From NCBI GenBank assembly GCA_022539475.1, contig VCMS01000096.1, positions 1 through 64,000 on the forward strand: a stretch of 64,000 nucleotides of DNA. Reading direction: 5' to 3'. Under the pieces are notes generated by a model. That model saw only the letters and a list, made by a program, of their open reading frames with translations, was not told the DNA's origin and ran no database searches. Source of the DNA: Gracilaria domingensis. Taxonomy: Eukaryota; Rhodophyta; Florideophyceae; Gracilariales; Gracilariaceae. A program made the translations under genes and the position numbers. This document shows, piece after piece, positions 1 to 64,000 of the stretch. How positions within the stretch are numbered: position 1 is the first letter of the stretch; the number at the start of each line of letters is the position of its first letter.

Positions 1-256
1 TCAAACTAGGGAAAAACTGAGCGCTTCACACCCACTTGATCCGCGACTTTTAGCACAATACGGGACCGTTGCAATATCTCCGAATCGCGACGTGGCCGAC
101 ACGCGACGCTATCGCTCCGACACGCGACGCTATCGCTCCGAGCGGACACGGACACGGACCGGAGACTGGCAGTGCGCTGGGAGGAGCTGCCGAAAGCGGG
201 GGTGCCCAGCGTAAGTCGCCATTTAAAGGCTCGCCTCCGTTGTTTGCGCTGAAGCG
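1..256. other. Non-coding left edge upstream of methyltransferase copy 1
   Basis: No convincing gene. A 21-bp unit is tandemly duplicated at about 98-139 (gacacgcgacgctatcgctcc twice). If the element at 257-9304 has a terminal inverted repeat, it lies here or just outside the window; I could not pair these bases with the other end. Confidence 0.4.
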
Positions 257-2780
257 ATGGATTCCACCGATGTTGGAGAGGAGATACATCCTATCGACAT
301 GAGTGCTCCGCCTCCGGCGTTCCATGCATATGTCAGACTTTTCTTGGTTCTTCGCGATGCTTTGGCAAACAGCGATGGAGGCCCTGATCGGCCACGGGAC
401 GTGGGGTTTAGAGGGTTAATAGAGTTCTGCGCCGAGAACTATAAGGATATTCCGGAGGCAAGGAAGATGTTTGAGGAGGCCACTAACTCCAAGAACCTGC
501 AGAACTTGACACTGCAACAGCTGCGAAAGAGTGTTGTGAATAACAAACCTGTGGAACAGCGATATCTTGTAACGAAGCTTCTTGACAAGAAGGACGGGGA
601 TGAGGACCAGAGACTGCGCGATTTTTTCCTTCTCTCTATGGATATGGGTATATACCTACCGGTGCGATGCCTGGTTGGTTATTTCATGACCAGGAGAAAG
701 CAGGTTCTGAAGACGACAGTGTTCATCCCACCAACAGCTGTGAACCCATTTGAGGTCGTTATATACTTATCATACCTCGGCCACATAATGGGAGAGAACG
801 ACAACATCCGAATGATGAAGAAGAAACAACCGAAAAAGAAACGAAAAGTGAACCATGCACCATCTGTGTACATACCCACTTTTACGTCGTTCTCCAAAGA
901 CAACTGTGATCGACTGGGATTCGCTATCAGTGAGGTCGTATGGGCATGGAGTTGTTTTGCGGCTCATCTTGGATACACGAACGTTCAGCACATGGTGAAA
1001 CCATACATTTACATGAATATGCAGACGTTGAAGTATACAGCGCTAGAGACACGGGAGTCTGGTTATGCCCCGCCGAGCCAGAGTACTCGATTCAACACAA
1101 AGGATGTGCCACAGAGCAGTACTAGTGGATCGGTGGAGACCTTGAGTGATGAATGCGATACAAACCTGCGAATACTGGCTAAGGAGTTTTTGACAGACCT
1201 CGAAACCATATGCACCCACGATAGCCTCTATAGCTTACGGGTTGATCAGATGAGGAACTGGATAGAGTTTTCGGAGATACGGATGGATACCGTATCTAGC
1301 TCTGACTCCGGTGAGTTGCCTGCTCGATTTCAGAAGTTTTCGGAGTTGCTATGGAAACCGATACAGGATATGCGTCATGCGGCAGGGTTCCATGTCGGCA
1401 TTCACGCGAAACCTGATATTGAACTGACGAAAACCCCTAAAACTTCCGGTAATGCCGAACCTTCTTCGACCAAGTCTGCCCCACCCCCACCTCGTCGAGA
1501 GTATATGAACCTCGTGAGCTCCGATAGCGACGAGTTCGAGAAGCCGGTGAATCTTGCGGAGCATGAATCTCGGGTTGCCGGTTACAACATCCAAAAGACT
1601 GGTATTGAGCCGCCCATGAAGGGGATATCCAGTCTCCTTCGAATGAATATGGACAAGGTGTGGAAGGGGATGAGAAAGTCACACTTTGTAGCGTACAACT
1701 GTGACATGAAGGACCTGAGGCACACACACGAAACGTTTGTGAATCAGAGTGAGATTTTATGGGGTGAGGCACAGCTTGTCCTAACAGACCCTCCCTTTAA
1801 CACTCGAAGGAAGAGGAACAAACGGAATAGTGGTCACGATGTCTTCAGTGAGGAAGACATGATCCGTACGGCTGACTTAATAAGTTCCGCGCTTCGGTCA
1901 GGTGGGCACTTCATTATATTCTGTGCCATGGCACAGTTTCATGTTGGCACAGGATACTTTCGGAAACGGCGAGTACGAAAGATGAAGCTGGAAGCGAAGG
2001 TAAACCAGAACTCATGCCTTCGTTTAAAGTGGATGCGAATCCACTGGTGTTCATCCGGGATCGCAGTAATGTTGGAGGGAATCCACGGAAGTTTGGGATA
2101 CAGCCCGTAACGGAGTACGCCGTTCATGGGGTGAAGCGTGGATTGCGACCATCGGAGGAAGCCAGTCTTACTCCATTTGAGGAGAACAATTTCATTCCTT
2201 CTACTTTCCCGGCTAACAGGAATGTAATTGACCGGGTGCCAAACCGAGAGCGGGGGAGTGGTTGACATGGAAGGTACATGAGCCAGGTAGTTCAGTACCA
2301 GGTGGGCAGTACATAAGACCGGAGCAGAAGTCGAGGGAGTTGATGAAGGAGTTGATATGTCGCTTCACAAGACCGGGTGATCTTGTCATGGACATGTTCG
2401 CGGGAACTTTTTCTACGGGTATGGCGTGCCTATCGCTGACAAAGCATAGGAAGTTCTTGGGGTGCGAGAAGAATAGGCCATGTTTCAGCCATGCGAAGCA
2501 CCATCTAACGACTCTTATGGCCGAAGTTATTCGCGGGGGGAAGAATGACATCCTGGTTGAACAGGAGGTGGTGGATGCGGCTTCAACGACCTATGAACGG
2601 GTTCCACATCGGGACCGAGGTCGGCTTGAATGGGAGGCTCCATTTGGTTACCCCCAGTACCAAGTGATGCCTGGACATATTACTCAGTTCCTAGGAAGAT
2701 ACTGGAAGGACTGGGACTTTGTCGAGAAGTGTGGACAGCGTACTGTAGATCTTTGGGAGGGAAGTACCGAGGAGCTCTGA
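257..2780 (+). pseudogene. Beta-class DNA N4/N6 methyltransferase, copy 1 (frameshifted)
   Basis: The ATG at 257 opens a frame that runs past the catalytic motif DPPF (1787-1798, residues 511-514, preceded by LT), followed by a motif like GGHFIIFCAM. The AdoMet-binding motif DMFAGTFSTG comes later (2391-2420). Catalytic motif before the F-x-G motif is the order of beta-class amino-methyltransferases (N6_N4_Mtase family). About 500 N-terminal residues are not recognisable, but they are conserved in the copy at 30850. They include PKKKRKV, a textbook monopartite nuclear localisation signal, so the protein probably acts in the nucleus. Comparison with copy 2 places one frameshift near 1945 and another near 2260; the stop is at 2778-2780. 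The target base (A or C) cannot be read from the motif with confidence. A SET gene starts 5 bp downstream. Confidence 0.8.
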
Positions 2781-2785
2781 ATCTT

Positions 2786-3391
2786 ATGGATATGCATATG
2801 CTGTTGACTGTTGAAGCCAATCGCTATCGCTTACATATAGCATCTTCTAAGATTCGACATCCCCGTGCTGGTATGGGGGTGTTCACGGAACATAAGATAT
2901 TGGCTGGGGAAACTATCTGTCATTTCTATGGAACTTTGGTATACACGGATCTGACGAACCGGAAGGAAAGACACTTAACGTATGGAAGTGGCTGTCTCGG
3001 AGCAACTCCAGTGCGGTACAAGTTGTTTTCTATGATGGTCACTGTGACTGGTACGGAGTTTCTGCACCTGAGGAACAGACCAGGACAGGCTCAGGATAGA
3101 AAGGAGAGCGAAGTCTACATTGTCCCGGCGCCTTTTTGTATCGGGGGCTACATTAACGACGCCGGATATCATGCCGGGGATCCCGATTTATCGGAGCCCC
3201 GGTCAAACAGGACTCGAAGTGCCAATGTGCAGGTGGTGGAAGCGAAGTCCGTGATACAGTTTAAGTCAGACCTTTCTAACTATGCTCTACTTCGTTGTAG
3301 AGCAGTAAGAGATATTGAGAGGGGCGAAGAGTTGTATTTCAACTACGGAGAGCAGTACGCCTGGGACTGGGCTCTGACATTGGAGCAATAG
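2786..3391 (+). CDS. SET-domain protein (putative protein lysine methyltransferase), copy 1
   Basis: About 201 residues from the ATG at 2786, almost all SET domain. The N-terminal motif GMGVFTEHKILAGETICHFY matches the G-x-GVF...GE-I core. The middle has GGYINDAGYH, in the place of the usual RFINHSC/N-rich pocket, and a later NVQVVE strand. The C-terminal RDIERGEELYFNYGEQY supplies the GEEL and catalytic-type Tyr (NYG) motifs. The family transfers methyl groups from AdoMet to lysines, most often on histones. The frame stays open upstream to 2630, overlapping the methyltransferase in another frame, so the ancestor may have been one methyltransferase-SET fusion or two adjacent genes. A broken copy lies at 33540-34040, after the second methyltransferase. 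Confidence 0.75.
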   Translation: MDMHMLLTVEANRYRLHIASSKIRHPRAGMGVFTEHKILAGETICHFYGTLVYTDLTNRKERHLTYGSGCLGATPVRYKLFSMMVTVTGTEFLHLRNRPGQAQDRKESEVYIVPAPFCIGGYINDAGYHAGDPDLSEPRSNRTRSANVQVVEAKSVIQFKSDLSNYALLRCRAVRDIERGEELYFNYGEQYAWDWALTLEQ

Positions 3392-3573
3392 ATGAGTTCA
3401 GTACCGAATAGAAAGTAAATATGCTTGTGAGTGTTGCAGCTGCCTGCAATACGCGTTGTTGTACATGTACACTGGAGCTCTTCATCTGTAACGGCGATAT
3501 TTGCGACCCATTGGGCACCTCAAATTCCTAAAAAGCAGGAACTGCGGAGTCTCCCGGAATATCTGAACCATGC

Positions 3574-3602
3574 ACCCCCCCCCCACCCCCTCCCCCCTCC
3601 CC
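3574..3602. repeat. C-rich homopolymer tract
   Basis: Nearly pure C run interrupted by A and T, lying between the SET gene and the next reading frame. Simple repeat; length may be unreliable in the assembly. Confidence 0.8.
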
Positions 3603-3639
3603 AACAATTTCGTTTCATTACCCTGTTTATCTCCACAAC

Positions 3640-4520
3640 ATGGGTATAACGCCGAGAAAGCGAAATAGTACGCAGCGGAACAAGAGTGGACAGAAGAAGA
3701 GAAGAGCATCGGATGATACGAATCAGGCTACAAGCACCGCACTTCCTAAACGGAAGTCGTCCTCGACGAAGGAGAGAGTCAGTGGGCGTCCTTCTACAGG
3801 ACTCTCTCGCCCATCTCGCAGCGGAGCGTCTTCCGGGATTGCGTCAAGAATTCGTGGATCAGCGAACGATGTCGTGCCGTCAACTGCCGATAATGCAAAT
3901 CGTGCATCTGTCTCTGCTCCTCAAGAAGATGAGGTAACTCGGCCCAGCGGGTCAGGACAGGAGGGCATGACAACTGGAACCGAAGAGGTTCGTATGACAC
4001 CAAAACCTTCATGTCCCCGGCCGATATCGAAGACCGGAGCTACTGGGGCGCGGGTTACGCCGCCCAGTGGATCTGGACAACAAGGGACAATGACGAGAAG
4101 TCGTGAGAGCCCTAGTATATTAAGATCGTCACGTCCATCCCTGTCTTCTAGAACTGGGGCCGCTATGAATCGTATCATGCCTCGCAATGGGTCCGGACAA
4201 GGGAGAAGACAATAAGAAATCGAGAGACAACTGATAGACGAGTTACTCCTCGACCTTCCCCTCTTTCCAGAACGGGGGCCGTTGCAGCTCGTACGAGGCC
4301 CAATTCATCTGATATACCATGCCATGGAGGAGGACAGACACGGGAGTTGGAGCTCGGAGCCGTGCCAAGGGTGGACACAGAACGCCTGCAGCCTCTCGTG
4401 TCTAAGGCTATGGCACATGAGGATAGTTCCGATAACGAAATAACACCGAATCCTGCGGCATTACCGGGGCCTGTCGCCGAAGAGGCTAGGGAAATACCGG
4501 AAGATATCACACTGGTGTGA
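3640..4520 (+). pseudogene. Basic disordered protein with about 41-residue tandem repeats
   Basis: The ATG at 3640 starts a Lys/Arg/Ser-rich, low-complexity protein (MGITPRKRNSTQRNKSGQKK). From about residue 100 it has three to four repeats of roughly 40 residues, each with a P-x-GSGQ core followed by a Ser/Arg-rich stretch and a TGA-x-x-R ending. The frame breaks near 4195 and continues in another frame to a TGA at 4518-4520, where the composition turns acidic. No enzyme domain is seen. Position between the methyltransferase/SET genes and the transposase suggests element cargo, perhaps a DNA- or chromatin-binding protein, but that is inference. No clear counterpart was found in copy 2. Confidence 0.5.
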
Positions 4521-4531
4521 AATCAACCTCT

Positions 4532-6031
4532 ATGAACAGACGTGATCTTTTAAATGAACTGAATTGCTTGAAAGAAAAGGTTAAGACGCTACAAAGGACT
4601 TGATGGTTCGGGGAATTCTAGTGAAGGTCGCCCAAGAGCAGAGTACGGCTTTGAAAAAGAGGCTTGAAGAGAAGGATCTAGTCATTGAAGGGCTAAGAGG
4701 GGCACTGAAACAGGAGGGAGATAGGAGTACACGTGCTGGTGAACCTGGCCAGACAGGTCGAAAGAAGCATAAAATTGAGGTGTGCGACGAGTTTCGAGGG
4801 GTTGCTCGAGCATTGTATCACAACATGCTGACGTGGGCAAGGAGAGAAACAAGTGAGCTATGGCTCGAAGGTGAGTCGCTCACCCGAAATTGGGGTAACC
4901 GTGCCGAGAAGGTGGAAGACGCAACTGAGAGTGGGAAGGGCTTATTGAGCCGGAGGAAGGTGGTTCATACATGGTTCCTAAAAACCCCGTGGAGCTCTTG
5001 GGCAGTTTTGGCATGTTCACACCGTCGGTAGAGGGGAGCCAGATGCTTTGCTGAAGAAAATGGTTGAAAGCGAGTTGAAGGAGTTGAGCTGGGAAGGTAT
5101 TAGAAAAGCATCTCTTACCGACAGGTGTATACTGGAACTTTGTGCAGATATGTGCCTTAGGCAGAGAATGCGGCAGACCATGAGTGACGTCGTGGGCGTT
5201 CGTAAGAGAAATACGAGGGATAAACTATTTCTGCTCCTGGGGTACGATCTGATTTGGAGAAGAACAAAGCTGGTAGAAGAGAATGCTGACGAACTCACAA
5301 TGCAGTTGAAGGAAGCGCGGGAGAACATACTGCGTCTTGACGAAAATGGTGTACCGAACACTTCATGGTGGAGAAAAGCCCCATTTGTTCGTCTAAAGTA
5401 CTCCAATGCGGACAATGTCGAGGATATGCCGACGGAAGATCAAGACTTGTTCTTCCGAAACCGTGTCGGGGTACAAGTGCTGAAGGAGTTTATTGGGTAT
5501 GATGTGGAAGACAAGGATACGGGCACCTTTTTAGATGGCACAATACTGTTGCTCGCACGTTTGGACGCTTGGGTGTTGACGGTTGTGAGCCTTCTAAGTA
5601 CGGATGTGTCAAGGGGTGGCCAGAGACAGAAACTGTTTACAAAGAAGTTTGCCGAACTGCTACCTCTGTGTTTAAAGAATGTTCTGGGGGATGTTAGGCA
5701 ACGTGTCTTGAGGACCAATTCCAGCTAGTTTCATAATTTTGGAACGACAACGGAAGATTGGACTAAGGTTCTTGGTAATGACATGAGAGAGACTACATTT
5801 GGATATCGAATGCCGTCGAACGGAAGACTTTACCTCACTGTGAAAGAACAATTTTTTATTGACAGTGTGAGCCGAAGATTGGGGTCTATTAGCGATTGCT
5901 TCGTTGGTGAATGCGAGGAAGGGGATATGGAGTTCAAGGAAATGGACATGAACGATTTCGGAAGTAACACAGGATCACAAGAAAAGGCACCACAAGGTGA
6001 ACATGTAGAGGATGGAGCCCTTAATGTTTAA
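4532..6031 (+). pseudogene. Helical/coiled-coil protein, broken into several frames
   Basis: Begins at an ATG at 4532 with a heptad-like stretch (LNELNCLKEKVKTLQ), shifts frame near 4600, and continues as Lys/Glu-rich helices (STALKKRLEEKDLVIEGLRG). It shifts again near 5035 into a frame rich in Leu and charged residues. That frame crosses an in-frame TAG at 5726-5728 and ends at 6031. Read together it would be about 490 residues. No known domain was recognised. It has the strand and spacing expected if co-inherited with the methyltransferase and SET genes, and it converges on the transposase at 6074. Confidence 0.45.
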
Positions 6032-6073
6032 GGCTGTACAAGATCAACTTGCTCAGTTGGTCCTTCATCTGAA

Positions 6074-9000
6074 TCATGATAGAATCGATTGATGTAGAAT
6101 CGGTGTTGAAACCATTGAAGTGGAGGACAAAAAGGTGGAGCAGGGTAGTTTGATCGAAACAACATGGACAGTTCCCTGTAGTGCAGAAGCCGGAACCATC
6201 CCGTACCTAGGAGTTAACTCTACGATAGTCTCCGCTTTGGAATGACGAGGGAACGGAAGAGTGTGGTTCTTTTCATCGTTTGTAGCCCACCGTAAAGATA
6301 TGCATTTCAATATGTCTTCGATGTTTGTTGCGGGGGGTAAAACCTCGAAATACCGGACGAATGCCACCTCTGGTGCGGTAAGTGCAGAATCAAGGAGAGA
6401 TATTCGAATCAGAGCGACTACGTGGGCCACCCAAGTCTCTGAATCTTCTCCGCTTACCAATACAGTGGAAAACTTTGGCTTTCTACTGGGACCAAATGCT
6501 GGAGAAGCGAAGACACGTTGGATGATGGGGTATTTGGGTCGTCCCAGCTTAAGTGCCTTAGAAGACGAATCGAAGTGTTCAAGAGTCAGAACGAAACCGC
6601 CTTTCAGGAGGGCCGAATTCACCAGAGTTATCCTTGTCTTTTCTGGGAAGTATGCAATAGAGTGCTCATCCAGTGTTTCTTTCACGAGACTGAGGAAAGA
6701 AGGAAGAGCCTGTTCACCAATATGATCAAGAATCGACCTTGTGTCCCTACTTGAGAACATCTCTCTAACATCAGTCCAGGTTTTTGAACTGGACATACTT
6801 GAAACACAATGTTGAAGAGCTCGTAAAGTGAAAGAACGCCCTCTCATTGCAAACCGAGGAAGCTGTGTGGAAGTTCCTGGTAAACCTGGATTACGCTGGT
6901 AAGGAGTATTGCCATTCCATTGCTTTCTAACATGTCCGTGCTCAATGTAGCGAATAGTCTCCTCCACAGCCGTTGCTGTTCTTCTGGACGTCTTTTTGTA
7001 GTGTCTTTTAAATAGCAGGTGTGCATGTTCGTATATGCCTGCGTCGTAGTACTTGATACTTCCCAGACGGCGAATATCGTCCACGAGATGATCGAGAAGA
7101 TGAAACTTCAGAGTTCCCAGTCTGGAGGGATGAAAATCCGCCAGAGTGTTTGTTGCGGAACGCTTGAAGGCTTCAATCTCCGAACTAAGACACAGGAGAG
7201 AGCTTTCAGTCCAATACGGGTCACGATTGTATCTGAATAAGGTCGAAAGCAAGTCCGAGTACTGACAGAAAACGGTTGTGATTGGGGCAACGTCCTGTTC
7301 TCCACAGCATATGTCAAAGAATGCTCCTATGAAGGGAAAGACCATGTCAAGTGCTTTGTAGTTTTTTGCCTCCAGCATTCCACGGAGAGCGTCTTTCGTG
7401 AGGATACCATTCAAAGATTTGCCTTTCTCCTGCGTGGAGAAATCGATATGTAAACCTTTGGCAGGAGAATCGCGTTCTATGGCAGCTAGAATTGCGTTTG
7501 CATGGTTGAGGAGTTGGGTGCGTATCGTTCGAAATGAACGCGATGCAGATGTTCCTATTGTGGTGCACAGGGTGTCTGACTGCAGTCTCTCGATTGTGGC
7601 CGTTTTTATCAACTTTGAGATGCCGAGATGCAAGTTGTGTAATGGCTCGAATGAGAACAGACTGTATGGAGACAATCCCGGGATCATTCCAAGGCTTACG
7701 GAAGTTTCGAGGAACGAAGGAATGAGAGATATGGAATTTGAACGCATCAGAGTATCCGCTTGAGATCTCCTCTCCCTCGCACGACGTGGACGTCTTTCCG
7801 CCTCGTCTTTTTGTGCATGTTGCAAGATAGCTGTGTATGTCTTTCGGATGCTTTTCGTGTGCTTTTGAGAACGTCCGTTGAATGAGGTGGGAATAGGACT
7901 GCATAAAGATGAGCGAGGGGCTTTGCATCTATGACACGGGCTTTCCGTTTTGGTCCCATGAAGAATGGACAGAATGTCCTTAGTCTCAGGAATATCCGCA
8001 CAATAACTTGCAAGCAGAGGATGGCACACTCGACTTAGTTTGTCTTCGCCGATGAACTGAAAACCTTTCTGCGTGAGATTTAGAATGGGCTCCAGGACTT
8101 GACGAAAAGATTCTTGAAGGATTTGCATCCTGGACTCGCGTAGAGACTTGCTAGAAACGAATGGCATTGCGTCTGCTTCAGATGCGGAAACCTCGATCAG
8201 TGTGGTAGGGAAGTATGCCAATACTGTGAGGTCATCACGGATACACTTACGGCGAAGCTCGTCGGAGAAGTTGAGAAATATGAGGTGAAGAGGATAGGCG
8301 GTAACCGATGTTTGCTTTAGAGTTGTTGAAGACTTATCGTTGTATACCTGCAGAAGACCTACGAAAGATTCACTGTAACTTATTTCTTGGGAGTACCACA
8401 CTATTCTACTATCCAAAGAGCCCATGACCATTTCCTTAAGTTTGAGGTGGCGTCTCTTGCGAGAGAGCCGGACATGGGGTGAGATATTTTCGTGGAGTGG
8501 GTCTGAGATATAGGGTGGAAGAATGTGTTTTCGTTGTTAGCCAACTGGAGCTGTTTCACAAGTGTCTGAACGGGGTCTCTCGTGTAGAGGGTGGCGCTGA
8601 ACTTACATCCTTCTGGCGAGACAGTTCTTCGATTGAACCCCGTCCTTTGAGGCGTATCGTTCGAAAATGGCCTTCTTCAGTTCTGTACAGCGCTTGGAAC
8701 TTGTTATGGTCTCGTTGAATCGCTTTTGCGAGAATCGCGGGTCCCGAAGTAGCCCAATTAGCTCGTCGGCCTCACGATGACCAAGGTTGGAAGCTACTCA
8801 AGCCAGACAAACCGTGAGATAATCCATATGCAAATCACCGAGGGTCTCCTCAGAAGGCACTGGGCGGGAACTGCTTCCGTGTTCTCGCTCTAATGACGCG
8901 GAACCCGGGGAAGGAGAAACACAATGCGAAGTGTCCGGAATGGGAGGGGCGCACGGAGTGGGGTCGACGAAGTCCTCGGACACCGGAGGCTCGGGAAGGC

Positions 9001-9304
9001 GACAAGGGGCAGTGACCGTTTCGGAAGATGCGGGCGCGGGTGCGGAAAGCTTGAGACGCTTGCTTCTCCGAATGGGCCGGCTATTGTCGTCTTCCAGCGC
9101 TGTTTTCAGACGAAACGGGCAATGGTTGACATGCTGTTGAAGAGATAAGACTCCTCGGCGAGTAACGAAGGGGCACCCATGCTTCTTATGTGTACAGTAG
9201 TAGACCATGGGAAGAAGAAATGAACGAGAAACGACGACAAAGACTGCAAGGGAAGGTTGTAAGAAGGGAGAAGGAGGTCGAGCGACAGTCAAGATCGACG
9301 TCAT
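6074..9304 (-). pseudogene. tnp2/Plavaka-like (EnSpm/CACTA superfamily) transposase, copy 1
   Basis: Reads leftward. The likely start is the ATG at 9208 (MVYYC...), although the frame is open to an ATG at 9304. The N-terminus carries a single C2H2-like finger (YYCTHKKHGCPF...H...C), as seen in Plavaka-type transposases, then a Pro/Ser-rich linker and an RRSKRLK nuclear signal. It breaks near 8798 and is continuous again from 8431 to 6074 (785 codons). Core motifs match copy 2 at 37955-41111: DIPETKDILSILHGTK followed by a CHRC metal-binding motif, PLHNLHLGISKLIK, and FHLLDHL...YEHAHLLFK near the C-terminus, comparable to the conserved E-x-x-H region of this group. The role would be DDE-type cut-and-paste transposition. 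It is disabled by frameshift and stops between 8431 and 8798. Confidence 0.7.
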
Positions 9305-9618
9305 GCTGAGAACGGAGAATATATTTTGAGTTTAAATCACGTGCTTTCGTTCAAAAAGGAACGTAGTTACACGTCGACCTCAACACAAGGGTGTACTTCT
9401 CGTATTATCTACCACCGGTTATAAACCTGTGGTTTCGCAACGTTGTAGGCTGTACACTTGTCTAATCTCGCACAGAAAAATAAATCTCTTCCCTCCGCCG
9501 CCGCCGCCGCCCGTCCGACGTCCGACCTTCTGTTACGGTCGTGATCCGTGCCATCCTCGCGTTCTACTCCGCTCCGTCGTACTTTTTTCCGCCCTCGCAC
9601 TCGCTACGAAGTAGCGTG
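9305..9618. other. Non-coding interval with CCG microsatellite
   Basis: No gene seen. A short (CCG)n run sits at 9495-9510. This is where a terminal repeat of the transposon to the left might lie; none was identified by eye. Confidence 0.4.
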
Positions 9619-9703
9619 CGGAGAAAGAGAATGAAGTACGCTTCATCTCTGCTTAATGGATTCCATTAAGCGGACATGAAGCGTACCTCATTCTCTTTCT
9701 CCG
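9619..9703. repeat. 85-bp imperfect palindrome
   Basis: Left arm begins cggagaaagagaatga and the right arm ends tcattctctttctccg. An inner palindrome (gcttaatgga/tccattaagc) forms the tip. The strand can fold nearly end to end. It resembles a tiny fold-back element or MITE relic. Confidence 0.8.
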
Positions 9704-9896
9704 CCCTCGTCGGACGCCTGCATGAAGCGGACAGCATCCGTATCTCACGGATGTATTCCGTGCAGTCTTTCCGTGCAGTCTTTTCGTACGTGCTTCCATA
9801 TCCTTCTACGTATCTTTGTTCTAAACTAACCAATCCTCACCACGTCTCTTCGCGCTCTGCGACATGTAAACGGCAGGAAAAAGGCTTTGGGTTACT

Positions 9897-10790
9897 TTTG
9901 CGAGTTACTAGGTCCCTCGACTTTTCTAGCGCAACGTTTCTGTTTTGGTTTATCAATGGTACCTTCCATCGCATTTCAAATGTATCCAACGGAGCATTGA
10001 CTAACTTATGGATACTTTCTGCTTGCGTATACAGGTAAACGACCAATTTCATTTCGTCTCTCAAGATCGATGTCTGACTGTTCGGGATAGGCGATTCTGG
10101 TGCTTGGTTGGGACATAGGCTGCTCTTTCGTTTATCGCATCTGGCGGTATGTTTGCTGCATGGGCATTCTTGGTGTCCTTGGTTGTGACTTCTCGCTTCC
10201 ACAGCTTTCGGGCTTTACGATGATGGTGGGCTGGTAATCTAACCGATCCCTTTCCTTCTTCTTTTTCCTTTTGCGAGTTACTAGGTCCCTCGACTTATCT
10301 AGCTCAACGTTTCTGTTTTGGTTTATCAATGGTACCTTCCATCGCATTTCAAATGTATCCAACGGAGCATTGACTAACTTATGGATACTTTCTGCTTGCG
10401 TATACAGGTAAACGACCAATTTCATTTCGTCTCTCAAGATCGATGTCTGACTGTTCGGGATAGGCGATTCTGGTGCTTGGTTGGGACATAGGCTGCTCTT
10501 TCGTTTATCGCATCTTGCGGTATGTTTGCTTCATGGGCATTCTTGGTGTCCTTGGTTGTGAGTTCTCGCTTGGACACCTCTCGCGCTTTACGACGATGGT
10601 GGGGTGGTAATCTAACCGATCCCTTTCCTGCTTTTTCTTCCGGTTGCGAGTTACTAGGTCCCTCGACTTTTCTAGCTCAACGTTTCTGTTTTGTTTTATC
10701 AATGGTAGGTTCCATCGCATTTCAAATGCATCCAACGGAGAATTAACTAACTTATGGATACTTTCTGCTTGCGTATACAGGTAAATGACT
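9897..10790. repeat. 373-bp tandem repeat, about 2.4 units
   Basis: The marker gcgagttactaggtccctcg begins just before 9901, 10274 and 10647, giving an exact period of 373 bp twice; the third unit is cut short near 10788. Units are nearly identical for long stretches, with scattered substitutions. Each holds a stretch resembling an intron 3' end (a tgactaac branch-like motif, then pyrimidines, then acag). The reverse strand is open for about 120 codons per unit, but the period is not a multiple of three, so no repeat protein is implied. Confidence 0.85.
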
Positions 10791-10826
10791 TTTGATGCGG
10801 ACGTAGCTCACGAGTTGCAGGTGCAG

Positions 10827-10979
10827 GTTCCTCAAGTAGGGAACCATGCATCTGGGCATGGTTCCCTACATGAGGAACGGAGAGGATGAGGCGCTTCGCG
10901 CCTCATCCTCTCGGAGTGCGTATTTGTTCTACCGATACAGCACTATGGTGGAGGTGCAGTCTGCGGCATCTGCCGCAGA
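10827..10979. repeat. Cluster of three adjacent hairpins
   Basis: Three inverted repeats in a row. First, 10827-10878, with arms gttcctcaagtagggaacc and its near-complement. Second, 10881-10911, 14-bp perfect arms agaggatgaggcgc around a ttc loop. Third, 10960-10979, tctgcggca/tgccgcaga. They abut the end of the 373-bp tandem array. No ORF explains them. Confidence 0.8.
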
Positions 10980-11412
10980 TTGCGCCTACACCCGCTCCAT
11001 CATGGGGAAACGGTACATGTAATATAGCGAAGTAGTGGTTAGCAAAAGCGGTCGATAGAAGAATAGATACGAATAAAACGGTATGACTTCATAATGGGCA
11101 TCATCTGTACTAGCACCAGTATTCCATGCGTTGCAGGGTATCATTCCGCAGAAGGTATCGTGTAATGTGCACCTTAATGGAAACCGAACCTAGACTTCGC
11201 GAAATACCGTTCAGGTAGCCCTCGACTAAAGAACTAGCATGAGTGGAAAACCCACCAGTATTTACTGCACAGCGATTCTGGACGACCCAAGCAATTATCT
11301 GCAAATTTTGAAATAATTGATCTCGATATTTTTTCAAAAAATTTACTGGACGACCCTTGCCAATTTCTGGACGACCCTCGCCAAAAACTAGCATCTGCAA
11401 GAGACAGACGTA
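10980..11412. other. No gene; short ctggacgaccc repeats
   Basis: AT-rich stretch with three copies of a ctggacgaccc motif (about 11276, 11345 and 11366). The last bases before 11413 (aaactagcatc...gacagacgta) resemble 43225-43250, just upstream of another transposase gene. Nothing else recognised. Confidence 0.3.
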
Positions 11413-11670
11413 GTGGAAGAGCTGGAGACTAAACCGGAGACGCATTTACTTGTGAAGAAGAGGGCGTTGTTAGATGCTAAGCTTGGTCAGATAAGTGCGG
11501 CGTTGGGGCTACACGACAACATGCAACCGAATGAGAGAATGTATGCACCGAAGACCGGAGGGAGGATCTTATGTACCGGAGTGGCTCGCCAGCGACAGCA
11601 ACTACATACTGAATTCGAGACGTTGACGAACGAAGACAAGCTGGAGGTGAGGAACCCACGTACTCTGTGA
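11413..11670 (+). CDS. Unrecognised 85-codon reading frame
   Basis: Charged, predominantly helical-looking peptide (HLLVKKRALLDAKLGQISAA) ending at a stop at 11668-11670. No family recognised. It sits alone between repeats, so it may be a fragment of a decayed gene; coding status is uncertain. Confidence 0.2.
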   Translation: MEELETKPETHLLVKKRALLDAKLGQISAALGLHDNMQPNERMYAPKTGGRILCTGVARQRQQLHTEFETLTNEDKLEVRNPRTL

Positions 11671-11874
11671 TGGTCTCCGGAGCTGTGTCGTTCCCACTTT
11701 GGATATTTGAAGGATCTCACAGTCACTTTTCTGTAACAGCAAAGGCATTTGAAGGATTGGCACTAGGAATGGTTGTGAGAAAGTTCTTTGTCGCACCTAT
11801 GTCTGTGTTTATTGGGAGTAGGGATGTATTTCATGCCAGTGCGGGCACTATAGAGTACGAGATATAGAGTGTGT

Positions 11875-12835
11875 TCACGACGATAGTGAATAGGCCGAAT
11901 AGAAATCGGTGGTGCAAAACCCGGCGACGGGAAACACACACAGGACGTTCGAGATCCTGCTCCCAAAGGGGATGGAAGCTCGGCTGTAGAGCCCCTGTAG
12001 CCACCGAGGACCTGGATGTAAAGCCAGTAGTGGGCTGAGGTAGAACCTACAGGGTGAGATGGAGAAGCCGGAACGGCAGGGAAAACCCAGAGGACCTAGG
12101 TAGAAAGCGGAGGAATACTCCAAGGAGTGGGCTGTAGACTCCAAGAGGAGGCGTAGCCCGAGAGGGAAAAAGGAGAAAAGTGATCCCAAGGAAGGGAGTC
12201 AAGGGCCGTGCGCAAGCAGACAACAGGCCCGAAAGACGGGAAAAACGAAAGAGAAACCACAAAAGAACCCAATACTGGGGCGGAAATCTGTCCTGTAATC
12301 AGGAGTAGTAAGCACACAAAAAGGTCAACCCACACTGGGTATGCAGAGATCCTGAAGCATCCCAAGGGGAATATGTACACTTAAACCTCTTGAGATGACC
12401 CTCCGGGCGGAGTAGTAGACCGTCAAGGGCAGTAGTGCCTAGAGCCCACACTCAAGATGAGTCTCAAGTGTTCCCGCTTTCGAGTGGCAGTTCTCGAAGC
12501 GAGACTTGGTTGACTTTTACTGTGGGAGGTGCGGCGGTGGTCGCACCGGCCTAAGTAGTCACTAGGATAAATTATCCTAATTGATTAAAGAGGTGCACAC
12601 CCGATACGGGTTGCACAAGTGCACGGACCCACTGTCAGGGTGTGGCACAATTAACTAATTAAAACTACTAATTTCCACTCACTGGAGTCCACTCATTAAC
12701 ACTCACACGTGTCCGTACCCCCTACTCGGGTACACGGCAACACTCCATCCACTGACCAACGGTACTACCCCAGGAGGGGTTGCATCTCATAATACCCGCG
12801 GCCACGTGCACTGGCGCATCACTCTATATGAAGAG
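11875..12835. repeat. GC-rich dispersed repeat, copy 1
   Basis: Non-coding purine-rich block. Segments line up, in the same order and orientation, with 17470-18610: a cgtgcgcaagcagacaaca-like stretch, a ttttactgtgggaggtg-like stretch followed by a short palindrome (ggtgcggcggtggtcgcacc), a gataaatta tract, then gtgcacacc. Divergence is high, so both are old copies. Its right edge abuts the truncated membrane-protein pseudogene. The class of element is unknown. Confidence 0.45.
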
Positions 12836-12837
12836 TA

Positions 12838-13622
12838 TTATTCCAAGTACACCAGAAATGGGTTTGCTCTACAAAATGGACCTAGAACAAGCGCTACATA
12901 GGCTGTTCTGACAGATTCTATAAGATTGGAGGGTGATGGACGGAGTTGAAAGGTGACCAAGATGGATAGATTGAGAGCAGAAAGACCACTGAACGTTATA
13001 CCAAAGTATTTATTCCTCAATATGGAAAAGGTGCTCGTCATTTGCGAAGGAATCATTGGTCCGAGAGCTAGGGTACCGTATTTTGAGGCTTGTAAGCAAA
13101 AAGAGCAGGTCGAAGAGAATAATGTGTAGCATGGTTTCCAGAATGCTTTATACAATAGTGAAACTTGGCTAAGCATGGCGAGAGGAGCGCTTGAATAGAA
13201 AGGCTTGGCCAACACGGGCTTGATGATATCGTTAACAATGATTCAAATAACACCATTAAAGGTAGCGAAAGCATGCTTAGAGGATTCCGAGAGTAGAATC
13301 TTGAATGATATATATAATTCGAAAGCTCTGGTAGAGTTCGAATAGCGTGAGTAAAGGGTGAGTGCTCCAGAATACTTTCGTGACGGGGTGTGTCGTGTAA
13401 TATTTCATAGAGCTCATTGGGATCATTCTGCAGTGCGGGAGTGATAAGAGTTTGCACCCCACGAATGTGAGCTTTTTCAGCATCGAAGTCGTACTGTAAC
13501 TGAAGTCAGTTGTTGAAAGTGATGTACGTTGCATGTGGGAAAGCATCCAGCTGGATTCGTACAGAACGCAGTCGATTGTTTAGCTGGCTTGCCGGTACTT
13601 GGTGTGTATTGCGAAGGACCAT
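12838..13622 (-). pseudogene. Multi-pass membrane protein, degenerate copy A
   Basis: Reads leftward from an ATG at 13622 (MVLRNTHQVPASQLNNRLRS). It is clearly homologous to the intact protein at 23091-24296, sharing the N-terminal LDAFPHATYITFNN-like motif and a later LRNKYFGITFSGL-like stretch. Several frameshifts split it, and the last third of the family is missing where the GC-rich repeat begins at about 12835. Divergent partner: the coiled-coil pseudogene at 14313. Confidence 0.75.
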
Positions 13623-14312
13623 TGCGGAACAGTTTCGTTTTCGAGTTCGTACCAAAAGGATACTAAAGAGGGCTGTGGATGGTTGTAAAGATGCGGTACA
13701 TTTGTTGATTAGAACGTTCAATGTTTGTGAGTTACAATACATAGGAAAATATTTCTACTATTACGCTTCTTTAAAATTGAAGGCTACTAACATGTAGAGA
13801 ACACGGTTTTCATAAACGATTGATTAGACTGGTTGCTTTTATACTATAATATTAGACGAGCAAGTGATAGAAGTAAGTAATAAGGTACATGGATGATGAA
13901 CTGGTAGTATGAAGAGGGGGAGAGGCTTGAAAACTAGGGAATTGGGCTAGGATTTATAAAATTATTTTTGAGAAACAATGTTTCTCAGAGATAAGAACGA
14001 GTGCTAGGCAGTGGTAGTGAAATCGCGTACATACAGGACAGGGTTTTCGCGCCGTGATAAGTTCACGGAGCGGCTACGCACGAATAGAGCTTCGTCTTCT
14101 CCCGTTTCGGATCCCTTCCGTATCGGATCCATTCCCTTTCGGTTCCCCTCCGTTCCGGTTCTCTTCGGGTCTTTCCCTTTCCGTTTCCTTTTCCTTCTTC
14201 CTACCGATACGTTCCCGCTCATTGAAATCTGACCATGAGCGGCAAGTCTCATTTGAACGTGAAGTGGCCGTGGAATCACAGCGATAGGGAAAGGTAGCAG
14301 AAGAAGATTAAG
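13623..14312. other. Divergent intergenic region with TTCCG-rich minisatellite
   Basis: Separates the two genes of module copy A and would hold both promoters. At 14098-14203 there is a pyrimidine-rich minisatellite built from ccctttcggttcc-like units. No gene supported. Confidence 0.5.
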
Positions 14313-15014
14313 ATGGTTTTCGCAGAGGAAGATGAGGGGGACAAGGATTAGCTGGACTGATAGTCGATAGCGTTGTTGGGGTGCACAGGGGCGATGGGGA
14401 CCCGCCTTAGTGAGGGCGTGCGTCGACTGACGAAGAAGGTCACAGAATTTGTTGCTAGGGAGCTGAGGGGATTGAATAATGAGCGAAAGGAGTTGATGCG
14501 TCGAGTGCAGGAACTGGAGGGGAAGCTGAAGGAACTCAGTGAGAAGCGAGGGGATTTACGTGAAGTCCAAGGTACTCCGGTCACTCTTGCGCTGAGAATT
14601 GTGAACGGCGTCGGGGTCGGGCTCGCGCTCGGGATCGATGGGGCCAGTGACGATAAAGATGAGCACGCGAGGGACTATGTGCCGGGTATGGAGAATTTGA
14701 GTGAGAATGAAATTGTTGCCGGTAATGAAGAAAGGAAGAGGCCAATCGTGGTGAGGAAGCTAGAGGTGGGGGAGGATGAAGTGAGCCCGAAGGTTGGAAA
14801 GGAGAAGAAGGAGGAGATGGAGAAGAGAAAGAAGACTAGGGTTGGGTTCAGGTGTGTTCTGAAGCCGGTGTGGAAGGGAAGCAGCGTTGTGGGATATCAG
14901 GAGAAGTAGAGCTGGGAGAATGTGGAGGAAGAGGAAAGGGGGGAGGAAGGGTTTGGGCTGTTTTCTTTCGCAGATGTGGAGATAGAGGAGGGTGGTGGCG
15001 GTGGACTGTTGTAA
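14313..15014 (+). pseudogene. Coiled-coil protein, degenerate copy A
   Basis: ATG at 14313. Homologous to 21639-22366 on the other strand. Shared features: an acidic start, a GAMGTR core followed by a helix (VRRLTKKVTEFVARELRGL), Lys/Glu heptads, an IVNGVGVG motif, an acidic/basic linker, and a KPVWKGSSVVGY motif. Three in-frame stops fall where copy B has Trp codons (two adjacent near residue 16, one after GYQEK), and one falls where copy B has Glu. The frame ends at 15012-15014. Function unknown. Confidence 0.7.
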
Positions 15015-15572
15015 ATGGGATGCAATTTGAAATGGTATGAGGATGGCGAGATGAATGCGCGCGGTTCCATAAGGTGAATGTCGTACTAGGTACTCGTAGT
15101 AATGATGACTATTATGGAGTATTTGCAGAAAATAAGCGAACGTAAATATGGCGGCACAGGTAGACATCACATGATGTCCTCACACGACGATAAATAATAT
15201 GTCTCATACTTTTATTTCGGGAACATATACTAGCAATCGTGGCTTACGTCAACTGTTCTGAATTGAATGCAGAAGAAGCCTTAGTGCATGAAAGCGCAGT
15301 ATACAAAAAAATTGAAATTAATTGCTTGCACATAGCCGTATACGCAATTTTTGCAGATTTCTTCACTAATGCCGTACGGTAATCGTGTTTTAGTGCAGTC
15401 AAATAGCAAAACGGGAACACAGACGGAACCTTTCGTGCTCGAATTCGTGTTGTTTTTAACACATATTGGACCCCACGCCTTTCTTTCAGCTGAAACGCAG
15501 GCCAAAAAAGTAATTCAAGACATGTTTTGAACGCTGCGCCTTGAATTTCAAGATGATTGTCAACATAACGTC
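15015..15572. other. No gene seen
   Basis: AT-rich; short open frames on both strands lack recognisable features. Confidence 0.3.
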
Positions 15573-15974
15573 GTGTTTGGTGGGCGGGAACTTCTTTTCT
15601 TCGTTTTCGACGCCGAATCCCGTTTCACCCAGGTTGAAAAGTCGTCAACGATCAATATTGTACTCCCTCATCAATCTGCCAAAATTGGCGAAAGGAGACG
15701 TGAGCACTTCGGCGTTGCATGCCGTGTATCTCTTGGATTCCATGACGGAGACCTTCTTTTATAGTATGATATCTTTGTGTTTATTCTGGAGGGAAAGAAA
15801 CAAGTCATTCCCTGGGCAGCCGCTTCTGAAACGACGTTTGACCTGGCGCTCTATCGGAAACGATTGAGCGAGAAATGGCACAGCAAATTTCACATTGTTT
15901 TGCGTCATGAACGCTCCAATCTGGAAATGGTGGTTCAGAACCTTGAATATATACCTTTCTTTGAAATCCGTTAG
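15573..15974 (+). pseudogene. Unrecognised ORF interrupted by one stop
   Basis: One frame is open from 15573 to 15974 apart from a single TAG near 15765. The translated peptide has a plausible composition (EGKKQVIPWAAASETTFDL) and ends FFEIR. No family recognised. It could be a fragment of a decayed gene or a chance frame. Confidence 0.25.
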
Positions 15975-17469
15975 TTCAAAACGTTTGCTGCTCCAGGAAG
16001 TGTTGAACAAGTTCATACGATAGTACGAGTAGTGAATTGTAGAGACCTATAGACGAAACGTTCGGTTGGCTTTATAGAAAGAAAGAAGTCCGTCTCAAAT
16101 TGCATAGATTGCCTGGCTCATTTTTCTGGTAGTGCGCATAAGGCGAGCACGTAGAGGAAAGCAGTTTTCGGAACGCTTCTGAATAGTTTTGCACTTCGAT
16201 CACATATGAATAGACTTCAATGCTTCTGTCTATTTGCGTCTAGTCATCTTGTTAGAGAAACATTTGTTCTCTTGAGAGATATCTGGATATACTTAAACCG
16301 TGGTTGGTGAGTGCACAGAGTGATTGAAGGCTCATTAACTTTCATTGTGAAGTATTTAACATTTTATATGGAGGTGATTGTGTGTTCGGGAGGGTTTCCA
16401 CAGGGTTTCGTAAGGTTCTTTAAAGCCGTTTCTATATTTTTGTCTCATCATTGGTTGTTCTGGAGGGGTGTTTTTCTTTTACTATGCAGCAATTGGTATG
16501 TATCTTGGTGTGGGGGACGTAACGTTTCTATGCGATTGTCTGTGTGTTGATTAAAACAATTTCTGCGTCGGCAAGAATTTGCGTAAGAGTGACAAGAACC
16601 TATCGAGAAGTCTTCACATTTGCTTCCGTTGCCAGTCAATGCGACGCTGCAGCAAGTCTTGCTACAGCGTTGCATTGACCGGCGACGGAAGCAAATGTGA
16701 AGGACAAACGGGATGGCAGATTTAAAATTTAGGTTGGGTGAATAAACGTTTTATTCCTACAATCTATGGAACAACTTTTTGGCTTTGCGGTTACTAGCTA
16801 GTTCTTCTCGATTGCAGCAACTACTGAAACATTCACAAATATTTTCAGCAAACTAGTTTGACTTGGTACGGAGTGTCTTTGACTTCGGGTCAAACTTGAA
16901 CAGGACGTAAGCTGCGCGGTTTCGCCTTTGACACCAGCAAAAATGATTATATTTGTCGTTCACTACTGAGCCCGTATTGTTCAACACTAGGCCTACTGAA
17001 TATTTACGCTTTTGGGACGGAAAATTCTTAACGCTAGTCAGCTATAGTTACGAACGATACAATCAGAGCGCAAGTGAATACTTGCACATGTGGATGACAG
17101 TGCAGCTCTGAATGATTGATATCGACGTTTGGTTCAACCAACAATCGGGTGCACTTTACGTATTTCGTAAAGAGTGGAGCTGCACTGTCGCGGTGAGGTG
17201 AACCTCCATGCTATGAGCACTACCAACGTCATGCAATAGTATGAACGACGATGGAAACAGAACTTCAATACTTCGCACTTCACCGTGCAAACCTACACCA
17301 GAACCACCAGAGACCCTCAAGTCGGAAGAAACTACCCCAGGATCCGCATGTGATGCTCCTGTAGTGCATTCAAGAAATGCTGTTACAATCCTTTATACTT
17401 CTTTCACTAAACGTGCGTCACTTCCGAACACATCCTTCGATGAAAGCTTTTAACACCAGGTGTTTTGTA
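15975..17469. other. Gene-free interval with two inverted repeats
   Basis: No gene supported. Holds the hairpin at 16612-16702 and a looser inverted repeat at 17096-17189, with 13-bp arms gacagtgcagctc/gagctgcactgtc and about 68 bp between. Low-scoring frames only. Confidence 0.4.
16612..16702. repeat. 91-bp hairpin element
   Basis: Arms of about 38 bp: cttcacatttgcttccgt on the left and acggaagcaaatgtgaag on the right, with three or four mismatches inward and a short loop. Looks like a small MITE or fold-back relic. Confidence 0.85.
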
Positions 17470-18610
17470 ATACCGTTCCCGCCGTGACCACCGAAAATGA
17501 GGATGTTACGTGCCATAAGTGCGGAGTAGCGCCCTGCTACTGGCTCCAGTTGTAGAGCAAAACCCCAGCGATGGTATGGTCTCTCAAGGCGTTCGAGTCC
17601 TTGCCCTCTAGACGAGGTGAACTCAGTGGTGAGCCCTCCGAACACGGATAGTGCGGGTGTAAGAGCGCCCGTGTTACGGGATATACCCACGGAGGTTGAG
17701 GAGTGAACGGGCCTGATCCAGGAATCCGGCGAAAAGTGACGGAATGGTTGAGAAGAAAGGTACTGTAGAGCGGTGTAAGCCCTAGGCAGAAGGGGGAGAA
17801 AGAAGGGAAAAGCAAAGGAGGAAAAGAGAGGAATCCCGCGCCGGGACGTGCGGCAAGCGGCAACAGACCCGGCGCCGGGAGACGACGATGTGCATTACGC
17901 CCACGCGGCACAACTCTATACAAAGACGGAAACGCTACCAATTGTGGTGAAAGCAGTACAACTGCACAGTAAAAGAAACAGAAAGTCCGAAGACACGGAA
18001 TAAATGGGCCCGAAGGCAAGGCCACAATGGTCAGTATTGCCTGAGTGATCCCGAGGGATGAATCGAATCCGTACCGTACGAGGTGACTCTCCTAAGAGAG
18101 TTGTACACTTCGCGCAGGCGAACTTGGTTCAGAGCCGAACTCGGTTACCCTTTACTGAAGGAGGAGGTGACCGGGAGGTCACCTCTTATATCGTAACCGA
18201 TAAATTAGTTAAACTAAATTAAATAATCTAGTGCACACCTAAGCAGGTCCATGCACGTGGTGCACGTGAGAACCCGCGGCAACGGCCAGTAAAGTATCCG
18301 ACAATCATAACAAGACATGTGTGAACACACCCATTCCTACACACGCGTACACGCGACCAATACTCATCTGCACCACGTCATGGCCGACCCCTCAGGGTGC
18401 CATACCTCAATACTGCCAAAAAGTATCCCATCCGTGGGCCAATACTCATACCTTCCGAGTACCGGGAATCATCCTTACCAGGGGTTTATGAAATCCTTCC
18501 CCGTGTACCGGGCGAGCACGTTTTGCTCTACACCAGTTAGGAGCTGCAGTAGTAGAAAAGACATCAGTCGATTATTCTGTCGTCGGCGTACCAATCAGGA
18601 ACAATAATAC
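17470..18610. repeat. GC-rich dispersed repeat, copy 2
   Basis: Related in order and orientation to 11875-12835, with diverged but alignable blocks: a cgtgcggcaagcggcaaca-like stretch, a ctttactgaaggaggaggtg stretch followed by a short palindrome (aggtgaccgggaggtcacct), a gataaatta tract and gtgcacacc. No coding potential of note. Confidence 0.45.
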
Positions 18611-18814
18611 GGCTCGTAACACAGCCTACAAAGCCTACGTATATGAAGGCCATGGTTTTCTAGGATAAGTTAACCGAGTTCAACTTCCGCAATGTCTGAT
18701 TGAAGATATTCCAACAATCTGACCAGATGAAAACGGGTCGTATATGGGATTCAAGGGAACTTAGATTTACTTGTGTAGTACGTTGGCGGTTGTGAGCGTT
18801 TTGTTTAATTTGTT

Positions 18815-20631
18815 TTATCGATCTCTGTGTTGTTTGGAGGATAGAACTTGTTCGGCAGATACAATTGGTTCATAGACATCAAGACGAATGTTGCGAAGCG
18901 TTTCCTCGTTGTAGAAAAAAGAAAAGCAATTCACGTGAAACCCTTTTTTGTGATGACTACAAGTGTACATTGTATAGGCTACATGATGACCAGACGTTCC
19001 AAGAGAACACAGAAGGCATCGTACGCTTTTGCGTACTTCTGTTTCCAGCATAATATGCTCTCTGCTATGCATCGCACTGTTGGAAACAGTAAGAGCCGCG
19101 CTGTTTTCCGGTGTAGAAATGGTTCTTAGTGCAGCACGTTGCTGCTTGTATTCAACATGTTCGGCGACGAGCCGCTAGATGATTCGGTGCTTCATCTGCA
19201 TAACATCAATAATTGTAGTTCTCTCCTGCGCAACAGCATTCAGAAGTGCATATGAATTTATAACATTTTCATCCAGAACAAAAGAAAGCAGACTCATTGG
19301 CACTCTCCTCTCTTTTCGTACAGTCGCCGAAGTAGATCTCAGTTGATCAAACCGATCAACTCCATTCATAAACAGATTATATGCTACAGTCACTGATGTA
19401 ACTTGGAGCGTCGTGCGTGTCATTGACTCTTTACCATTCCACCTTTCTAAAGGAGCCAGTCCATGGACGCATCTCACTGCTTCAACTCTTGGAGTCTGAA
19501 TTCTCATCGAACGCGTATCGGCTAAGTCGTTGGTATAAAACGTTACGACATCGCGGTCTTTGAAAACTATGAAAGCGGCGTTACGTGGTACTCTAGGAAG
19601 CGCATTTGCGACATCGCTGCGTTCAAATACCTGAACAAGGCTCCAATCTCCTCGTCTTGCGCTCTTTAGGTTTGCATAGCATTCTTCAACGCAGAGCGAC
19701 TCAGTCCATCCATGTTATTGAAGCGAACCGTTCCAAGAACCTTACAGTCTCCATCACTTAGAATACCAAATTGGTACGCCAAAACATGGCGGGTGTAGAA
19801 GTTGTCCATCGCTATCAATCTTCCATTCGTCTGTTGGTTTCTGGTACGATGCGGCGTGATGCCAGCAGGTACATCATTTCCGGGTGATGACTTGTAGACC
19901 GAAAACATGTAACTTCTGGCTTTGATTGCCAACTTGTGTACCCAGAATGCCAAAGGCGATTCGCCGAAGTACCATCACTTGGTACTGCACTCTGAGATCC
20001 AAACACACGATACATCGAACTGCTTTGCAGAATTCCAGACCATGCCTGGGACTGTGCAAATGAGAGTCGCCCATCCTACCACAGCGTAAAACCAATGCCA
20101 AACTTCACTGCCTGGATTCATATACGATCGCCCAAGTGCGCTCCTTGCACCTGATGGATTCTCATCGAAGTCTAACACCCACCGGAACTGCTTCGGTACT
20201 GCATTTCTGCATAATGTCCAGCAACTGGCGATGTGCCATAATGGGTCGACAACGCTACGTCATGTTCAAGCGAACATGCGGAAAGTGAACGAATTGATAG
20301 AGAATCCCATGACATGATCGCATGTTTGGTTCAACGTCCGATGTGCAGCTCAAGACCTAGATAGCCATAGCTCTACATTCGAGCTTTGGTCTCTTCCTCG
20401 TCTAGCTCTTCACTCGTTCATAAACGAACACAATGAGAAACAAATTGTAGAAACATCTGAAAGAGGCGAGTTCTCTCTTATGAGCATAGGGCCTTCTGAT
20501 CCGAGCATCGTTCGCCAGATGTACTCCACTTCGTTTACTCCATTTTGTGCAGTATGGACGTTCTCGTATATATTGTGCTCCTCAGCTGCATCCAATGCTG
20601 TGACTACAAATTCTTCAGAATCGGTATGCAA
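18815..20631 (-). pseudogene. piggyBac-family transposase relic
   Basis: Reads leftward in several frames. The segment 19953-19666 has AMDNFYTRHVLAYQFGIL followed by KVLGTVRFNN, matching the DNFFTS...ATGTVR core of DDE_Tnp_1_7. The segment 19507-19175 has VAYNLFMNGVDRFDQLRS followed by RKE, matching the YN-x-x-MGGVD-x-x-DQ motif. The same frame resumes at 19072-18815 with a Cys/His cluster (RCLLCSLG ... YTCSHHKKGFHVNCF), the C-terminal zinc-binding region of the family. Upstream fragments (20178-19975, possibly 20631-20410) give parts of the N-terminal half. Frameshifts and stops disable it. No flanking TTAA repeats were paired. Confidence 0.8.
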
Positions 20632-20691
20632 ACAGTCTCAACAGTTCGAAATTGCATCCATGACCACCAGTGTTTGTGCTGTCAGAAGGAC

Positions 20692-21054
20692 CTAGAATAG
20701 TGAAAACATTTGACCTTTGCTGCATACTATGACTGTTTTAGAAATCTTTGAGACAGAAAGAGAAAGCTCTCCGGAGGCTGATGTAATCAAAGCGCTTACC
20801 TTGTCTTGCAATTGCCGGCGCATCGGGAAGCAAAATGCCTGAAAACGGTTTGAGAGATTTGTGTGATTTGTCAAGTGCTGAAGAAAAAAGCGTAACAAGA
20901 AAGTAGTGGACAAAGGTTCTGCAAATGCGACCAAGGTAGAGTGAACGGATTGTGAAGCATTGTGATCACTGGTTTTGGCGGTTTTCTGGTCAGTGTGGGA
21001 TAGCCGTGAATCTGGATTTTGCTTTCTACGGCGGCGACCATACCAAAAATTCAT
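20692..21054 (-). CDS. Unrecognised 120-codon reading frame
   Basis: Basic at its N-terminus (YGRRRRKQ), Ser/Thr-rich after that. It lies upstream of the piggyBac relic on the same strand, so it could be a remnant of that gene's N-terminus, but no family feature supports it. Confidence 0.2.
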   Translation of the reverse strand: MNFWYGRRRRKQNPDSRLSHTDQKTAKTSDHNASQSVHSTLVAFAEPLSTTFLLRFFLQHLTNHTNLSNRFQAFCFPMRRQLQDKVSALITSASGELSLSVSKISKTVIVCSKGQMFSLF

Positions 21055-21638
21055 GAGCGCAGATTGGGATCAAGATGTCATGATCTCATGCAGGCTTTGT
21101 AGTAAGAAACGCGTTCCACATAGAAAACGAGAGGTATCAATGTAAATGATTCCCGTTGAGAGAGAACAACATCGCAGTAACTCGATGTATCGGGAAGCAA
21201 TTGAATTGATACGTCTGTGTTTCCGGAACGCTATGTAAAGAGGCTAGAATGCTATTTTGTGGATTGAATCGTTAAAAAATGTGCAAAGAATTGAATGTAC
21301 GGCTATGTGCAAGCCAAAAAAAAATTTTTTTGGATACCATACTTTCATTTATTCAAGCAATACTACAGAATTTGTAGAATGAGTGAAAGCAGACATAATT
21401 GCTAGTTCACCTCCATGACATGAAAGTTTTTGTACCTAGTATACTCAGACGGATTAGGTGGTAGCTCGATCTGGAAGCTACCAACGGCACTTGCATACTT
21501 GTCGATTGCAAATAAACACAAATAATGAATGTAAACTAACTCTGGCTAGTACAACATTCATGAAATGGTAGTTGCGCACATCCATTCCCCCACCGCTTTT
21601 CTACCCCCATCAACCCGGCAACTACTGTATCACCTCAA
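21055..21638. other. No gene seen
   Basis: AT-rich non-coding stretch with an A/T homopolymer tract near 21318-21330. Confidence 0.3.
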
Positions 21639-22366
21639 TCAAAGTAAAGCAACTTCATCTCCTTCCTCTACCTCCACATCCGCGAATGATAGCGTACGAA
21701 ATTCTTTCCCATCATCATTCTCAACGGTTTCCTCCTCATCCTCCACAACATCCTCCCAGCTCCACTTCTCCTCGTATCCAACAACACTGCTCCCTTTCCA
21801 CACCGGCTTCGGAACCGTCCTGAACCCAAGCCGTGTCCTCTTCTTACTATCCCCTTTTCCTTTCTTGTCCTCCACCTTCGGCTGAATTTCATCCTCTTCT
21901 ACCCCCACACTCCTCGGTTGGATCGGCCTCTTCTCGCCAATCTTCCTCTTCAGACCTCTCTTCCTCACCAATTCTCCCTCCATCACCTCATCCGCCCCAA
22001 AATTATCCGTCGCCGGTACAAAGCCTCTCGCATCCTCGTCCTTGCTTCCGATGCACACTCCTACCCCAACGCCGTTCACGATCTTCGTCTTCGGCGCCGG
22101 AGTTACCGGCGTTCCCTCCACACCCCTACCTCGCCCTTCTTCCTCCCATTCACCTCCTTCGAGCTCCCCTCCAGATTCTCAATGCGTTTCATCATCTTCT
22201 TCTGCTCCTCTTTCATCCCCCTCAGTTCCCTTACCACGAACCCTGTCACCTTCTTCGTCAGTCGACCCACGTCCTCTCCCATGCGCGTCCCCATCGCTCC
22301 GGCAAACCCCAGCACTGCAGTGGCCCACCAGTCCAGCTCGTCTTTTTCTTCCTCCTCCTCGAACAC
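21639..22366 (-). pseudogene. Coiled-coil protein, copy B (one frameshift)
   Basis: Reads leftward. An acidic run (FEEEEEKDELDWW) is followed by GFAGAMGTRMGEDVGRLTKK and a Lys/Glu helix, up to a frameshift near 22125. The second frame carries IVNGVGVGVCIG, a basic/acidic linker, KPVWKGSSVVGY, then a Trp-containing acidic tail (SWEDVVEDEEE) to the stop at 21639. No ATG is evident in frame at the front, so the start is unclear. It is divergent from the membrane protein gene 725 bp away, as in copy A but inverted. Function unknown; the Lys/Glu heptads suggest self-association. Confidence 0.65.
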
Positions 22367-23009
22367 ACTCTTTAACTTCTTGTGCTACCGTACCCCTTCG
22401 TCCGACTCCCACGGCCACCTAATGTTCGAACGCGAATCGTCATAGCTCATGGTCGCGTTGGTAGAAGATCTGGTAGAAGAGCAAAAGGGATATCGAAAGA
22501 AGAGAAATCAGGGAAGCCGAAAAGAACAGAACTCGCTGATCGTTCCTTCGCAAACCGATCACGGTGTACCAAGGGTAGACGCTTTCTTCCCATGACACTG
22601 TAGTACCACCGCACCCGCTCATATCCGTCCAGCTTCTGCATCGCAATTATTTTCATGTTTAATAGCACAATTCTTCACTTTTGAACACTCTCTATGCTTC
22701 TCATTCTCGATGTTCTCCCAACCGTTGCGAGAAGGGCGTCCCTTTTCATACATGGTTCATGCCAGTAGTATATGAAATGAAATCCTACCACTACCATCAT
22801 ATCATGATTCTTCCGTCCTCTTCATCGCCCTACATTTTACTCTTCATGTACTCCGTCTCTTCATAGCTTTTCCATCACAGAAACTAAGTTCGCCACTCGT
22901 TTATGAACACCTTCTTCACTTCAAATTTACAAGCCTTAAAGGAAACAAAACATAGATATAGCTCCTTCGATACACCTCTTTATAGGTAATATCTGCTCGT
23001 TTCGTTCTC

Positions 23010-23021
23010 AATAAATATATC
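23010..23021 (+). promoter_or_regulatory. TATA-like element before the membrane protein gene
   Basis: aataaatata, about 70 bp upstream of the ATG at 23091, followed by a pyrimidine-rich leader (cttctcctcgccccttcttt). This is an ordinary core-promoter arrangement and supports the gene being transcribed; no other signals were identified. Confidence 0.45.
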
Positions 23022-23090
23022 TTCTCCTCGCCCCTTCTTTCTTCATTTCTTCTCCTCTTTCCTACCTACTCACAGGCAGCAGAGCTCACA

Positions 23091-24296
23091 ATGGCCTTCC
23101 AAAACACCCACAAGGTATCGCATGTACAGCTTCGCAACCAAACTGCTCTCATACCTATCCATCTCAACGCATTTCCCCATAGGACATACATCACCTTTGA
23201 CGACTGCCTTCAACTGAAGTACGACGTTGACACCGGGGAAGCCACGGTTCGAGGACTCCAGACCCTTTTATCCCCCGAACTGCTGGATGAACTCAGTGAT
23301 GTTTATAACATACTTCACGAAGTTTCAATTCATGACCGAATCCTTGAACATCCTCCCTTCTTCCACACAATTGGGAATGTTTCAGAGCTACCCAACTACA
23401 TGTCAGAGGCTCGGTCTTATTCACATAATCCCCTGAACATGCTCTCGCTATCCTCTCTCTTGGCATTCTCCCTCTTCGTTTCAGTAGCCATAGGAGCTCT
23501 CTATGGGATTATAAAGCCTCTCACAACACACGCTCTTCTCTACGATCGCTCCTCCCGCCAAACACAACTGGGATTCACCATCCTGTACAGCATGCTCGAA
23601 ACTATGTTTCACATTATTCTGTTTGAATTGGCATTCTCTCTTCACGCCACAAGGTACGGTAGACTCGCATATGGTCCAATGACTCCGTCGCACACATCCA
23701 GCACCGTTTCGGCACTGAGGAATAAATACCTCGGCATGGGCATCGGTAGGCTTATCGTCCTCAACCTCTCTATCTTTGTCACCTATCAGCTCCGTCCTCC
23801 TCCAATCGATGTCATGGATTCTCTCAAAACTGCATGTATTTCCTTCTTCCCCGGCGGTTTCTTCTTCGGCTTCTTCACCATTCTCATCAACACATTTGGG
23901 ATCTATTTCTCTACAAAACATACGTTCAACAACATAGTTCCGCTCTCCAATCGGGTTATATACCGGAGAAGAGGGCTAAATCCGTACTGCCGTTGTATTC
24001 TAAACTCGTTCCGGAAAGCTTTGTTCCTTCAGGATTTCCTGCTTTCTATCAGACTTTTTCTGAACAGAGTGGTCCCAGTTTTCTTCGCACACACACTCTC
24101 CGAGTCTTTGGACCCTGAATCCTTTGGTTCGTACAGAGATATTCCGCCCCTCCTCACAAACACCTTGTTCATTGTACTACTTGTATGCTCCGGAGTCGTC
24201 AAACACGCACCGAGAATCAACGCAAAGCGATACTTGTGCGCCATTAGTGAGCACCCTAGACCCCCGACACAACATCTACTGCCTTCGTGGAACTGA
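23091..24296 (+). CDS. Multi-pass membrane protein of unknown family, copy B (intact)
   Basis: Uninterrupted 401-codon frame from ATG 23091. The first 110 residues are soluble-looking (FPHRTYITFDDCLQLKYD). Hydrophobic segments follow at roughly 117-141, 161-184, 216-235, 247-273 and 353-370, so four to five membrane spans. A basic loop (YRRRG) sits near residue 291. No signal peptide is obvious and no family is recognised. A broken homologue lies at 12838-13622. In both places it is head-to-head with the coiled-coil gene, so the two probably move or function together. The N-terminus and topology are inferences from sequence alone. Confidence 0.7.
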   Translation: MAFQNTHKVSHVQLRNQTALIPIHLNAFPHRTYITFDDCLQLKYDVDTGEATVRGLQTLLSPELLDELSDVYNILHEVSIHDRILEHPPFFHTIGNVSELPNYMSEARSYSHNPLNMLSLSSLLAFSLFVSVAIGALYGIIKPLTTHALLYDRSSRQTQLGFTILYSMLETMFHIILFELAFSLHATRYGRLAYGPMTPSHTSSTVSALRNKYLGMGIGRLIVLNLSIFVTYQLRPPPIDVMDSLKTACISFFPGGFFFGFFTILINTFGIYFSTKHTFNNIVPLSNRVIYRRRGLNPYCRCILNSFRKALFLQDFLLSIRLFLNRVVPVFFAHTLSESLDPESFGSYRDIPPLLTNTLFIVLLVCSGVVKHAPRINAKRYLCAISEHPRPPTQHLLPSWN

Positions 24297-27021
24297 CGTA
24301 TTCCCAAGTGCCGTAGAGCAAGTACTATACAGAATCGCATATATTGTACACTAACTGATACATGTGTTTCATCTTAAGACAACCGAATCTCTTCTCCCTA
24401 CTAAAATCATAGTAGCCCAAGCTCGATGAGCGACAGCTCCAGTTATTGAAGTTGTTCTGTGAGATGGTAGTGGATGCTTTCTGAGAAGAACAAGCTACCC
24501 TTCAATCCTTGGGATAGGAAGAGTCTCGACTTCGCACATTCTTAACTTCCCTGCTGCGAATTCAAAAGTAATCATTGTCCTTACTCAAAAACATAGTCGA
24601 CACAATAAACATTACTACAAAGTTTCTATCATATAATTCACTCAGTCGCAAATCTTCGCCCATCGCGCAAGATCGTTTTCAATCTTCCTCCACTTCAGTA
24701 ATTCTCACTATCTTGGTCATACCTCCTAACTTACAGTACTGTTTCTTCCACCTTCCTCTATCTATCACCTCATTCTAGTTCTACCTCTACTCTAACATTA
24801 ACATACATATTCTGGATAGACTTCCTCTTTCTCCTTTCATTTATCTAAACCAGTACTTTTGCGATCCGTCCTGAATGAGGTCGAATGAGGCGAGTAACAA
24901 CCGCGTGGACGGGTGTCGACGCGGTCCGTATGTTACCGCTTCTAATGGGTTGGTCACCGTGCATTCCGGATGTTGTTGCCCGTATATGTCAGGTGACCAT
25001 GTTAAGATGTTGTACACACGACAACTTGGACGGGATCGTTCGTCTTGAGAATCTCTCCATACCCTCATTTGAAGCGACCTATACGTTCATGCATTTAAAT
25101 ACACCTGACCTCTTCCGCAAGTAAACAGTAGGTAGATCTTCTATAGGCGAGTACTTTGGCGAGACAGAGGACAAAGTACTTCCTCTCAAGCAATAACACG
25201 AGTACCCACAGCGTTGCCAAAACCTTCAAATGCTCTTGGGATAAACTGAGACGATAGTGTCGTTATGAACCCTTATCACTATACGCACACAATTGGATCA
25301 GAAGAGTTAGAAGAAGATATAAGGACAAAAAAAGAGTTCCTCTTAGAAACTGACACTTCCGCACAACCATCCGATTAAACGTACCCCGGGGTTGTCTGTC
25401 TTTTCTTCCAGCTTATCCTTAGTACCATTTCGCCGCAAACAGCAGGGTCCGAGCAACAAGTCACGTGTAATGTAACTGGCGACGCTGTACCATCCTATCG
25501 CAAGCTAACGAAGTCTGTCGGAAGGAAGGATTTAAACGAAAGAATGCAGTCTGGGCATAATCACCGCGTCCCTTCCCGTGTCTTCAGGCGCTACACATAG
25601 CTGCGAGTGTCAAACGACTGTTTTATTCGTGTCCCTCGGTATATACTTGGTCTGTGAAAGCCTAAGGCCACCTTCTCAGTGTAATACAGTCCGCCGCAAA
25701 CTGAACCCTACAGTCTTCGAAACTCGTATACACGCCGGTCAATGACGCCAGAGTCTACAGACTCGCACGATCTAATATGCTCTCACACCACGAGCGCTTC
25801 ACATGGCAATACGTTCTGGAAACGCCTCAGAAGCCCCACTGATCATGCCCGCTACTATGGGCCTTCTTATCGCCACCCTCAGGGTACTAGTGTATGCCTA
25901 AAACCGCGAAAGACGGCAATCAAAGCTGGCTCATCGAAAATCGATCGGAAAGTACTCACTAGATGGAGTTTTCTAAGACGAAAGTCTCTGATCGATCCGA
26001 TTCATCTGGGAATATCACCATAGAAGATGAGCTCTGACACCTCTCCCAGTAATCATCATTCGGAAGAGAAGATCCAGAAGTCATAGGAGGTAACGGATTA
26101 TCCGACAGCGTAACATCTCCACGTTCAACAAGAGCTCTGTTGCTCTGCGAGAACACTATATCTGTTTTATCCCGTCACTGTCTGCCAGCGCGAGACTCTC
26201 CAATGTCTCTTCTATCGCAGAATGCCCGCGAAAGTGGTCCCAGAAACAGAAACCTCTGTCTCGAAGCTCGACGTTCTTTCTTCACAAAATTAGACGATTA
26301 GCGCAAAATTAGTTGTATATTAACGTTCATGCGTAGTCACATTGCACCCATCTGCAGTCACAGACGTCGTATCATCTCCGAGTCGGCATACAAACTGCTC
26401 ACTATGCGCTCACGTAATCTCGCCGACAGTGTGCATGTGTACTGCTTACGAGGGCACAGGACGACTAGTAGATCCCCGGTTCTGATGACCCACAAGTAAT
26501 CGCCGCAAGAGTAGTAGTATGGCCTGCGATGGCCAAGGTTGCTGCAAACACGTATAGCAACTAGGTCCTTGAGAAGGCCATCCAAGCAATTAGTGGACCT
26601 TCGCTGTATGAGCCGTGTTCGGTAGCGAAGATCTGTGTGTCGCCATTCCAAGCATTCGCGAGCGTGTGGAGAGATCACTTACCAAGCAGATGCCAATTAA
26701 AAAACTTGGACATTGCCGTGCGCGAGCTCCAGTCGCCACCACCTTGGGCTATGTGGCGGAGTAAGCTCATCGAAATGTCCACCCATACTTTAGCCACGAA
26801 TCCGTCAACCGTTTCAAAAGCGAAACATTATGACGTACTGTACTTCAGACACCAATCTTTGCAGAGCGCGCTGGCCCGCCAACACCGCGGTATTAACTGG
26901 TCATCGACGGGTCAGTGTGTCCTCTTGCCCTGTCCGATCGAGACCACAATTTATACTCCATCTGACAGGTCTTTCTGTGTTCGCTTGCCCCAATGGATAT
27001 CTTGATGACTTCAACAAGTTC
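24297..27021. other. Gene-poor interval
   Basis: About 2.7 kb with no recognised gene. The longest open frames (26358-26678 minus, 26637-27005 plus) overlap on opposite strands and have no family features. There are no obvious inverted repeats. Possibly old, decayed element sequence. Confidence 0.35.
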
Positions 27022-28790
27022 TCACCCCCTTCGCCACCGAAAGACCTCGCAGCAGACTGATAAATTCATCCGAACAGATTGAATACCCTCCGTCCTTGAC
27101 TTCTTCCGTTGATTAGGGTTCACGTCTCTCATTGCATTCCTTCGTCGACGGCTTCGTCTTGAACTCCTCATGCTTCTTGTCTTCGATGGCATATTCTCTT
27201 CACTTTCAACATCAGAGTGCTTAGAGCCCTTACGCACTGGCGCTTTGGCCTTCCTACTTGCCGAACGTGTGGCCATTCTCTGCGTTGTAGACTCGTCTAC
27301 CGCTTTGGTCTCAGACTGTGGTTCAGTCGGCGTAGTACCAGTGGCAGGTTTCAACATATCCACCCCTAAACTCTTTGCCAGCTTATCACGAGCAATCCAG
27401 ACTCTTCTCGAAATCCTTCCTTCCCAGAGCTTCTTATTCGAAGGTACTTCAATTCGTGCTGCCTGTGTTGCAAGGTACTCACGAACGGTGCGCATTTCAA
27501 ACTTTGTCACTTCCACCTTCATGGCATACGCTTCTTCCAATGTAACTTTTTTCTTCTTCGAAAGCTCCTCTGCCAAAGATTGAAGCCTCCTGCAGCAGAT
27601 AAAGAAGTATTGCGTACGTCTTCAAAACGACCCGTCAGTTTCGACACTCGCCTCCGGGAAAAGTATGCAACCAGAGCGTCGAGCGTGAAGTGGGTTGTAT
27701 GCTCATCCATGCTAAAGAATTCATCACTTGATATACAAGAAATTCCAATCTCATGGTAGTCCCCACAAATCCGCTCCAAATGTTCCAGCAATCCAGGACT
27801 TCTCGCCACCTTCAACCCCATCTCTGCAAATCTTGCCAAATGCTAGATATTGTACTGGCCAATGATACCGCAAACACTTAGTGCACCTGCGACAGAGGTC
27901 CTCGTCATCTTGCTCAAGTCCTTCTTCTCTTCCTCAACCAGGACCCTTATAAATGACACAATAGAATGCAACTTGTCAGCAAAACCCATAAGACGAGCTT
28001 GCTTCAATCCATCGTTTAGCACATTGCCAAGGCTCAAGTTTCCCTCGTGGTCATCTTCTGTCCATCTTTTCTCTTCCACAGCGAAACAGAAAGACCTCCA
28101 CATAGATTCCTAATGTTGGGCATAGATTCACAGAGCTCTTTGAGTGCTACATGACGATGAGCTCCATCAATCAGCACAAAATTCACTTTCAAGCGATTGT
28201 TCTGCACTATGTCCTTCTCGGACACATCCTGAGAAAGAACAGCAACGCTCATGGTCCCAAGTGCCTGTAAGAAGCTTTTGCGTCCAATCTCTTCTTTCAG
28301 AGCCTCGACATGATTCCGAACAACCCTCTCACAGTCATTTCCGGAACTTGAATGAGCTCAATATCGACTTCAACAGACACATACTCGTAATGATCTAAGT
28401 CAAATACCAAACTCGCTAACTCGTATCGACATCATCTGGAGGTATCACATCACCTTCATCAAAGAGTTCATTGACGTCGCTTCCAAGGCTTTCCTTCACT
28501 AGAACCACGTCTTCGTCTTCGTCTTCATCCACGTCAATCACTTCCATTGTCACTCCACTGCGATTTCCAGCCTGAGTAATAGCTTCCGCAGTGCTGTTCC
28601 TCGATGCTCCAGACTGCACAATCGTAGCAGTTTGTTTACGAAATGCCGATACAGCACTCTCTGGGGTCGTGGTCATCTTGAATTCTTGCATCTGCTTTCC
28701 ACCACCGTGAACGTTCGATGGTGTTTTCAGCTTTGGTACTGGCGCTTGTTTCCCGCCTTGGGGTTTTTTAGCATTCGACGGGGTTTTCAC
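27022..28790 (-). pseudogene. ParB/Srx-domain protein (frameshifted)
   Basis: Reads leftward. An N-terminal region rich in Thr/Pro/Ser ends in an acidic run (VIDVDEDEDEDVVLV). After a frameshift near 28425 comes VSVEVDIELIQVPEMTVR, then after another shift near 28320 VVRNHVEALKEEIGRKSFLQ, and finally NFVLIDGAHRHVALKEL (about 28180-28130). That is the ParB N-terminal-like order: an I-x-x-I strand, an R-x-x-V-x-x-L helix and the DG-x-HR signature. A helical region follows (28103-27519) with one in-frame TAG at 27843, then a basic C-terminus with RSSRRSRRRRNAMR. ParB domains bind DNA or CTP, or act as nucleases or phosphotransferases; in phages they are often paired with N6_N4 DNA methylases. 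It is divergent from the methyltransferase at 30850. Confidence 0.6.
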
Positions 28791-29046
28791 ATACTTGGGA
28801 TATATGCGCTCTGAATTTGTTGAACTGATTGTAGGCTAGGTATTCTACACGCTGTTTAGGTTTCTACAGTTAGGTTAAGATATGCCTAGAAGTAAGAGTG
28901 ACACCCACTACTGAGTTGGTCACATGAAGGTTGTTCTAGGTTTAGGTGGGTTTACTAGAATAACAATAAAAGCGCTGTAGAAGCGACTGAAGCTGGGGAA
29001 GAAATTGCCCAACTCAATTTCGCACACAACTTCTTCTTCGATCACG

Positions 29047-29817
29047 TCAAGTCACATGAGCCACTTTCATCGGTATTCGCTTTCGGGCACTGGATGGAGT
29101 TTTAGGTTCTACCACTCGCACCCGTTTCCCAGCAGTATTCAATGGCTTCTCAGGGGCGAAGAATTTGGAACTCGGAGCACCCTTGTCCCCTTCATCAGCG
29201 CTTACGACGTCACCCACTTTAGACATTAAGTTCAGGTCCCAGGCGTAGAAACCGGGCCTTTTCATGTCCTTCAATGTCTTCGGAACAGAATCTTCATCGG
29301 TACACTTAAAGGGATAGGAATAGAGAGTGTCAAGCTCATGAGATATCTTCGCTCGCCATATACCAACTACATCTTTCCCTGGTTTTCCCTGCAGAGCATG
29401 TCCATGCATTTCCCTTCTGAACGTTGTCTTCCCTCCACCAGCGTCCGCTTCAACGAGAACAGCTTTCCCAATCGCTGCTTTGTTCCCTCCTGCCCCTCCC
29501 AACAACAAGGTCACTTCTTCGCCTGGTGCGGGCTTCGAATTCATAGCTGTGGATGCGTTCCCAGTCGCTGCGTTCGGTTCAGCAGTTTTGGTCCTGCTCC
29601 GAAGTTGTGGTGCCATGGTTCGTCGAGGCTTTCTCACCTTTCGAGAGCGTCTCATTTGACCCTTTCCCAGTCCCCTCATATCCATTATATGGTGCCAGTG
29701 TGTGTGATATACACGAGTCCTGGTGTTCTTCAAATCGTACGTTTGCTCCCGTGAAGTTGCAACCGCTCGTGTTCGAATCTCCGTCCTTTCTCGCGTGAGC
29801 ACAATGGACGCAACCAC
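29047..29817 (-). CDS. Basic, low-complexity protein of unknown function
   Basis: 256 codons if started at 29817; a more natural start is the ATG at about 29616 (MAPQLRSRTK), giving about 190 residues. The N-terminus is basic and Ala/Thr/Pro-rich. The middle has a Gly-rich stretch (LLLGGAGGNKAAIGKAVLVE) followed by a globular-looking part (WRAKISHELDTLYSY), and the tail is basic (TPSSARKRIPMK). Same strand as the ParB-like gene and just upstream, possibly its 5' exon, since both have TPSxAxK motifs. No fold recognised. Confidence 0.4.
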   Translation of the reverse strand: MVASIVLTRERTEIRTRAVATSREQTYDLKNTRTRVYHTHWHHIMDMRGLGKGQMRRSRKVRKPRRTMAPQLRSRTKTAEPNAATGNASTAMNSKPAPGEEVTLLLGGAGGNKAAIGKAVLVEADAGGGKTTFRREMHGHALQGKPGKDVVGIWRAKISHELDTLYSYPFKCTDEDSVPKTLKDMKRPGFYAWDLNLMSKVGDVVSADEGDKGAPSSKFFAPEKPLNTAGKRVRVVEPKTPSSARKRIPMKVAHVT

Positions 29818-29935
29818 TCACGTTCAAAACGGCTGCAATGCCCACGTGAGCAGTGTGGGTACAGTTCCTGATGGTTATAAATGGTTGGATCAATGTCTGA
29901 TTCCGTCCTGGTTGACCACTGTCCCCGCCTTTCAT

Positions 29936-30569
29936 CATCTTTGAACATCGCCCGAGCGCCGTGTGGGAACCGCGGTTCGCCGAGTTCATAGCCGAGATCA
30001 TAGCTATGATCTCGGCTATGAATTCGGCGAACCGCGGTTCCGGCACGGCGCATCTGACGAAACGCCACGTGTATACCGCCGAAAGGACCCCCCCTGAGGA
30101 CCCCCTGGAGACCACTTCTACTACACAATGCGCACCAAAGCACCTGTTCTCACCCACACCACCACTACCTGGTGGTGTTGCTGGCGTTTATGTGGGCAGT
30201 GAATAAGTGACGCCCCGTCGATGGCCGCCGCCCTCAGTGCGCTGCTCCGCTCCCTCCGCATCGTCTCTCCTCCTCAAGCCCTTCCCCTCCGTCTTCCACG
30301 CTTGCTACACAATGTGTCCGAAGTGTCATCCGCGTCTCCATCGCTCACCCGTTTGTTCGACGTCACTGCCCACATAAACGCCAGCAAGGGGTCCTCCAGG
30401 GGGGTCCTCAGGGGGGGTCCTTTCGGCGGTATACACGTGGCGTTTCGTCAGATGCGCCGTGCCGGAACCGCGGTTCGCCGAATTCATAGCCGAGATCATA
30501 GCTATGATCTCGGCTATGAACTCGGCGAACCACGGTTCCCACACGGCGCTCAGGCGATGTTCAAAGATG
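29936..30569. mobile_element. Fold-back (large inverted-repeat) element, 634 bp
   Basis: The left arm starts catctttgaacatcgcc and the right arm ends ggcgatgttcaaagatg. Arms of about 170 bp are near-perfect reverse complements, and pairing continues inward (gctggcgtttatgtgggcag against its complement at about 30365-30385) after a roughly 75-bp insertion in the left arm. Each arm itself contains an almost perfect palindrome (about 29958-30050 and 30456-30548) centred on tagctatga. No ORF of note. It lies between the divergent ParB-like and methyltransferase genes. Target-site duplication not evident. Confidence 0.85.
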
Positions 30570-30849
30570 TACGAACCCAGTGTTTTCTACGTTGGTTTTA
30601 CATACTAGACATATAATGCACTGCACATACTGGGGTGCCCCACCGGTTTGATGTGTTTAGATCCCACTCTCGTCTCTCTATTTCATTACCCGCTCAGTTC
30701 TCGGTAATCCGTCGCAGCCGCGATCTCCACCATTGTTTCCGACGCTTCCCGACGTTTCCGACGCTTCCCACCCATTTAGACATCTCCGAAACTTCTACCG
30801 TTTCACAATACTCGTTTACTTCGCGTCCTTTCCGATTCTCAGTTCTTAC

Positions 30850-33234
30850 ATGGCGTCCACCGGAAATGACGATCCTCGGACTGTTAAGCAGAGTGTGCTG
30901 GCCGATGAGAACCACGGCACGGTATCCTCTAGCGCATCCTCTAGCGCGTCGTTCGATTCAGCCAGCATGGCAACGCGTTTCTTGAAATGTTGGGGTTGTT
31001 CATTGAGTTGCGAGATGCGTATGCCGCTTCAAGAAGTGGTACTGGTAATCCGCGTGAAGTTGGGTACACGGAAGTTGTGGAATACGCTGTATCAAACCGT
31101 GAACACCTGGCATGTGCACGAGAGTTCATCACCACTGCGGTCAAGGGTCCTTTCCAAAACTACTCCGCAAAAGAACTCACGAAGATCTGTCTGGACGTGC
31201 GTTTTCTGAGCAGGGTCTACAAATGTACGCGTATCACTGATCTAGACGACGAGAATTCTGATCGGCGCGTGAGAGATTTGTTTACCTGGAGTCTTGAAAA
31301 GGATGTCGACAACGGTAACTCGTTCATAGAACGGGCTTTCTGGAATGACCTTTTCAAACGATATGGTCCAGGCAGTAAGCAGACGAAGAGAACTACGTTC
31401 AGGATTGGGCCTCCCACTCGTTTTCAGCAGTTACTCTATCTCTCTTTCGTGAAGCATATAACTTCGGAGAGAAATCTCCCAGCGGCGAAGAGAGGAAGGA
31501 CCGTGAAGGGAACCCATAGAGCTGTGCAGTTCGTCGACGGCTACATAGCTTCGAATGAGACGCACGGGAGACGGATGGCACATGCAGTGCAAACAATTTG
31601 TAAGGGATGGGATTTCTTTGCCTCAAGCTTAGGCTTTGGTGATGGTGAGCAGATGTTGCTGCCATACCTGCTTGTAGAAAAGAAGTCGCTTGGGTTCCAT
31701 GTCATTGAATCCCGCTCTGTTGGGAACAGTCCGGAGTCAGCTTTTCATACGTTGGGGAAGAACTGAAACCCACGTTGGATGTGAACGACACCGTTTCTTG
31801 GGTTCATACTCTTCCGGATACTATTGACGCCAACTTACGGGAGTTGGCAAAGGAATTCTTGGCAGATTTCAGCAAGATTGTGTTGAATGGCTTCCTATAC
31901 AAAATGTCCCCAACGTCAAGATGGAATTTGTTGGAAAGCTTCAGACCTGGCCGCCCCGCACGAGTACCACCCCGTTTCAATGTATTCTCCGAAGAGTACG
32001 TGTCTCCTATTCGTCAAGCGATGTCTGTACATAACTTCCAACCATCTCGACTTATCCCTAGGGCCGCTCCTTCAGGGCAGGATGGAGGAAGTAATACCGT
32101 CACGGTTAAGGTTGAGGACTCGATACAGATTCCGAGCTCCTCCAAGAGGAACGCCGCAGGGAAAAGCTCAGTTAGCTCCGATGTCATCGTCATCCTCGAT
32201 AGCGACAATGAAGAAGGTGATACACCTGGTGCCTCTGTTGGGGCGAAAGATAACGTTCCAGATGGGGTTCTCCCGCCTCATGACTTTGATGACACGCGCA
32301 CGTTAAATGCTCTAGATGTGGTGCGAGGAAGCATGGAGAAGCAATTCTGAATGCATTGTGTCGGATATGACGAACTGGTGGAGGCCCATGGTACTATCTT
32401 CCCATCGGATACATCTTTGGAAGGCAACGTTCAGTTCGTGCTCACAGACCCACCATATGGCATCCGCGACAGCGAGTACGACGAATTGGCTGACGATGAT
32501 ATGGACAATACTGCGGACATCATGGCATCCATGCTTCGACCAGGAGGACATTTCGTTTTGTTCTGCAGTATCGACCAGTTTGGAGACTGGGAAGAGATTT
32601 TGCGAGAGCACAAGTCGGAGGACGCAAGCGGAAAGAAAACCGCATCATTCTTAGTGGATTCGACGCCCATGAACTTCATTCGTTCTCGTTCGAAACCCCT
32701 TGAAGAACCCTGCGCGTAATACTACTCGTCTGTTTGGGGCGACGGAGTACGCCGTGCATGGCGTGAGGAATGGAAACCCGTACGCGGAACAGAAGGTAAT
32801 GGTGAACTATCAGAACTTCAACTAAGTTTCAGCTCGCTATCCTGGGCACTATTCTATCATTGACCAGGTTCCAAATCTTACGCCTGGGAGAGTCTCCGAT
32901 GGAGAGTGAAGAGTGGTAGAGAGAATTCGAACCGCGAAGGCTCGGTCCAGAACAAAAAGTCGAGCCAGCTACTGATGGAGCTGATAGCGAGGTTCTGAAT
33001 CCGGGATGTTGTGGTTGATCTCTACTCCGGGACGTTCTCGTGCGCGCGCTGGCAGTGATGGATATTTGAGGGCCTCCGGGCGTTTCATTGGATGGGTGAG
33101 CAAGATGAGCAGTGTTTCTCTCGATGCCAAGCCCAATGGCTATTGTGCATACGCAAGAAGCGTGTGGCGCAATGAAGTGAAAGATGAAAGAACCGGTTTA
33201 CGGAATTGAGCGTAGTCAAGCGTCTTTGTGGTGG
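30850..33234 (+). pseudogene. Beta-class DNA N4/N6 methyltransferase, copy 2 (decayed, cut by assembly gap)
   Basis: ATG at 30850; frameshift near 30985, then an open frame to 31766, a stop, and further frames to 32719. Conserved with copy 1 throughout: GLFIELRDAYAASRSG near the N-terminus, TIDANLRELAKEFLADF, catalytic VLTDPPYGIRD (DPPY at 32447-32458), then GGHFVLFCSIDQF. After 32719 it degrades, but TEYAVHGV, an IIDQVPN motif and a remnant of the AdoMet motif (about 33005-33040) are traceable. The protein ends in the N gap at 33235. The PKKKRKV signal of copy 1 is replaced by AAKRGRTVK. Divergence in both protein and insertions shows the two copies are not recent duplicates. Confidence 0.75.
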
Positions 33235-33490
33235 NNNNNNNNNNNNNNNNNNNNNNNNNNNNNNNNNNNNNNNNNNNNNNNNNNNNNNNNNNNNNNNNNN
33301 NNNNNNNNNNNNNNNNNNNNNNNNNNNNNNNNNNNNNNNNNNNNNNNNNNNNNNNNNNNNNNNNNNNNNNNNNNNNNNNNNNNNNNNNNNNNNNNNNNNN
33401 NNNNNNNNNNNNNNNNNNNNNNNNNNNNNNNNNNNNNNNNNNNNNNNNNNNNNNNNNNNNNNNNNNNNNNNNNNNNNNNNNNNNNNNNNN
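33235..33490. other. Assembly gap (256 N)
   Basis: Run of undetermined bases. By comparison with copy 1 it hides the C-terminus of the methyltransferase and the start of the SET gene, though the true gap length is unknown. Confidence 0.98.
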
Positions 33491-33539
33491 CGAATATCAA
33501 AAACATGCAGCAGTGGAAATGGAGTATTTTACGAGTAGG

Positions 33540-34040
33540 CGACGTTTTCCGTAAACGGGACGGTTTATTGGATACTTTTATGGGACCTTGTGTACTCATG
33601 ATCAAGGCCGCAACGCAAATACCACACCATTTGAGCTATGGAGACGTCATGCCTGGGGGGCACTGTCATACTCGGTTCAGGAAGAGTAATTGGCATGCAA
33701 GTGTGGGTGGAGGGGCAAGTGACAACATCTCTCGCAGTTATGGTTCTGAAGTCAACGCTGGCATGCCTGGATAGTTCCTGCCCTTTCTGTGTAGCGGGCT
33801 ATATCAATGACGCGTCATATTCGTGAAGGTGATAAGGACAAGGAATTGGAAAAATGGATTCAACATGGCACGCAAACAAAATGTATTCATTCGCACAGCC
33901 CACAGAGTATCAGCCAACTTTGGGGGCTTTGAGAACTACAGACTCCTGCGTAGTCACGCCCAAGGGACATAAGGAGCACAACGAAATTTAACGGTTGACT
34001 ATGGACCGCTCCCCCATATCCCTTGGGAAAAGGTAACACC
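33540..34040 (+). pseudogene. SET-domain relic, copy 2
   Basis: Fragments in several frames match the SET protein at 2786-3391. CPFCVAGYINDASYS (about 33778-33823) corresponds to APFCIGGYINDAGYH. Further on, FENYRLLRSHA (about 33930-33960) and a LTVDYG motif correspond to the NYALLRCRA and FNYG region. Stops and shifts abolish function. Its position right after methyltransferase copy 2 confirms that both genes belong to one repeated unit. Confidence 0.65.
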
Positions 34041-35514
34041 CTAGGTTCTCAGACAATGTCCTTGAACTTCGTATGGGCTCAATGTAAGTGTAGGAAAGCT
34101 TTTTGCTGGAAGTAAATTGTATTGATACAATTGTTCTCTGATGCAGACATACACTCCTATGTACACTCAAGCTGTAACTGTGTAACATATTCGAAGTGCA
34201 TATAGTGGTCATGAAGATCGTTGAAAGTGGCCGTACTTGTATGAGGCTCGGCGCAACATCCGGGAAAATCGGACCAAGTCCGGAAATAAGTGGACCGGGA
34301 AAGGTTCCAAAAGATTGAATGCCGATCCCCGCCACAATGTCCTGCAGATGTTTCTCCATGTATGCAAGTTACGAGGTTAAAATTCGTCCTCCCCTTCACA
34401 TATCAGTCCTGCACGACCGAGTACCGTGACCCTCACATATACTCATCAATCAATACTTCAGATCGTTACGTTTTCTTATCTGTTCCGTATACTACCGAGC
34501 GCACAGGCGAAGGAATCTCGGATGGCCCCTCACGTGCGGAGCATGCAGGTGGTAAAGCTGCGAAATTTTTCATCGGTACCCGCTTGCCGAGCGTCTGGGA
34601 TTACTGGGGTGGCCAAACGTAGGACGAGGATCGTACATACATACGAAGTATAGTGCTCCCTAAGGAGAGGGCGAGACCAAGCCACCTCGTGCTGGACTTT
34701 TTTTATTTGCATAACCAAAAATCTTCATGCTACAGTATCGTAAGTAAAAACCGAGAAGGAGTCAGGAGCTTCCGACATGCACTACGGAAACGCTCCACGA
34801 GTAGCAAACCGTTCAAGCCAAGATATCAATGCGTGGGCCTGTTAACACGCCACATGGTGCATATGCAAGAGCCAAGGGGTCAGTGATGATGGAAAGATGT
34901 AGATGTCAAAGCGATGAAAGGATAAAGAGAAGAAGAGCTGTACGGTCAGAATGTAAAGGAGGACAAGAGGCAGGATGGAACAGAAGGTCCTCCGTCGATG
35001 ATTGTTCGACCAAAGGTGAGAACTGCGGACTAGACAGATGGGCAAGATGGACAACCGTGGATGCGCCATCGTGACGAGCCTCAACCATAATGAGCCGAAC
35101 CTGGGGAGATCAGGGAGATACCCCAGAAGCGCTGCCGGGAAACAGTAACGTAACAGTTATGATTCGAGAGAAAAGTGAAGAGGAAGCCGAGAAATGCAAT
35201 GAGGTGTCATCTCCGCCAAGAATAGGCAGTGGAGAGAAGGAGGGGAGTCCACGGAGACGCAGGTAGATATCCAAGTACGTATCGTAGGACCATAGGATAA
35301 CGTGGAGGCGAACGATAACGTGACGCGGTGCACGCGATATGGCCCCATCGAAGGCAGGCATGATTCCGTCCTCATTATTGGGTTCCAGAACAAGAAGACG
35401 AAGACGAAGACGAGATTCAACTCGACACCTGTCACGGAGTCACAGGAAACAGGTTCATTCAGGTCAGAAGAGGACGAACCAGGAAATGAAGAATAGACGG
35501 GTGGGGAACGATCG
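34041..35514. other. Gene-poor interval
   Basis: No recognisable gene. The stretch before 35500 is purine-rich on the + strand with short open frames. It lies inside the expected span of element copy 2, where copy 1 has the basic-repeat and coiled-coil genes; no similarity was visible by eye. Confidence 0.3.
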
Positions 35515-35698
35515 GCAAAAAAAAACAAGTATAAAATAAAATAAAAAAAAGCAAAGTCAAAAAAAACAAGCACCAAATAAGAAGAATAAAAAAAATATAA
35601 ATAAGCACAAAAAAAAATGATAAAATAATAATAAATATAAATAAAAAAAAAAAAACAAATAAACATAAAAATAAAAAAAAAAAAAAAAAAAAAAAACA
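35515..35698. repeat. A-rich low-complexity tract
   Basis: Almost only A with scattered T and C, including a homopolymer of over 20 A near 35676-35695. The reverse-strand frame through it encodes Phe/Tyr runs and is an artefact. It could be an expanded poly(A) of a retroelement or slippage; the assembled length may be unreliable. Confidence 0.85.
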
Positions 35699-35766
35699 CC
35701 AAATTGGTCAATAGCCAAACGCCGGTAAGCAGAAGTATGGAACGATAAAGATGTTATCGTGGTGCT

Positions 35767-36198
35767 TTGTCACGGAGCTCTTTCCTGCATAGGTGCAATA
35801 ATGGATCAGAAGATGAAAAGATGAATCCCTTGGGCAATGGAGAGATGAAGATGATCCCTACTCCGCACAGATACGAGTTTTGGAAAAGATCGGAAACCAA
35901 GAGGATATCTGTATCCTACAAAAGACAAGCAAAACGAAATAAGCGTACGACCTTTGCTTTCCAGAAGGAAAACATAGTTTTTTTCAAACCGGGGTTAAGG
36001 TCAGAGAACAAGGAGTTTCATACACTCTTGAGAGGGCTCTCAGACGTCGAGGAAAAGAACGAATCTGACATAAACAGAGCAGGAACGTACACATTGACAG
36101 TGAACGACGAGTTTGATATGAGTTGCGATGACCGTCTACGCTCCCATACTTCATATACCCAAAAACGAGATCAAAGTGAGGCTATGCTCAGAAAATGA
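35767..36198 (+). CDS. Unrecognised 143-codon reading frame
   Basis: Lys/Arg/Ser-rich, hydrophilic peptide (YKRQAKRNKRTTFAFQKEN), ending at a stop at 36196-36198. Charged fragments continue in other frames to about 37080, so it may be the front of a decayed gene in element copy 2. No domain recognised. Confidence 0.25.
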   Translation: MSRSSFLHRCNNGSEDEKMNPLGNGEMKMIPTPHRYEFWKRSETKRISVSYKRQAKRNKRTTFAFQKENIVFFKPGLRSENKEFHTLLRGLSDVEEKNESDINRAGTYTLTVNDEFDMSCDDRLRSHTSYTQKRDQSEAMLRK

Positions 36199-37954
36199 GC
36201 ATGATTACCGCAAGAATGGGGCAACGAAGTAGACATTGGACCTGAGAAAAGACGACACGCTTGCTGTGTTGTATGGAAAGAATCAGTGACCACGGCCCAT
36301 AGATTCTTGCAGGAATCGAGGCGATTACCACGCCAATCCGTACGTTGTGTACGACCACTAGTTGAGCAAATGTGAGCGAGGTAATTGAAGCACTTCGGAA
36401 TCTATCCGAGAATGAAAATGAGATGACTGTGTAAACAGCTAACGCACGACATGTTGTTTCCCGCAAATTGAAAACAGGCTTTAAGTGATCAAGAGGTGTC
36501 AAAACTCCATGCGGAAGGAAATTTATGATAGACTTAGTTACGAGCTGCTCTGAAGGACCCCGATAAAAAATGACTAAGGGCAGAAAAGTCAAAATACAAA
36601 CCAGAGAGGTACGTGAAAAACTCCAACCAAGATGCAAATGATGTGAGATTCTCGTCCGCCATGGAAATCAGAACGTAGAAGATATATGTTTTCCGGCTTA
36701 TACCATATCCATGCAACCCCAAGATGAACCATGTCGACTGCTTTCGGAACAGCTAGCTTGGAGGGTGCTGCCGTAAAGTTTCATGGGCTACGACCGTTTA
36801 CAAACCAAATTCGAATGAATACGAAGGAGAAATCAGTGGAGATGAACAATTATGCATCTGGCCACTCTTGATAATTACGTCCGTTGCTTCGGCGAGGTCT
36901 GAAACGAGGGAGATTAAGAACAAGTGTTTCTTCTCCCAACGTTAGTCGGGAAATCTACACTTGCACATTGGATATACTCGAAGCCGTTGAGATCGCATGC
37001 AGCAGATTATCCAACAAGTCAGAAATGGCCATCGTACAAGCTGAAGAACTGCGCCAGGCATGGAATTCATGACGGCGGCACTGTGTTTACTGATTCCGAT
37101 CCCGAAAAGGAAAATGTACCTTGCTTCCGAGATCACATGACAATATCCGCAACTGATAATGATTTAGGTAACAGCCAGTCACAGCATACAGCCAATAACC
37201 ACCTTCTTGTACGTCGTAAATCGAAACAAAAATGCGCTCGACCTAGTCGCTTCTTTTTCTGTATCGCATACACTCAGATCTTAATCTTTTTCTGTAGTAT
37301 CTCCACCTCTCTCTTTCTCCGTCCCTTTGTATTAACATAATCACTGCTTTCTCCACTTTATCCGTCCAATTCATTGCTGTTATTATTACTTATTCCCCTT
37401 TCATTCTCCGATTTACTACTATACTGTTTTTCCTCTGTATCTTACGAATTTGATATATTCTGCTTTGTTTATCATTTTGTCTATTTCCCATATCGTGTTG
37501 CTTTTTCACTTATCTTCGTCCATCTCCCCTTTTCTTGTTTGCCTTTCTTACTCTTAACACTTTTTCTCCCGTAGAGTCTCTATATTTCATTTCATCCTTT
37601 CCAAGTAACTATTTCCAAGAGTTTTGCTGTTCATTGCGACTTGATGTATTCTCTTTCTCTTTTCTCCACTAATCTCGTTCCGACATATACGCTCTGTAGC
37701 TCATAAAGTTGGTTTAGGCATTGAGGAGATCTCGAATTAGGAAGCTGGAGCTTACGGATTGCTATGTTGACTCTGCGTCGGGGGTAGACCGTATGTATCT
37801 ACGACATAACTGCAGAGAGGATGTGAGGAAAGGTCTGTGCAAGAAGGATTACATGAGGAGAATTGGATAGAACGTCACTAATGCATTATGGTTTACGTTA
37901 CGAAGTTTGGTGATTGGATGGTAGTGTAAAAGAGCTCGGGATTGCTAGAATCTG
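36199..37954. other. Decayed or non-coding interval with T/C-rich tract
   Basis: Short charged reading frames at 36884-37072 and 36924-37340 without recognisable domains. From about 37250 to 37680 the + strand is strongly T/C-rich, with long stretches lacking purines. Nothing more supported. Confidence 0.35.
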
Positions 37955-40900
37955 TTAATGTAGAATCGGTGGAACTTCCAGTGCAATGGAGGGAAAAAGG
38001 GGCGTGCGGGATAGTTTTTGTCGGAGGATGTTGTACCGAGCCTTTGATCGAAGAGAATGGACGAGACCGAACCATGGGGATACAGATGCAGTTGTTGACC
38101 GTTTTAGAGAATTGGAGGTTTGCAATGTGTCATCTTCCTCGTCATCCGTGGCCCAGCGGAGGGAAATGCAGTTCAAGGATTCGTCAATGTTATCCAACGG
38201 CTCCGTTACCTCGAAGAAGCGAACAAGGCAAATTCTGAATCGGAATTGCTTTGGTTACATCTGCTAAAGCGAACCAGGGCAGAGACTTTGCATACCCATG
38301 CGGTCGGGAAGTCACAACCGAAGGAGGAGTTCCATTAGCCAGGACGGTAGAGAATTTTGGGGACTTGGAAGGGCCGAAAGAAGTGGTTGCAAAAAATACG
38401 TTCACACAAAGAGACCTCCGGCTCTCGCAGTCTAATGCATTGAAAGTGACGATCGTAGTCATCCAACGAGGGGCAGAATCCAGAAACAATGTAAGCGGAG
38501 TTAACGACGGTGATTTTGATGTCATGGGGGTTGTCCAACGGTTGAAGAGTTTCTAAGCTTAGGGTACGGAAGGAAGAGAGGCGTCGCGAGAGATTTGGTT
38601 GATGAACTGCAATGTAGTTTTGGAGAACAAATCTGTGAGAGCAGATGACGGGACGTTTGGATGGGACCGTAGATACTTGTCGGCCGTGATGATGTCGAAG
38701 AGAGAGAATGAACTACCATCACGAACCATGGAGGGACACCGCTGCGACAAACGACTGGCCGAGTTGGTAGAAATGGAGAAGTGTTTCCTTAACGAGATGG
38801 AGTGTAAGAAATCCTGCGACTCTTGGATTGAGTCCACTGTTTCCTTATGCGCAGTTGATCTTCTGCGAGAGGTACGGCGGTAGTGGTTCTTGAAGAGGAG
38901 ATGCGCGTGCTCGTACACACCTGCATCACCGAAATGGAGGCCTCCGTATCGACGGATGTCTGGAATGATGTGATCCAGGAGATGGAATTTGAGAGTACGA
39001 AAGTTGGAGGCTTGATATGGACCCAAAACTGAAACAGTTTGAGTCTTGAAGTTCTTGATGAGAGTCTCCAAAGAGCGTAAGCGATCATCAGTCCATTCTG
39101 GGGCAGTGTGGTAGTGAAGAACGTTATTGACGAGATCGACGTAAGAGGTGAAAATGGTGGTTATTGGGGCGGGAGATACTTCACCGCAGCAACGGTCGAA
39201 GAATCCACCGATGAAGGGGAAGACCATGTCGAGGGCGCGATATTCCTTTGCTTCTAGCATGCCTCTGATTCCGTCAGTGGTGAAGAAGCCGTTGAGAGAC
39301 TTACCCTTTTCAGATGTCGAGAAATCAATATGAAGCCCTGGAGCCGGAAACGAGCGTTCGATGTCAGCTAGGATGGAGTTGGCGTGAGTAAGAATAGATG
39401 CTCTGATGGACCGAAACGACCTGGAGGATCCATTGAAGCCCACGGAAGTGTGAAGAATTTCGGACTTCAGGCGTTCGATTGTGGCGAGTTTGATGAGTTT
39501 AGAGATGCCAAGGTGAAAGTTGTGAAGGGGCTCGAAGGAGAAGATTGAATAAGGAGTGAGCAGTGAAGAGATGTTGAGAAGAGGGTAAGATTCCAGAAAG
39601 GACTTGTATGGAGAGAGAGAGGTGGAGTGGAGAAGTTCTGCAGCTTCTTCTTTGAGGTTCCTTGCAACCCGTGGCCTATGGGAGAGGAGAGCAGAATCTG
39701 CCTCGAGAAGTAGCTCATCATGTCTTTTTCTGGTCTGCAAAGTGTGTGAGAGGGTTCGCTCTGTGAGAGTAGGTTGGTAGAGGTTGAGTTTTGAACGAGG
39801 GAGGAGACACCGGTGGCAGGGTTTGCTTGGCTTTGTGCCATGAAGTACTGCGAGAATGTCCTTGGCTTCGGGGATGTCAGCGCTGTAGTTGGAGATGACT
39901 GGATGGCATTGACGAAGGACTCCTTTGGCGTCGCGGAAGGGAAAAACCTTCATACCGATATGATACAGAGGTTTGAGGATGGTTTCTAGGGACGCCTGGA
40001 CGAGCTGCATGCGCACAATGCGGGTCACGCTGGGGGTTGAGAGAGCGACTTCCAAGGAATCTGTGTCAGTGGAGGACGAGTCGGAGGTGAAGGATGTGGG
40101 TATGTATCCGACGAGTGTGTAGTTCTGCGTGATGCACTTTCTGCGGAAGGAGTCATTGAAATTGAGGAGGGTGATGTGAAGAGGATACGACGTAACAGAA
40201 GAACTTTTCAAAGAGGTGGAAGACTTGTCTGAATATAGTTGAACGAGGCCGACGAACGAGTCTGTGCCGGTGATACTGGGATCGTGCCAGATGACGTCGG
40301 GGTCCGGAGAATGCATGATATGCCTCTTGATAGTCGGGACGACATGGCGGCCGAGTTCCGAAGCCATAGGGTGTGCAATTGCGGTAGTTCCTGTTCTTGA
40401 AGCTTGTTTGACTGGATGAAAGAAGGAGTTGCTGTGGGATGCGAGACGAAGTTGTTGTAGGAGAACCTGAACGGGGTCCCTGAGGTAGAGGGTGGCGGAG
40501 AAGTTATTGTTTTTGTCATGGATGATGGTTGAGGTGAACCCAATGGAGCTGACTGTTTCTTCGAAGATTTTGGAGTGCAGTTTCAGACATTCGGCAGCGG
40601 AAGTGATGGAGGTCTGGAAGAGGGAAGAGGGAAAGGTGGATTGCTTGAGAATGTTGATGAGCTCGTCAGCAGAACGCTTTCCGAGTTTTGTGGCGATGGA
40701 GGATATGTAGGTGACGAGGTTATGGATGTAGTCTTTCTGTGAGGGTGGAGAGGGGGAGAAGGCGTTACCTGAGCCTGTGGAAGGGGACTGGGAGGCGAGT
40801 TGGTGATGCGGGCTGAGTATCTGTGCTGCGTCGGATGAGCGTAGGGAGAGAGCAAGCTGTTCCTGGAGATAAGGGTCGTCGTCTGCGAGTGCTACGTTAT

Positions 40901-41111
40901 CGGACGGGCGGTTAGACGGGGGGAAGGAAGGGGGTTCGGTGTTGTTGAGTCTGCGGCGCTTGGTTCGGGGAGGGAAGTGAGATCCTCGATGAGGTGTTGG
41001 GGTGAGAAACGGGTTTGGGTCATTCCTGTGTCTGCATCGCTTCTGATGCTGGTCGAGAGAGGCGAGGGACTGTGTATGGAATGAGCAGCGGGGGAAACAA
41101 CAGTTGTGCAT
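37955..41111 (-). pseudogene. tnp2/Plavaka-like transposase, copy 2 (nearly full-length)
   Basis: Long frame of 850 codons from ATG 41111 to 38559. A C2H2-like finger at the very N-terminus (NCCFPRCSFHTQSLASLDQH...C) is followed by RTKRRRLN (nuclear signal) and a Ser/Pro-rich linker. The catalytic region has DIPEAKDILAVLHGTK followed by CHRC, PLHNFHLGISKLIK, and FHLLDHIIPDIRRYGG followed by YEHAHLLFKNHYRRTSRR. Compared with copy 1 (6074-9304), the last 150-200 residues lie beyond 38559 in shifted frames: SPKFSTVLANG near 38370, CISLRWATDDEE near 38150. So the C-terminus is broken while the body is intact. Convergent with the methyltransferase/SET genes, exactly as in copy 1. Confidence 0.75.
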
Positions 41112-41479
41112 GGCTGGGTGAGAGGGTATGAAAGTAGTGAGGGAAGTTGCTTGCAGAGGGAGGTCGGTGGTGATGGTGCGCCGCAGAATCTTAGAGCACC
41201 CTGCAGGGGAGAGTATAAAGTGTGTTTATACGCCACCAACTCCACCGTGCACGTGATCGTTTACGTACCTTTCCTGCATGTTTCAGTGTGGGGAGGATTT
41301 CGAACTTTTCTGAACACAACTTTCAAAAATTTTCGCGGACGGCGCACTACGCGGCCGGGGATGATTGACGTACAGTGTGGCTGCGATTGAAGTTCTTCTT
41401 CTGTGAGCTTCAGTGGCGTTGCCTCTCAGAGTCCTGTCCTGGGATGTGAAACGTGCGAAACAGGTACGTCGAGGCGTAA
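41112..41479. other. Upstream region of transposase copy 2
   Basis: No gene. Should contain the transposase promoter and probably the right end of the element. A motif like gagtataaag (about 41210-41219) reads as a TATA box only on the + strand; no terminal inverted repeat was identified by eye. Confidence 0.3.
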
Positions 41480-42652
41480 ATGTTTGATATGGCGAATATG
41501 CCCGACTCTGACCAGTGTTTTTGCGCGCCGGCGGCTGTGTGCGAGAATGAGCGCGACACGTTCATGAAGCTGCAGCGTGCGGAATCCTTGGATTGGAACC
41601 GGAGTAGTTCAGGTTTTTTATGTTTGGGATGCGTACTGAATGGGTTCAATGTAAGTGAGACCTTTTGATGCTGATGGTGTTTGCGAAGTCTAACTGCCGA
41701 ACGTTACGTGATTTTGCGAGACGCACGGAGAGGATTTGGAAGCAGGTTAGCGTGAATGTCTTGGGCGGGGGCCTATGGGTAAGTTTGAGAAGCTTTTTGT
41801 TCGACTTTTGATGTGAATGCTAACTGGATAATGTTGTATGCGTATGCGTAGGGCTTTTGGGACAGTTTGATGCGTGTTGTCGAGGGTATTGGTGAGGTAG
41901 GGGACACATGGTAAGTAGATGAGTGTTCATTTGAGAATGTTTCGAAGAGCGAAGAGTTAGCTAAAGGGATATGTGACTGCGCGGCGGGGGCTGTTTGCGA
42001 GAATAACCGCGATAGGTTCATGGAGTTATAGCGTGCGGGATCTTTGGATTGGAAGTGGAATGGGGATGGGGCGGAAGGCGGTGATTTACTTCGTTTCCTA
42101 TGTGTAACGTGTTTTTTGAGGTGAAGTGGATAAGGGAGAATGGTTACGATGTGGCTGGGTGGTTGGGTTTCTAGATGAATCATGCTAATGACCCTGAACT
42201 CTGACGAACAAGAGTTTGGGGTCATGGAAAGAATGATTACCTCAACGGAGGCCTTCCAGGTAATCATTCTTTGCCGTTACTCCAAATTCTTGTTCGTCAG
42301 AGTTCGGTGTGGATGGCAAGGTACGCGTCGGGGTAAGTACGAGATGTTTTTTGTTCGAGTTCTGATAAGAATGCTAACTGGTTACTGTTTTATGTGTATG
42401 TGCAGGATTTTCGGGACAGTTTGATTCGTGTTTTCGAGGCTATTGGTGAGGTAGGAACACATGGTAAGTAGATAAGTGTGCATTTGGGAAAGTTTCGAAG
42501 ATGGAAAAGTATCTAACGGAGTATTTGACTAGCTTGTGTTTGTGCATGTGCAGGTGCGTTGGATGGCAATGGATCGGTGGCGGTGCAGGAAATTGTGCAG
42601 TTGAGATGTTTTCGAGGGAATTGGGGAGATGAAGATGGCGAAGAATGTTGAG
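41480..42652 (+). other. Tandemly duplicated gene fragment with small exons and canonical introns
   Basis: Two related units, about 41480-41965 and 41966-42652. Each has a segment encoding a CENERDTFMKL-like peptide, then introns with gtaagt donors. Introns 41779-41851 and 42333-42405 are both exactly 73 nt, share a gctaactgg branch-type motif, and end cgtag and tgcag. They precede homologous exons of 59 and 58 nt encoding DSLMRVVEGIGEV / DSLIRVFEAIGEV, again ended by gtaagtag. In unit 2 the next intron (42464-42553, 90 nt) splices in frame to 42554, giving a peptide reading on into ALDGNGSVAVQEI before a TGA at about 42649. Product unknown; unit 1 may be a decayed duplicate. Confidence 0.5.
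42197..42304. repeat. 108-bp hairpin element
   Basis: Arms of about 46 bp: aactctgacgaacaagagtt on the left, with its near-complement aattcttgttcgtcagagtt on the right, and a 15-bp loop. It sits inside the second unit of the duplicated exon region and is absent from the first, consistent with a MITE-like insertion. Confidence 0.85.
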
Positions 42653-43282
42653 GTAAGTGTGTTTATTTCCATGTTGGGATGGACGAAGAGACTAGGCAAC
42701 AGAAAACTAACCAAGGGGATGTCTACATTGAGGGCAACGAGAGCATTTTCAGGGTATCTATTCGGTGAGTTTCGATGCGTAATTGTCCTTCAAATGATAC
42801 AGGGCTTCTTTGGTGATGTCAGAATGGATTTTCGGGGGTGGGAAGTAGGGTGGAGATGTGTACGATGACCGGTTTGGACCTGTTTTCATGTGGTGCTATA
42901 CCTTGCATGAACCTGCAATACTGCATCAATAACATTCATTTCTGCTAGGATGGAACTTTCACCGTGCTTTCGGACCGATGGCTCTTTTGGACCGATGGAC
43001 CGGTAGTACTAGTGAACTAGCAGAAATGGAAGTTAGTTCTAAGATTCTAGCAACTTTCATATTTCTTAGAAATAGCTCGTAGTTTGAAAGTCAAGCCTAG
43101 TATTCCATTCAAACCATACTGCAGAATCTGGAGTTTACTCTAGTTTTTCTTCCACTTCAAACTTCCACTAATCGCAATTTAACATATGAAATACTAGCAT
43201 TTTTTTCTGCGATTTTTGGACTGTAAACTAGCATCCCGGAAACACAGACGTATGTGCGCAACAAGACTTCTTCATAGCTTCG
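42653..43282. other. No gene seen; upstream of transposase
   Basis: AT-rich. The last 60 bases contain aaactagcatcccggaaaca, similar to 11388-11410, which hints at a shared leader or terminus of one element family. Confidence 0.3.
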
Positions 43283-44084
43283 ATGGAGGGTTGTACTCAG
43301 GCTAGGGATAAGCTAAGAGAAGATGGTTTGCGACCGGGCACATATTTGAAAGACTATTACATCGGGACGTACTTCAAGCAAAGATTCGGTAGAACGATAA
43401 TGGCGTGGAAGCCTGAAGAGGAGATCTACGTTTTTCTCACGTTGTCCTCTGATGGTTTTGAGGTGTTCAAAGGTCGTAAGACTAGTAGGTCAACGTGGCC
43501 AATCATCTTTGTGGTACTGGACTTCAATCCTTCCTTTCGCTTCCATGACTCGAATACTTTGATCACCTCACTCGCGCCAGATTCACATGACAATAACTTC
43601 TTTGACACATTTTTGCAACCACTTGTCGCTGATCTACAACAACTAGAGAACGGTATCCGCGTGCCATGTGCGGATGGGACAAAAAGAATGTAGTACGCGT
43701 TTGTATTGTTTGTCACAGCTGACTGGCCAGCAGCCAGTAAGCTCCTTGGAATGAAAGGACATAATGCTCAGCATCCGTGTCGAAGATGCATGAAGGAGGC
43801 TCGAAGGGTAGGGAACACCTTGAGAATGCTACCAGAGCTGGGATCGAAGTACAGAAAGGAGGCAATGAGGGGAAATTTAGAAGGCGACAGGAGCAGATGG
43901 ATAGATTCAGAATGTCCACGGCAAAGGTCAAACCAGGAGGTAGTTGGGGTTTGGCAGGCGCTTGAGTCAGGAAGTTTGATTCGATCTAATGCCGATTTGG
44001 AGAAAGTGAGGAAACGGTCGGGCGTTAAGCGGCGACCAGAACTATCAAAGCTGTCAATTGATATAGTGAGAAGCACTCCATACG
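43283..44084 (+). pseudogene. tnp2-family (EnSpm/CACTA-like) transposase, 5' part
   Basis: A single frame runs from about 43283 to the hAT insertion at 44085, interrupted only by an in-frame TAG at 43691-43693. Features: VFLTLSSDGFEVFKGRK (the L-x-x-DG motif of tnp2 proteins), IFVVLDFNPSFRF, then TADWPAASKLLGMKGH followed by CRRC, the family's aspartate/metal-binding block. It is a different lineage from the two Plavaka-like copies, with only motif-level similarity. The continuation lies at 45760 in the same frame. Confidence 0.7.
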
Positions 44085-45759
44085 CAGGGCTGTGTTGCAA
44101 TTAATTGCTTCTGCAATAAATTGCAATATGCAATAATTATTGCATATTGCAAGTAGCATTGCCTATTACAATACATATTGCAATTTCGTTTCATATTGGA
44201 GCTCATATTGCAAAATGTTATGATATCGCTGGATTTACTGCATTCTGAGAATAAATGCCGTAATGAATTTAGCTGTTGCCGTTCAATGTAAATATCACGT
44301 AAACATGAAAGCTTGTCTATCAAGAAACAGAAATACATGAACTATGACTTTATATTAGGATCAGTAGCCAAGGTGGAAAGACTTTAAAGCATCGCAAAGA
44401 ACAAATTGTCTGACATTAGAAAAACTATGACGTCACAAATTTTCGAAGCATTAGTTTTTCTAAAGATTGACAAAAGAATTTGGGACAAAGATTTGGTGCA
44501 AGATCAGATCGAGTTGTTTATCGTCTCGAAGAGTACGCCGCCAAAGAGGCTTTAATTATCAAATTAAAATTTGTAGTTCACATAGCAATGTATAGCATTT
44601 CGAAGGTACTGAAGAAGTTAATTTATTTCAGCCGGCGGATTGGAGAGACGAGAATACAGTGAAGCGAGCAACAACTGATCAGCTCACCTTCGTTGCGATC
44701 TACATTCTTTCAAGATCGTTTCGTTTTCTTGTCTCTCCCACTGTAAGATAGTGAAATGCTAGGCTTTTACTGGCTCTGAGCATCTTACTAAACCAGGACC
44801 GACGCACTCTCGATGTCTGGAACAACAAGAGCTTCACGCTGAAGTGAGCTCAGTACTTATACTAATTGTACGGTCGTGATGTACTCACAGGTAATGGTCT
44901 TAATAGTTGAGTGGGTGTCACTATATTACACCTATTGCACGCACTACCTCCTGATTGGCTGGGATTCTTTCCTTCTTTCCTTCTTCCTTGTATTAAGATT
45001 CTTATGGATCTCTCTCATGTGCGCGGCTCATCTGTTTCAGCCGCGCTTATGCTGCAAGCTTTCGAGCGTGATCCAACTCAAACATGCCTTGCTCTCTCAT
45101 CTCCATCAATCGTCTTTCAACCTGATTCAGCACCTTTCCACAGTAAAAATGTCTGGCAAACGACATACCAGTCTTACATTAGCTTGAACTCCTCGTTGGA
45201 GCGCTTAAGCGCCTATTCAACTCCTAACACCCCACAAGATATGACCAATATCGTTGATCCAGACCTTTTCTTCGAAGACAATCCACTTCTTGCCGCCATT
45301 CTGAAACAACCAACCAGACACCGATACGCAGTTGCACTGAACAAATTTCTTTCCTCTCCTTTTGCGCAAGACCCCAGCAAGCTACCAATAAATCACCGGC
45401 TCGCCATATGTATTCAGCAGTGTTTCACCGTAGATCAAAGTCCCGGCAAACGACAGGAAATGTCTAACCTTGTCTGTATTCTTCTTATGATGCTTCCAAC
45501 GCTGAAAGCAAACCTAGGTTTAACACGAAGATGTTTGGAAGGATGGAAACACGGAACGTATTCTTTGGCATGTATCAGCATTGGTTAGCTTACTAATATT
45601 GCTATATTATTGCAAACCCGTTCGGTTATTGCTAATTATATTGGAGATTTAGGGCGCTATCATTGCAATTATTATTGCAAGATCGGGTGCAATATATGGA
45701 AATATTGTTTATTGCGTTTTGAGATGCAATTAATTGCAATTATATTGGACGCAGCCCTG
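44085..45759. mobile_element. hAT-like DNA transposon, 1675 bp, with 8-bp target duplication
   Basis: Ends are cagggctgtgttgcaatt on the left and an inverted end on the right finishing gacgcagccctg. Flanked by tccatacg at 44077-44084 and 45760-45767, a perfect 8-bp duplication; CAGGG termini plus 8 bp is the hAT signature. Subterminal regions on both sides are dense in ttgcaat/attgcaa motifs, likely transposase-binding sites. No hAT transposase ORF is present, so it is non-autonomous. Length plus duplication (1683 bp) is divisible by three, so the interrupted transposase stays in one frame on either side. Confidence 0.9.
44911..45588 (+). CDS. Truncated tyrosine-recombinase-like ORF inside the hAT element
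   Basis: 225 codons if the first ATG is used; the front part is T-rich and may be untranslated, with a plausible start near SHVRGSS or later. The end has RHRYAVALNKFLSSPFA followed by LLMMLPTLKANLGLTRRCLEGWKHGT. This resembles the SAM-like core-binding region and the P-x-L-K...L-x-GW motif upstream of the catalytic domain in eukaryotic tyrosine recombinases of Crypton/DIRS-type elements. The catalytic R-H-x-x-R-Y domain is absent, because the frame stops before the right terminus. Probably captured, truncated cargo. Assignment rests on a weak motif match. Confidence 0.35.
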   Translation: MGVTILHLLHALPPDWLGFFPSFLLPCIKILMDLSHVRGSSVSAALMLQAFERDPTQTCLALSSPSIVFQPDSAPFHSKNVWQTTYQSYISLNSSLERLSAYSTPNTPQDMTNIVDPDLFFEDNPLLAAILKQPTRHRYAVALNKFLSSPFAQDPSKLPINHRLAICIQQCFTVDQSPGKRQEMSNLVCILLMMLPTLKANLGLTRRCLEGWKHGTYSLACISIG

Positions 45760-46582
45760 TCCATACGACCTGATGCATCAATGGCCCCTTGGGTGGGTGA
45801 GGCACATTACATCTCTCTGCATTGGGTCCAACAAACAATGTGTATCACGAAACTCTCCCTTTACGTTGAGCCTTGCAACTGTTACTCAAATTAATGCGTC
45901 ATTGTCTGGAGGGTATCAGGGAATTCCAGCGGAGTGGGGAAGGCCACCGGAATCGTTTGAATATATATCGGGGTTTAAAGCACAGGATTACAAGAATATT
46001 GCTCTCTATTATGGGCCGATTTTGTTTCGTGGAGATGGTGTTGATGCTCGGATAAGCAGACTCTGGTCTGTCACCTCAAGGATTAAGTTCATTCTTTTCG
46101 ACACATGCCCCTCACATTCAAACTTAAGGGAGCTAACAGGTCTCCTACAGGTAGCACACTCTCTCTTTGTGGACATATTTTATGTTAACGAGGAACACGC
46201 TTTCTGTCTGACTCCAACGACATATGCTGTCCTTCATTTTCCGCAGATGTTGAAGGAATGTGGGCCACTCCGAAACGTGTCGCAGTTTATCGTCGAACGG
46301 GTGGCGGGAATGCTGGGTGATTTAATGAATTCTACAAGCCGTCCTGAGGCAAACTTGTTTCACAAGACGCATTGCTTAATTACACTTCGCGTGTGCAATG
46401 GAGGTTTCCGCAAGGAGATGAGTTCTGATGAACATGACCTGCGCCTTGAACGTATGGACGTGAACAGCAGTCCTGAACATGAAGGAAGGTGTAACACAGA
46501 GGACAGCCTACAAGCCGAAGTCACTCCTAATCACCGTGCTTGGCTTGTAGCTGACGGGTTACGAGACAGTCAGAGACAGTAG
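45760..46582 (+). pseudogene. tnp2-family transposase, 3' part after the hAT insertion
   Basis: Resumes in the same frame as 43283-44084. PYDLMHQWPLGWVRHI matches the D-x-x-H block of tnp2. Later, QFIVERVAGMLGDLMNSTSR matches the ERxNGxL-type motif. Ends at a stop at 46580-46582 (RDSQRQ). The region at 46728-47489 probably encodes the C-terminal extension. Confidence 0.65.
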
Positions 46583-46727
46583 ACATCTTGTGGGATAGTT
46601 GTAGACATCTGTAGACTGCTACAAGATCTGTATTAAAGGAGCGTCAGCCGGCCTTTCCCTCCATCGAGGAAGGCCAGACTTCACTCAACCATCATAGTGT
46701 TACAGAAGGAGTGATGAAGCGGAAGCT
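46583..46727. other. Linker with GC hairpin, possible small LTR remnant
   Basis: Interrupts the transposase coding region. Contains repeated tagacatct motifs, a tattaaagg box and a hairpin at 46650-46675 (ggcctttcc/ggaaggcc). It runs from tgtggg to gttaca, so a short solo LTR or TRIM is conceivable, but no target duplication was found. Confidence 0.25.
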
Positions 46728-47489
46728 TTGCTCATGAACAGCGAGAACCTTTGGCTTTTGGACAGCGAAGTATTGTCCTCTGAATCAGAAAGTGGCATGG
46801 GGGACGGCAGCGGTTGTCGTATGGTAGGGAGAGGGGTGATTGTGGGCGGCAAGGAACGATACCGTCAAGCTCTTGATTATGCCCATGGGGACCTTCCAGT
46901 GACAAGCTATGACCTCAAAGTCATAAGCCTGTACTACATTCCTAAAGCACTGATTTTGAAGGGTGACGTAGAGGTTCAGTTTGAATGTCGTTCGGAATAC
47001 CATCGCAGAATGACACGCGATTCTCAACGCGCCAGGCAGAGTTGTTGGGCTGCTGGCGTTTTTGAAGAAGAGGAGGCTATACAAGGAGAAGTTTCAAGCA
47101 GTATCCGCGTTTTTTATGGCTGCATCGACGAGATTTGGAGAGCAAAAGTGTCCTACCGTCGACCTGGTGAGCAGCTGAGGTACACCCGACTGTCTAACAT
47201 GGTGCGTGTGGACTGGATATATGGTTTGAGGATGGATCAAGTGAGTGGTGTGCCGTCCGTGGCCTTGTCGACAAGATCGAGACGAGGTAGTCTTCGTGAT
47301 AAAAAACGCAGTGTGGAGAATGTGAAGTCAATATCGCGTTCAATTGCGTTCTTTGACCATGGAGGAAGGAGACATTTTCCGGATCCGCTGATGTCAGAGC
47401 TGATCGGAGCGTCGCATCTTGGTGGTCTAATTAGATGGCCAGTGACAAACGTGGCAACGGAATGTAAAACAGAACTGACGGTTTTATGA
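46728..47489 (+). CDS. Probable C-terminal region of the tnp2-like transposase
   Basis: 253 codons, open through RRPGEQLRYTRLSNMVRVDW, with a Trp/Arg/Glu composition like the C-terminal domain of tnp2-family proteins. It is in a different frame from 45760-46582 and separated by 145 bp. No independent start signal stands out. I treat it as part of the same decayed gene; a separate gene is possible. Confidence 0.4.
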   Translation: MLMNSENLWLLDSEVLSSESESGMGDGSGCRMVGRGVIVGGKERYRQALDYAHGDLPVTSYDLKVISLYYIPKALILKGDVEVQFECRSEYHRRMTRDSQRARQSCWAAGVFEEEEAIQGEVSSSIRVFYGCIDEIWRAKVSYRRPGEQLRYTRLSNMVRVDWIYGLRMDQVSGVPSVALSTRSRRGSLRDKKRSVENVKSISRSIAFFDHGGRRHFPDPLMSELIGASHLGGLIRWPVTNVATECKTELTVL

Positions 47490-47814
47490 CATAGATTTGT
47501 CACCCATCACGTTCGGCAAATGGTGACTAATCCCCGTATCCATTATTATAAAATATTTTCAGTACGTTGCTTGCACAAAACGTTTCGTACACAGAAAATC
47601 TATCTGATTATATTCGCGTATCTTTCGTACACCTCCAGATGCGAAACGACCAAAACATACAGCATCAGGCGTGTATCTATCGCTATGTCGTAGGTTACAT
47701 CCAACGAACAGAACACGTATGTCAATGGCGTATCTCTCCGTACAACGTTAGCACATCTTTTGTATATCATCTAGATATCTTTTGCGTATCCCATTAACTC
47801 CCGCAGGGCGCGTA

Positions 47815-48690
47815 TTGGATACAATCAACCGTCTATCTTTCGGATACCCGTGGCCCATCCCATGCCTCTCTGGGACAGCCAAGCATTGATGAGCTGAAAA
47901 GGATTGAACGAGAATTCACGGCTGTCGGGTTTCCAGGGTGCGTGGGGGCAGTAGACTGTTCGGGATGGGAGTAAAAGAACTGCCCGAAAGCTTTGCAAGG
48001 AATAATGATTGGCAAAGGAAAAATTCCGGAGCTACGAATGGAAGTGACGGCCGATCTCAATTTTGTAAATATGGCTTTGTTTCTTCGGGCTTCTCGGTAT
48101 GTTGAACGAACTTAATATTCTGTCCGTCAGCCCCCACTTTGCTAACGTGACAAACGGATACTTTCCTTCATGCAATGTGTCCTACAAGATTGGCGAACAA
48201 GAATTTACATGGGTATACTATCTTTCTGATGGCATTTTTCCTAAAAAAATAATCTTCGTCCAGACCATAGAGAATGGAGCTACTGCCAAAGACAGGTTGT
48301 TTCGAAGGTTTCGAAAAGAGGTTCGGAAATGCGTCGAAGGAGGTGTTTGGGGTGTTGCTAAGCAGGTTTCACTCATTGGAAAACCCTGCAGGATTGTGGT
48401 CAGAAAACAATTTAACAGTTATTCTTCAGGCTTGTGTCATAATGCATAATATGATTGTTGAGCAACAAAGTCAAGGGTTTGAAAGGCGCGACATAGGGGG
48501 TGTGGTAGACGACAGCATGCGGGATGTATTTAATGACTTATGCGCTGTAAACTGGGATGAGTTGACATGGAATCCGGTACTGGTATCCAGCGAGGTAGAA
48601 GAGGACTCTGAGGAGGATCACGATGTATTGCAGGCTTCACTACGAGAACACATTTGGCGCTACAAAGGGTATGAATCGAGCACGAACTAG
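47815..48690 (+). pseudogene. PIF/Harbinger-type transposase relic
   Basis: The frame from about 47815 gives SIDELKRIEREFTAVGFPGC followed by VGAVDCSGWE, the GFPGC-x-GA-x-DC motif with the first catalytic Asp, then a stop and KNCPKALQGIMIGKGKIPEL followed by VTADLNFV. At about 48200 comes YYLSDGIFPKKIIFVQTI (the YxLADGIYP block). After a frameshift near 48300 comes EVFGVLLSRFHSLENPAGLW followed by ACVIMHNMIVE (the third acidic residue region). The tail is acidic to 48690. At least one stop and two shifts. Family: plant-transposon-like DDE (Plant_tran). Confidence 0.8.
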
Positions 48691-50011
48691 CCTGAAAGCA
48701 AGCGTTTCACACTAATACGAGACTGGGCAATACTTTGCGCTTGGTCCGCATTCCCGGATGGAGCAGTGTTCGGAAAACAACTGACTGCAGTAAGCAGAGC
48801 AATCTCTGGAGTAAAGTCATTGTCACTATTCTCTTGCGAGCCTTCCGACGATATCACCTTACCATCCAGTTCTTTCGCGTTGCCAAAATTATTGGCACCA
48901 GGTTTTTCGATTCCTATCAAACCCTCTTCCTGAGAAACCAGACATTCAAAAGCACTCATAATCCTACCCGTATGCAACATAATAGCTTAAATGGTTTTCA
49001 AATAAATTTTTGATTTTATTTTCACTGAAAATAGTTTACATAGTTAAATAGTTGATACGTTATCCCTTTTTCTGATTACTTTTGCGTTTGTTTTCAATTT
49101 CTTGCTCATTTTTAAAAACTTTTTAAACACTTTGAAGTTTGAATTAACATTCTTTAGAACGAATATACATTGTTAGAGCCTAAGCAAGCTGATATGTATA
49201 CTTATATATCTCAAACCAAGAGCAGTGCAGTTTAATTTCCAGGCAATCACACCTAGAAAAAGGGCAAAAAATATGTGATTAAACATGACTGACTACGAAT
49301 TTTTTTGAGTGACTTTGACTTTTCGACTTGGTTAAAAATCTAGTCACAAATACGGCCCTGTATGTGCCACATAGCTCACAACAAATAGAATTTGTCGTCA
49401 GACTACTGTTTCCTTAGAAAAAAGGATTTCTTTAATTTTATTTATATAGAAGTACATATTTGCATAATGTACATTCGAGCTTACAAAAATAAATCTGATT
49501 TGGAATTATTTCGTTGATTGGTCTTTGTAAGAAGTCTCTGAACAGAAGCTCAACAAAAATGTAGCAAACCATTTAGAAATGAAATTTAGATCTCTCTCTA
49601 TGCAAATGAGCAAGAGAATCGCATTACGTTTTGAATGCGTATATATAATAGAAAGATCAGTATTGATTAAAAATATATAGATATATATCCTCCTTTCTGC
49701 ATGTTTTGCAACAACATGTTTTGCAACAACTAATCTGAGTTTCTTTTTCTTTTACATTTAGTTTTACTTTTCAGAAAAACTGTTGTAAACAAGGAAGCTT
49801 CCAAGCTCTATTCCTAAAGCATTCTACTATTTTATGTTTGTCACTGCATACAGAATAATATAGTTCTGAGAGCTTCAAATGCATTAGAAACTAAATCTGT
49901 AAATTGTCAGCTCAGTAAGTAAGGATAAAGAAAACCTTCAATGGGATACCTTGACAACAATTCCTTTCTTTCCATAATGTAAGGACTGTTTTTCTACAGA
50001 TCAAACCTCTC
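48691..50011. other. AT-rich gene-free interval with an inverted-repeat partner
   Basis: No gene. The segment 49255-49352 (gaaaaagggcaaaaaatatg ... gtcacaaatacggcc) is nearly the reverse complement of 63883-63985 at the other end of the window. Confidence 0.5.
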
Positions 50012-50250
50012 TCTGGAGGAGCTTTGCGACATATTCTTTGAGAAGCATGCTTTTCGAAGCTCTGACTGATTTCGGCCTCATATGAGGCCATGGTCGCATG
50101 TTCGAATGGACACTAGTGGCAGGGTGCAATAGACAATCCATTCCAAATTTTGGATTGCATTTGATGTTTTGGTACCCTTGTACCAAAATATCAGTACTTA
50201 GAGAAGCATGCTTCTCTAAGAAAAGGTCGCAAAGCTCCTTTGCAAGAAGA
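50012..50250. repeat. Palindrome-rich MITE-like element
   Basis: Outer arms pair ggagctttgcgac (about 50019) with gtcgcaaagctcc (about 50226-50238) and continue through a gagaagcatgctt stretch. Inside are four further palindromes: ggcctcatatgaggcc (50074-50089), caatcca/tggattg (50134-50157), ttttggta/taccaaaa (50167-50188) and a perfect 24-bp one at 50197-50220. The arm sequence recurs at 63826-63870. No coding capacity. Confidence 0.75.
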
Positions 50251-50399
50251 CCTAGATTAAATATGAAAAAGAAGAACTATATTTAATATATATTTTTGTA
50301 AACAAAGTTGTGATGGCTTGATATATTGTCACTTTCTTTTGCATTTACATGGTTTTGGAAATGTATCATTTAGAAATTGTTAGAAAGAATATTGTGGAG

Positions 50400-50960
50400 G
50401 CGGATCTGATCACGCCGGACGTGTGGCAGGGGAGGCGGATTGCAGGAGGTGTCCGGGGCCACCCCTGGACGAATTTTTCCATATCTACGAGAGGAGATAA
50501 GGGAAGCGCAGCATGGAACCTGCGCTTCCTCTTGTCTCCTCTCCCGCTCAGGAGCGCACGTCGCGCCGCGCTGGCGCGACAACGACGAGAAGCCATAAAG
50601 CGCGCGTCGCGCCGCGCGGCGTGCCGCGGCAGAAACGAATTGCACAGCGCGTCGCGCCGCGCCGCCGCGACGCCGCAGAAGAATCGAACCGCGCGTCGCG
50701 CCGCGCTGGCGCGACGCCGCATGATGAATTGGAGCGCCGCCATCGCCACCGCCGCGCTGCTGGGCGCCGCGCATCATGAACTTGGCCGGTGCCGCGCGCC
50801 TCCGCTGCGCGCCGCGTGCTGCCCATGCAAAGCCACGGCACGCCTGCCGTCTGCCGTGACGCCATTCGCACGCTGCGCGCGGCGGCACGCTCGGACGAAG
50901 GAGACGGTAGGGATGCCCTCGGAGGCGCCGATGGGCCGGGAGAGGACACCAGGCACAAGC
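50400..50960. repeat. CG-rich island with reiterated cgcgtcgcgccgcgc
   Basis: Abruptly CG-rich between AT-rich flanks. The core gcgtcgcgccgcgc recurs near 50565, 50605, 50660 and 50695, often followed by ctggcgcgac. All six frames stay open because stops are rare in such sequence, giving overlapping Ala/Arg-rich artefacts. No real gene inferred. Confidence 0.7.
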
Positions 50961-51017
50961 ACTTTATGAATACGCCAGATTTGAACGCATTAGTTAGAAT
51001 GCATCGCGTCTATCGGT

Positions 51018-51654
51018 ACTGAAGCAGCGCATCAAGGTCGTTCAGGAGCAAACGGACGGGGTTCAGATCTCCTTGCTGACGAGCGGCAAGGACGAATGAG
51101 ATCCCATCATACAATCCACGGAGATAGTGGTAAGGGACGTCGCGCAAGCACTCGCGTAACTCCGCAGACGCCTAGACGGTACCTGTCGCCAACCGGAGAA
51201 GCAACATAGTCACTCGTATCATCATGTCAATCGAAAGCTCCACTTCGACGTCATATAAGCCACTGTTAAAGGTCGTCCTAGAAGCATGGTCATCCTCATC
51301 TCGAATCGGGGTATCGGCTTCGTTGGCAGCTTCGACTGCTTCCAAATCCAAAACACTTTCCGCTGGCGGTGGTGATGGATCCGGGCTGGAGGCAGCAGGA
51401 CTAGAGTCGTCCGTCATCGCTGCGATTTGTTCGGTTACGGTCAGCTTCTTGTCACTCATGATGAGTTGGAACGACCGATGCGATGTCCAAACTGGTCCGA
51501 GCAATAGGTCACTCATATACCAAAGCCAGAGAGAAGCCCTGAAGGAGGCATTATCCATGACAATGCCCAAGACACCCCCCCACATGACTAAGTAGCCAGA
51601 TAGGACCCGACCAACCACCGACCTACATAACGAAGAGCCGTGCGCTGACATCAT
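51018..51654 (-). pseudogene. Unrecognised ORF with one in-frame stop
   Basis: Reads leftward from 51654, or more likely from the later ATG of MSDKKLTVTEQIAAMTDD. A Ser/Pro/Asp-rich stretch leads to a folded-looking region (FNSGLYDVEVELSIDMMIRV). After a TAG at about 51173 the frame continues, with ELRECLRDVPYHYLRGLYDG and LLLNDLDALLQYR, to a stop near 51018. Both halves look like real protein, so a single nonsense change in a host or element gene is likely. No family recognised. Confidence 0.4.
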
Positions 51655-53126
51655 TGCCTACTATAGATGGTGAGCAGCACTAGGGTATTTACGACTAGAC
51701 GGTGAGCAAGTTACAACTTAGGGTATACGAACCACAAGAACTGTAGGTGTACACCCCCGAGCTCGAGCGCTCGTCGCCAACTCAACGGGGGGCAGACCAC
51801 TTCTCCCCTCACGACGACCTTCCAACCCTCTCCTTTGGCATCCCGACTTCCCTTGAGCACGGTCTGTGCTTCACTGCCATCAACCACTCCCCCTCCCCCT
51901 TTCTTTTTTTCTACGGGCGGCTCGGTCTCCCGCCCTCCTCCTTGAAGTTGTAGTGTGTGGCCTTCCGTTGGGCTAGTCTGCACACTGCAACGAATTTAAG
52001 CGTACCGACGCACTTGTTCTACCCATGAACTGGGGTTGTGCGGTGCATCTATTAGCTACTTGGCCTGCGTCTCTTTCGTCAATTGCTGGTCTCGACGTGA
52101 ATATTGAGAAAGGCCGTGTTGCTTCAGATCTGTTGTTCGGCTGTGGCGTTTATCGCTGAGCTATCGTATTATCTTTCGCCTTTTAAGCTGGTACTCTCGG
52201 ACATTTGTTGTGTTGCTCTCCTTGGGATTGTCACCACCTGCGCCGTTCGGTCGGGTTACAAGAAATGGCGTCCACAAACATGACAAATCTTGAGTTTCAC
52301 GTAATTTGCAGCGAATACTTTTCGTGTGGACAAAGAACTTCTTTAAAATTTTCTTAGATACTGAGGGCACAAAAGCTATTGTTTTCAGTCAAGTCCTAAC
52401 ATGGGAAACAAAGTACGATAGTCTCTAACCAAAGAAAGAAAAGAGTTAAATCAATGACTCTTATTGCTTATAATCCAACATTTTGTTTTGTTTGTTGCTT
52501 AAGTACAAAAAGCTTAAAGTACATTTTTGTAGAAGAATAAATACAAAACATCATTATATTTAAGTTTTCAAACTTTGTTGAAGTTTTTAGGAAGAAAAAG
52601 TAAACATTTTGTAATGCGAAACTGTTGGGCACTGCTCATTTGAGACACTTCCAATTTATTGGAATTCTTGCAAAAAAAGTTGTACAGCTGCACTATGTGC
52701 ACATTCATAGTTTTGATACAAACTTAGATATACTTCCAAAGCTGTGCATAGATGGATTTTCTCTCTTTAAATTTTAATTTGTTGGTAGTGGAATGATCCA
52801 ATGTAGGGGGTATGTCCAAAAAGAACCCAAGATGCGCCGTGTGACACGGCGTATATTTGCAAATGATTTTATTGTATGCTATCAGTTTTTTCAAAGAAAG
52901 TTGGAAATTTGTAAATATAAACGACCAAGTTTGAGGATGTACTAAATTTTATGGTTGACGTGCGAGAAATCAAGTTCATGATATCATAAAACAAGAAAAA
53001 TTTGTAAACTAGCTTTACTTTAGATTTAGATTGATGAACCTAGTGTGGCTAGGAGCTTTGCTATCAAATGAAATCTAAAATTTGAAATAGATTTATCTAG
53101 GGTACTGCTAGGGATGCTTGTTACGG
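51655..53126. other. No gene; AT-rich from about 52370
   Basis: Only short frames. A small perfect hairpin cgccgtgtgacacggcg lies at 52833-52849. Nothing else supported. Confidence 0.35.
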
Positions 53127-53735
53127 GAACACAAAAACCACTTGACCTTATATCTGGTGTGTACGGTGCGTACTTTGCAGCTGTGTTACGTATATGTACT
53201 TTACAGTGCTCTTCACTCAAGCAGTGTTCTTGAGCTGCGTGAGCGGAGTGATGTATGGCAGTGTAGATGGGTCATCTATGGACCTGGTAGCATTTTGTGT
53301 GAGTAAGCAGTGGCAACTGGACTGCAGGAAATTAAACCCTGTACCCCCGGCAAATTTGGGCCCATAACCTGTGGGAACACAAACAGCACTAATCCACATG
53401 TTTGGTGTGTACGGTGAGTTGTCTGCAGCTGTGTCACGTATATGTACTCCCATACTTGTTACCGTTTTATATTTGGCACAAGCAAGCAAGGTGGGCATCG
53501 CCACGAGGCCGCATTTCTGAGCCGGCTCGGCAAAACGTCCCCCCACGCGCGCAACGCTTGACGCGCAGCGCTCGGAGCGCGCCTGAACGCTGGCGACGGC
53601 AGACGGAGCGCCGGCGAACGCAGGCGCGCGTGCGCGGATCAGCGGTTGCAAGACATGGCGCGTCGCACGTGTGCGTTGCGCGGCGCCGAGATTGTTGCGC
53701 CGTTCCACGACTGCGCAGCGCATGGGCCCGGCGGC
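53127..53735. repeat. Degenerate 245-bp duplication followed by CG-rich island
   Basis: About 53127-53203 and 53372-53448 share gggaacacaaa, ggtgtgtacggtg and gcagctgtgt followed by acgtatatgtact. From about 53490 to 53735 the sequence turns sharply CG-rich (gcgcaacgcttgacgcgcag), giving long meaningless open frames. Confidence 0.5.
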
Positions 53736-54075
53736 AGTGGAAGTTATGAGCAACAAAGTTACAATTTTTGCGGGATGCATGTAATTTATAGTGCACGTGT
53801 ACGCCTTCAAAACTTTGAATTCAATTTTCACATATTTGAATTTAAATCTACAAATCCACGCCAAAGCTCTCGTCGACCTGAATGGCCAAGCCATCATCGG
53901 TCTACTGTTTCTGTTCATCTTGGATCTAATTTTTGTTTGAACCCGTTTGTTTAGAAATCTTTGAGTATTTGGTTTTCTTTACTCCGTTTGGGTTTTACAA
54001 AACCTTTTGCGTACTACTTCCTCGATCTAGCGTAAGCAATTATATCCGACGTTATTTGGCGTTTATTTGTCAGAA

Positions 54076-54159
54076 GAATAATATTTGCGGACATTCTATG
54101 CTGATAAGGATGATGCGTCTATCATCCTTATCAGCATAGAATATCCGCAAATATTATTC
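54076..54159. repeat. 84-bp near-perfect hairpin
   Basis: Arms of 39 bp beginning gaataatatttgcgg and ending ccgcaaatattattc, one mismatch seen, with a 6-nt loop gcgtct. MITE-like. Confidence 0.9.
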
Positions 54160-54548
54160 GTCCGGTTCGACCCCTACTTGTAGGCTGTCTTCTGTGTTAC
54201 ACCCGGCGCCGGCGGCGCTGTTCTACTGTAAAACAATGAGGAGCACAGTGGCGGCCCACGGTAGGGCTGCATGTGTCGACCAGACTAACGGCCCCCGGTG
54301 GGGCTGCGTCGCGTATATCGAGTGCGAGCGGCACACAGATGTACTACTGTAGAAGTAGGTAGAATAGTTTGTTGATGATTAATGATATATATATATGAGA
54401 CTGGCACCCATCTTATAAATAGAAACAGAGACTTTATTGAGACGTCGGTACTTCTTGCACCAGGCCCGTATAGTTCGCTGATTCGATCGATAGTTCACTG
54501 GCAGATACAACAAGTACTATTAAATCACATGCGAACTTCGGGAATTAT

Positions 54549-54972
54549 TGTTGACGAGTCTGGTAGAGAAGGAAAGGATCAAAAGGAAAAGGAAGGGGTA
54601 TGCTGGTTTGTAGTGGTAGAGTGCAAGGCGAAGAATAGGGCACACCTCCGGAGCTTAATCCTCTTTCTCCGTCGGTAGCTCTTGGCGTTCGGCCTAGAGC
54701 TTTTATTATGGTTTTGCCCGCGACTCCCGCTCGGCGCAGAATAGTCGCAAAGAATCCTCCACGGATTCCAATAATTCCATTGGTCGTCAATGGCTGAATA
54801 AAATTCACATATGCAATTTTGCACACGTACTTTTTCACAGCGGTACGTCCTACACGGACATACCGCGGCTCTCACACGCCTGGTAAATGAGATAGGGTGA
54901 GCTCCCGAAAAGCTGACGCTCCTTGACGGACTAACGCGTCGATTAGAAGTGCTGTAGTGACGGTCTACAACA
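54549..54972 (-). repeat. 3' LTR of the chromovirus
   Basis: 424 bp, same sequence as 59688-60111 apart from one seen change. The terminal inverted pair is tgttg/caaca. Confidence 0.95.
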
Positions 54973-55111
54973 GTACCCCATGCATTTTGACATGAAAATT
55001 TGAAGAATGCAGTTACAAAGAAGTCACTAGAGTACGCTGTCTGGCGGTTCCCTCCTTTGACAGCTCCTCTAAAAACTCCTCTACCAATGTTGGAACATCG
55101 TTTCGTAGTAA

Positions 55112-56557
55112 CTACAAATCAACCCAGTCATTCTCAGCATCCGTGAAACCTTTCCATTTCACAAATAGTTCCGCTGCACCATTAGAACGTCTTATATCCT
55201 CAAAACGGTCGACTACAAGCAACTCTCCAGCCTGATAAGAGAGATGTTCTCGCAGTTCTTCAGTAACCGCAAAGTATTTGTTTCGAAACATGCGTAGTCT
55301 TCGCCCGTGTACTTCTTCGCGTTTCTCCGTTATCAGGTCCTCGATCAGAAAAATGTACTCTGATCTACATTCGACGACTCTAAAAGGGCCTCTCCAGCGC
55401 AGAGATGGCTTACGACCGCGATCCTTCTCCAAAACACCTCGTAGAACATAATCACCTTCCGCAAAATTAACGGGACGAACGTTAGTCTTTCGGTTGTGCG
55501 ACTCCACAGCTTGCTGACGTTTGCGACTGGAGTGCATTGCCACGTCTCTATGCATACCCTCAATGGCTGTCTGAAGTTCTTCAACCCGTAATAGCTGGCG
55601 GCATCTGACCTCGTCAATACTTGACAGTCGAGCAGTATCACGATGTCTGTGCTTGATAGATGTGAGGGGTGTATCCTGCGGGAGTCCAGTGAAGGCTGTC
55701 AAAGGGCACCTTTTTCCAAGTCTGTCCAGCACAGAGTTATTCAACGTTGACTGTACGATCGGGAGCACACTTGGCCAACAGCGCTGAGGGAGTTGAAATT
55801 CAGACAAAAGAGCTCTAGTCGCACGCAGGAGTTCGCGGCAGACAACTTCGACACTTCCGTTTGACCAAGGGCAATAGGCTAGTGTGAAATGGTGTGAGGA
55901 TTTTAGCTGGTCACGAAGGATCCGAATCAATTCGTTCTTGAAATGAGACCCTCTGTCCGATACCCACTGCCTCACGACTCCAAATGACGCAAACCATTTG
56001 ATCAAAACTTCAGCGGTTGCTTCGGCCGTCGTTTCGCATGTTTCCGTCAGCCAAACATACCCGCTGTGGTCATCCTTGAGGATCAGGACGTAGCGATTTC
56101 CATCGGTTCCATTCGACATGTAGCAGAAATCGAAGTGAAGGAGTTCATTTGGCCTATCTGCATGAAGAGCACGGCCAAATGGGCGGGGTACGACACTTCC
56201 GGTCTGCGTGCACAAACAGTGAAGACAAGAATTCACAAAAGCTTTAACGTCTTTTGACAACGTCTTCCAGTAGAAATGGGCTTGGATGGTGGCTTTTGTC
56301 ACTCTCCAGCTGCGGTGGCCACCCATACCCGTATGTGCGGCAATGATGATACGTAATTGAAGGAGTTTATCCATATCAGAAATCCAATAGACCCCTCTGG
56401 CATTTGTCCATCCGTTCCATGATTTCGTAAACTCAGCGTTAGGCTTCACTGGTTCACTGTTCTGCGACAGAATAATATCCTTCAGCAAAGGCCAGTCTAG
56501 CTTCGAATCCACACCGGGGTTAATGGGAGCCAACAGTAGAGACTTGAGTCTCTGCAA
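55112..56557 (-). CDS. Integrase and chromodomain of the chromovirus
   Basis: 481 codons. Zinc-binding HHCC region (AHTGMGGHR ... CLHC); catalytic D, D and E in LLHFDFCYM, WVSDRGSHF and PWSNGSVEVV; then a C-terminal GPFRVVE-type domain and a chromodomain (LFVKWKGFTDAENDWVDL), which in such elements guides insertion to marked chromatin. It is in the same frame as the RT segment, separated by a TGA where the family has Trp (GDRNV-stop-ADLLTRW). Confidence 0.9.
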   Translation of the reverse strand: MQRLKSLLLAPINPGVDSKLDWPLLKDIILSQNSEPVKPNAEFTKSWNGWTNARGVYWISDMDKLLQLRIIIAAHTGMGGHRSWRVTKATIQAHFYWKTLSKDVKAFVNSCLHCLCTQTGSVVPRPFGRALHADRPNELLHFDFCYMSNGTDGNRYVLILKDDHSGYVWLTETCETTAEATAEVLIKWFASFGVVRQWVSDRGSHFKNELIRILRDQLKSSHHFTLAYCPWSNGSVEVVCRELLRATRALLSEFQLPQRCWPSVLPIVQSTLNNSVLDRLGKRCPLTAFTGLPQDTPLTSIKHRHRDTARLSSIDEVRCRQLLRVEELQTAIEGMHRDVAMHSSRKRQQAVESHNRKTNVRPVNFAEGDYVLRGVLEKDRGRKPSLRWRGPFRVVECRSEYIFLIEDLITEKREEVHGRRLRMFRNKYFAVTEELREHLSYQAGELLVVDRFEDIRRSNGAAELFVKWKGFTDAENDWVDL

Positions 56558-56614
56558 CCGTTTGGCGTTCAGAACCGTCTTGTGCTTGACGGCCCACCGA
56601 GTCAGGAGGTCCGC

Positions 56615-57973
56615 TCATACGTTTCGATCACCTGGTAAGTGTTCGATAACGTAACGAAAAGCGCTAAGTTTGATGGCCCATCGCATCAACTTACTGGCAG
56701 TATGACGAGATATGCCAGGGTTTTTCCCAAACGGATCGTAGAGATAGACAAGGTTTGCGTGGTCGGTAAATATCGACACTTCATGTCCGACAACCAAGTA
56801 TTCGAGGCGTGTCATTGCCTCGACAATTGCAAAACCTTCCTTCTCCGGCACGCTCCAGTTAGCAGACGATCCATTGAATGCCCCAGACAAGAAACAAAGT
56901 GGAGTATGATCCTGTTCTTCGATATCCTTTCGGCGCTGGGACTTCGGAACCTGCGTCAATACTGCTGCCCACTGCGTGTCAGATGCATCTGTAAACAGAC
57001 ATAAGTCGTGGTCTTCTCTCGGATGAGAGAGTTTGACCGAGGCAGCTAGTTGCTTTTTGATGTTTTCGAAAGAATCATCATGGTCTGCGCCCCACAAGGT
57101 GTTGAGGGAAATCTTTCGCACTGCCTGCTTGGTTCTCTTACCCGCCTGTACATACGCTTTTTCCAGGAGCGAGTGCAATGGTGCCACTAGTTCTGCGTAG
57201 GCAGGGATAGAGTTCCGCATCCAGTTGGTGGCACACAGGAGCTGCTGCAATTCGTCTGCAAAGCTTGGTTTCTTCATATGGAGAAGTGCGTCAAAGTGTC
57301 TGGGGTGATACTGTGTTCCTTCCTTCGAGATTATCCGTCCACAAAATTGAACTTCTTCTGCAAATAGAGACGACTTCCTGGCGTGTACCTTGATACCGAC
57401 CTCTAAACAGACATTCAGAAAAACTTCAAGGTTATCCAGTAATTCACTTTCATTCTTAGCGTAGAATAAAAAATCGTCGAGCCACTGGATCATTTTCCGT
57501 ACTCGTCCCTCGAATTTATCCTGTAATACTGCTTGAAAGTGGTTGCCGGAGTCACTGACTCCTTAAAGCAGACGTCGAGAAGAGTATACACCTATCGGTG
57601 TCTGGATCGACATGAATTCCTGAGATTCCTTCGAGAGCGGAACTTGCCAATATCCGTGAGCAAGGTCTATATTGGCAAAGCATCTGCTTCCTGCCACATC
57701 CTGTAACTTCGACTCCAAATGGGGCATCGAAGACTGGATAGGCACCGTTTGCGAGTTAGGACCTCTCAGGTCGACTGTAAAAAGCAACTTTGACGATCCG
57801 GGTTTCGGCACGGCGAGAGCTAGACTTGCCCATCGTGCAGAGGGATTCTTGTAAACCGCTCTAACTGATTCAAGTTCCTTGATAGTTTGGATTATAAAAT
57901 CCCTCTGCTGTGGGGCATACCGTCGTTGGGTTGATCGGAATGGTTTAGCGTTTGCGGATGGAGTGATAGTCAA
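56615..57973 (-). pseudogene. Reverse transcriptase and RNase H of the chromovirus
   Basis: RT motifs: RWASLALAVPKPGSSKLLFT, VDLRGPN, DLAHGYWQVPL, and WLDDFLFYA, a WLDD form of the usual Y-x-DD box. RNase H motifs: LFTDASDTQWAAVLTQ, KEGFAIVEAM and FTDHANL. An in-frame TAA at 57563-57565 lies just before the GVSDSGNHFQAVL block. Confidence 0.9.
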
Positions 57974-58017
57974 CGGTGAGACCTTTGCCGGCGGATCGGG
58001 TCCTAGCTTAATTCTGA

Positions 58018-58635
58018 AACGTCCCGGGGACGCTCGAGAATCGTTGTCAGCCGTTCGTGTCTTTGGTCTGATAGTCCATTCTCTTTGGCGTTGCGTAACA
58101 TGGTTTGAAATGCCTCGTTGATTGAGGTTTTTGAGTCTTTTCCAATGCCTGCAGCCAGCGCCTCGGGTAATGAAATCGGATCGTCATCAGCGTCGTTGTA
58201 GGACAGTCAATAGTACCTTGTTGCTGCGACTTTGAGTTCGTTTCGATCGATTTCGGACAAGGATTTGTCGTGGACGTGGCTACGAACGCGTTCCAAGTGC
58301 TCGTCTAAGTTAAAACCGATTGCATTCAGAAATGGTCTACCCAAAAAAATTTCATCCATTTGTTCCTCAACAACGTAGAAAGTTACCCCACGAATCCTTA
58401 CAGGAACATTTGACCCAGGAAGGTAGATTGTAATTGACAGCACAACGGACTTCGATGCATGACAGTCCATTGGAACGTTAATTGCCCCCATCAAACCGAT
58501 TGGTTTCGCAAACTCGGTTACCGGTAGGTCTGGGTCCGCTGCGACGATCTGGTTGAATAGGCTGATAGGCAGGGCACTGCAGTCTGCACCGGAGTCTCTC
58601 AAGGCAATTGTGTCTATTTTGTCCGCAATAACCAC
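58018..58635 (-). pseudogene. Aspartic protease and pro-RT linker of the chromovirus
   Basis: Retropepsin-type active site ALRDSGADCSALPISLF (D-S-G) with a downstream IFLGRPFLNAIG strand. An in-frame TGA at about 58207 and a frameshift near 58030 separate it from RT. Confidence 0.75.
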
Positions 58636-58650
58636 AACGTACCTTCCGTC

Positions 58651-59606
58651 TCAAATAGTTCGAGCGGCTACTTCAGATTTCCTGACAGCTTTGGCAGCTT
58701 TCTTGGTCTTGAAGTACTGGTCTAGTAGCCTTTGTCGCTCTTCTGGGCTGGTAATTGGGCAGTTCTTCACACGGTGAATTTCGCTGCATGCCGGGTTCAG
58801 ACATTTCTCGGTCCATTCCTTGGCGGCTGGCCTCGGCTGACTTGAACGCGAACTGTGCTTTCCCAAGAATGGTGCTGCGTTGTCCTTCTGGTCGGCTCCG
58901 AGACGTCTGGATTTCGATGGTTTGCCGGATTTCCTAGCTTGATCAGTTCGAGCGCGTTTCCCGGAGCTGTACATGCGAGATCGAGCTACTTCATTCTGCG
59001 AAACGTCCACGGCCAGAGCTGCGACTTCCTTTCGGAAGAACTTGATGTCGCTCTTCTCATCAGTATTCCATAGTGCGCGACGCATTTTGACCCTTTCTCG
59101 CAGGAGAGGCGGTTCGAGCTTTTCCTCCAGCTTATTGATCATGATTTTTGCCTTATCTTTGTCGTTAAGGATGGAGGAGGCGTTATGTTGATCGAGTTCT
59201 TTGATCACATTTATGACAAACGTAGTTACTGCTCCCGCTGGGTCTTGTTCGCAAACGGAGTAGGAAACAGAAGCCAGTGCGGCCTCAATTCGTTCGGATA
59301 AATCCTTTGGTGCTGCCGCTAGAGCTCCATCAAACCATTCCTGAACCTTCTCGGGACTTGCTTCCTCTACTGTAGAGGCGTTCTCGATTTCGCCCATAAT
59401 GCACAACGCGTGCAGAGTACTGTCTCAATACAGTCTCTGATGGACGCAATGGCCATTTGGTCGTCAGAGCTGCGGTTGCGATTCACGTCGGAGCATTTCT
59501 CTTTGTACGCCGAATATGCCGTTTCGAAGCGAATTAGAGCCGGCTGCGTAACATCACGGAGAACAGGGGCCTTAATGTAGGCAATTACCCCATAATTAGA
59601 CGCCAT
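58651..59606 (-). pseudogene. Gag of the chromovirus
   Basis: ATG at 59606 (MASNYGVIAYIK). A frameshift near 59400 leads into a frame that runs to a TGA at 58649-58651. Helical capsid-like region, basic tail, then a zinc knuckle variant C-x4-C-x3-H-x4-C (CLNPACSEIHRVKNC). The protease is in the same frame after the TGA, so a Gag-Pol readthrough stop cannot be excluded. Confidence 0.75.
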
Positions 59607-59687
59607 CGAAACAGAAAGAACACCAAGTCACGAGTATCCGAACCTGTCTACCAACGACACTGTACTCTTCAGAATATCAAAGCGCTT

Positions 59688-60111
59688 TGTTGACGAGTCT
59701 GGTAGAGAAGGAAAGGATCAAAAGGAAAAGGAAGGGGTATGCTGGTTTGTAGTGGTAGAGTGCAAGGCGAAGAATAGGGCACACCTCCGGAGCTTAATCC
59801 TCTTTCTCCGTCGGTAGCTCTTGGCGTTCGGCTTAGAGCTTTTATTATGGTTTTGCCCGCGACTCCCGCTCGGCGCAGAATAGTCGCAAAGAATCCTCCA
59901 CGGATTCCAATAATTCCATTGGTCGTCAATGGCTGAATAAAATTCACATATGCAATTTTGCACACGTACTTTTTCACAGCGGTACGTCCTACACGGACAT
60001 ACCGCGGCTCTCACACGCCTGGTAAATGAGATAGGGTGAGCTCCCGAAAAGCTGACGCTCCTTGACGGACTAACGCGTCGATTAGAAGTGCTGTAGTGAC
60101 GGTCTACAACA
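59688..60111 (-). repeat. 5' LTR of the chromovirus
   Basis: 424 bp; carries the promoter and start of the - strand transcript. A tataaaagc-type motif was not found; the reverse complement near 59840-59850 (aataaaagct) is a possible TATA-like or polyadenylation signal. Confidence 0.9.
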
Positions 60112-60116
60112 ATTAT

Positions 60117-60655
60117 CTGCCACCAGCTCCACTGATACCCGAACCGTGCAAGAGACCAATCACAATCACCTCGCTTCCCTTGCCGCCCCCAAAGATACCG
60201 CTTCCAGGAGAATGCCTACCAACAAAGATCGTGCCATCGCCAAAGAAGGCTGAGAGTCCAGTTCCAGTACTATCTCCATCAGTACAGATTGTTTCATCGC
60301 CAGGGGTAACTGTCGTGGGCGTGAGAGTAGTGACGGTGGTGGCGACGGGAACAGTAGTGTCGGCAGTGGCTACGGGAACAGGTTAGGTAGCCCTACGGGT
60401 CCCGTAGTACGGGCCAGCCCTCGGCTCGCCGTTCTCGTAATAGAAGGTCATCTCGTCGTCGGCCAAACCGGAGGCGTAGTCGAGATCGTAGTAGTAGAAA
60501 TCGGTCCCAAATTCGTAGAATCTAGATGAAGAGGGAGCCAAGTCGACTTGGCGGTCCGCCACTTTGGAGGGTTTCACCTCACCGCTCACTTGACTTACAG
60601 GCGAAGCTGAGATAGTGAGAGCGAAGAGAGAGAGGATGAAAACGAATAGCTTCAT
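60117..60655 (-). pseudogene. Small secreted protein gene with one stop and a retrotransposon at its 3' end
   Basis: ATG at 60655. Residues 1-17 are a clear signal peptide (MKLFVFILSLFALTISA, cleavage after ASA or ASP). Mature region is Asp/Tyr-rich (FGTDFYYYDLDYASG). The frame meets a TAA at 60383-60385 after 90 codons, then stays open and protein-like for about another 85 codons (VPVATADTTVPVATTVT, FFGDGTIFVGR, IFGGGKGSEVIVIG) to a TAA beside the LTR. Either a 90-residue protein with a 3' UTR, or a longer Thr-rich extracellular protein with a nonsense mutation. TATA box 60764-60770. Likely exported to the cell wall or medium; function unknown. Confidence 0.6.
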
Positions 60656-60763
60656 AATGAGGTTTTCGCAAGATGGGGATGATCTTTCGAGGGATCTGAG
60701 AAGTTCTTCGGCTGCGGGTGCCCCGCGGGATTGAGAGGAGAACCTAGCTGGACATGACTCTGT

Positions 60764-60770
60764 TTTTATA
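60764..60770 (-). promoter_or_regulatory. TATA box of the secreted-protein gene
   Basis: Tataaaa on the - strand, about 110 bp upstream of the ATG at 60655, leaving a short leader. Good match to a core TATA element and consistent in orientation. Confidence 0.6.
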
Positions 60771-60779
60771 GCAAGAGGG

Positions 60780-62019
60780 AACGAGATGTCTCTCTCTCAA
60801 CCGTTGAGGCCGCGATATGAATTTGACGGAGAAACACAGCTTTGGATTCGACGCGCGACTATCGCTTTGTTTCTACTTCCATCGCTGATGTTGGTGCGCA
60901 TACAGTGGAAGTTAATCTCTAGCCTGTGGATAACATTAAATGTAACGTAAAAGCTTTTCTTCGATTTGAAAGTCCTGTAGAAGAACTGGCCGATTAATAA
61001 CGACCATCGGTGGCCTTTTCTTCGTGCCTCGTGACAGAGAAATTGCAATCTCCCGAGAAAGAACTCTTGAAGAATTCTTTCGGGCGATCTCATTTGCCGA
61101 ATACTTCTTGTAAGTCAAAGCCTTTAGGTTGGACAGCCTATACAAGGGTAAGTAGTGACCCGTTATCGCACGAGATTGTCGACATGATGAATGTTATCTG
61201 CACTCGACTGTTGATATGACCCATAAAAAGTGTTACCGGAGAGATGCATGCAAAGTCAAAAATCACTGACCTAATGCCTATCTCTTCAGCACTTGATGCT
61301 TTTTTGTGATCAAGATTGTCCCGGAAAAGAATGGCGGACATCACGATACTATCAGGTATGTCCTTAAAAGCTGGCTCTCTCTCCTCCAAGGCACACATTA
61401 TCGTCTTATAAATCTTGATAACATTCGTGACTTTGAGCAAAGCAGGAATGTTATGGCTCGTTTCAGGACTCCAACAACATCATCAGCTTCATTAGCGTTG
61501 GCTTCGCAGTCCGTTCAAACCATTGCTCTCGTCCAGGTATTTCTCTTGAATAATGTTCTTTCACTCGATTGATGTTATCGTTCTCTGCGCTCTGTTCTGT
61601 CTCACTAGTGGAATGTTCTGCTCGGAAGACACATCTTTACCTCTCTTTATGGTAAAGGAAGATTTCGATGCTTTCAATAAGTGTTATTGTATTCGGTAGA
61701 TCACAAGACAGTTGTAGCTTGTATAGTTTGTGCAGACAACACAAGAACGGCGTCCTTCAAGCCAAGGTATATCTTTACAAGATAAACCATTCCGGGGTAA
61801 GAGGTGGGTGGGCGAAAAAACCGCGGCAGCTTCGAAGATCGCAACGCGATCTGCGGAAATCAGCAGCCTTGAGAATCGCAACGCGATTCAAAGTTGAGAT
61901 GATAGGAGTGAAGCCTTCACAAAGACATCTGCGAATGGCACATGCAAGGTGCCTGCTGTCGTCGCCGCGCGACGGCGGTGCATCAAACACACGCACAACT
62001 GTCCAGGATCGAAAACCTA
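60780..62019. other. No gene seen
   Basis: Short frames on both strands without features. The repeat gaatcgcaacgcgatt-like (gatcgcaacgcgatc at 61839-61853, gaatcgcaacgcgattc at 61873-61889) occurs twice as small palindromes. Confidence 0.35.
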
Positions 62020-62377
62020 AAAATAAACTATATTCTTCGTTCCTCTAAAAGATCACAATGTCCAAAAACTGCTGCGACTACGCACAGATGATTTTAAATT
62101 CTTTCTTCCCCGAGGTGAGTTAGTCGAAGGAAAACAGGATCTTGAGGAATTGTTTACGTTGTTTTGCAGACCGTTTCCTGAAGGCTTCAGGGGCATGCAG
62201 TTTGCTGTGAATGACTCGGTCCTTGTTTCCATTTCGATAATAGTTCGATGGATTGCTAGGGCTCCTTTTATGCAAGATTATCACGGTTCCGATGCCTATT
62301 TCACTCGCCGGTACAAACTATCAGCTGGCGCTTCCACTTACGACCCATTGGAGCAAAATATTACTGCCTCTAAATGA
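62020..62377 (+). CDS. Unrecognised reading frame of about 115 codons
   Basis: Open from about 62020 without an early ATG, so probably an exon or fragment. Plausible protein: LLRLRTDDFKFFLPRGELVE, then FCRPFPEGFRGMQFAVND and TRRYKLSAGASTYDPLEQ. Ends at TGA 62375-62377. No family recognised. Confidence 0.3.
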
Positions 62378-62733
62378 ACTCAACACTCTTCTGTCACAAA
62401 CAAGTTTGATGCAGACATAACACACCGTTGAATGAAAAGAACAGACATTCCCGCCCCGGAAATTCGCCTTCCTACAATTATAACATGCGAACCAGAAAAG
62501 AATTCTTAGGTATGCCTTTCCATTGCTACTGTTTTTCGAAAACGACGACCATGATGACTAAATGTAGTGGTCACTACGCGAACACACTGCGGTATACGTT
62601 GGCGGTAATTATTTTTATAGTTTAGATTAACAGCTTCCCACGCACACCATCTGGCACATGCATGTGCACGCACTCCCCCCTCATTCAACACTCGTCATCA
62701 GTCAGATGAGATAAAGCAAAGAATCTGTCATTG

Positions 62734-63591
62734 CTAAATGTACAACTCCATTCGATCGCGCTTTCCAAGAGATATGTTATACGATTGTAATTTGGGCTCC
62801 TGTTCTGGATTTCCTTCACTGCTTCGGATCCTATACGTCTCTTCAAGATTTTGACGGACCAATTCTTTCCTGTCTACTGTCGGTTCAGTCCATTCTGTTA
62901 TTACAAAATCCATTTGTGAAAGAAGAGCCTTCCTTCCATTCGAAAGCAATCGTCCCATGAGGTTGAGTGCGTTTGCTACATCTCGCATCTGCGATTCCTC
63001 TTTGAGAGAACGACATTGTCCGAAACTAATCAAAAACACAGCATTGTCGTCTTGTTCGGGGCCAGCAGATACAATGTTTTTTCCTTGAATATCACCGTGT
63101 GTTACTTCAAATGAGTGGAGATCTTTCAGAGTTTTCACGACACAGAGTGTTATCTTGAGTATGGCGAGGTTGGTGAAATGGAATTTGGCTTCGCGCCACA
63201 ATTGATCAACGCTCTTACCAAATTTGGTCATTACATAAAATGGGTGACCTTCATAGTAGCCGCAGTCTAGAATCGTTGGAACCTTCAAATCCGATTGTCT
63301 GCTGTTTAGATAGGATAGCATATTTATTTCATTTCTAATAGACGTTTTTGAATCGAGTATTGAATTTGGATCGTCATTCATAGAGAAAGGAAATTTTATA
63401 ACTGCTGAGTTCCCATAAGCGTCTGTAACTGAGTATGTTATTCCGTTGGAGCCACAACCCATCTCATCTCGGACGTACCATCCGTCTAGTACTAAATCAT
63501 TTTCAAAGCTCATGTCGGAAGTATTCATCGCTGATTTGGTTATGATACTGATACACATGCTGCTTCCTTTAAAACTGCTTGTTTCTCTCAT
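62734..63591 (-). CDS. Protein-kinase-like protein, probable pseudokinase
   Basis: 285 codons from ATG 63591. Residues 45-56 form a glycine-rich loop (GCGSNGITYSV), Lys66 in VIKF is the ATP-anchoring lysine, and Glu88 is in a helix-C position. THGDIQGKN (164-172) is the catalytic loop with Asp167 and Asn172, in the HGD form typical of the CK1/VRK group. The metal-binding DFG is LISFG (187-191), Ser replacing Asp, so normal catalysis is doubtful. The C-lobe is short. An alternative start at MSFEN (residue 27) is possible. Family assignment is from motifs only; it may be an inactive scaffold or a host gene relic. Confidence 0.65.
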   Translation of the reverse strand: MRETSSFKGSSMCISIITKSAMNTSDMSFENDLVLDGWYVRDEMGCGSNGITYSVTDAYGNSAVIKFPFSMNDDPNSILDSKTSIRNEINMLSYLNSRQSDLKVPTILDCGYYEGHPFYVMTKFGKSVDQLWREAKFHFTNLAILKITLCVVKTLKDLHSFEVTHGDIQGKNIVSAGPEQDDNAVFLISFGQCRSLKEESQMRDVANALNLMGRLLSNGRKALLSQMDFVITEWTEPTVDRKELVRQNLEETYRIRSSEGNPEQEPKLQSYNISLGKRDRMELYI

Positions 63592-63825
63592 TCATGATAA
63601 ACTGTGATATGTAGACGAAAAACTATTAGAATAAAACCCATTCATTAGAGCTACGATCTACCACACATAATATATTCTTTTTTCGTTCTACTTTTTGTCA
63701 TATTAAGTGTTGCAATTACAAAACTGTGGAACATTATGAAAAAATTAATCGTAAAGCTCAAAGAGCTTTTCAAAATCAGTACTCTACGATGGGTTAATGC
63801 CTTCACCTTGGCATACAATAATATC
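63592..63825. other. AT-rich spacer
   Basis: No gene; upstream of the kinase-like gene. Confidence 0.3.
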
Positions 63826-63990
63826 AACTCTTAGAGCTTTGCGAACTTTTTCTTGGGAAGCTTGCTTCTCAAAACTATGGCCGTATTTGTGACTAAATTT
63901 TTGACCAAGTCGAAAAGTCAAAGTCACTCAATAAAATTTGTAGTCAGCCATATTTAGTGACATATTTTTTTCCCTTTTTCTAAGCGTTAT
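63826..63990. repeat. Inverted partner of 49255-49352 plus MITE arm
   Basis: 63826-63870 (gagctttgcgaactttttct...gaagc) matches the arm of the palindromic element at 50012-50250. 63883-63985 is nearly the reverse complement of 49255-49352, including the core gaaaagtcaaagtcactcaa. One element family in opposite orientations, 14.6 kb apart. Confidence 0.7.
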
Positions 63991-64000
63991 TGCCGAGAAA

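What the first reader, a model, noticed from the sequence alone, without database searches (positions are those of the whole stretch)
257..41111. A large DNA transposon family carrying a DNA methyltransferase and a SET methyltransferase as cargo
Two diverged copies (257-9304 and 30850-41111) keep the same order and orientation: beta-class DNA methyltransferase (+), SET protein (+), other + strand genes in copy 1, then a tnp2/Plavaka-like transposase (-). Protein similarity runs the whole length of the methyltransferase and transposase, and SET fragments survive in both. Repetition of the unit with a transposase argues for one mobile element equipped to write both DNA and protein marks. Kyakuja-Dileera-Zisupton elements linked to TET/JBP genes in fungi are a precedent for DNA-modifying cargo, but this combination is not one I know.
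Basis: partly seen in the sequence, partly recalled or inferred. Interest (0 to 1): 0.9.

Follow-up and report, generated by a model that had tools for sequence, protein, structure and literature searches.

The report
Seaweed transposon with DNA-methyltransferase–SET fusion
A red seaweed genome carries families of jumping genes, about 20,000 bases long when complete, whose cargo is one protein that joins a DNA-methylating enzyme to a SET-type protein-methylating domain, which suggests that these transposons bring their own tools for writing chemical marks on chromatin.

Summary
The genome matches the red alga Gracilaria domingensis, not a fungus. Copy 2 is complete in the window: 21212-43250 (22,039 bp), 15-bp perfect terminal inverted repeats, TA target duplication, methyltransferase-SET remnant and Plavaka-type transposase inside. 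Copy 1 ends at 11410; its left half is lost at the contig start. In intact copies methyltransferase and SET are one frame of about 1,050 codons. Family 1 has 485 exact right ends, 500 left ends, 340 transposase-motif and 199 methyltransferase-motif sites; one 10.3-kb copy compared is an internal deletion of a 22.6-kb copy. In family 2, 11 of 13 paired ends enclose a listed methyltransferase. Two-base target duplications match in 9 of 20 pairs (family 1) and 7 of 11 (family 2). 54 homologous proteins were found, one named as Chondrus crispus. Best reading: a new variant of transposons with chromatin-modifying cargo. Marking its own copies to keep them active is inferred, not shown. The open-licence papers searched do not describe it.

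The parts
1..11410 (+). Copy 1 (family 1), right half only; equals bases 11609-22644 of the 22.6-kb copy at C34:184904-207547. The contig starts at base 1, so the left half is missing
   Evidence: 96.4% and 93.3% identity
257..3388 (+). Methyltransferase-SET fusion gene of copy 1, broken by frameshifts; intact 1,055-codon frame in L013, L018, L021, L023
3532..5725 (+). Two further ORFs (227 and 248 aa) without Pfam match, between SET and transposase
6077..9331 (-). Plavaka-type transposase of copy 1 (820-aa frame plus 177-aa N-terminal frame); open frames of 1,100 codons in other copies
9895..10789 (.). Subterminal tandem repeat, 373-bp unit, 2.4 copies
11381..11410 (-). Right terminus of family 1 (...CTAGCATCTGCAAGAGACAGACG); 485 exact 20-base matches in the genome
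11411..15425 (-). Remnant of a third, inverted, related element into which copy 1 appears to have inserted: fragment of the gene with oxygenase-like motifs at 11413-11843 (+), left terminus ending at 15425
21212..43250 (+). Copy 2 (family 2), complete element of 22,039 bp with 2-bp target duplication TA (21210-21211 and 43251-43252)
21212..21226 (+). Left terminal inverted repeat of copy 2, CGTCTGTGTTTCCGG, 15 of 15 bases match the right one
43236..43250 (-). Right terminal inverted repeat of copy 2
21765..22324 (-). Coding region near the left end of copy 2, similar to 14364-14906 (+) of the third element; positional counterpart of the coiled-coil-like ORF at the left end of family 1, without detectable similarity to it
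   Evidence: no hit here from family-1 ORFs
22986..24293 (+). 436-aa ORF without Pfam match, similar to 12892-13625 (-) of the third element
27612..28324 (-). Counterpart of the family-1 divergent gene (24-30% identity); in family 1 this part bears a ParB/sulfiredoxin-like DGxHR motif, read by eye
30856..34038 (+). Methyltransferase-SET gene of copy 2, decayed, with an N run at 33235-33490; relative with a frame open over 1,053 codons in L282
37943..41225 (-). Plavaka-type transposase of copy 2 (888-aa frame plus downstream pieces)

Best explanation
What it is (shown): a lineage of DNA transposons, about 20-23 kb when complete, with a Plavaka-family transposase, CGTCTGT...ACAGACG termini and 2-bp target duplications, in the genome matching the red alga Gracilaria domingensis. 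Its shared cargo in two families is one fused protein: an alpha-helical N-terminal region of about 440 residues, a beta-class amino-DNA-methyltransferase of the N6-adenine/N4-cytosine kind (structurally closest to N6-adenine enzymes), and a C-terminal SET domain. A divergent gene bearing a ParB-like motif is present in the family-1 copies read and, decayed, in the window's copy 2. How it most likely works (inferred): the fused protein is made by the transposon and acts on transposon chromatin, methylating DNA (probably adenine) and lysines on nearby nucleosomes or other proteins, so that the copies stay in a state in which the transposase gene can be expressed and the ends can be used; the N-terminal region, the ParB-like protein and the repeats near the gene and termini would supply targeting. 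On this view it is a transposon-fitness gene, not host cargo picked up by chance.
Against: No activity, expression or methylation data were available. The SET motif that usually reads NHSC (recalled) is ND in most relatives aligned (by eye), so protein methylation is uncertain. Many family-1 copies have lost the methyltransferase yet keep ends and transposase, so it is not needed in cis. TSDs fail in 11 of 20 and 4 of 11 pairs; among pairs with a listed methyltransferase inside, 2 of 7 match in family 1 and 6 of 10 in family 2. Bdelloid rotifers use a methyltransferase of the same fold to help silence transposons (PMC8885841, passages), the opposite sign.
Confidence: 0.55

Rival explanations
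1. Self-silencing or copy-number control: the transposon writes repressive DNA and lysine marks on its own copies so that a high copy number does not kill the host, as the rotifer N4CMT/SETDB1 pair does for host benefit.
Against: The 70 scored family-1 methyltransferases are 88-100% identical to the window's, which points to recent spread, not tight self-restraint.
Confidence: 0.2
2. Transposition control through methylation of the ends: adenine methylation near the termini gates transposase binding or couples excision to replication, as Dam methylation does for bacterial IS10 (recalled, not looked up). SET and ParB-like parts are tethering modules.
For: N6-adenine-type methyltransferase by similarity; conserved termini and subterminal repeats.
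Against: Does not explain a conserved SET domain; no recognition site was derived.
Confidence: 0.15
3. Passenger or decayed cargo: captured once, carried along, no function for the element.
For: Copies lacking it are common in family 1; both window copies are broken.
Against: Intact fusion frames in two families at 33% identity and many relatives with both domains; pN/pS 0.43 over 540 codons among 24 family-1 copies against their majority sequence (24 of the 25 found among 30 loci; biased, since the loci were picked by protein score, and shared changes count repeatedly).
Confidence: 0.08
4. The association is a segmental duplication or nested insertion, not one mobile unit.
For: Nested and rearranged copies exist (C42, third element at 11411-15425); C12 and C233 share a left flank; TSD failures.
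Against: Termini at nearly fixed distances in two families, TSDs well above chance, mostly different flanks.
Confidence: 0.02

Closest known systems
TET/JBP-carrying Plavaka, Kyakuja, Dileera and Zisupton transposons of fungi (PMC12730594: abstract, passages and section 4.2 read)
   Same: DNA transposons of several superfamilies, Plavaka among them, with an enzyme that alters DNA marks; 2-3 bp TSDs in Plavaka
   Different: There an eraser (dioxygenase) in fungi; here a writer fused to SET in a red alga; termini CGTCTGT..ACAGACG instead of TGT..ACA or CATCA..TGATG
HarbingerS and MuDR transposons of Phytophthora with SET histone methyltransferase (named in PMC12730594, passage)
   Same: SET gene as transposon cargo
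   Different: Other superfamilies and hosts; no DNA methyltransferase mentioned in the passage
DNMT-carrying retrotransposons of dinoflagellates and charophytes, and DIRS elements with Dam-like adenine methyltransferases (PMC5890265, start of abstract and passages)
   Same: Transposable elements that encode a DNA methyltransferase
   Different: Retroelements; C5-cytosine or Dam-like enzymes; a term search of that paper found no 'SET domain' and no 'red algae'
Bdelloid rotifer N4CMT (beta-class methyltransferase fused to a chromodomain) with amplified SETDB1 (PMC8885841, passages)
   Same: Bacterial-type amino-methyltransferase linked to histone lysine methylation and transposons; shared fold
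   Different: Host gene, chromodomain reader instead of SET writer, deposits 4mC, acts against transposons

Membership tests
Plavaka superfamily | Plavaka transposase (PF18759) above curated cut-off | tested here: met
   64.3 and 83.3 bits against 26.3
Plavaka superfamily | 2 or 3 bp target site duplication (PMC12730594) | tested here: met
   2 bp in 9 of 20 and 7 of 11 pairs; the rest do not match
PlavakaA / PlavakaB lineages | Termini TGT..ACA (A) or CATCA..TGATG (B) | tested here: not met
   CGTCTGT..ACAGACG in both families
Plavaka superfamily | C(2)C and H(3-4)H between second D and last E of the transposase | tested here: inconclusive
   A CHRC stretch is seen in the 888-aa frame (by eye); catalytic D/E and the H motif were not placed
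KDZ/Plavaka TET+ transposons | TET/JBP dioxygenase gene | tested here: inconclusive
   No Pfam match to it in the divergent gene; oxygenase-like H-x-D...H motifs read by eye; fold model failed, pLDDT 30
Beta-class amino DNA methyltransferase | Motif IV (DPPY/F) precedes motif I (FxG) | tested here: met
   D511-P513 before F715-G717
N6-adenine DNA methyltransferase | Product is 6mA | not testable with these tools
   Fold matches favour N6A enzymes, N4C enzymes close behind
SET lysine methyltransferase | SET domain above curated cut-off | tested here: met
   32.0 bits against 22.4; KMT2C and SETD8 at 3.6e-5 and 5.4e-5 by profile
SET lysine methyltransferase | Canonical NHSC motif (recalled) | tested here: not met
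   ND in place of NH in most of the 17 aligned sequences (by eye)
ParB/sulfiredoxin-like domain in the divergent gene | Significant match to a ParB-superfamily model | tested here: inconclusive
   Only GmrSD_N at E 0.085-0.15; DGxHR motif by eye, also DGAHR in methyltransferase-SET relative P0047

The most novel reading that the evidence does not exclude
A transposon lineage that carries a private, self-contained chromatin-writing system: one polypeptide that methylates DNA (probably adenine) and lysines on the same nucleosomes, targeted to its own copies with the help of a ParB-like partner, so that a mobile element, not the host, sets the epigenetic state at hundreds of places in a red algal genome. 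The same fusion family, with at least one member in Chondrus, would make this an old and widespread algal strategy.
Probability: 0.35. Interest if true: 0.92.

Novelty: new variant of a known kind. Interest (0 to 1): 0.82.

Why it matters
Transposons have been described that carry an eraser (TET/JBP), a SET gene, or a DNA methyltransferase (PMC12730594, PMC5890265). Here a DNA-writer and a SET domain are one protein that is part of a high-copy DNA transposon, kept through deep divergence. It offers a direct test of whether mobile elements write their own chromatin state, and of whether adenine or N4-cytosine methylation exists in red algae as a transposon mark. It also points to genes that look mis-annotated: the public record calls the divergent gene a mediator subunit or a cell-wall-anchored protein.

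Tried and rejected
Fungal origin: rejected. The divergent gene is 91-95% identical to three Gracilaria domingensis proteins, and the public contig of one has the same length (1,013,300) as contig C22 here.

Ends at the first homology breaks (A 2692, B 3998 in scripts): rejected, since C51 and C182 continue further left to a CGTCTGT terminus.

Long matching TIRs in family 1: not found; left and right ends share CGTCTGT and then diverge.

Separate methyltransferase and SET genes with introns: rejected after intact fusion frames appeared.

Whole-protein homology search: none found, probably because the words come from the first 500 residues; region 480-1045 found 54.

Foldseek against viral models lists Pandoravirus methyltransferases and a phage 'ParB/Sulfiredoxin' protein. 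Not enough to name a donor.

Structure of the oxygenase-like part: useless model, pLDDT 30; PDB sequence search gave nothing better than E 0.95. pdb_via rows covered the methyltransferase almost alone, so N-terminal and SET parts were hardly tested by fold.

Rows dropped before counts: one search took only ends, methyltransferases (exact matches) and transposases on C1-C62 that the tool listed (it lists about the first 100 places of a pattern). One search took 46 of 123 transposase rows and 100 of 143 methyltransferase rows (family-1 rows and second pieces of one gene were left out). One search took 87 of 91 listed ends (the four with 2 mismatches were left out) and the first 37 of 143 methyltransferase rows; its two 'empty' pairs, C277 and C469, do hold methyltransferase fragments lower in that table (C277:55910, C469:47674).

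Papers: PMC12730594 abstract, passages, section 4.2; PMC5890265, PMC8885841, PMC12695648, PMC10388701 passages only; all others search listings only. 'Not described' rests; Repbase Reports and most subscription journals are not held.

Full report
In the window, Pfam finds an amino-DNA-methyltransferase, a SET domain and a Plavaka transposase in unit 1, and a Plavaka transposase in unit 2; translated comparison aligns the two units over methyltransferase and transposase. An intact family-2 protein aligns over 30856-34038, so methyltransferase and SET remnants of copy 2 are confirmed too.

The whole genome can be searched (77.9 Mb, 680 contigs). The window is contig C96 from its first base, so copy 1 is cut off on its left. 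The element's divergent gene matches three Gracilaria domingensis proteins at 91-95%, a red alga; the public contig of one has exactly the length of C22 here.

Ends of family 1. Comparing copies shows a sharp right end...CTAGCATCTGCAAGAGACAGACG, followed by different flanks; in the window it lies at 11410. A sharp left end, CGTCTGTGTTCTGCAAAGTGGAATA, was found in C51, 13.2 kb upstream of the methyltransferase motif, and a near-identical one in C182. Exact counts are 485 right ends and 500 left ends, with none for the reversed control. Methyltransferase motif (up to 3 mismatches): 199; transposase motif (up to 3): 340. On contigs C1-C62, 46 left-right pairs under 30 kb were formed; 7 enclose a listed methyltransferase and 22 a listed transposase. 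Of 28 methyltransferases, 18 have a convergent transposase within 12 kb, 14 of them at 5.6-5.9 kb. The 22,644-bp copy on C34 and the 10,328-bp copy on C8 were compared: the short one lacks two internal blocks, about 3742-9380 and 11.7-18.0 kb, the second holding methyltransferase-SET. Size classes near 10.3 and 14 kb thus look like deletion derivatives, though only one was compared.

Target duplications of family 1. Two flanking bases match in 4 of 10 and 5 of 10 pairs, against about 1.25 of 20 by chance (my arithmetic: probability near 1e-6). Among the 7 pairs with a listed methyltransferase inside, 2 match. The failures may be old, nested or rearranged copies; this is not resolved.

Family 2 settles the matter inside the window. 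Copy 2 begins at 21212 and ends at 43250 with 15 of 15 matching inverted-repeat bases and TA on both sides. Genome-wide, 91 such ends exist with up to 2 mismatches, none in the control. Of 13 paired ends, 11 enclose a family-2 methyltransferase given to the script, and the other two hold fragments; the gene usually starts about 8.4-8.5 kb from the left end. TSDs match in 6 of 10 further pairs, 7 of 11 with the window copy; of the 10 with a methyltransferase given to, 6 match. For copy-2-type transposases, 23 of 46 places have a convergent methyltransferase within 15 kb.

The cargo is one protein. In L013, L018, L021 and L023 methyltransferase and SET lie in one open frame of 1,055 codons; in L282 of family 2 the frame is open over 1,053 codons up to the edge of the stretch read (one search gives 1,118). 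Pfam on the family-1 protein: N6_N4_Mtase 3.8e-15 at 506-743, SET 1.7e-7 at 873-1032. The two families share 32.6% identity almost end to end. Searching 5.8 billion proteins with the methyltransferase-SET part gave 54 relatives, 33 with both Pfam domains in the precomputed column, one named as Chondrus crispus; the host of most is not given. Family 1 is closer to P0002 (41%) and family 2 to P0003 (35%) than to each other, which suggests that the families are older than the split between these hosts. Conservation across 17 members includes the catalytic DPP.

Fold. A model of P0002 with 54 sequences is good (pLDDT 85.5): helical N-terminus, methyltransferase, SET. Nearest solved structures are N6-adenine enzymes (M.BceJIV, CcrM, M1.HpyAVI), with rotifer N4-cytosine methyltransferase behind. 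Adenine is thus the better guess, not a result.

Other genes. Family 1 has, divergent from the fusion, a long gene with a DGxHR motif like ParB and, downstream, H-x-D...H motifs like a 2-oxoglutarate oxygenase; both are read by eye, and Pfam, PDB and the model gave no support. Copy 2 keeps a counterpart of the ParB-like part at 27612-28324; its oxygenase-like part was not found there. One methyltransferase-SET relative, P0047, has a similar motif at its own N-terminus, but the two do not align significantly (E 0.2). Further left in the family-1 copy on C34 are two HAD-type hydrolase genes (4.3e-13 and, just below cut-off, 5.6e-4), an ORF without usable Pfam match and a coiled-coil-like ORF, the last named by eye.

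Mechanism. Shown: mobile-unit anatomy, fusion, conservation of catalytic residues, co-occurrence of fusion and transposase in two diverged families. Inferred: expression, DNA and lysine methylation, targeting to own copies, effect on silencing. The permissive reading is favoured because a gene that serves its own silencing would be expected to be lost from spreading copies; the rotifer case shows that the opposite sign is possible (PMC8885841, passages).

Known things. Kojima (PMC12730594) describes TET-carrying Plavaka with other termini and mentions SET in HarbingerS and MuDR of Phytophthora; PMC5890265 describes cytosine methyltransferases in retroelements and mentions Dam-like ones in DIRS. 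I found no paper with a methyltransferase-SET fusion, or with such a fusion in a transposon, in the listings. It is filed as a new variant of a known kind: transposons with chromatin-modifying cargo.

Noticed in passing
window 54548-60111: Young LTR retrotransposon: two 425-bp direct repeats at 99.8% identity enclose frames with integrase (H2C2, rve) and a weak chromodomain match.
   Followed up: partly
window 44911-47486: Three consecutive + strand ORFs without Pfam match; a 'DLMHQWPLGW' stretch recalls tnp2-type transposases (recalled, not tested).
   Followed up: no
window 62737-63591: Protein kinase-like ORF on the minus strand (Pkinase 1.7e-9).
   Followed up: no
window 29936-30569: Inverted repeat of about 184 bp at 97% identity (29936-30117 against 30569-30386), upstream of the copy 2 methyltransferase, with internal palindromes.
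   Followed up: no
window 33235-33490: 256-base N run inside the copy 2 methyltransferase-SET gene; a run of 1,121 N lies in the C255 copy (L040).
   Followed up: no
L039-L042, about 0.2-1.1 kb upstream of the fusion gene: Dense cluster of direct and inverted repeats of about 80-100 bp between the fusion gene and the divergent gene in family 1; possible shared promoter or targeting site.
   Followed up: partly
G000:C42:110523-130596: Two right ends with a transposase next to each and one listed methyltransferase between: an inverted composite arrangement.
   Followed up: no
P0056, P0057: Public names of the divergent gene (mediator subunit 15-like; cell-wall-anchored protein SasA) look like mis-annotations of transposon genes.
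   Followed up: no
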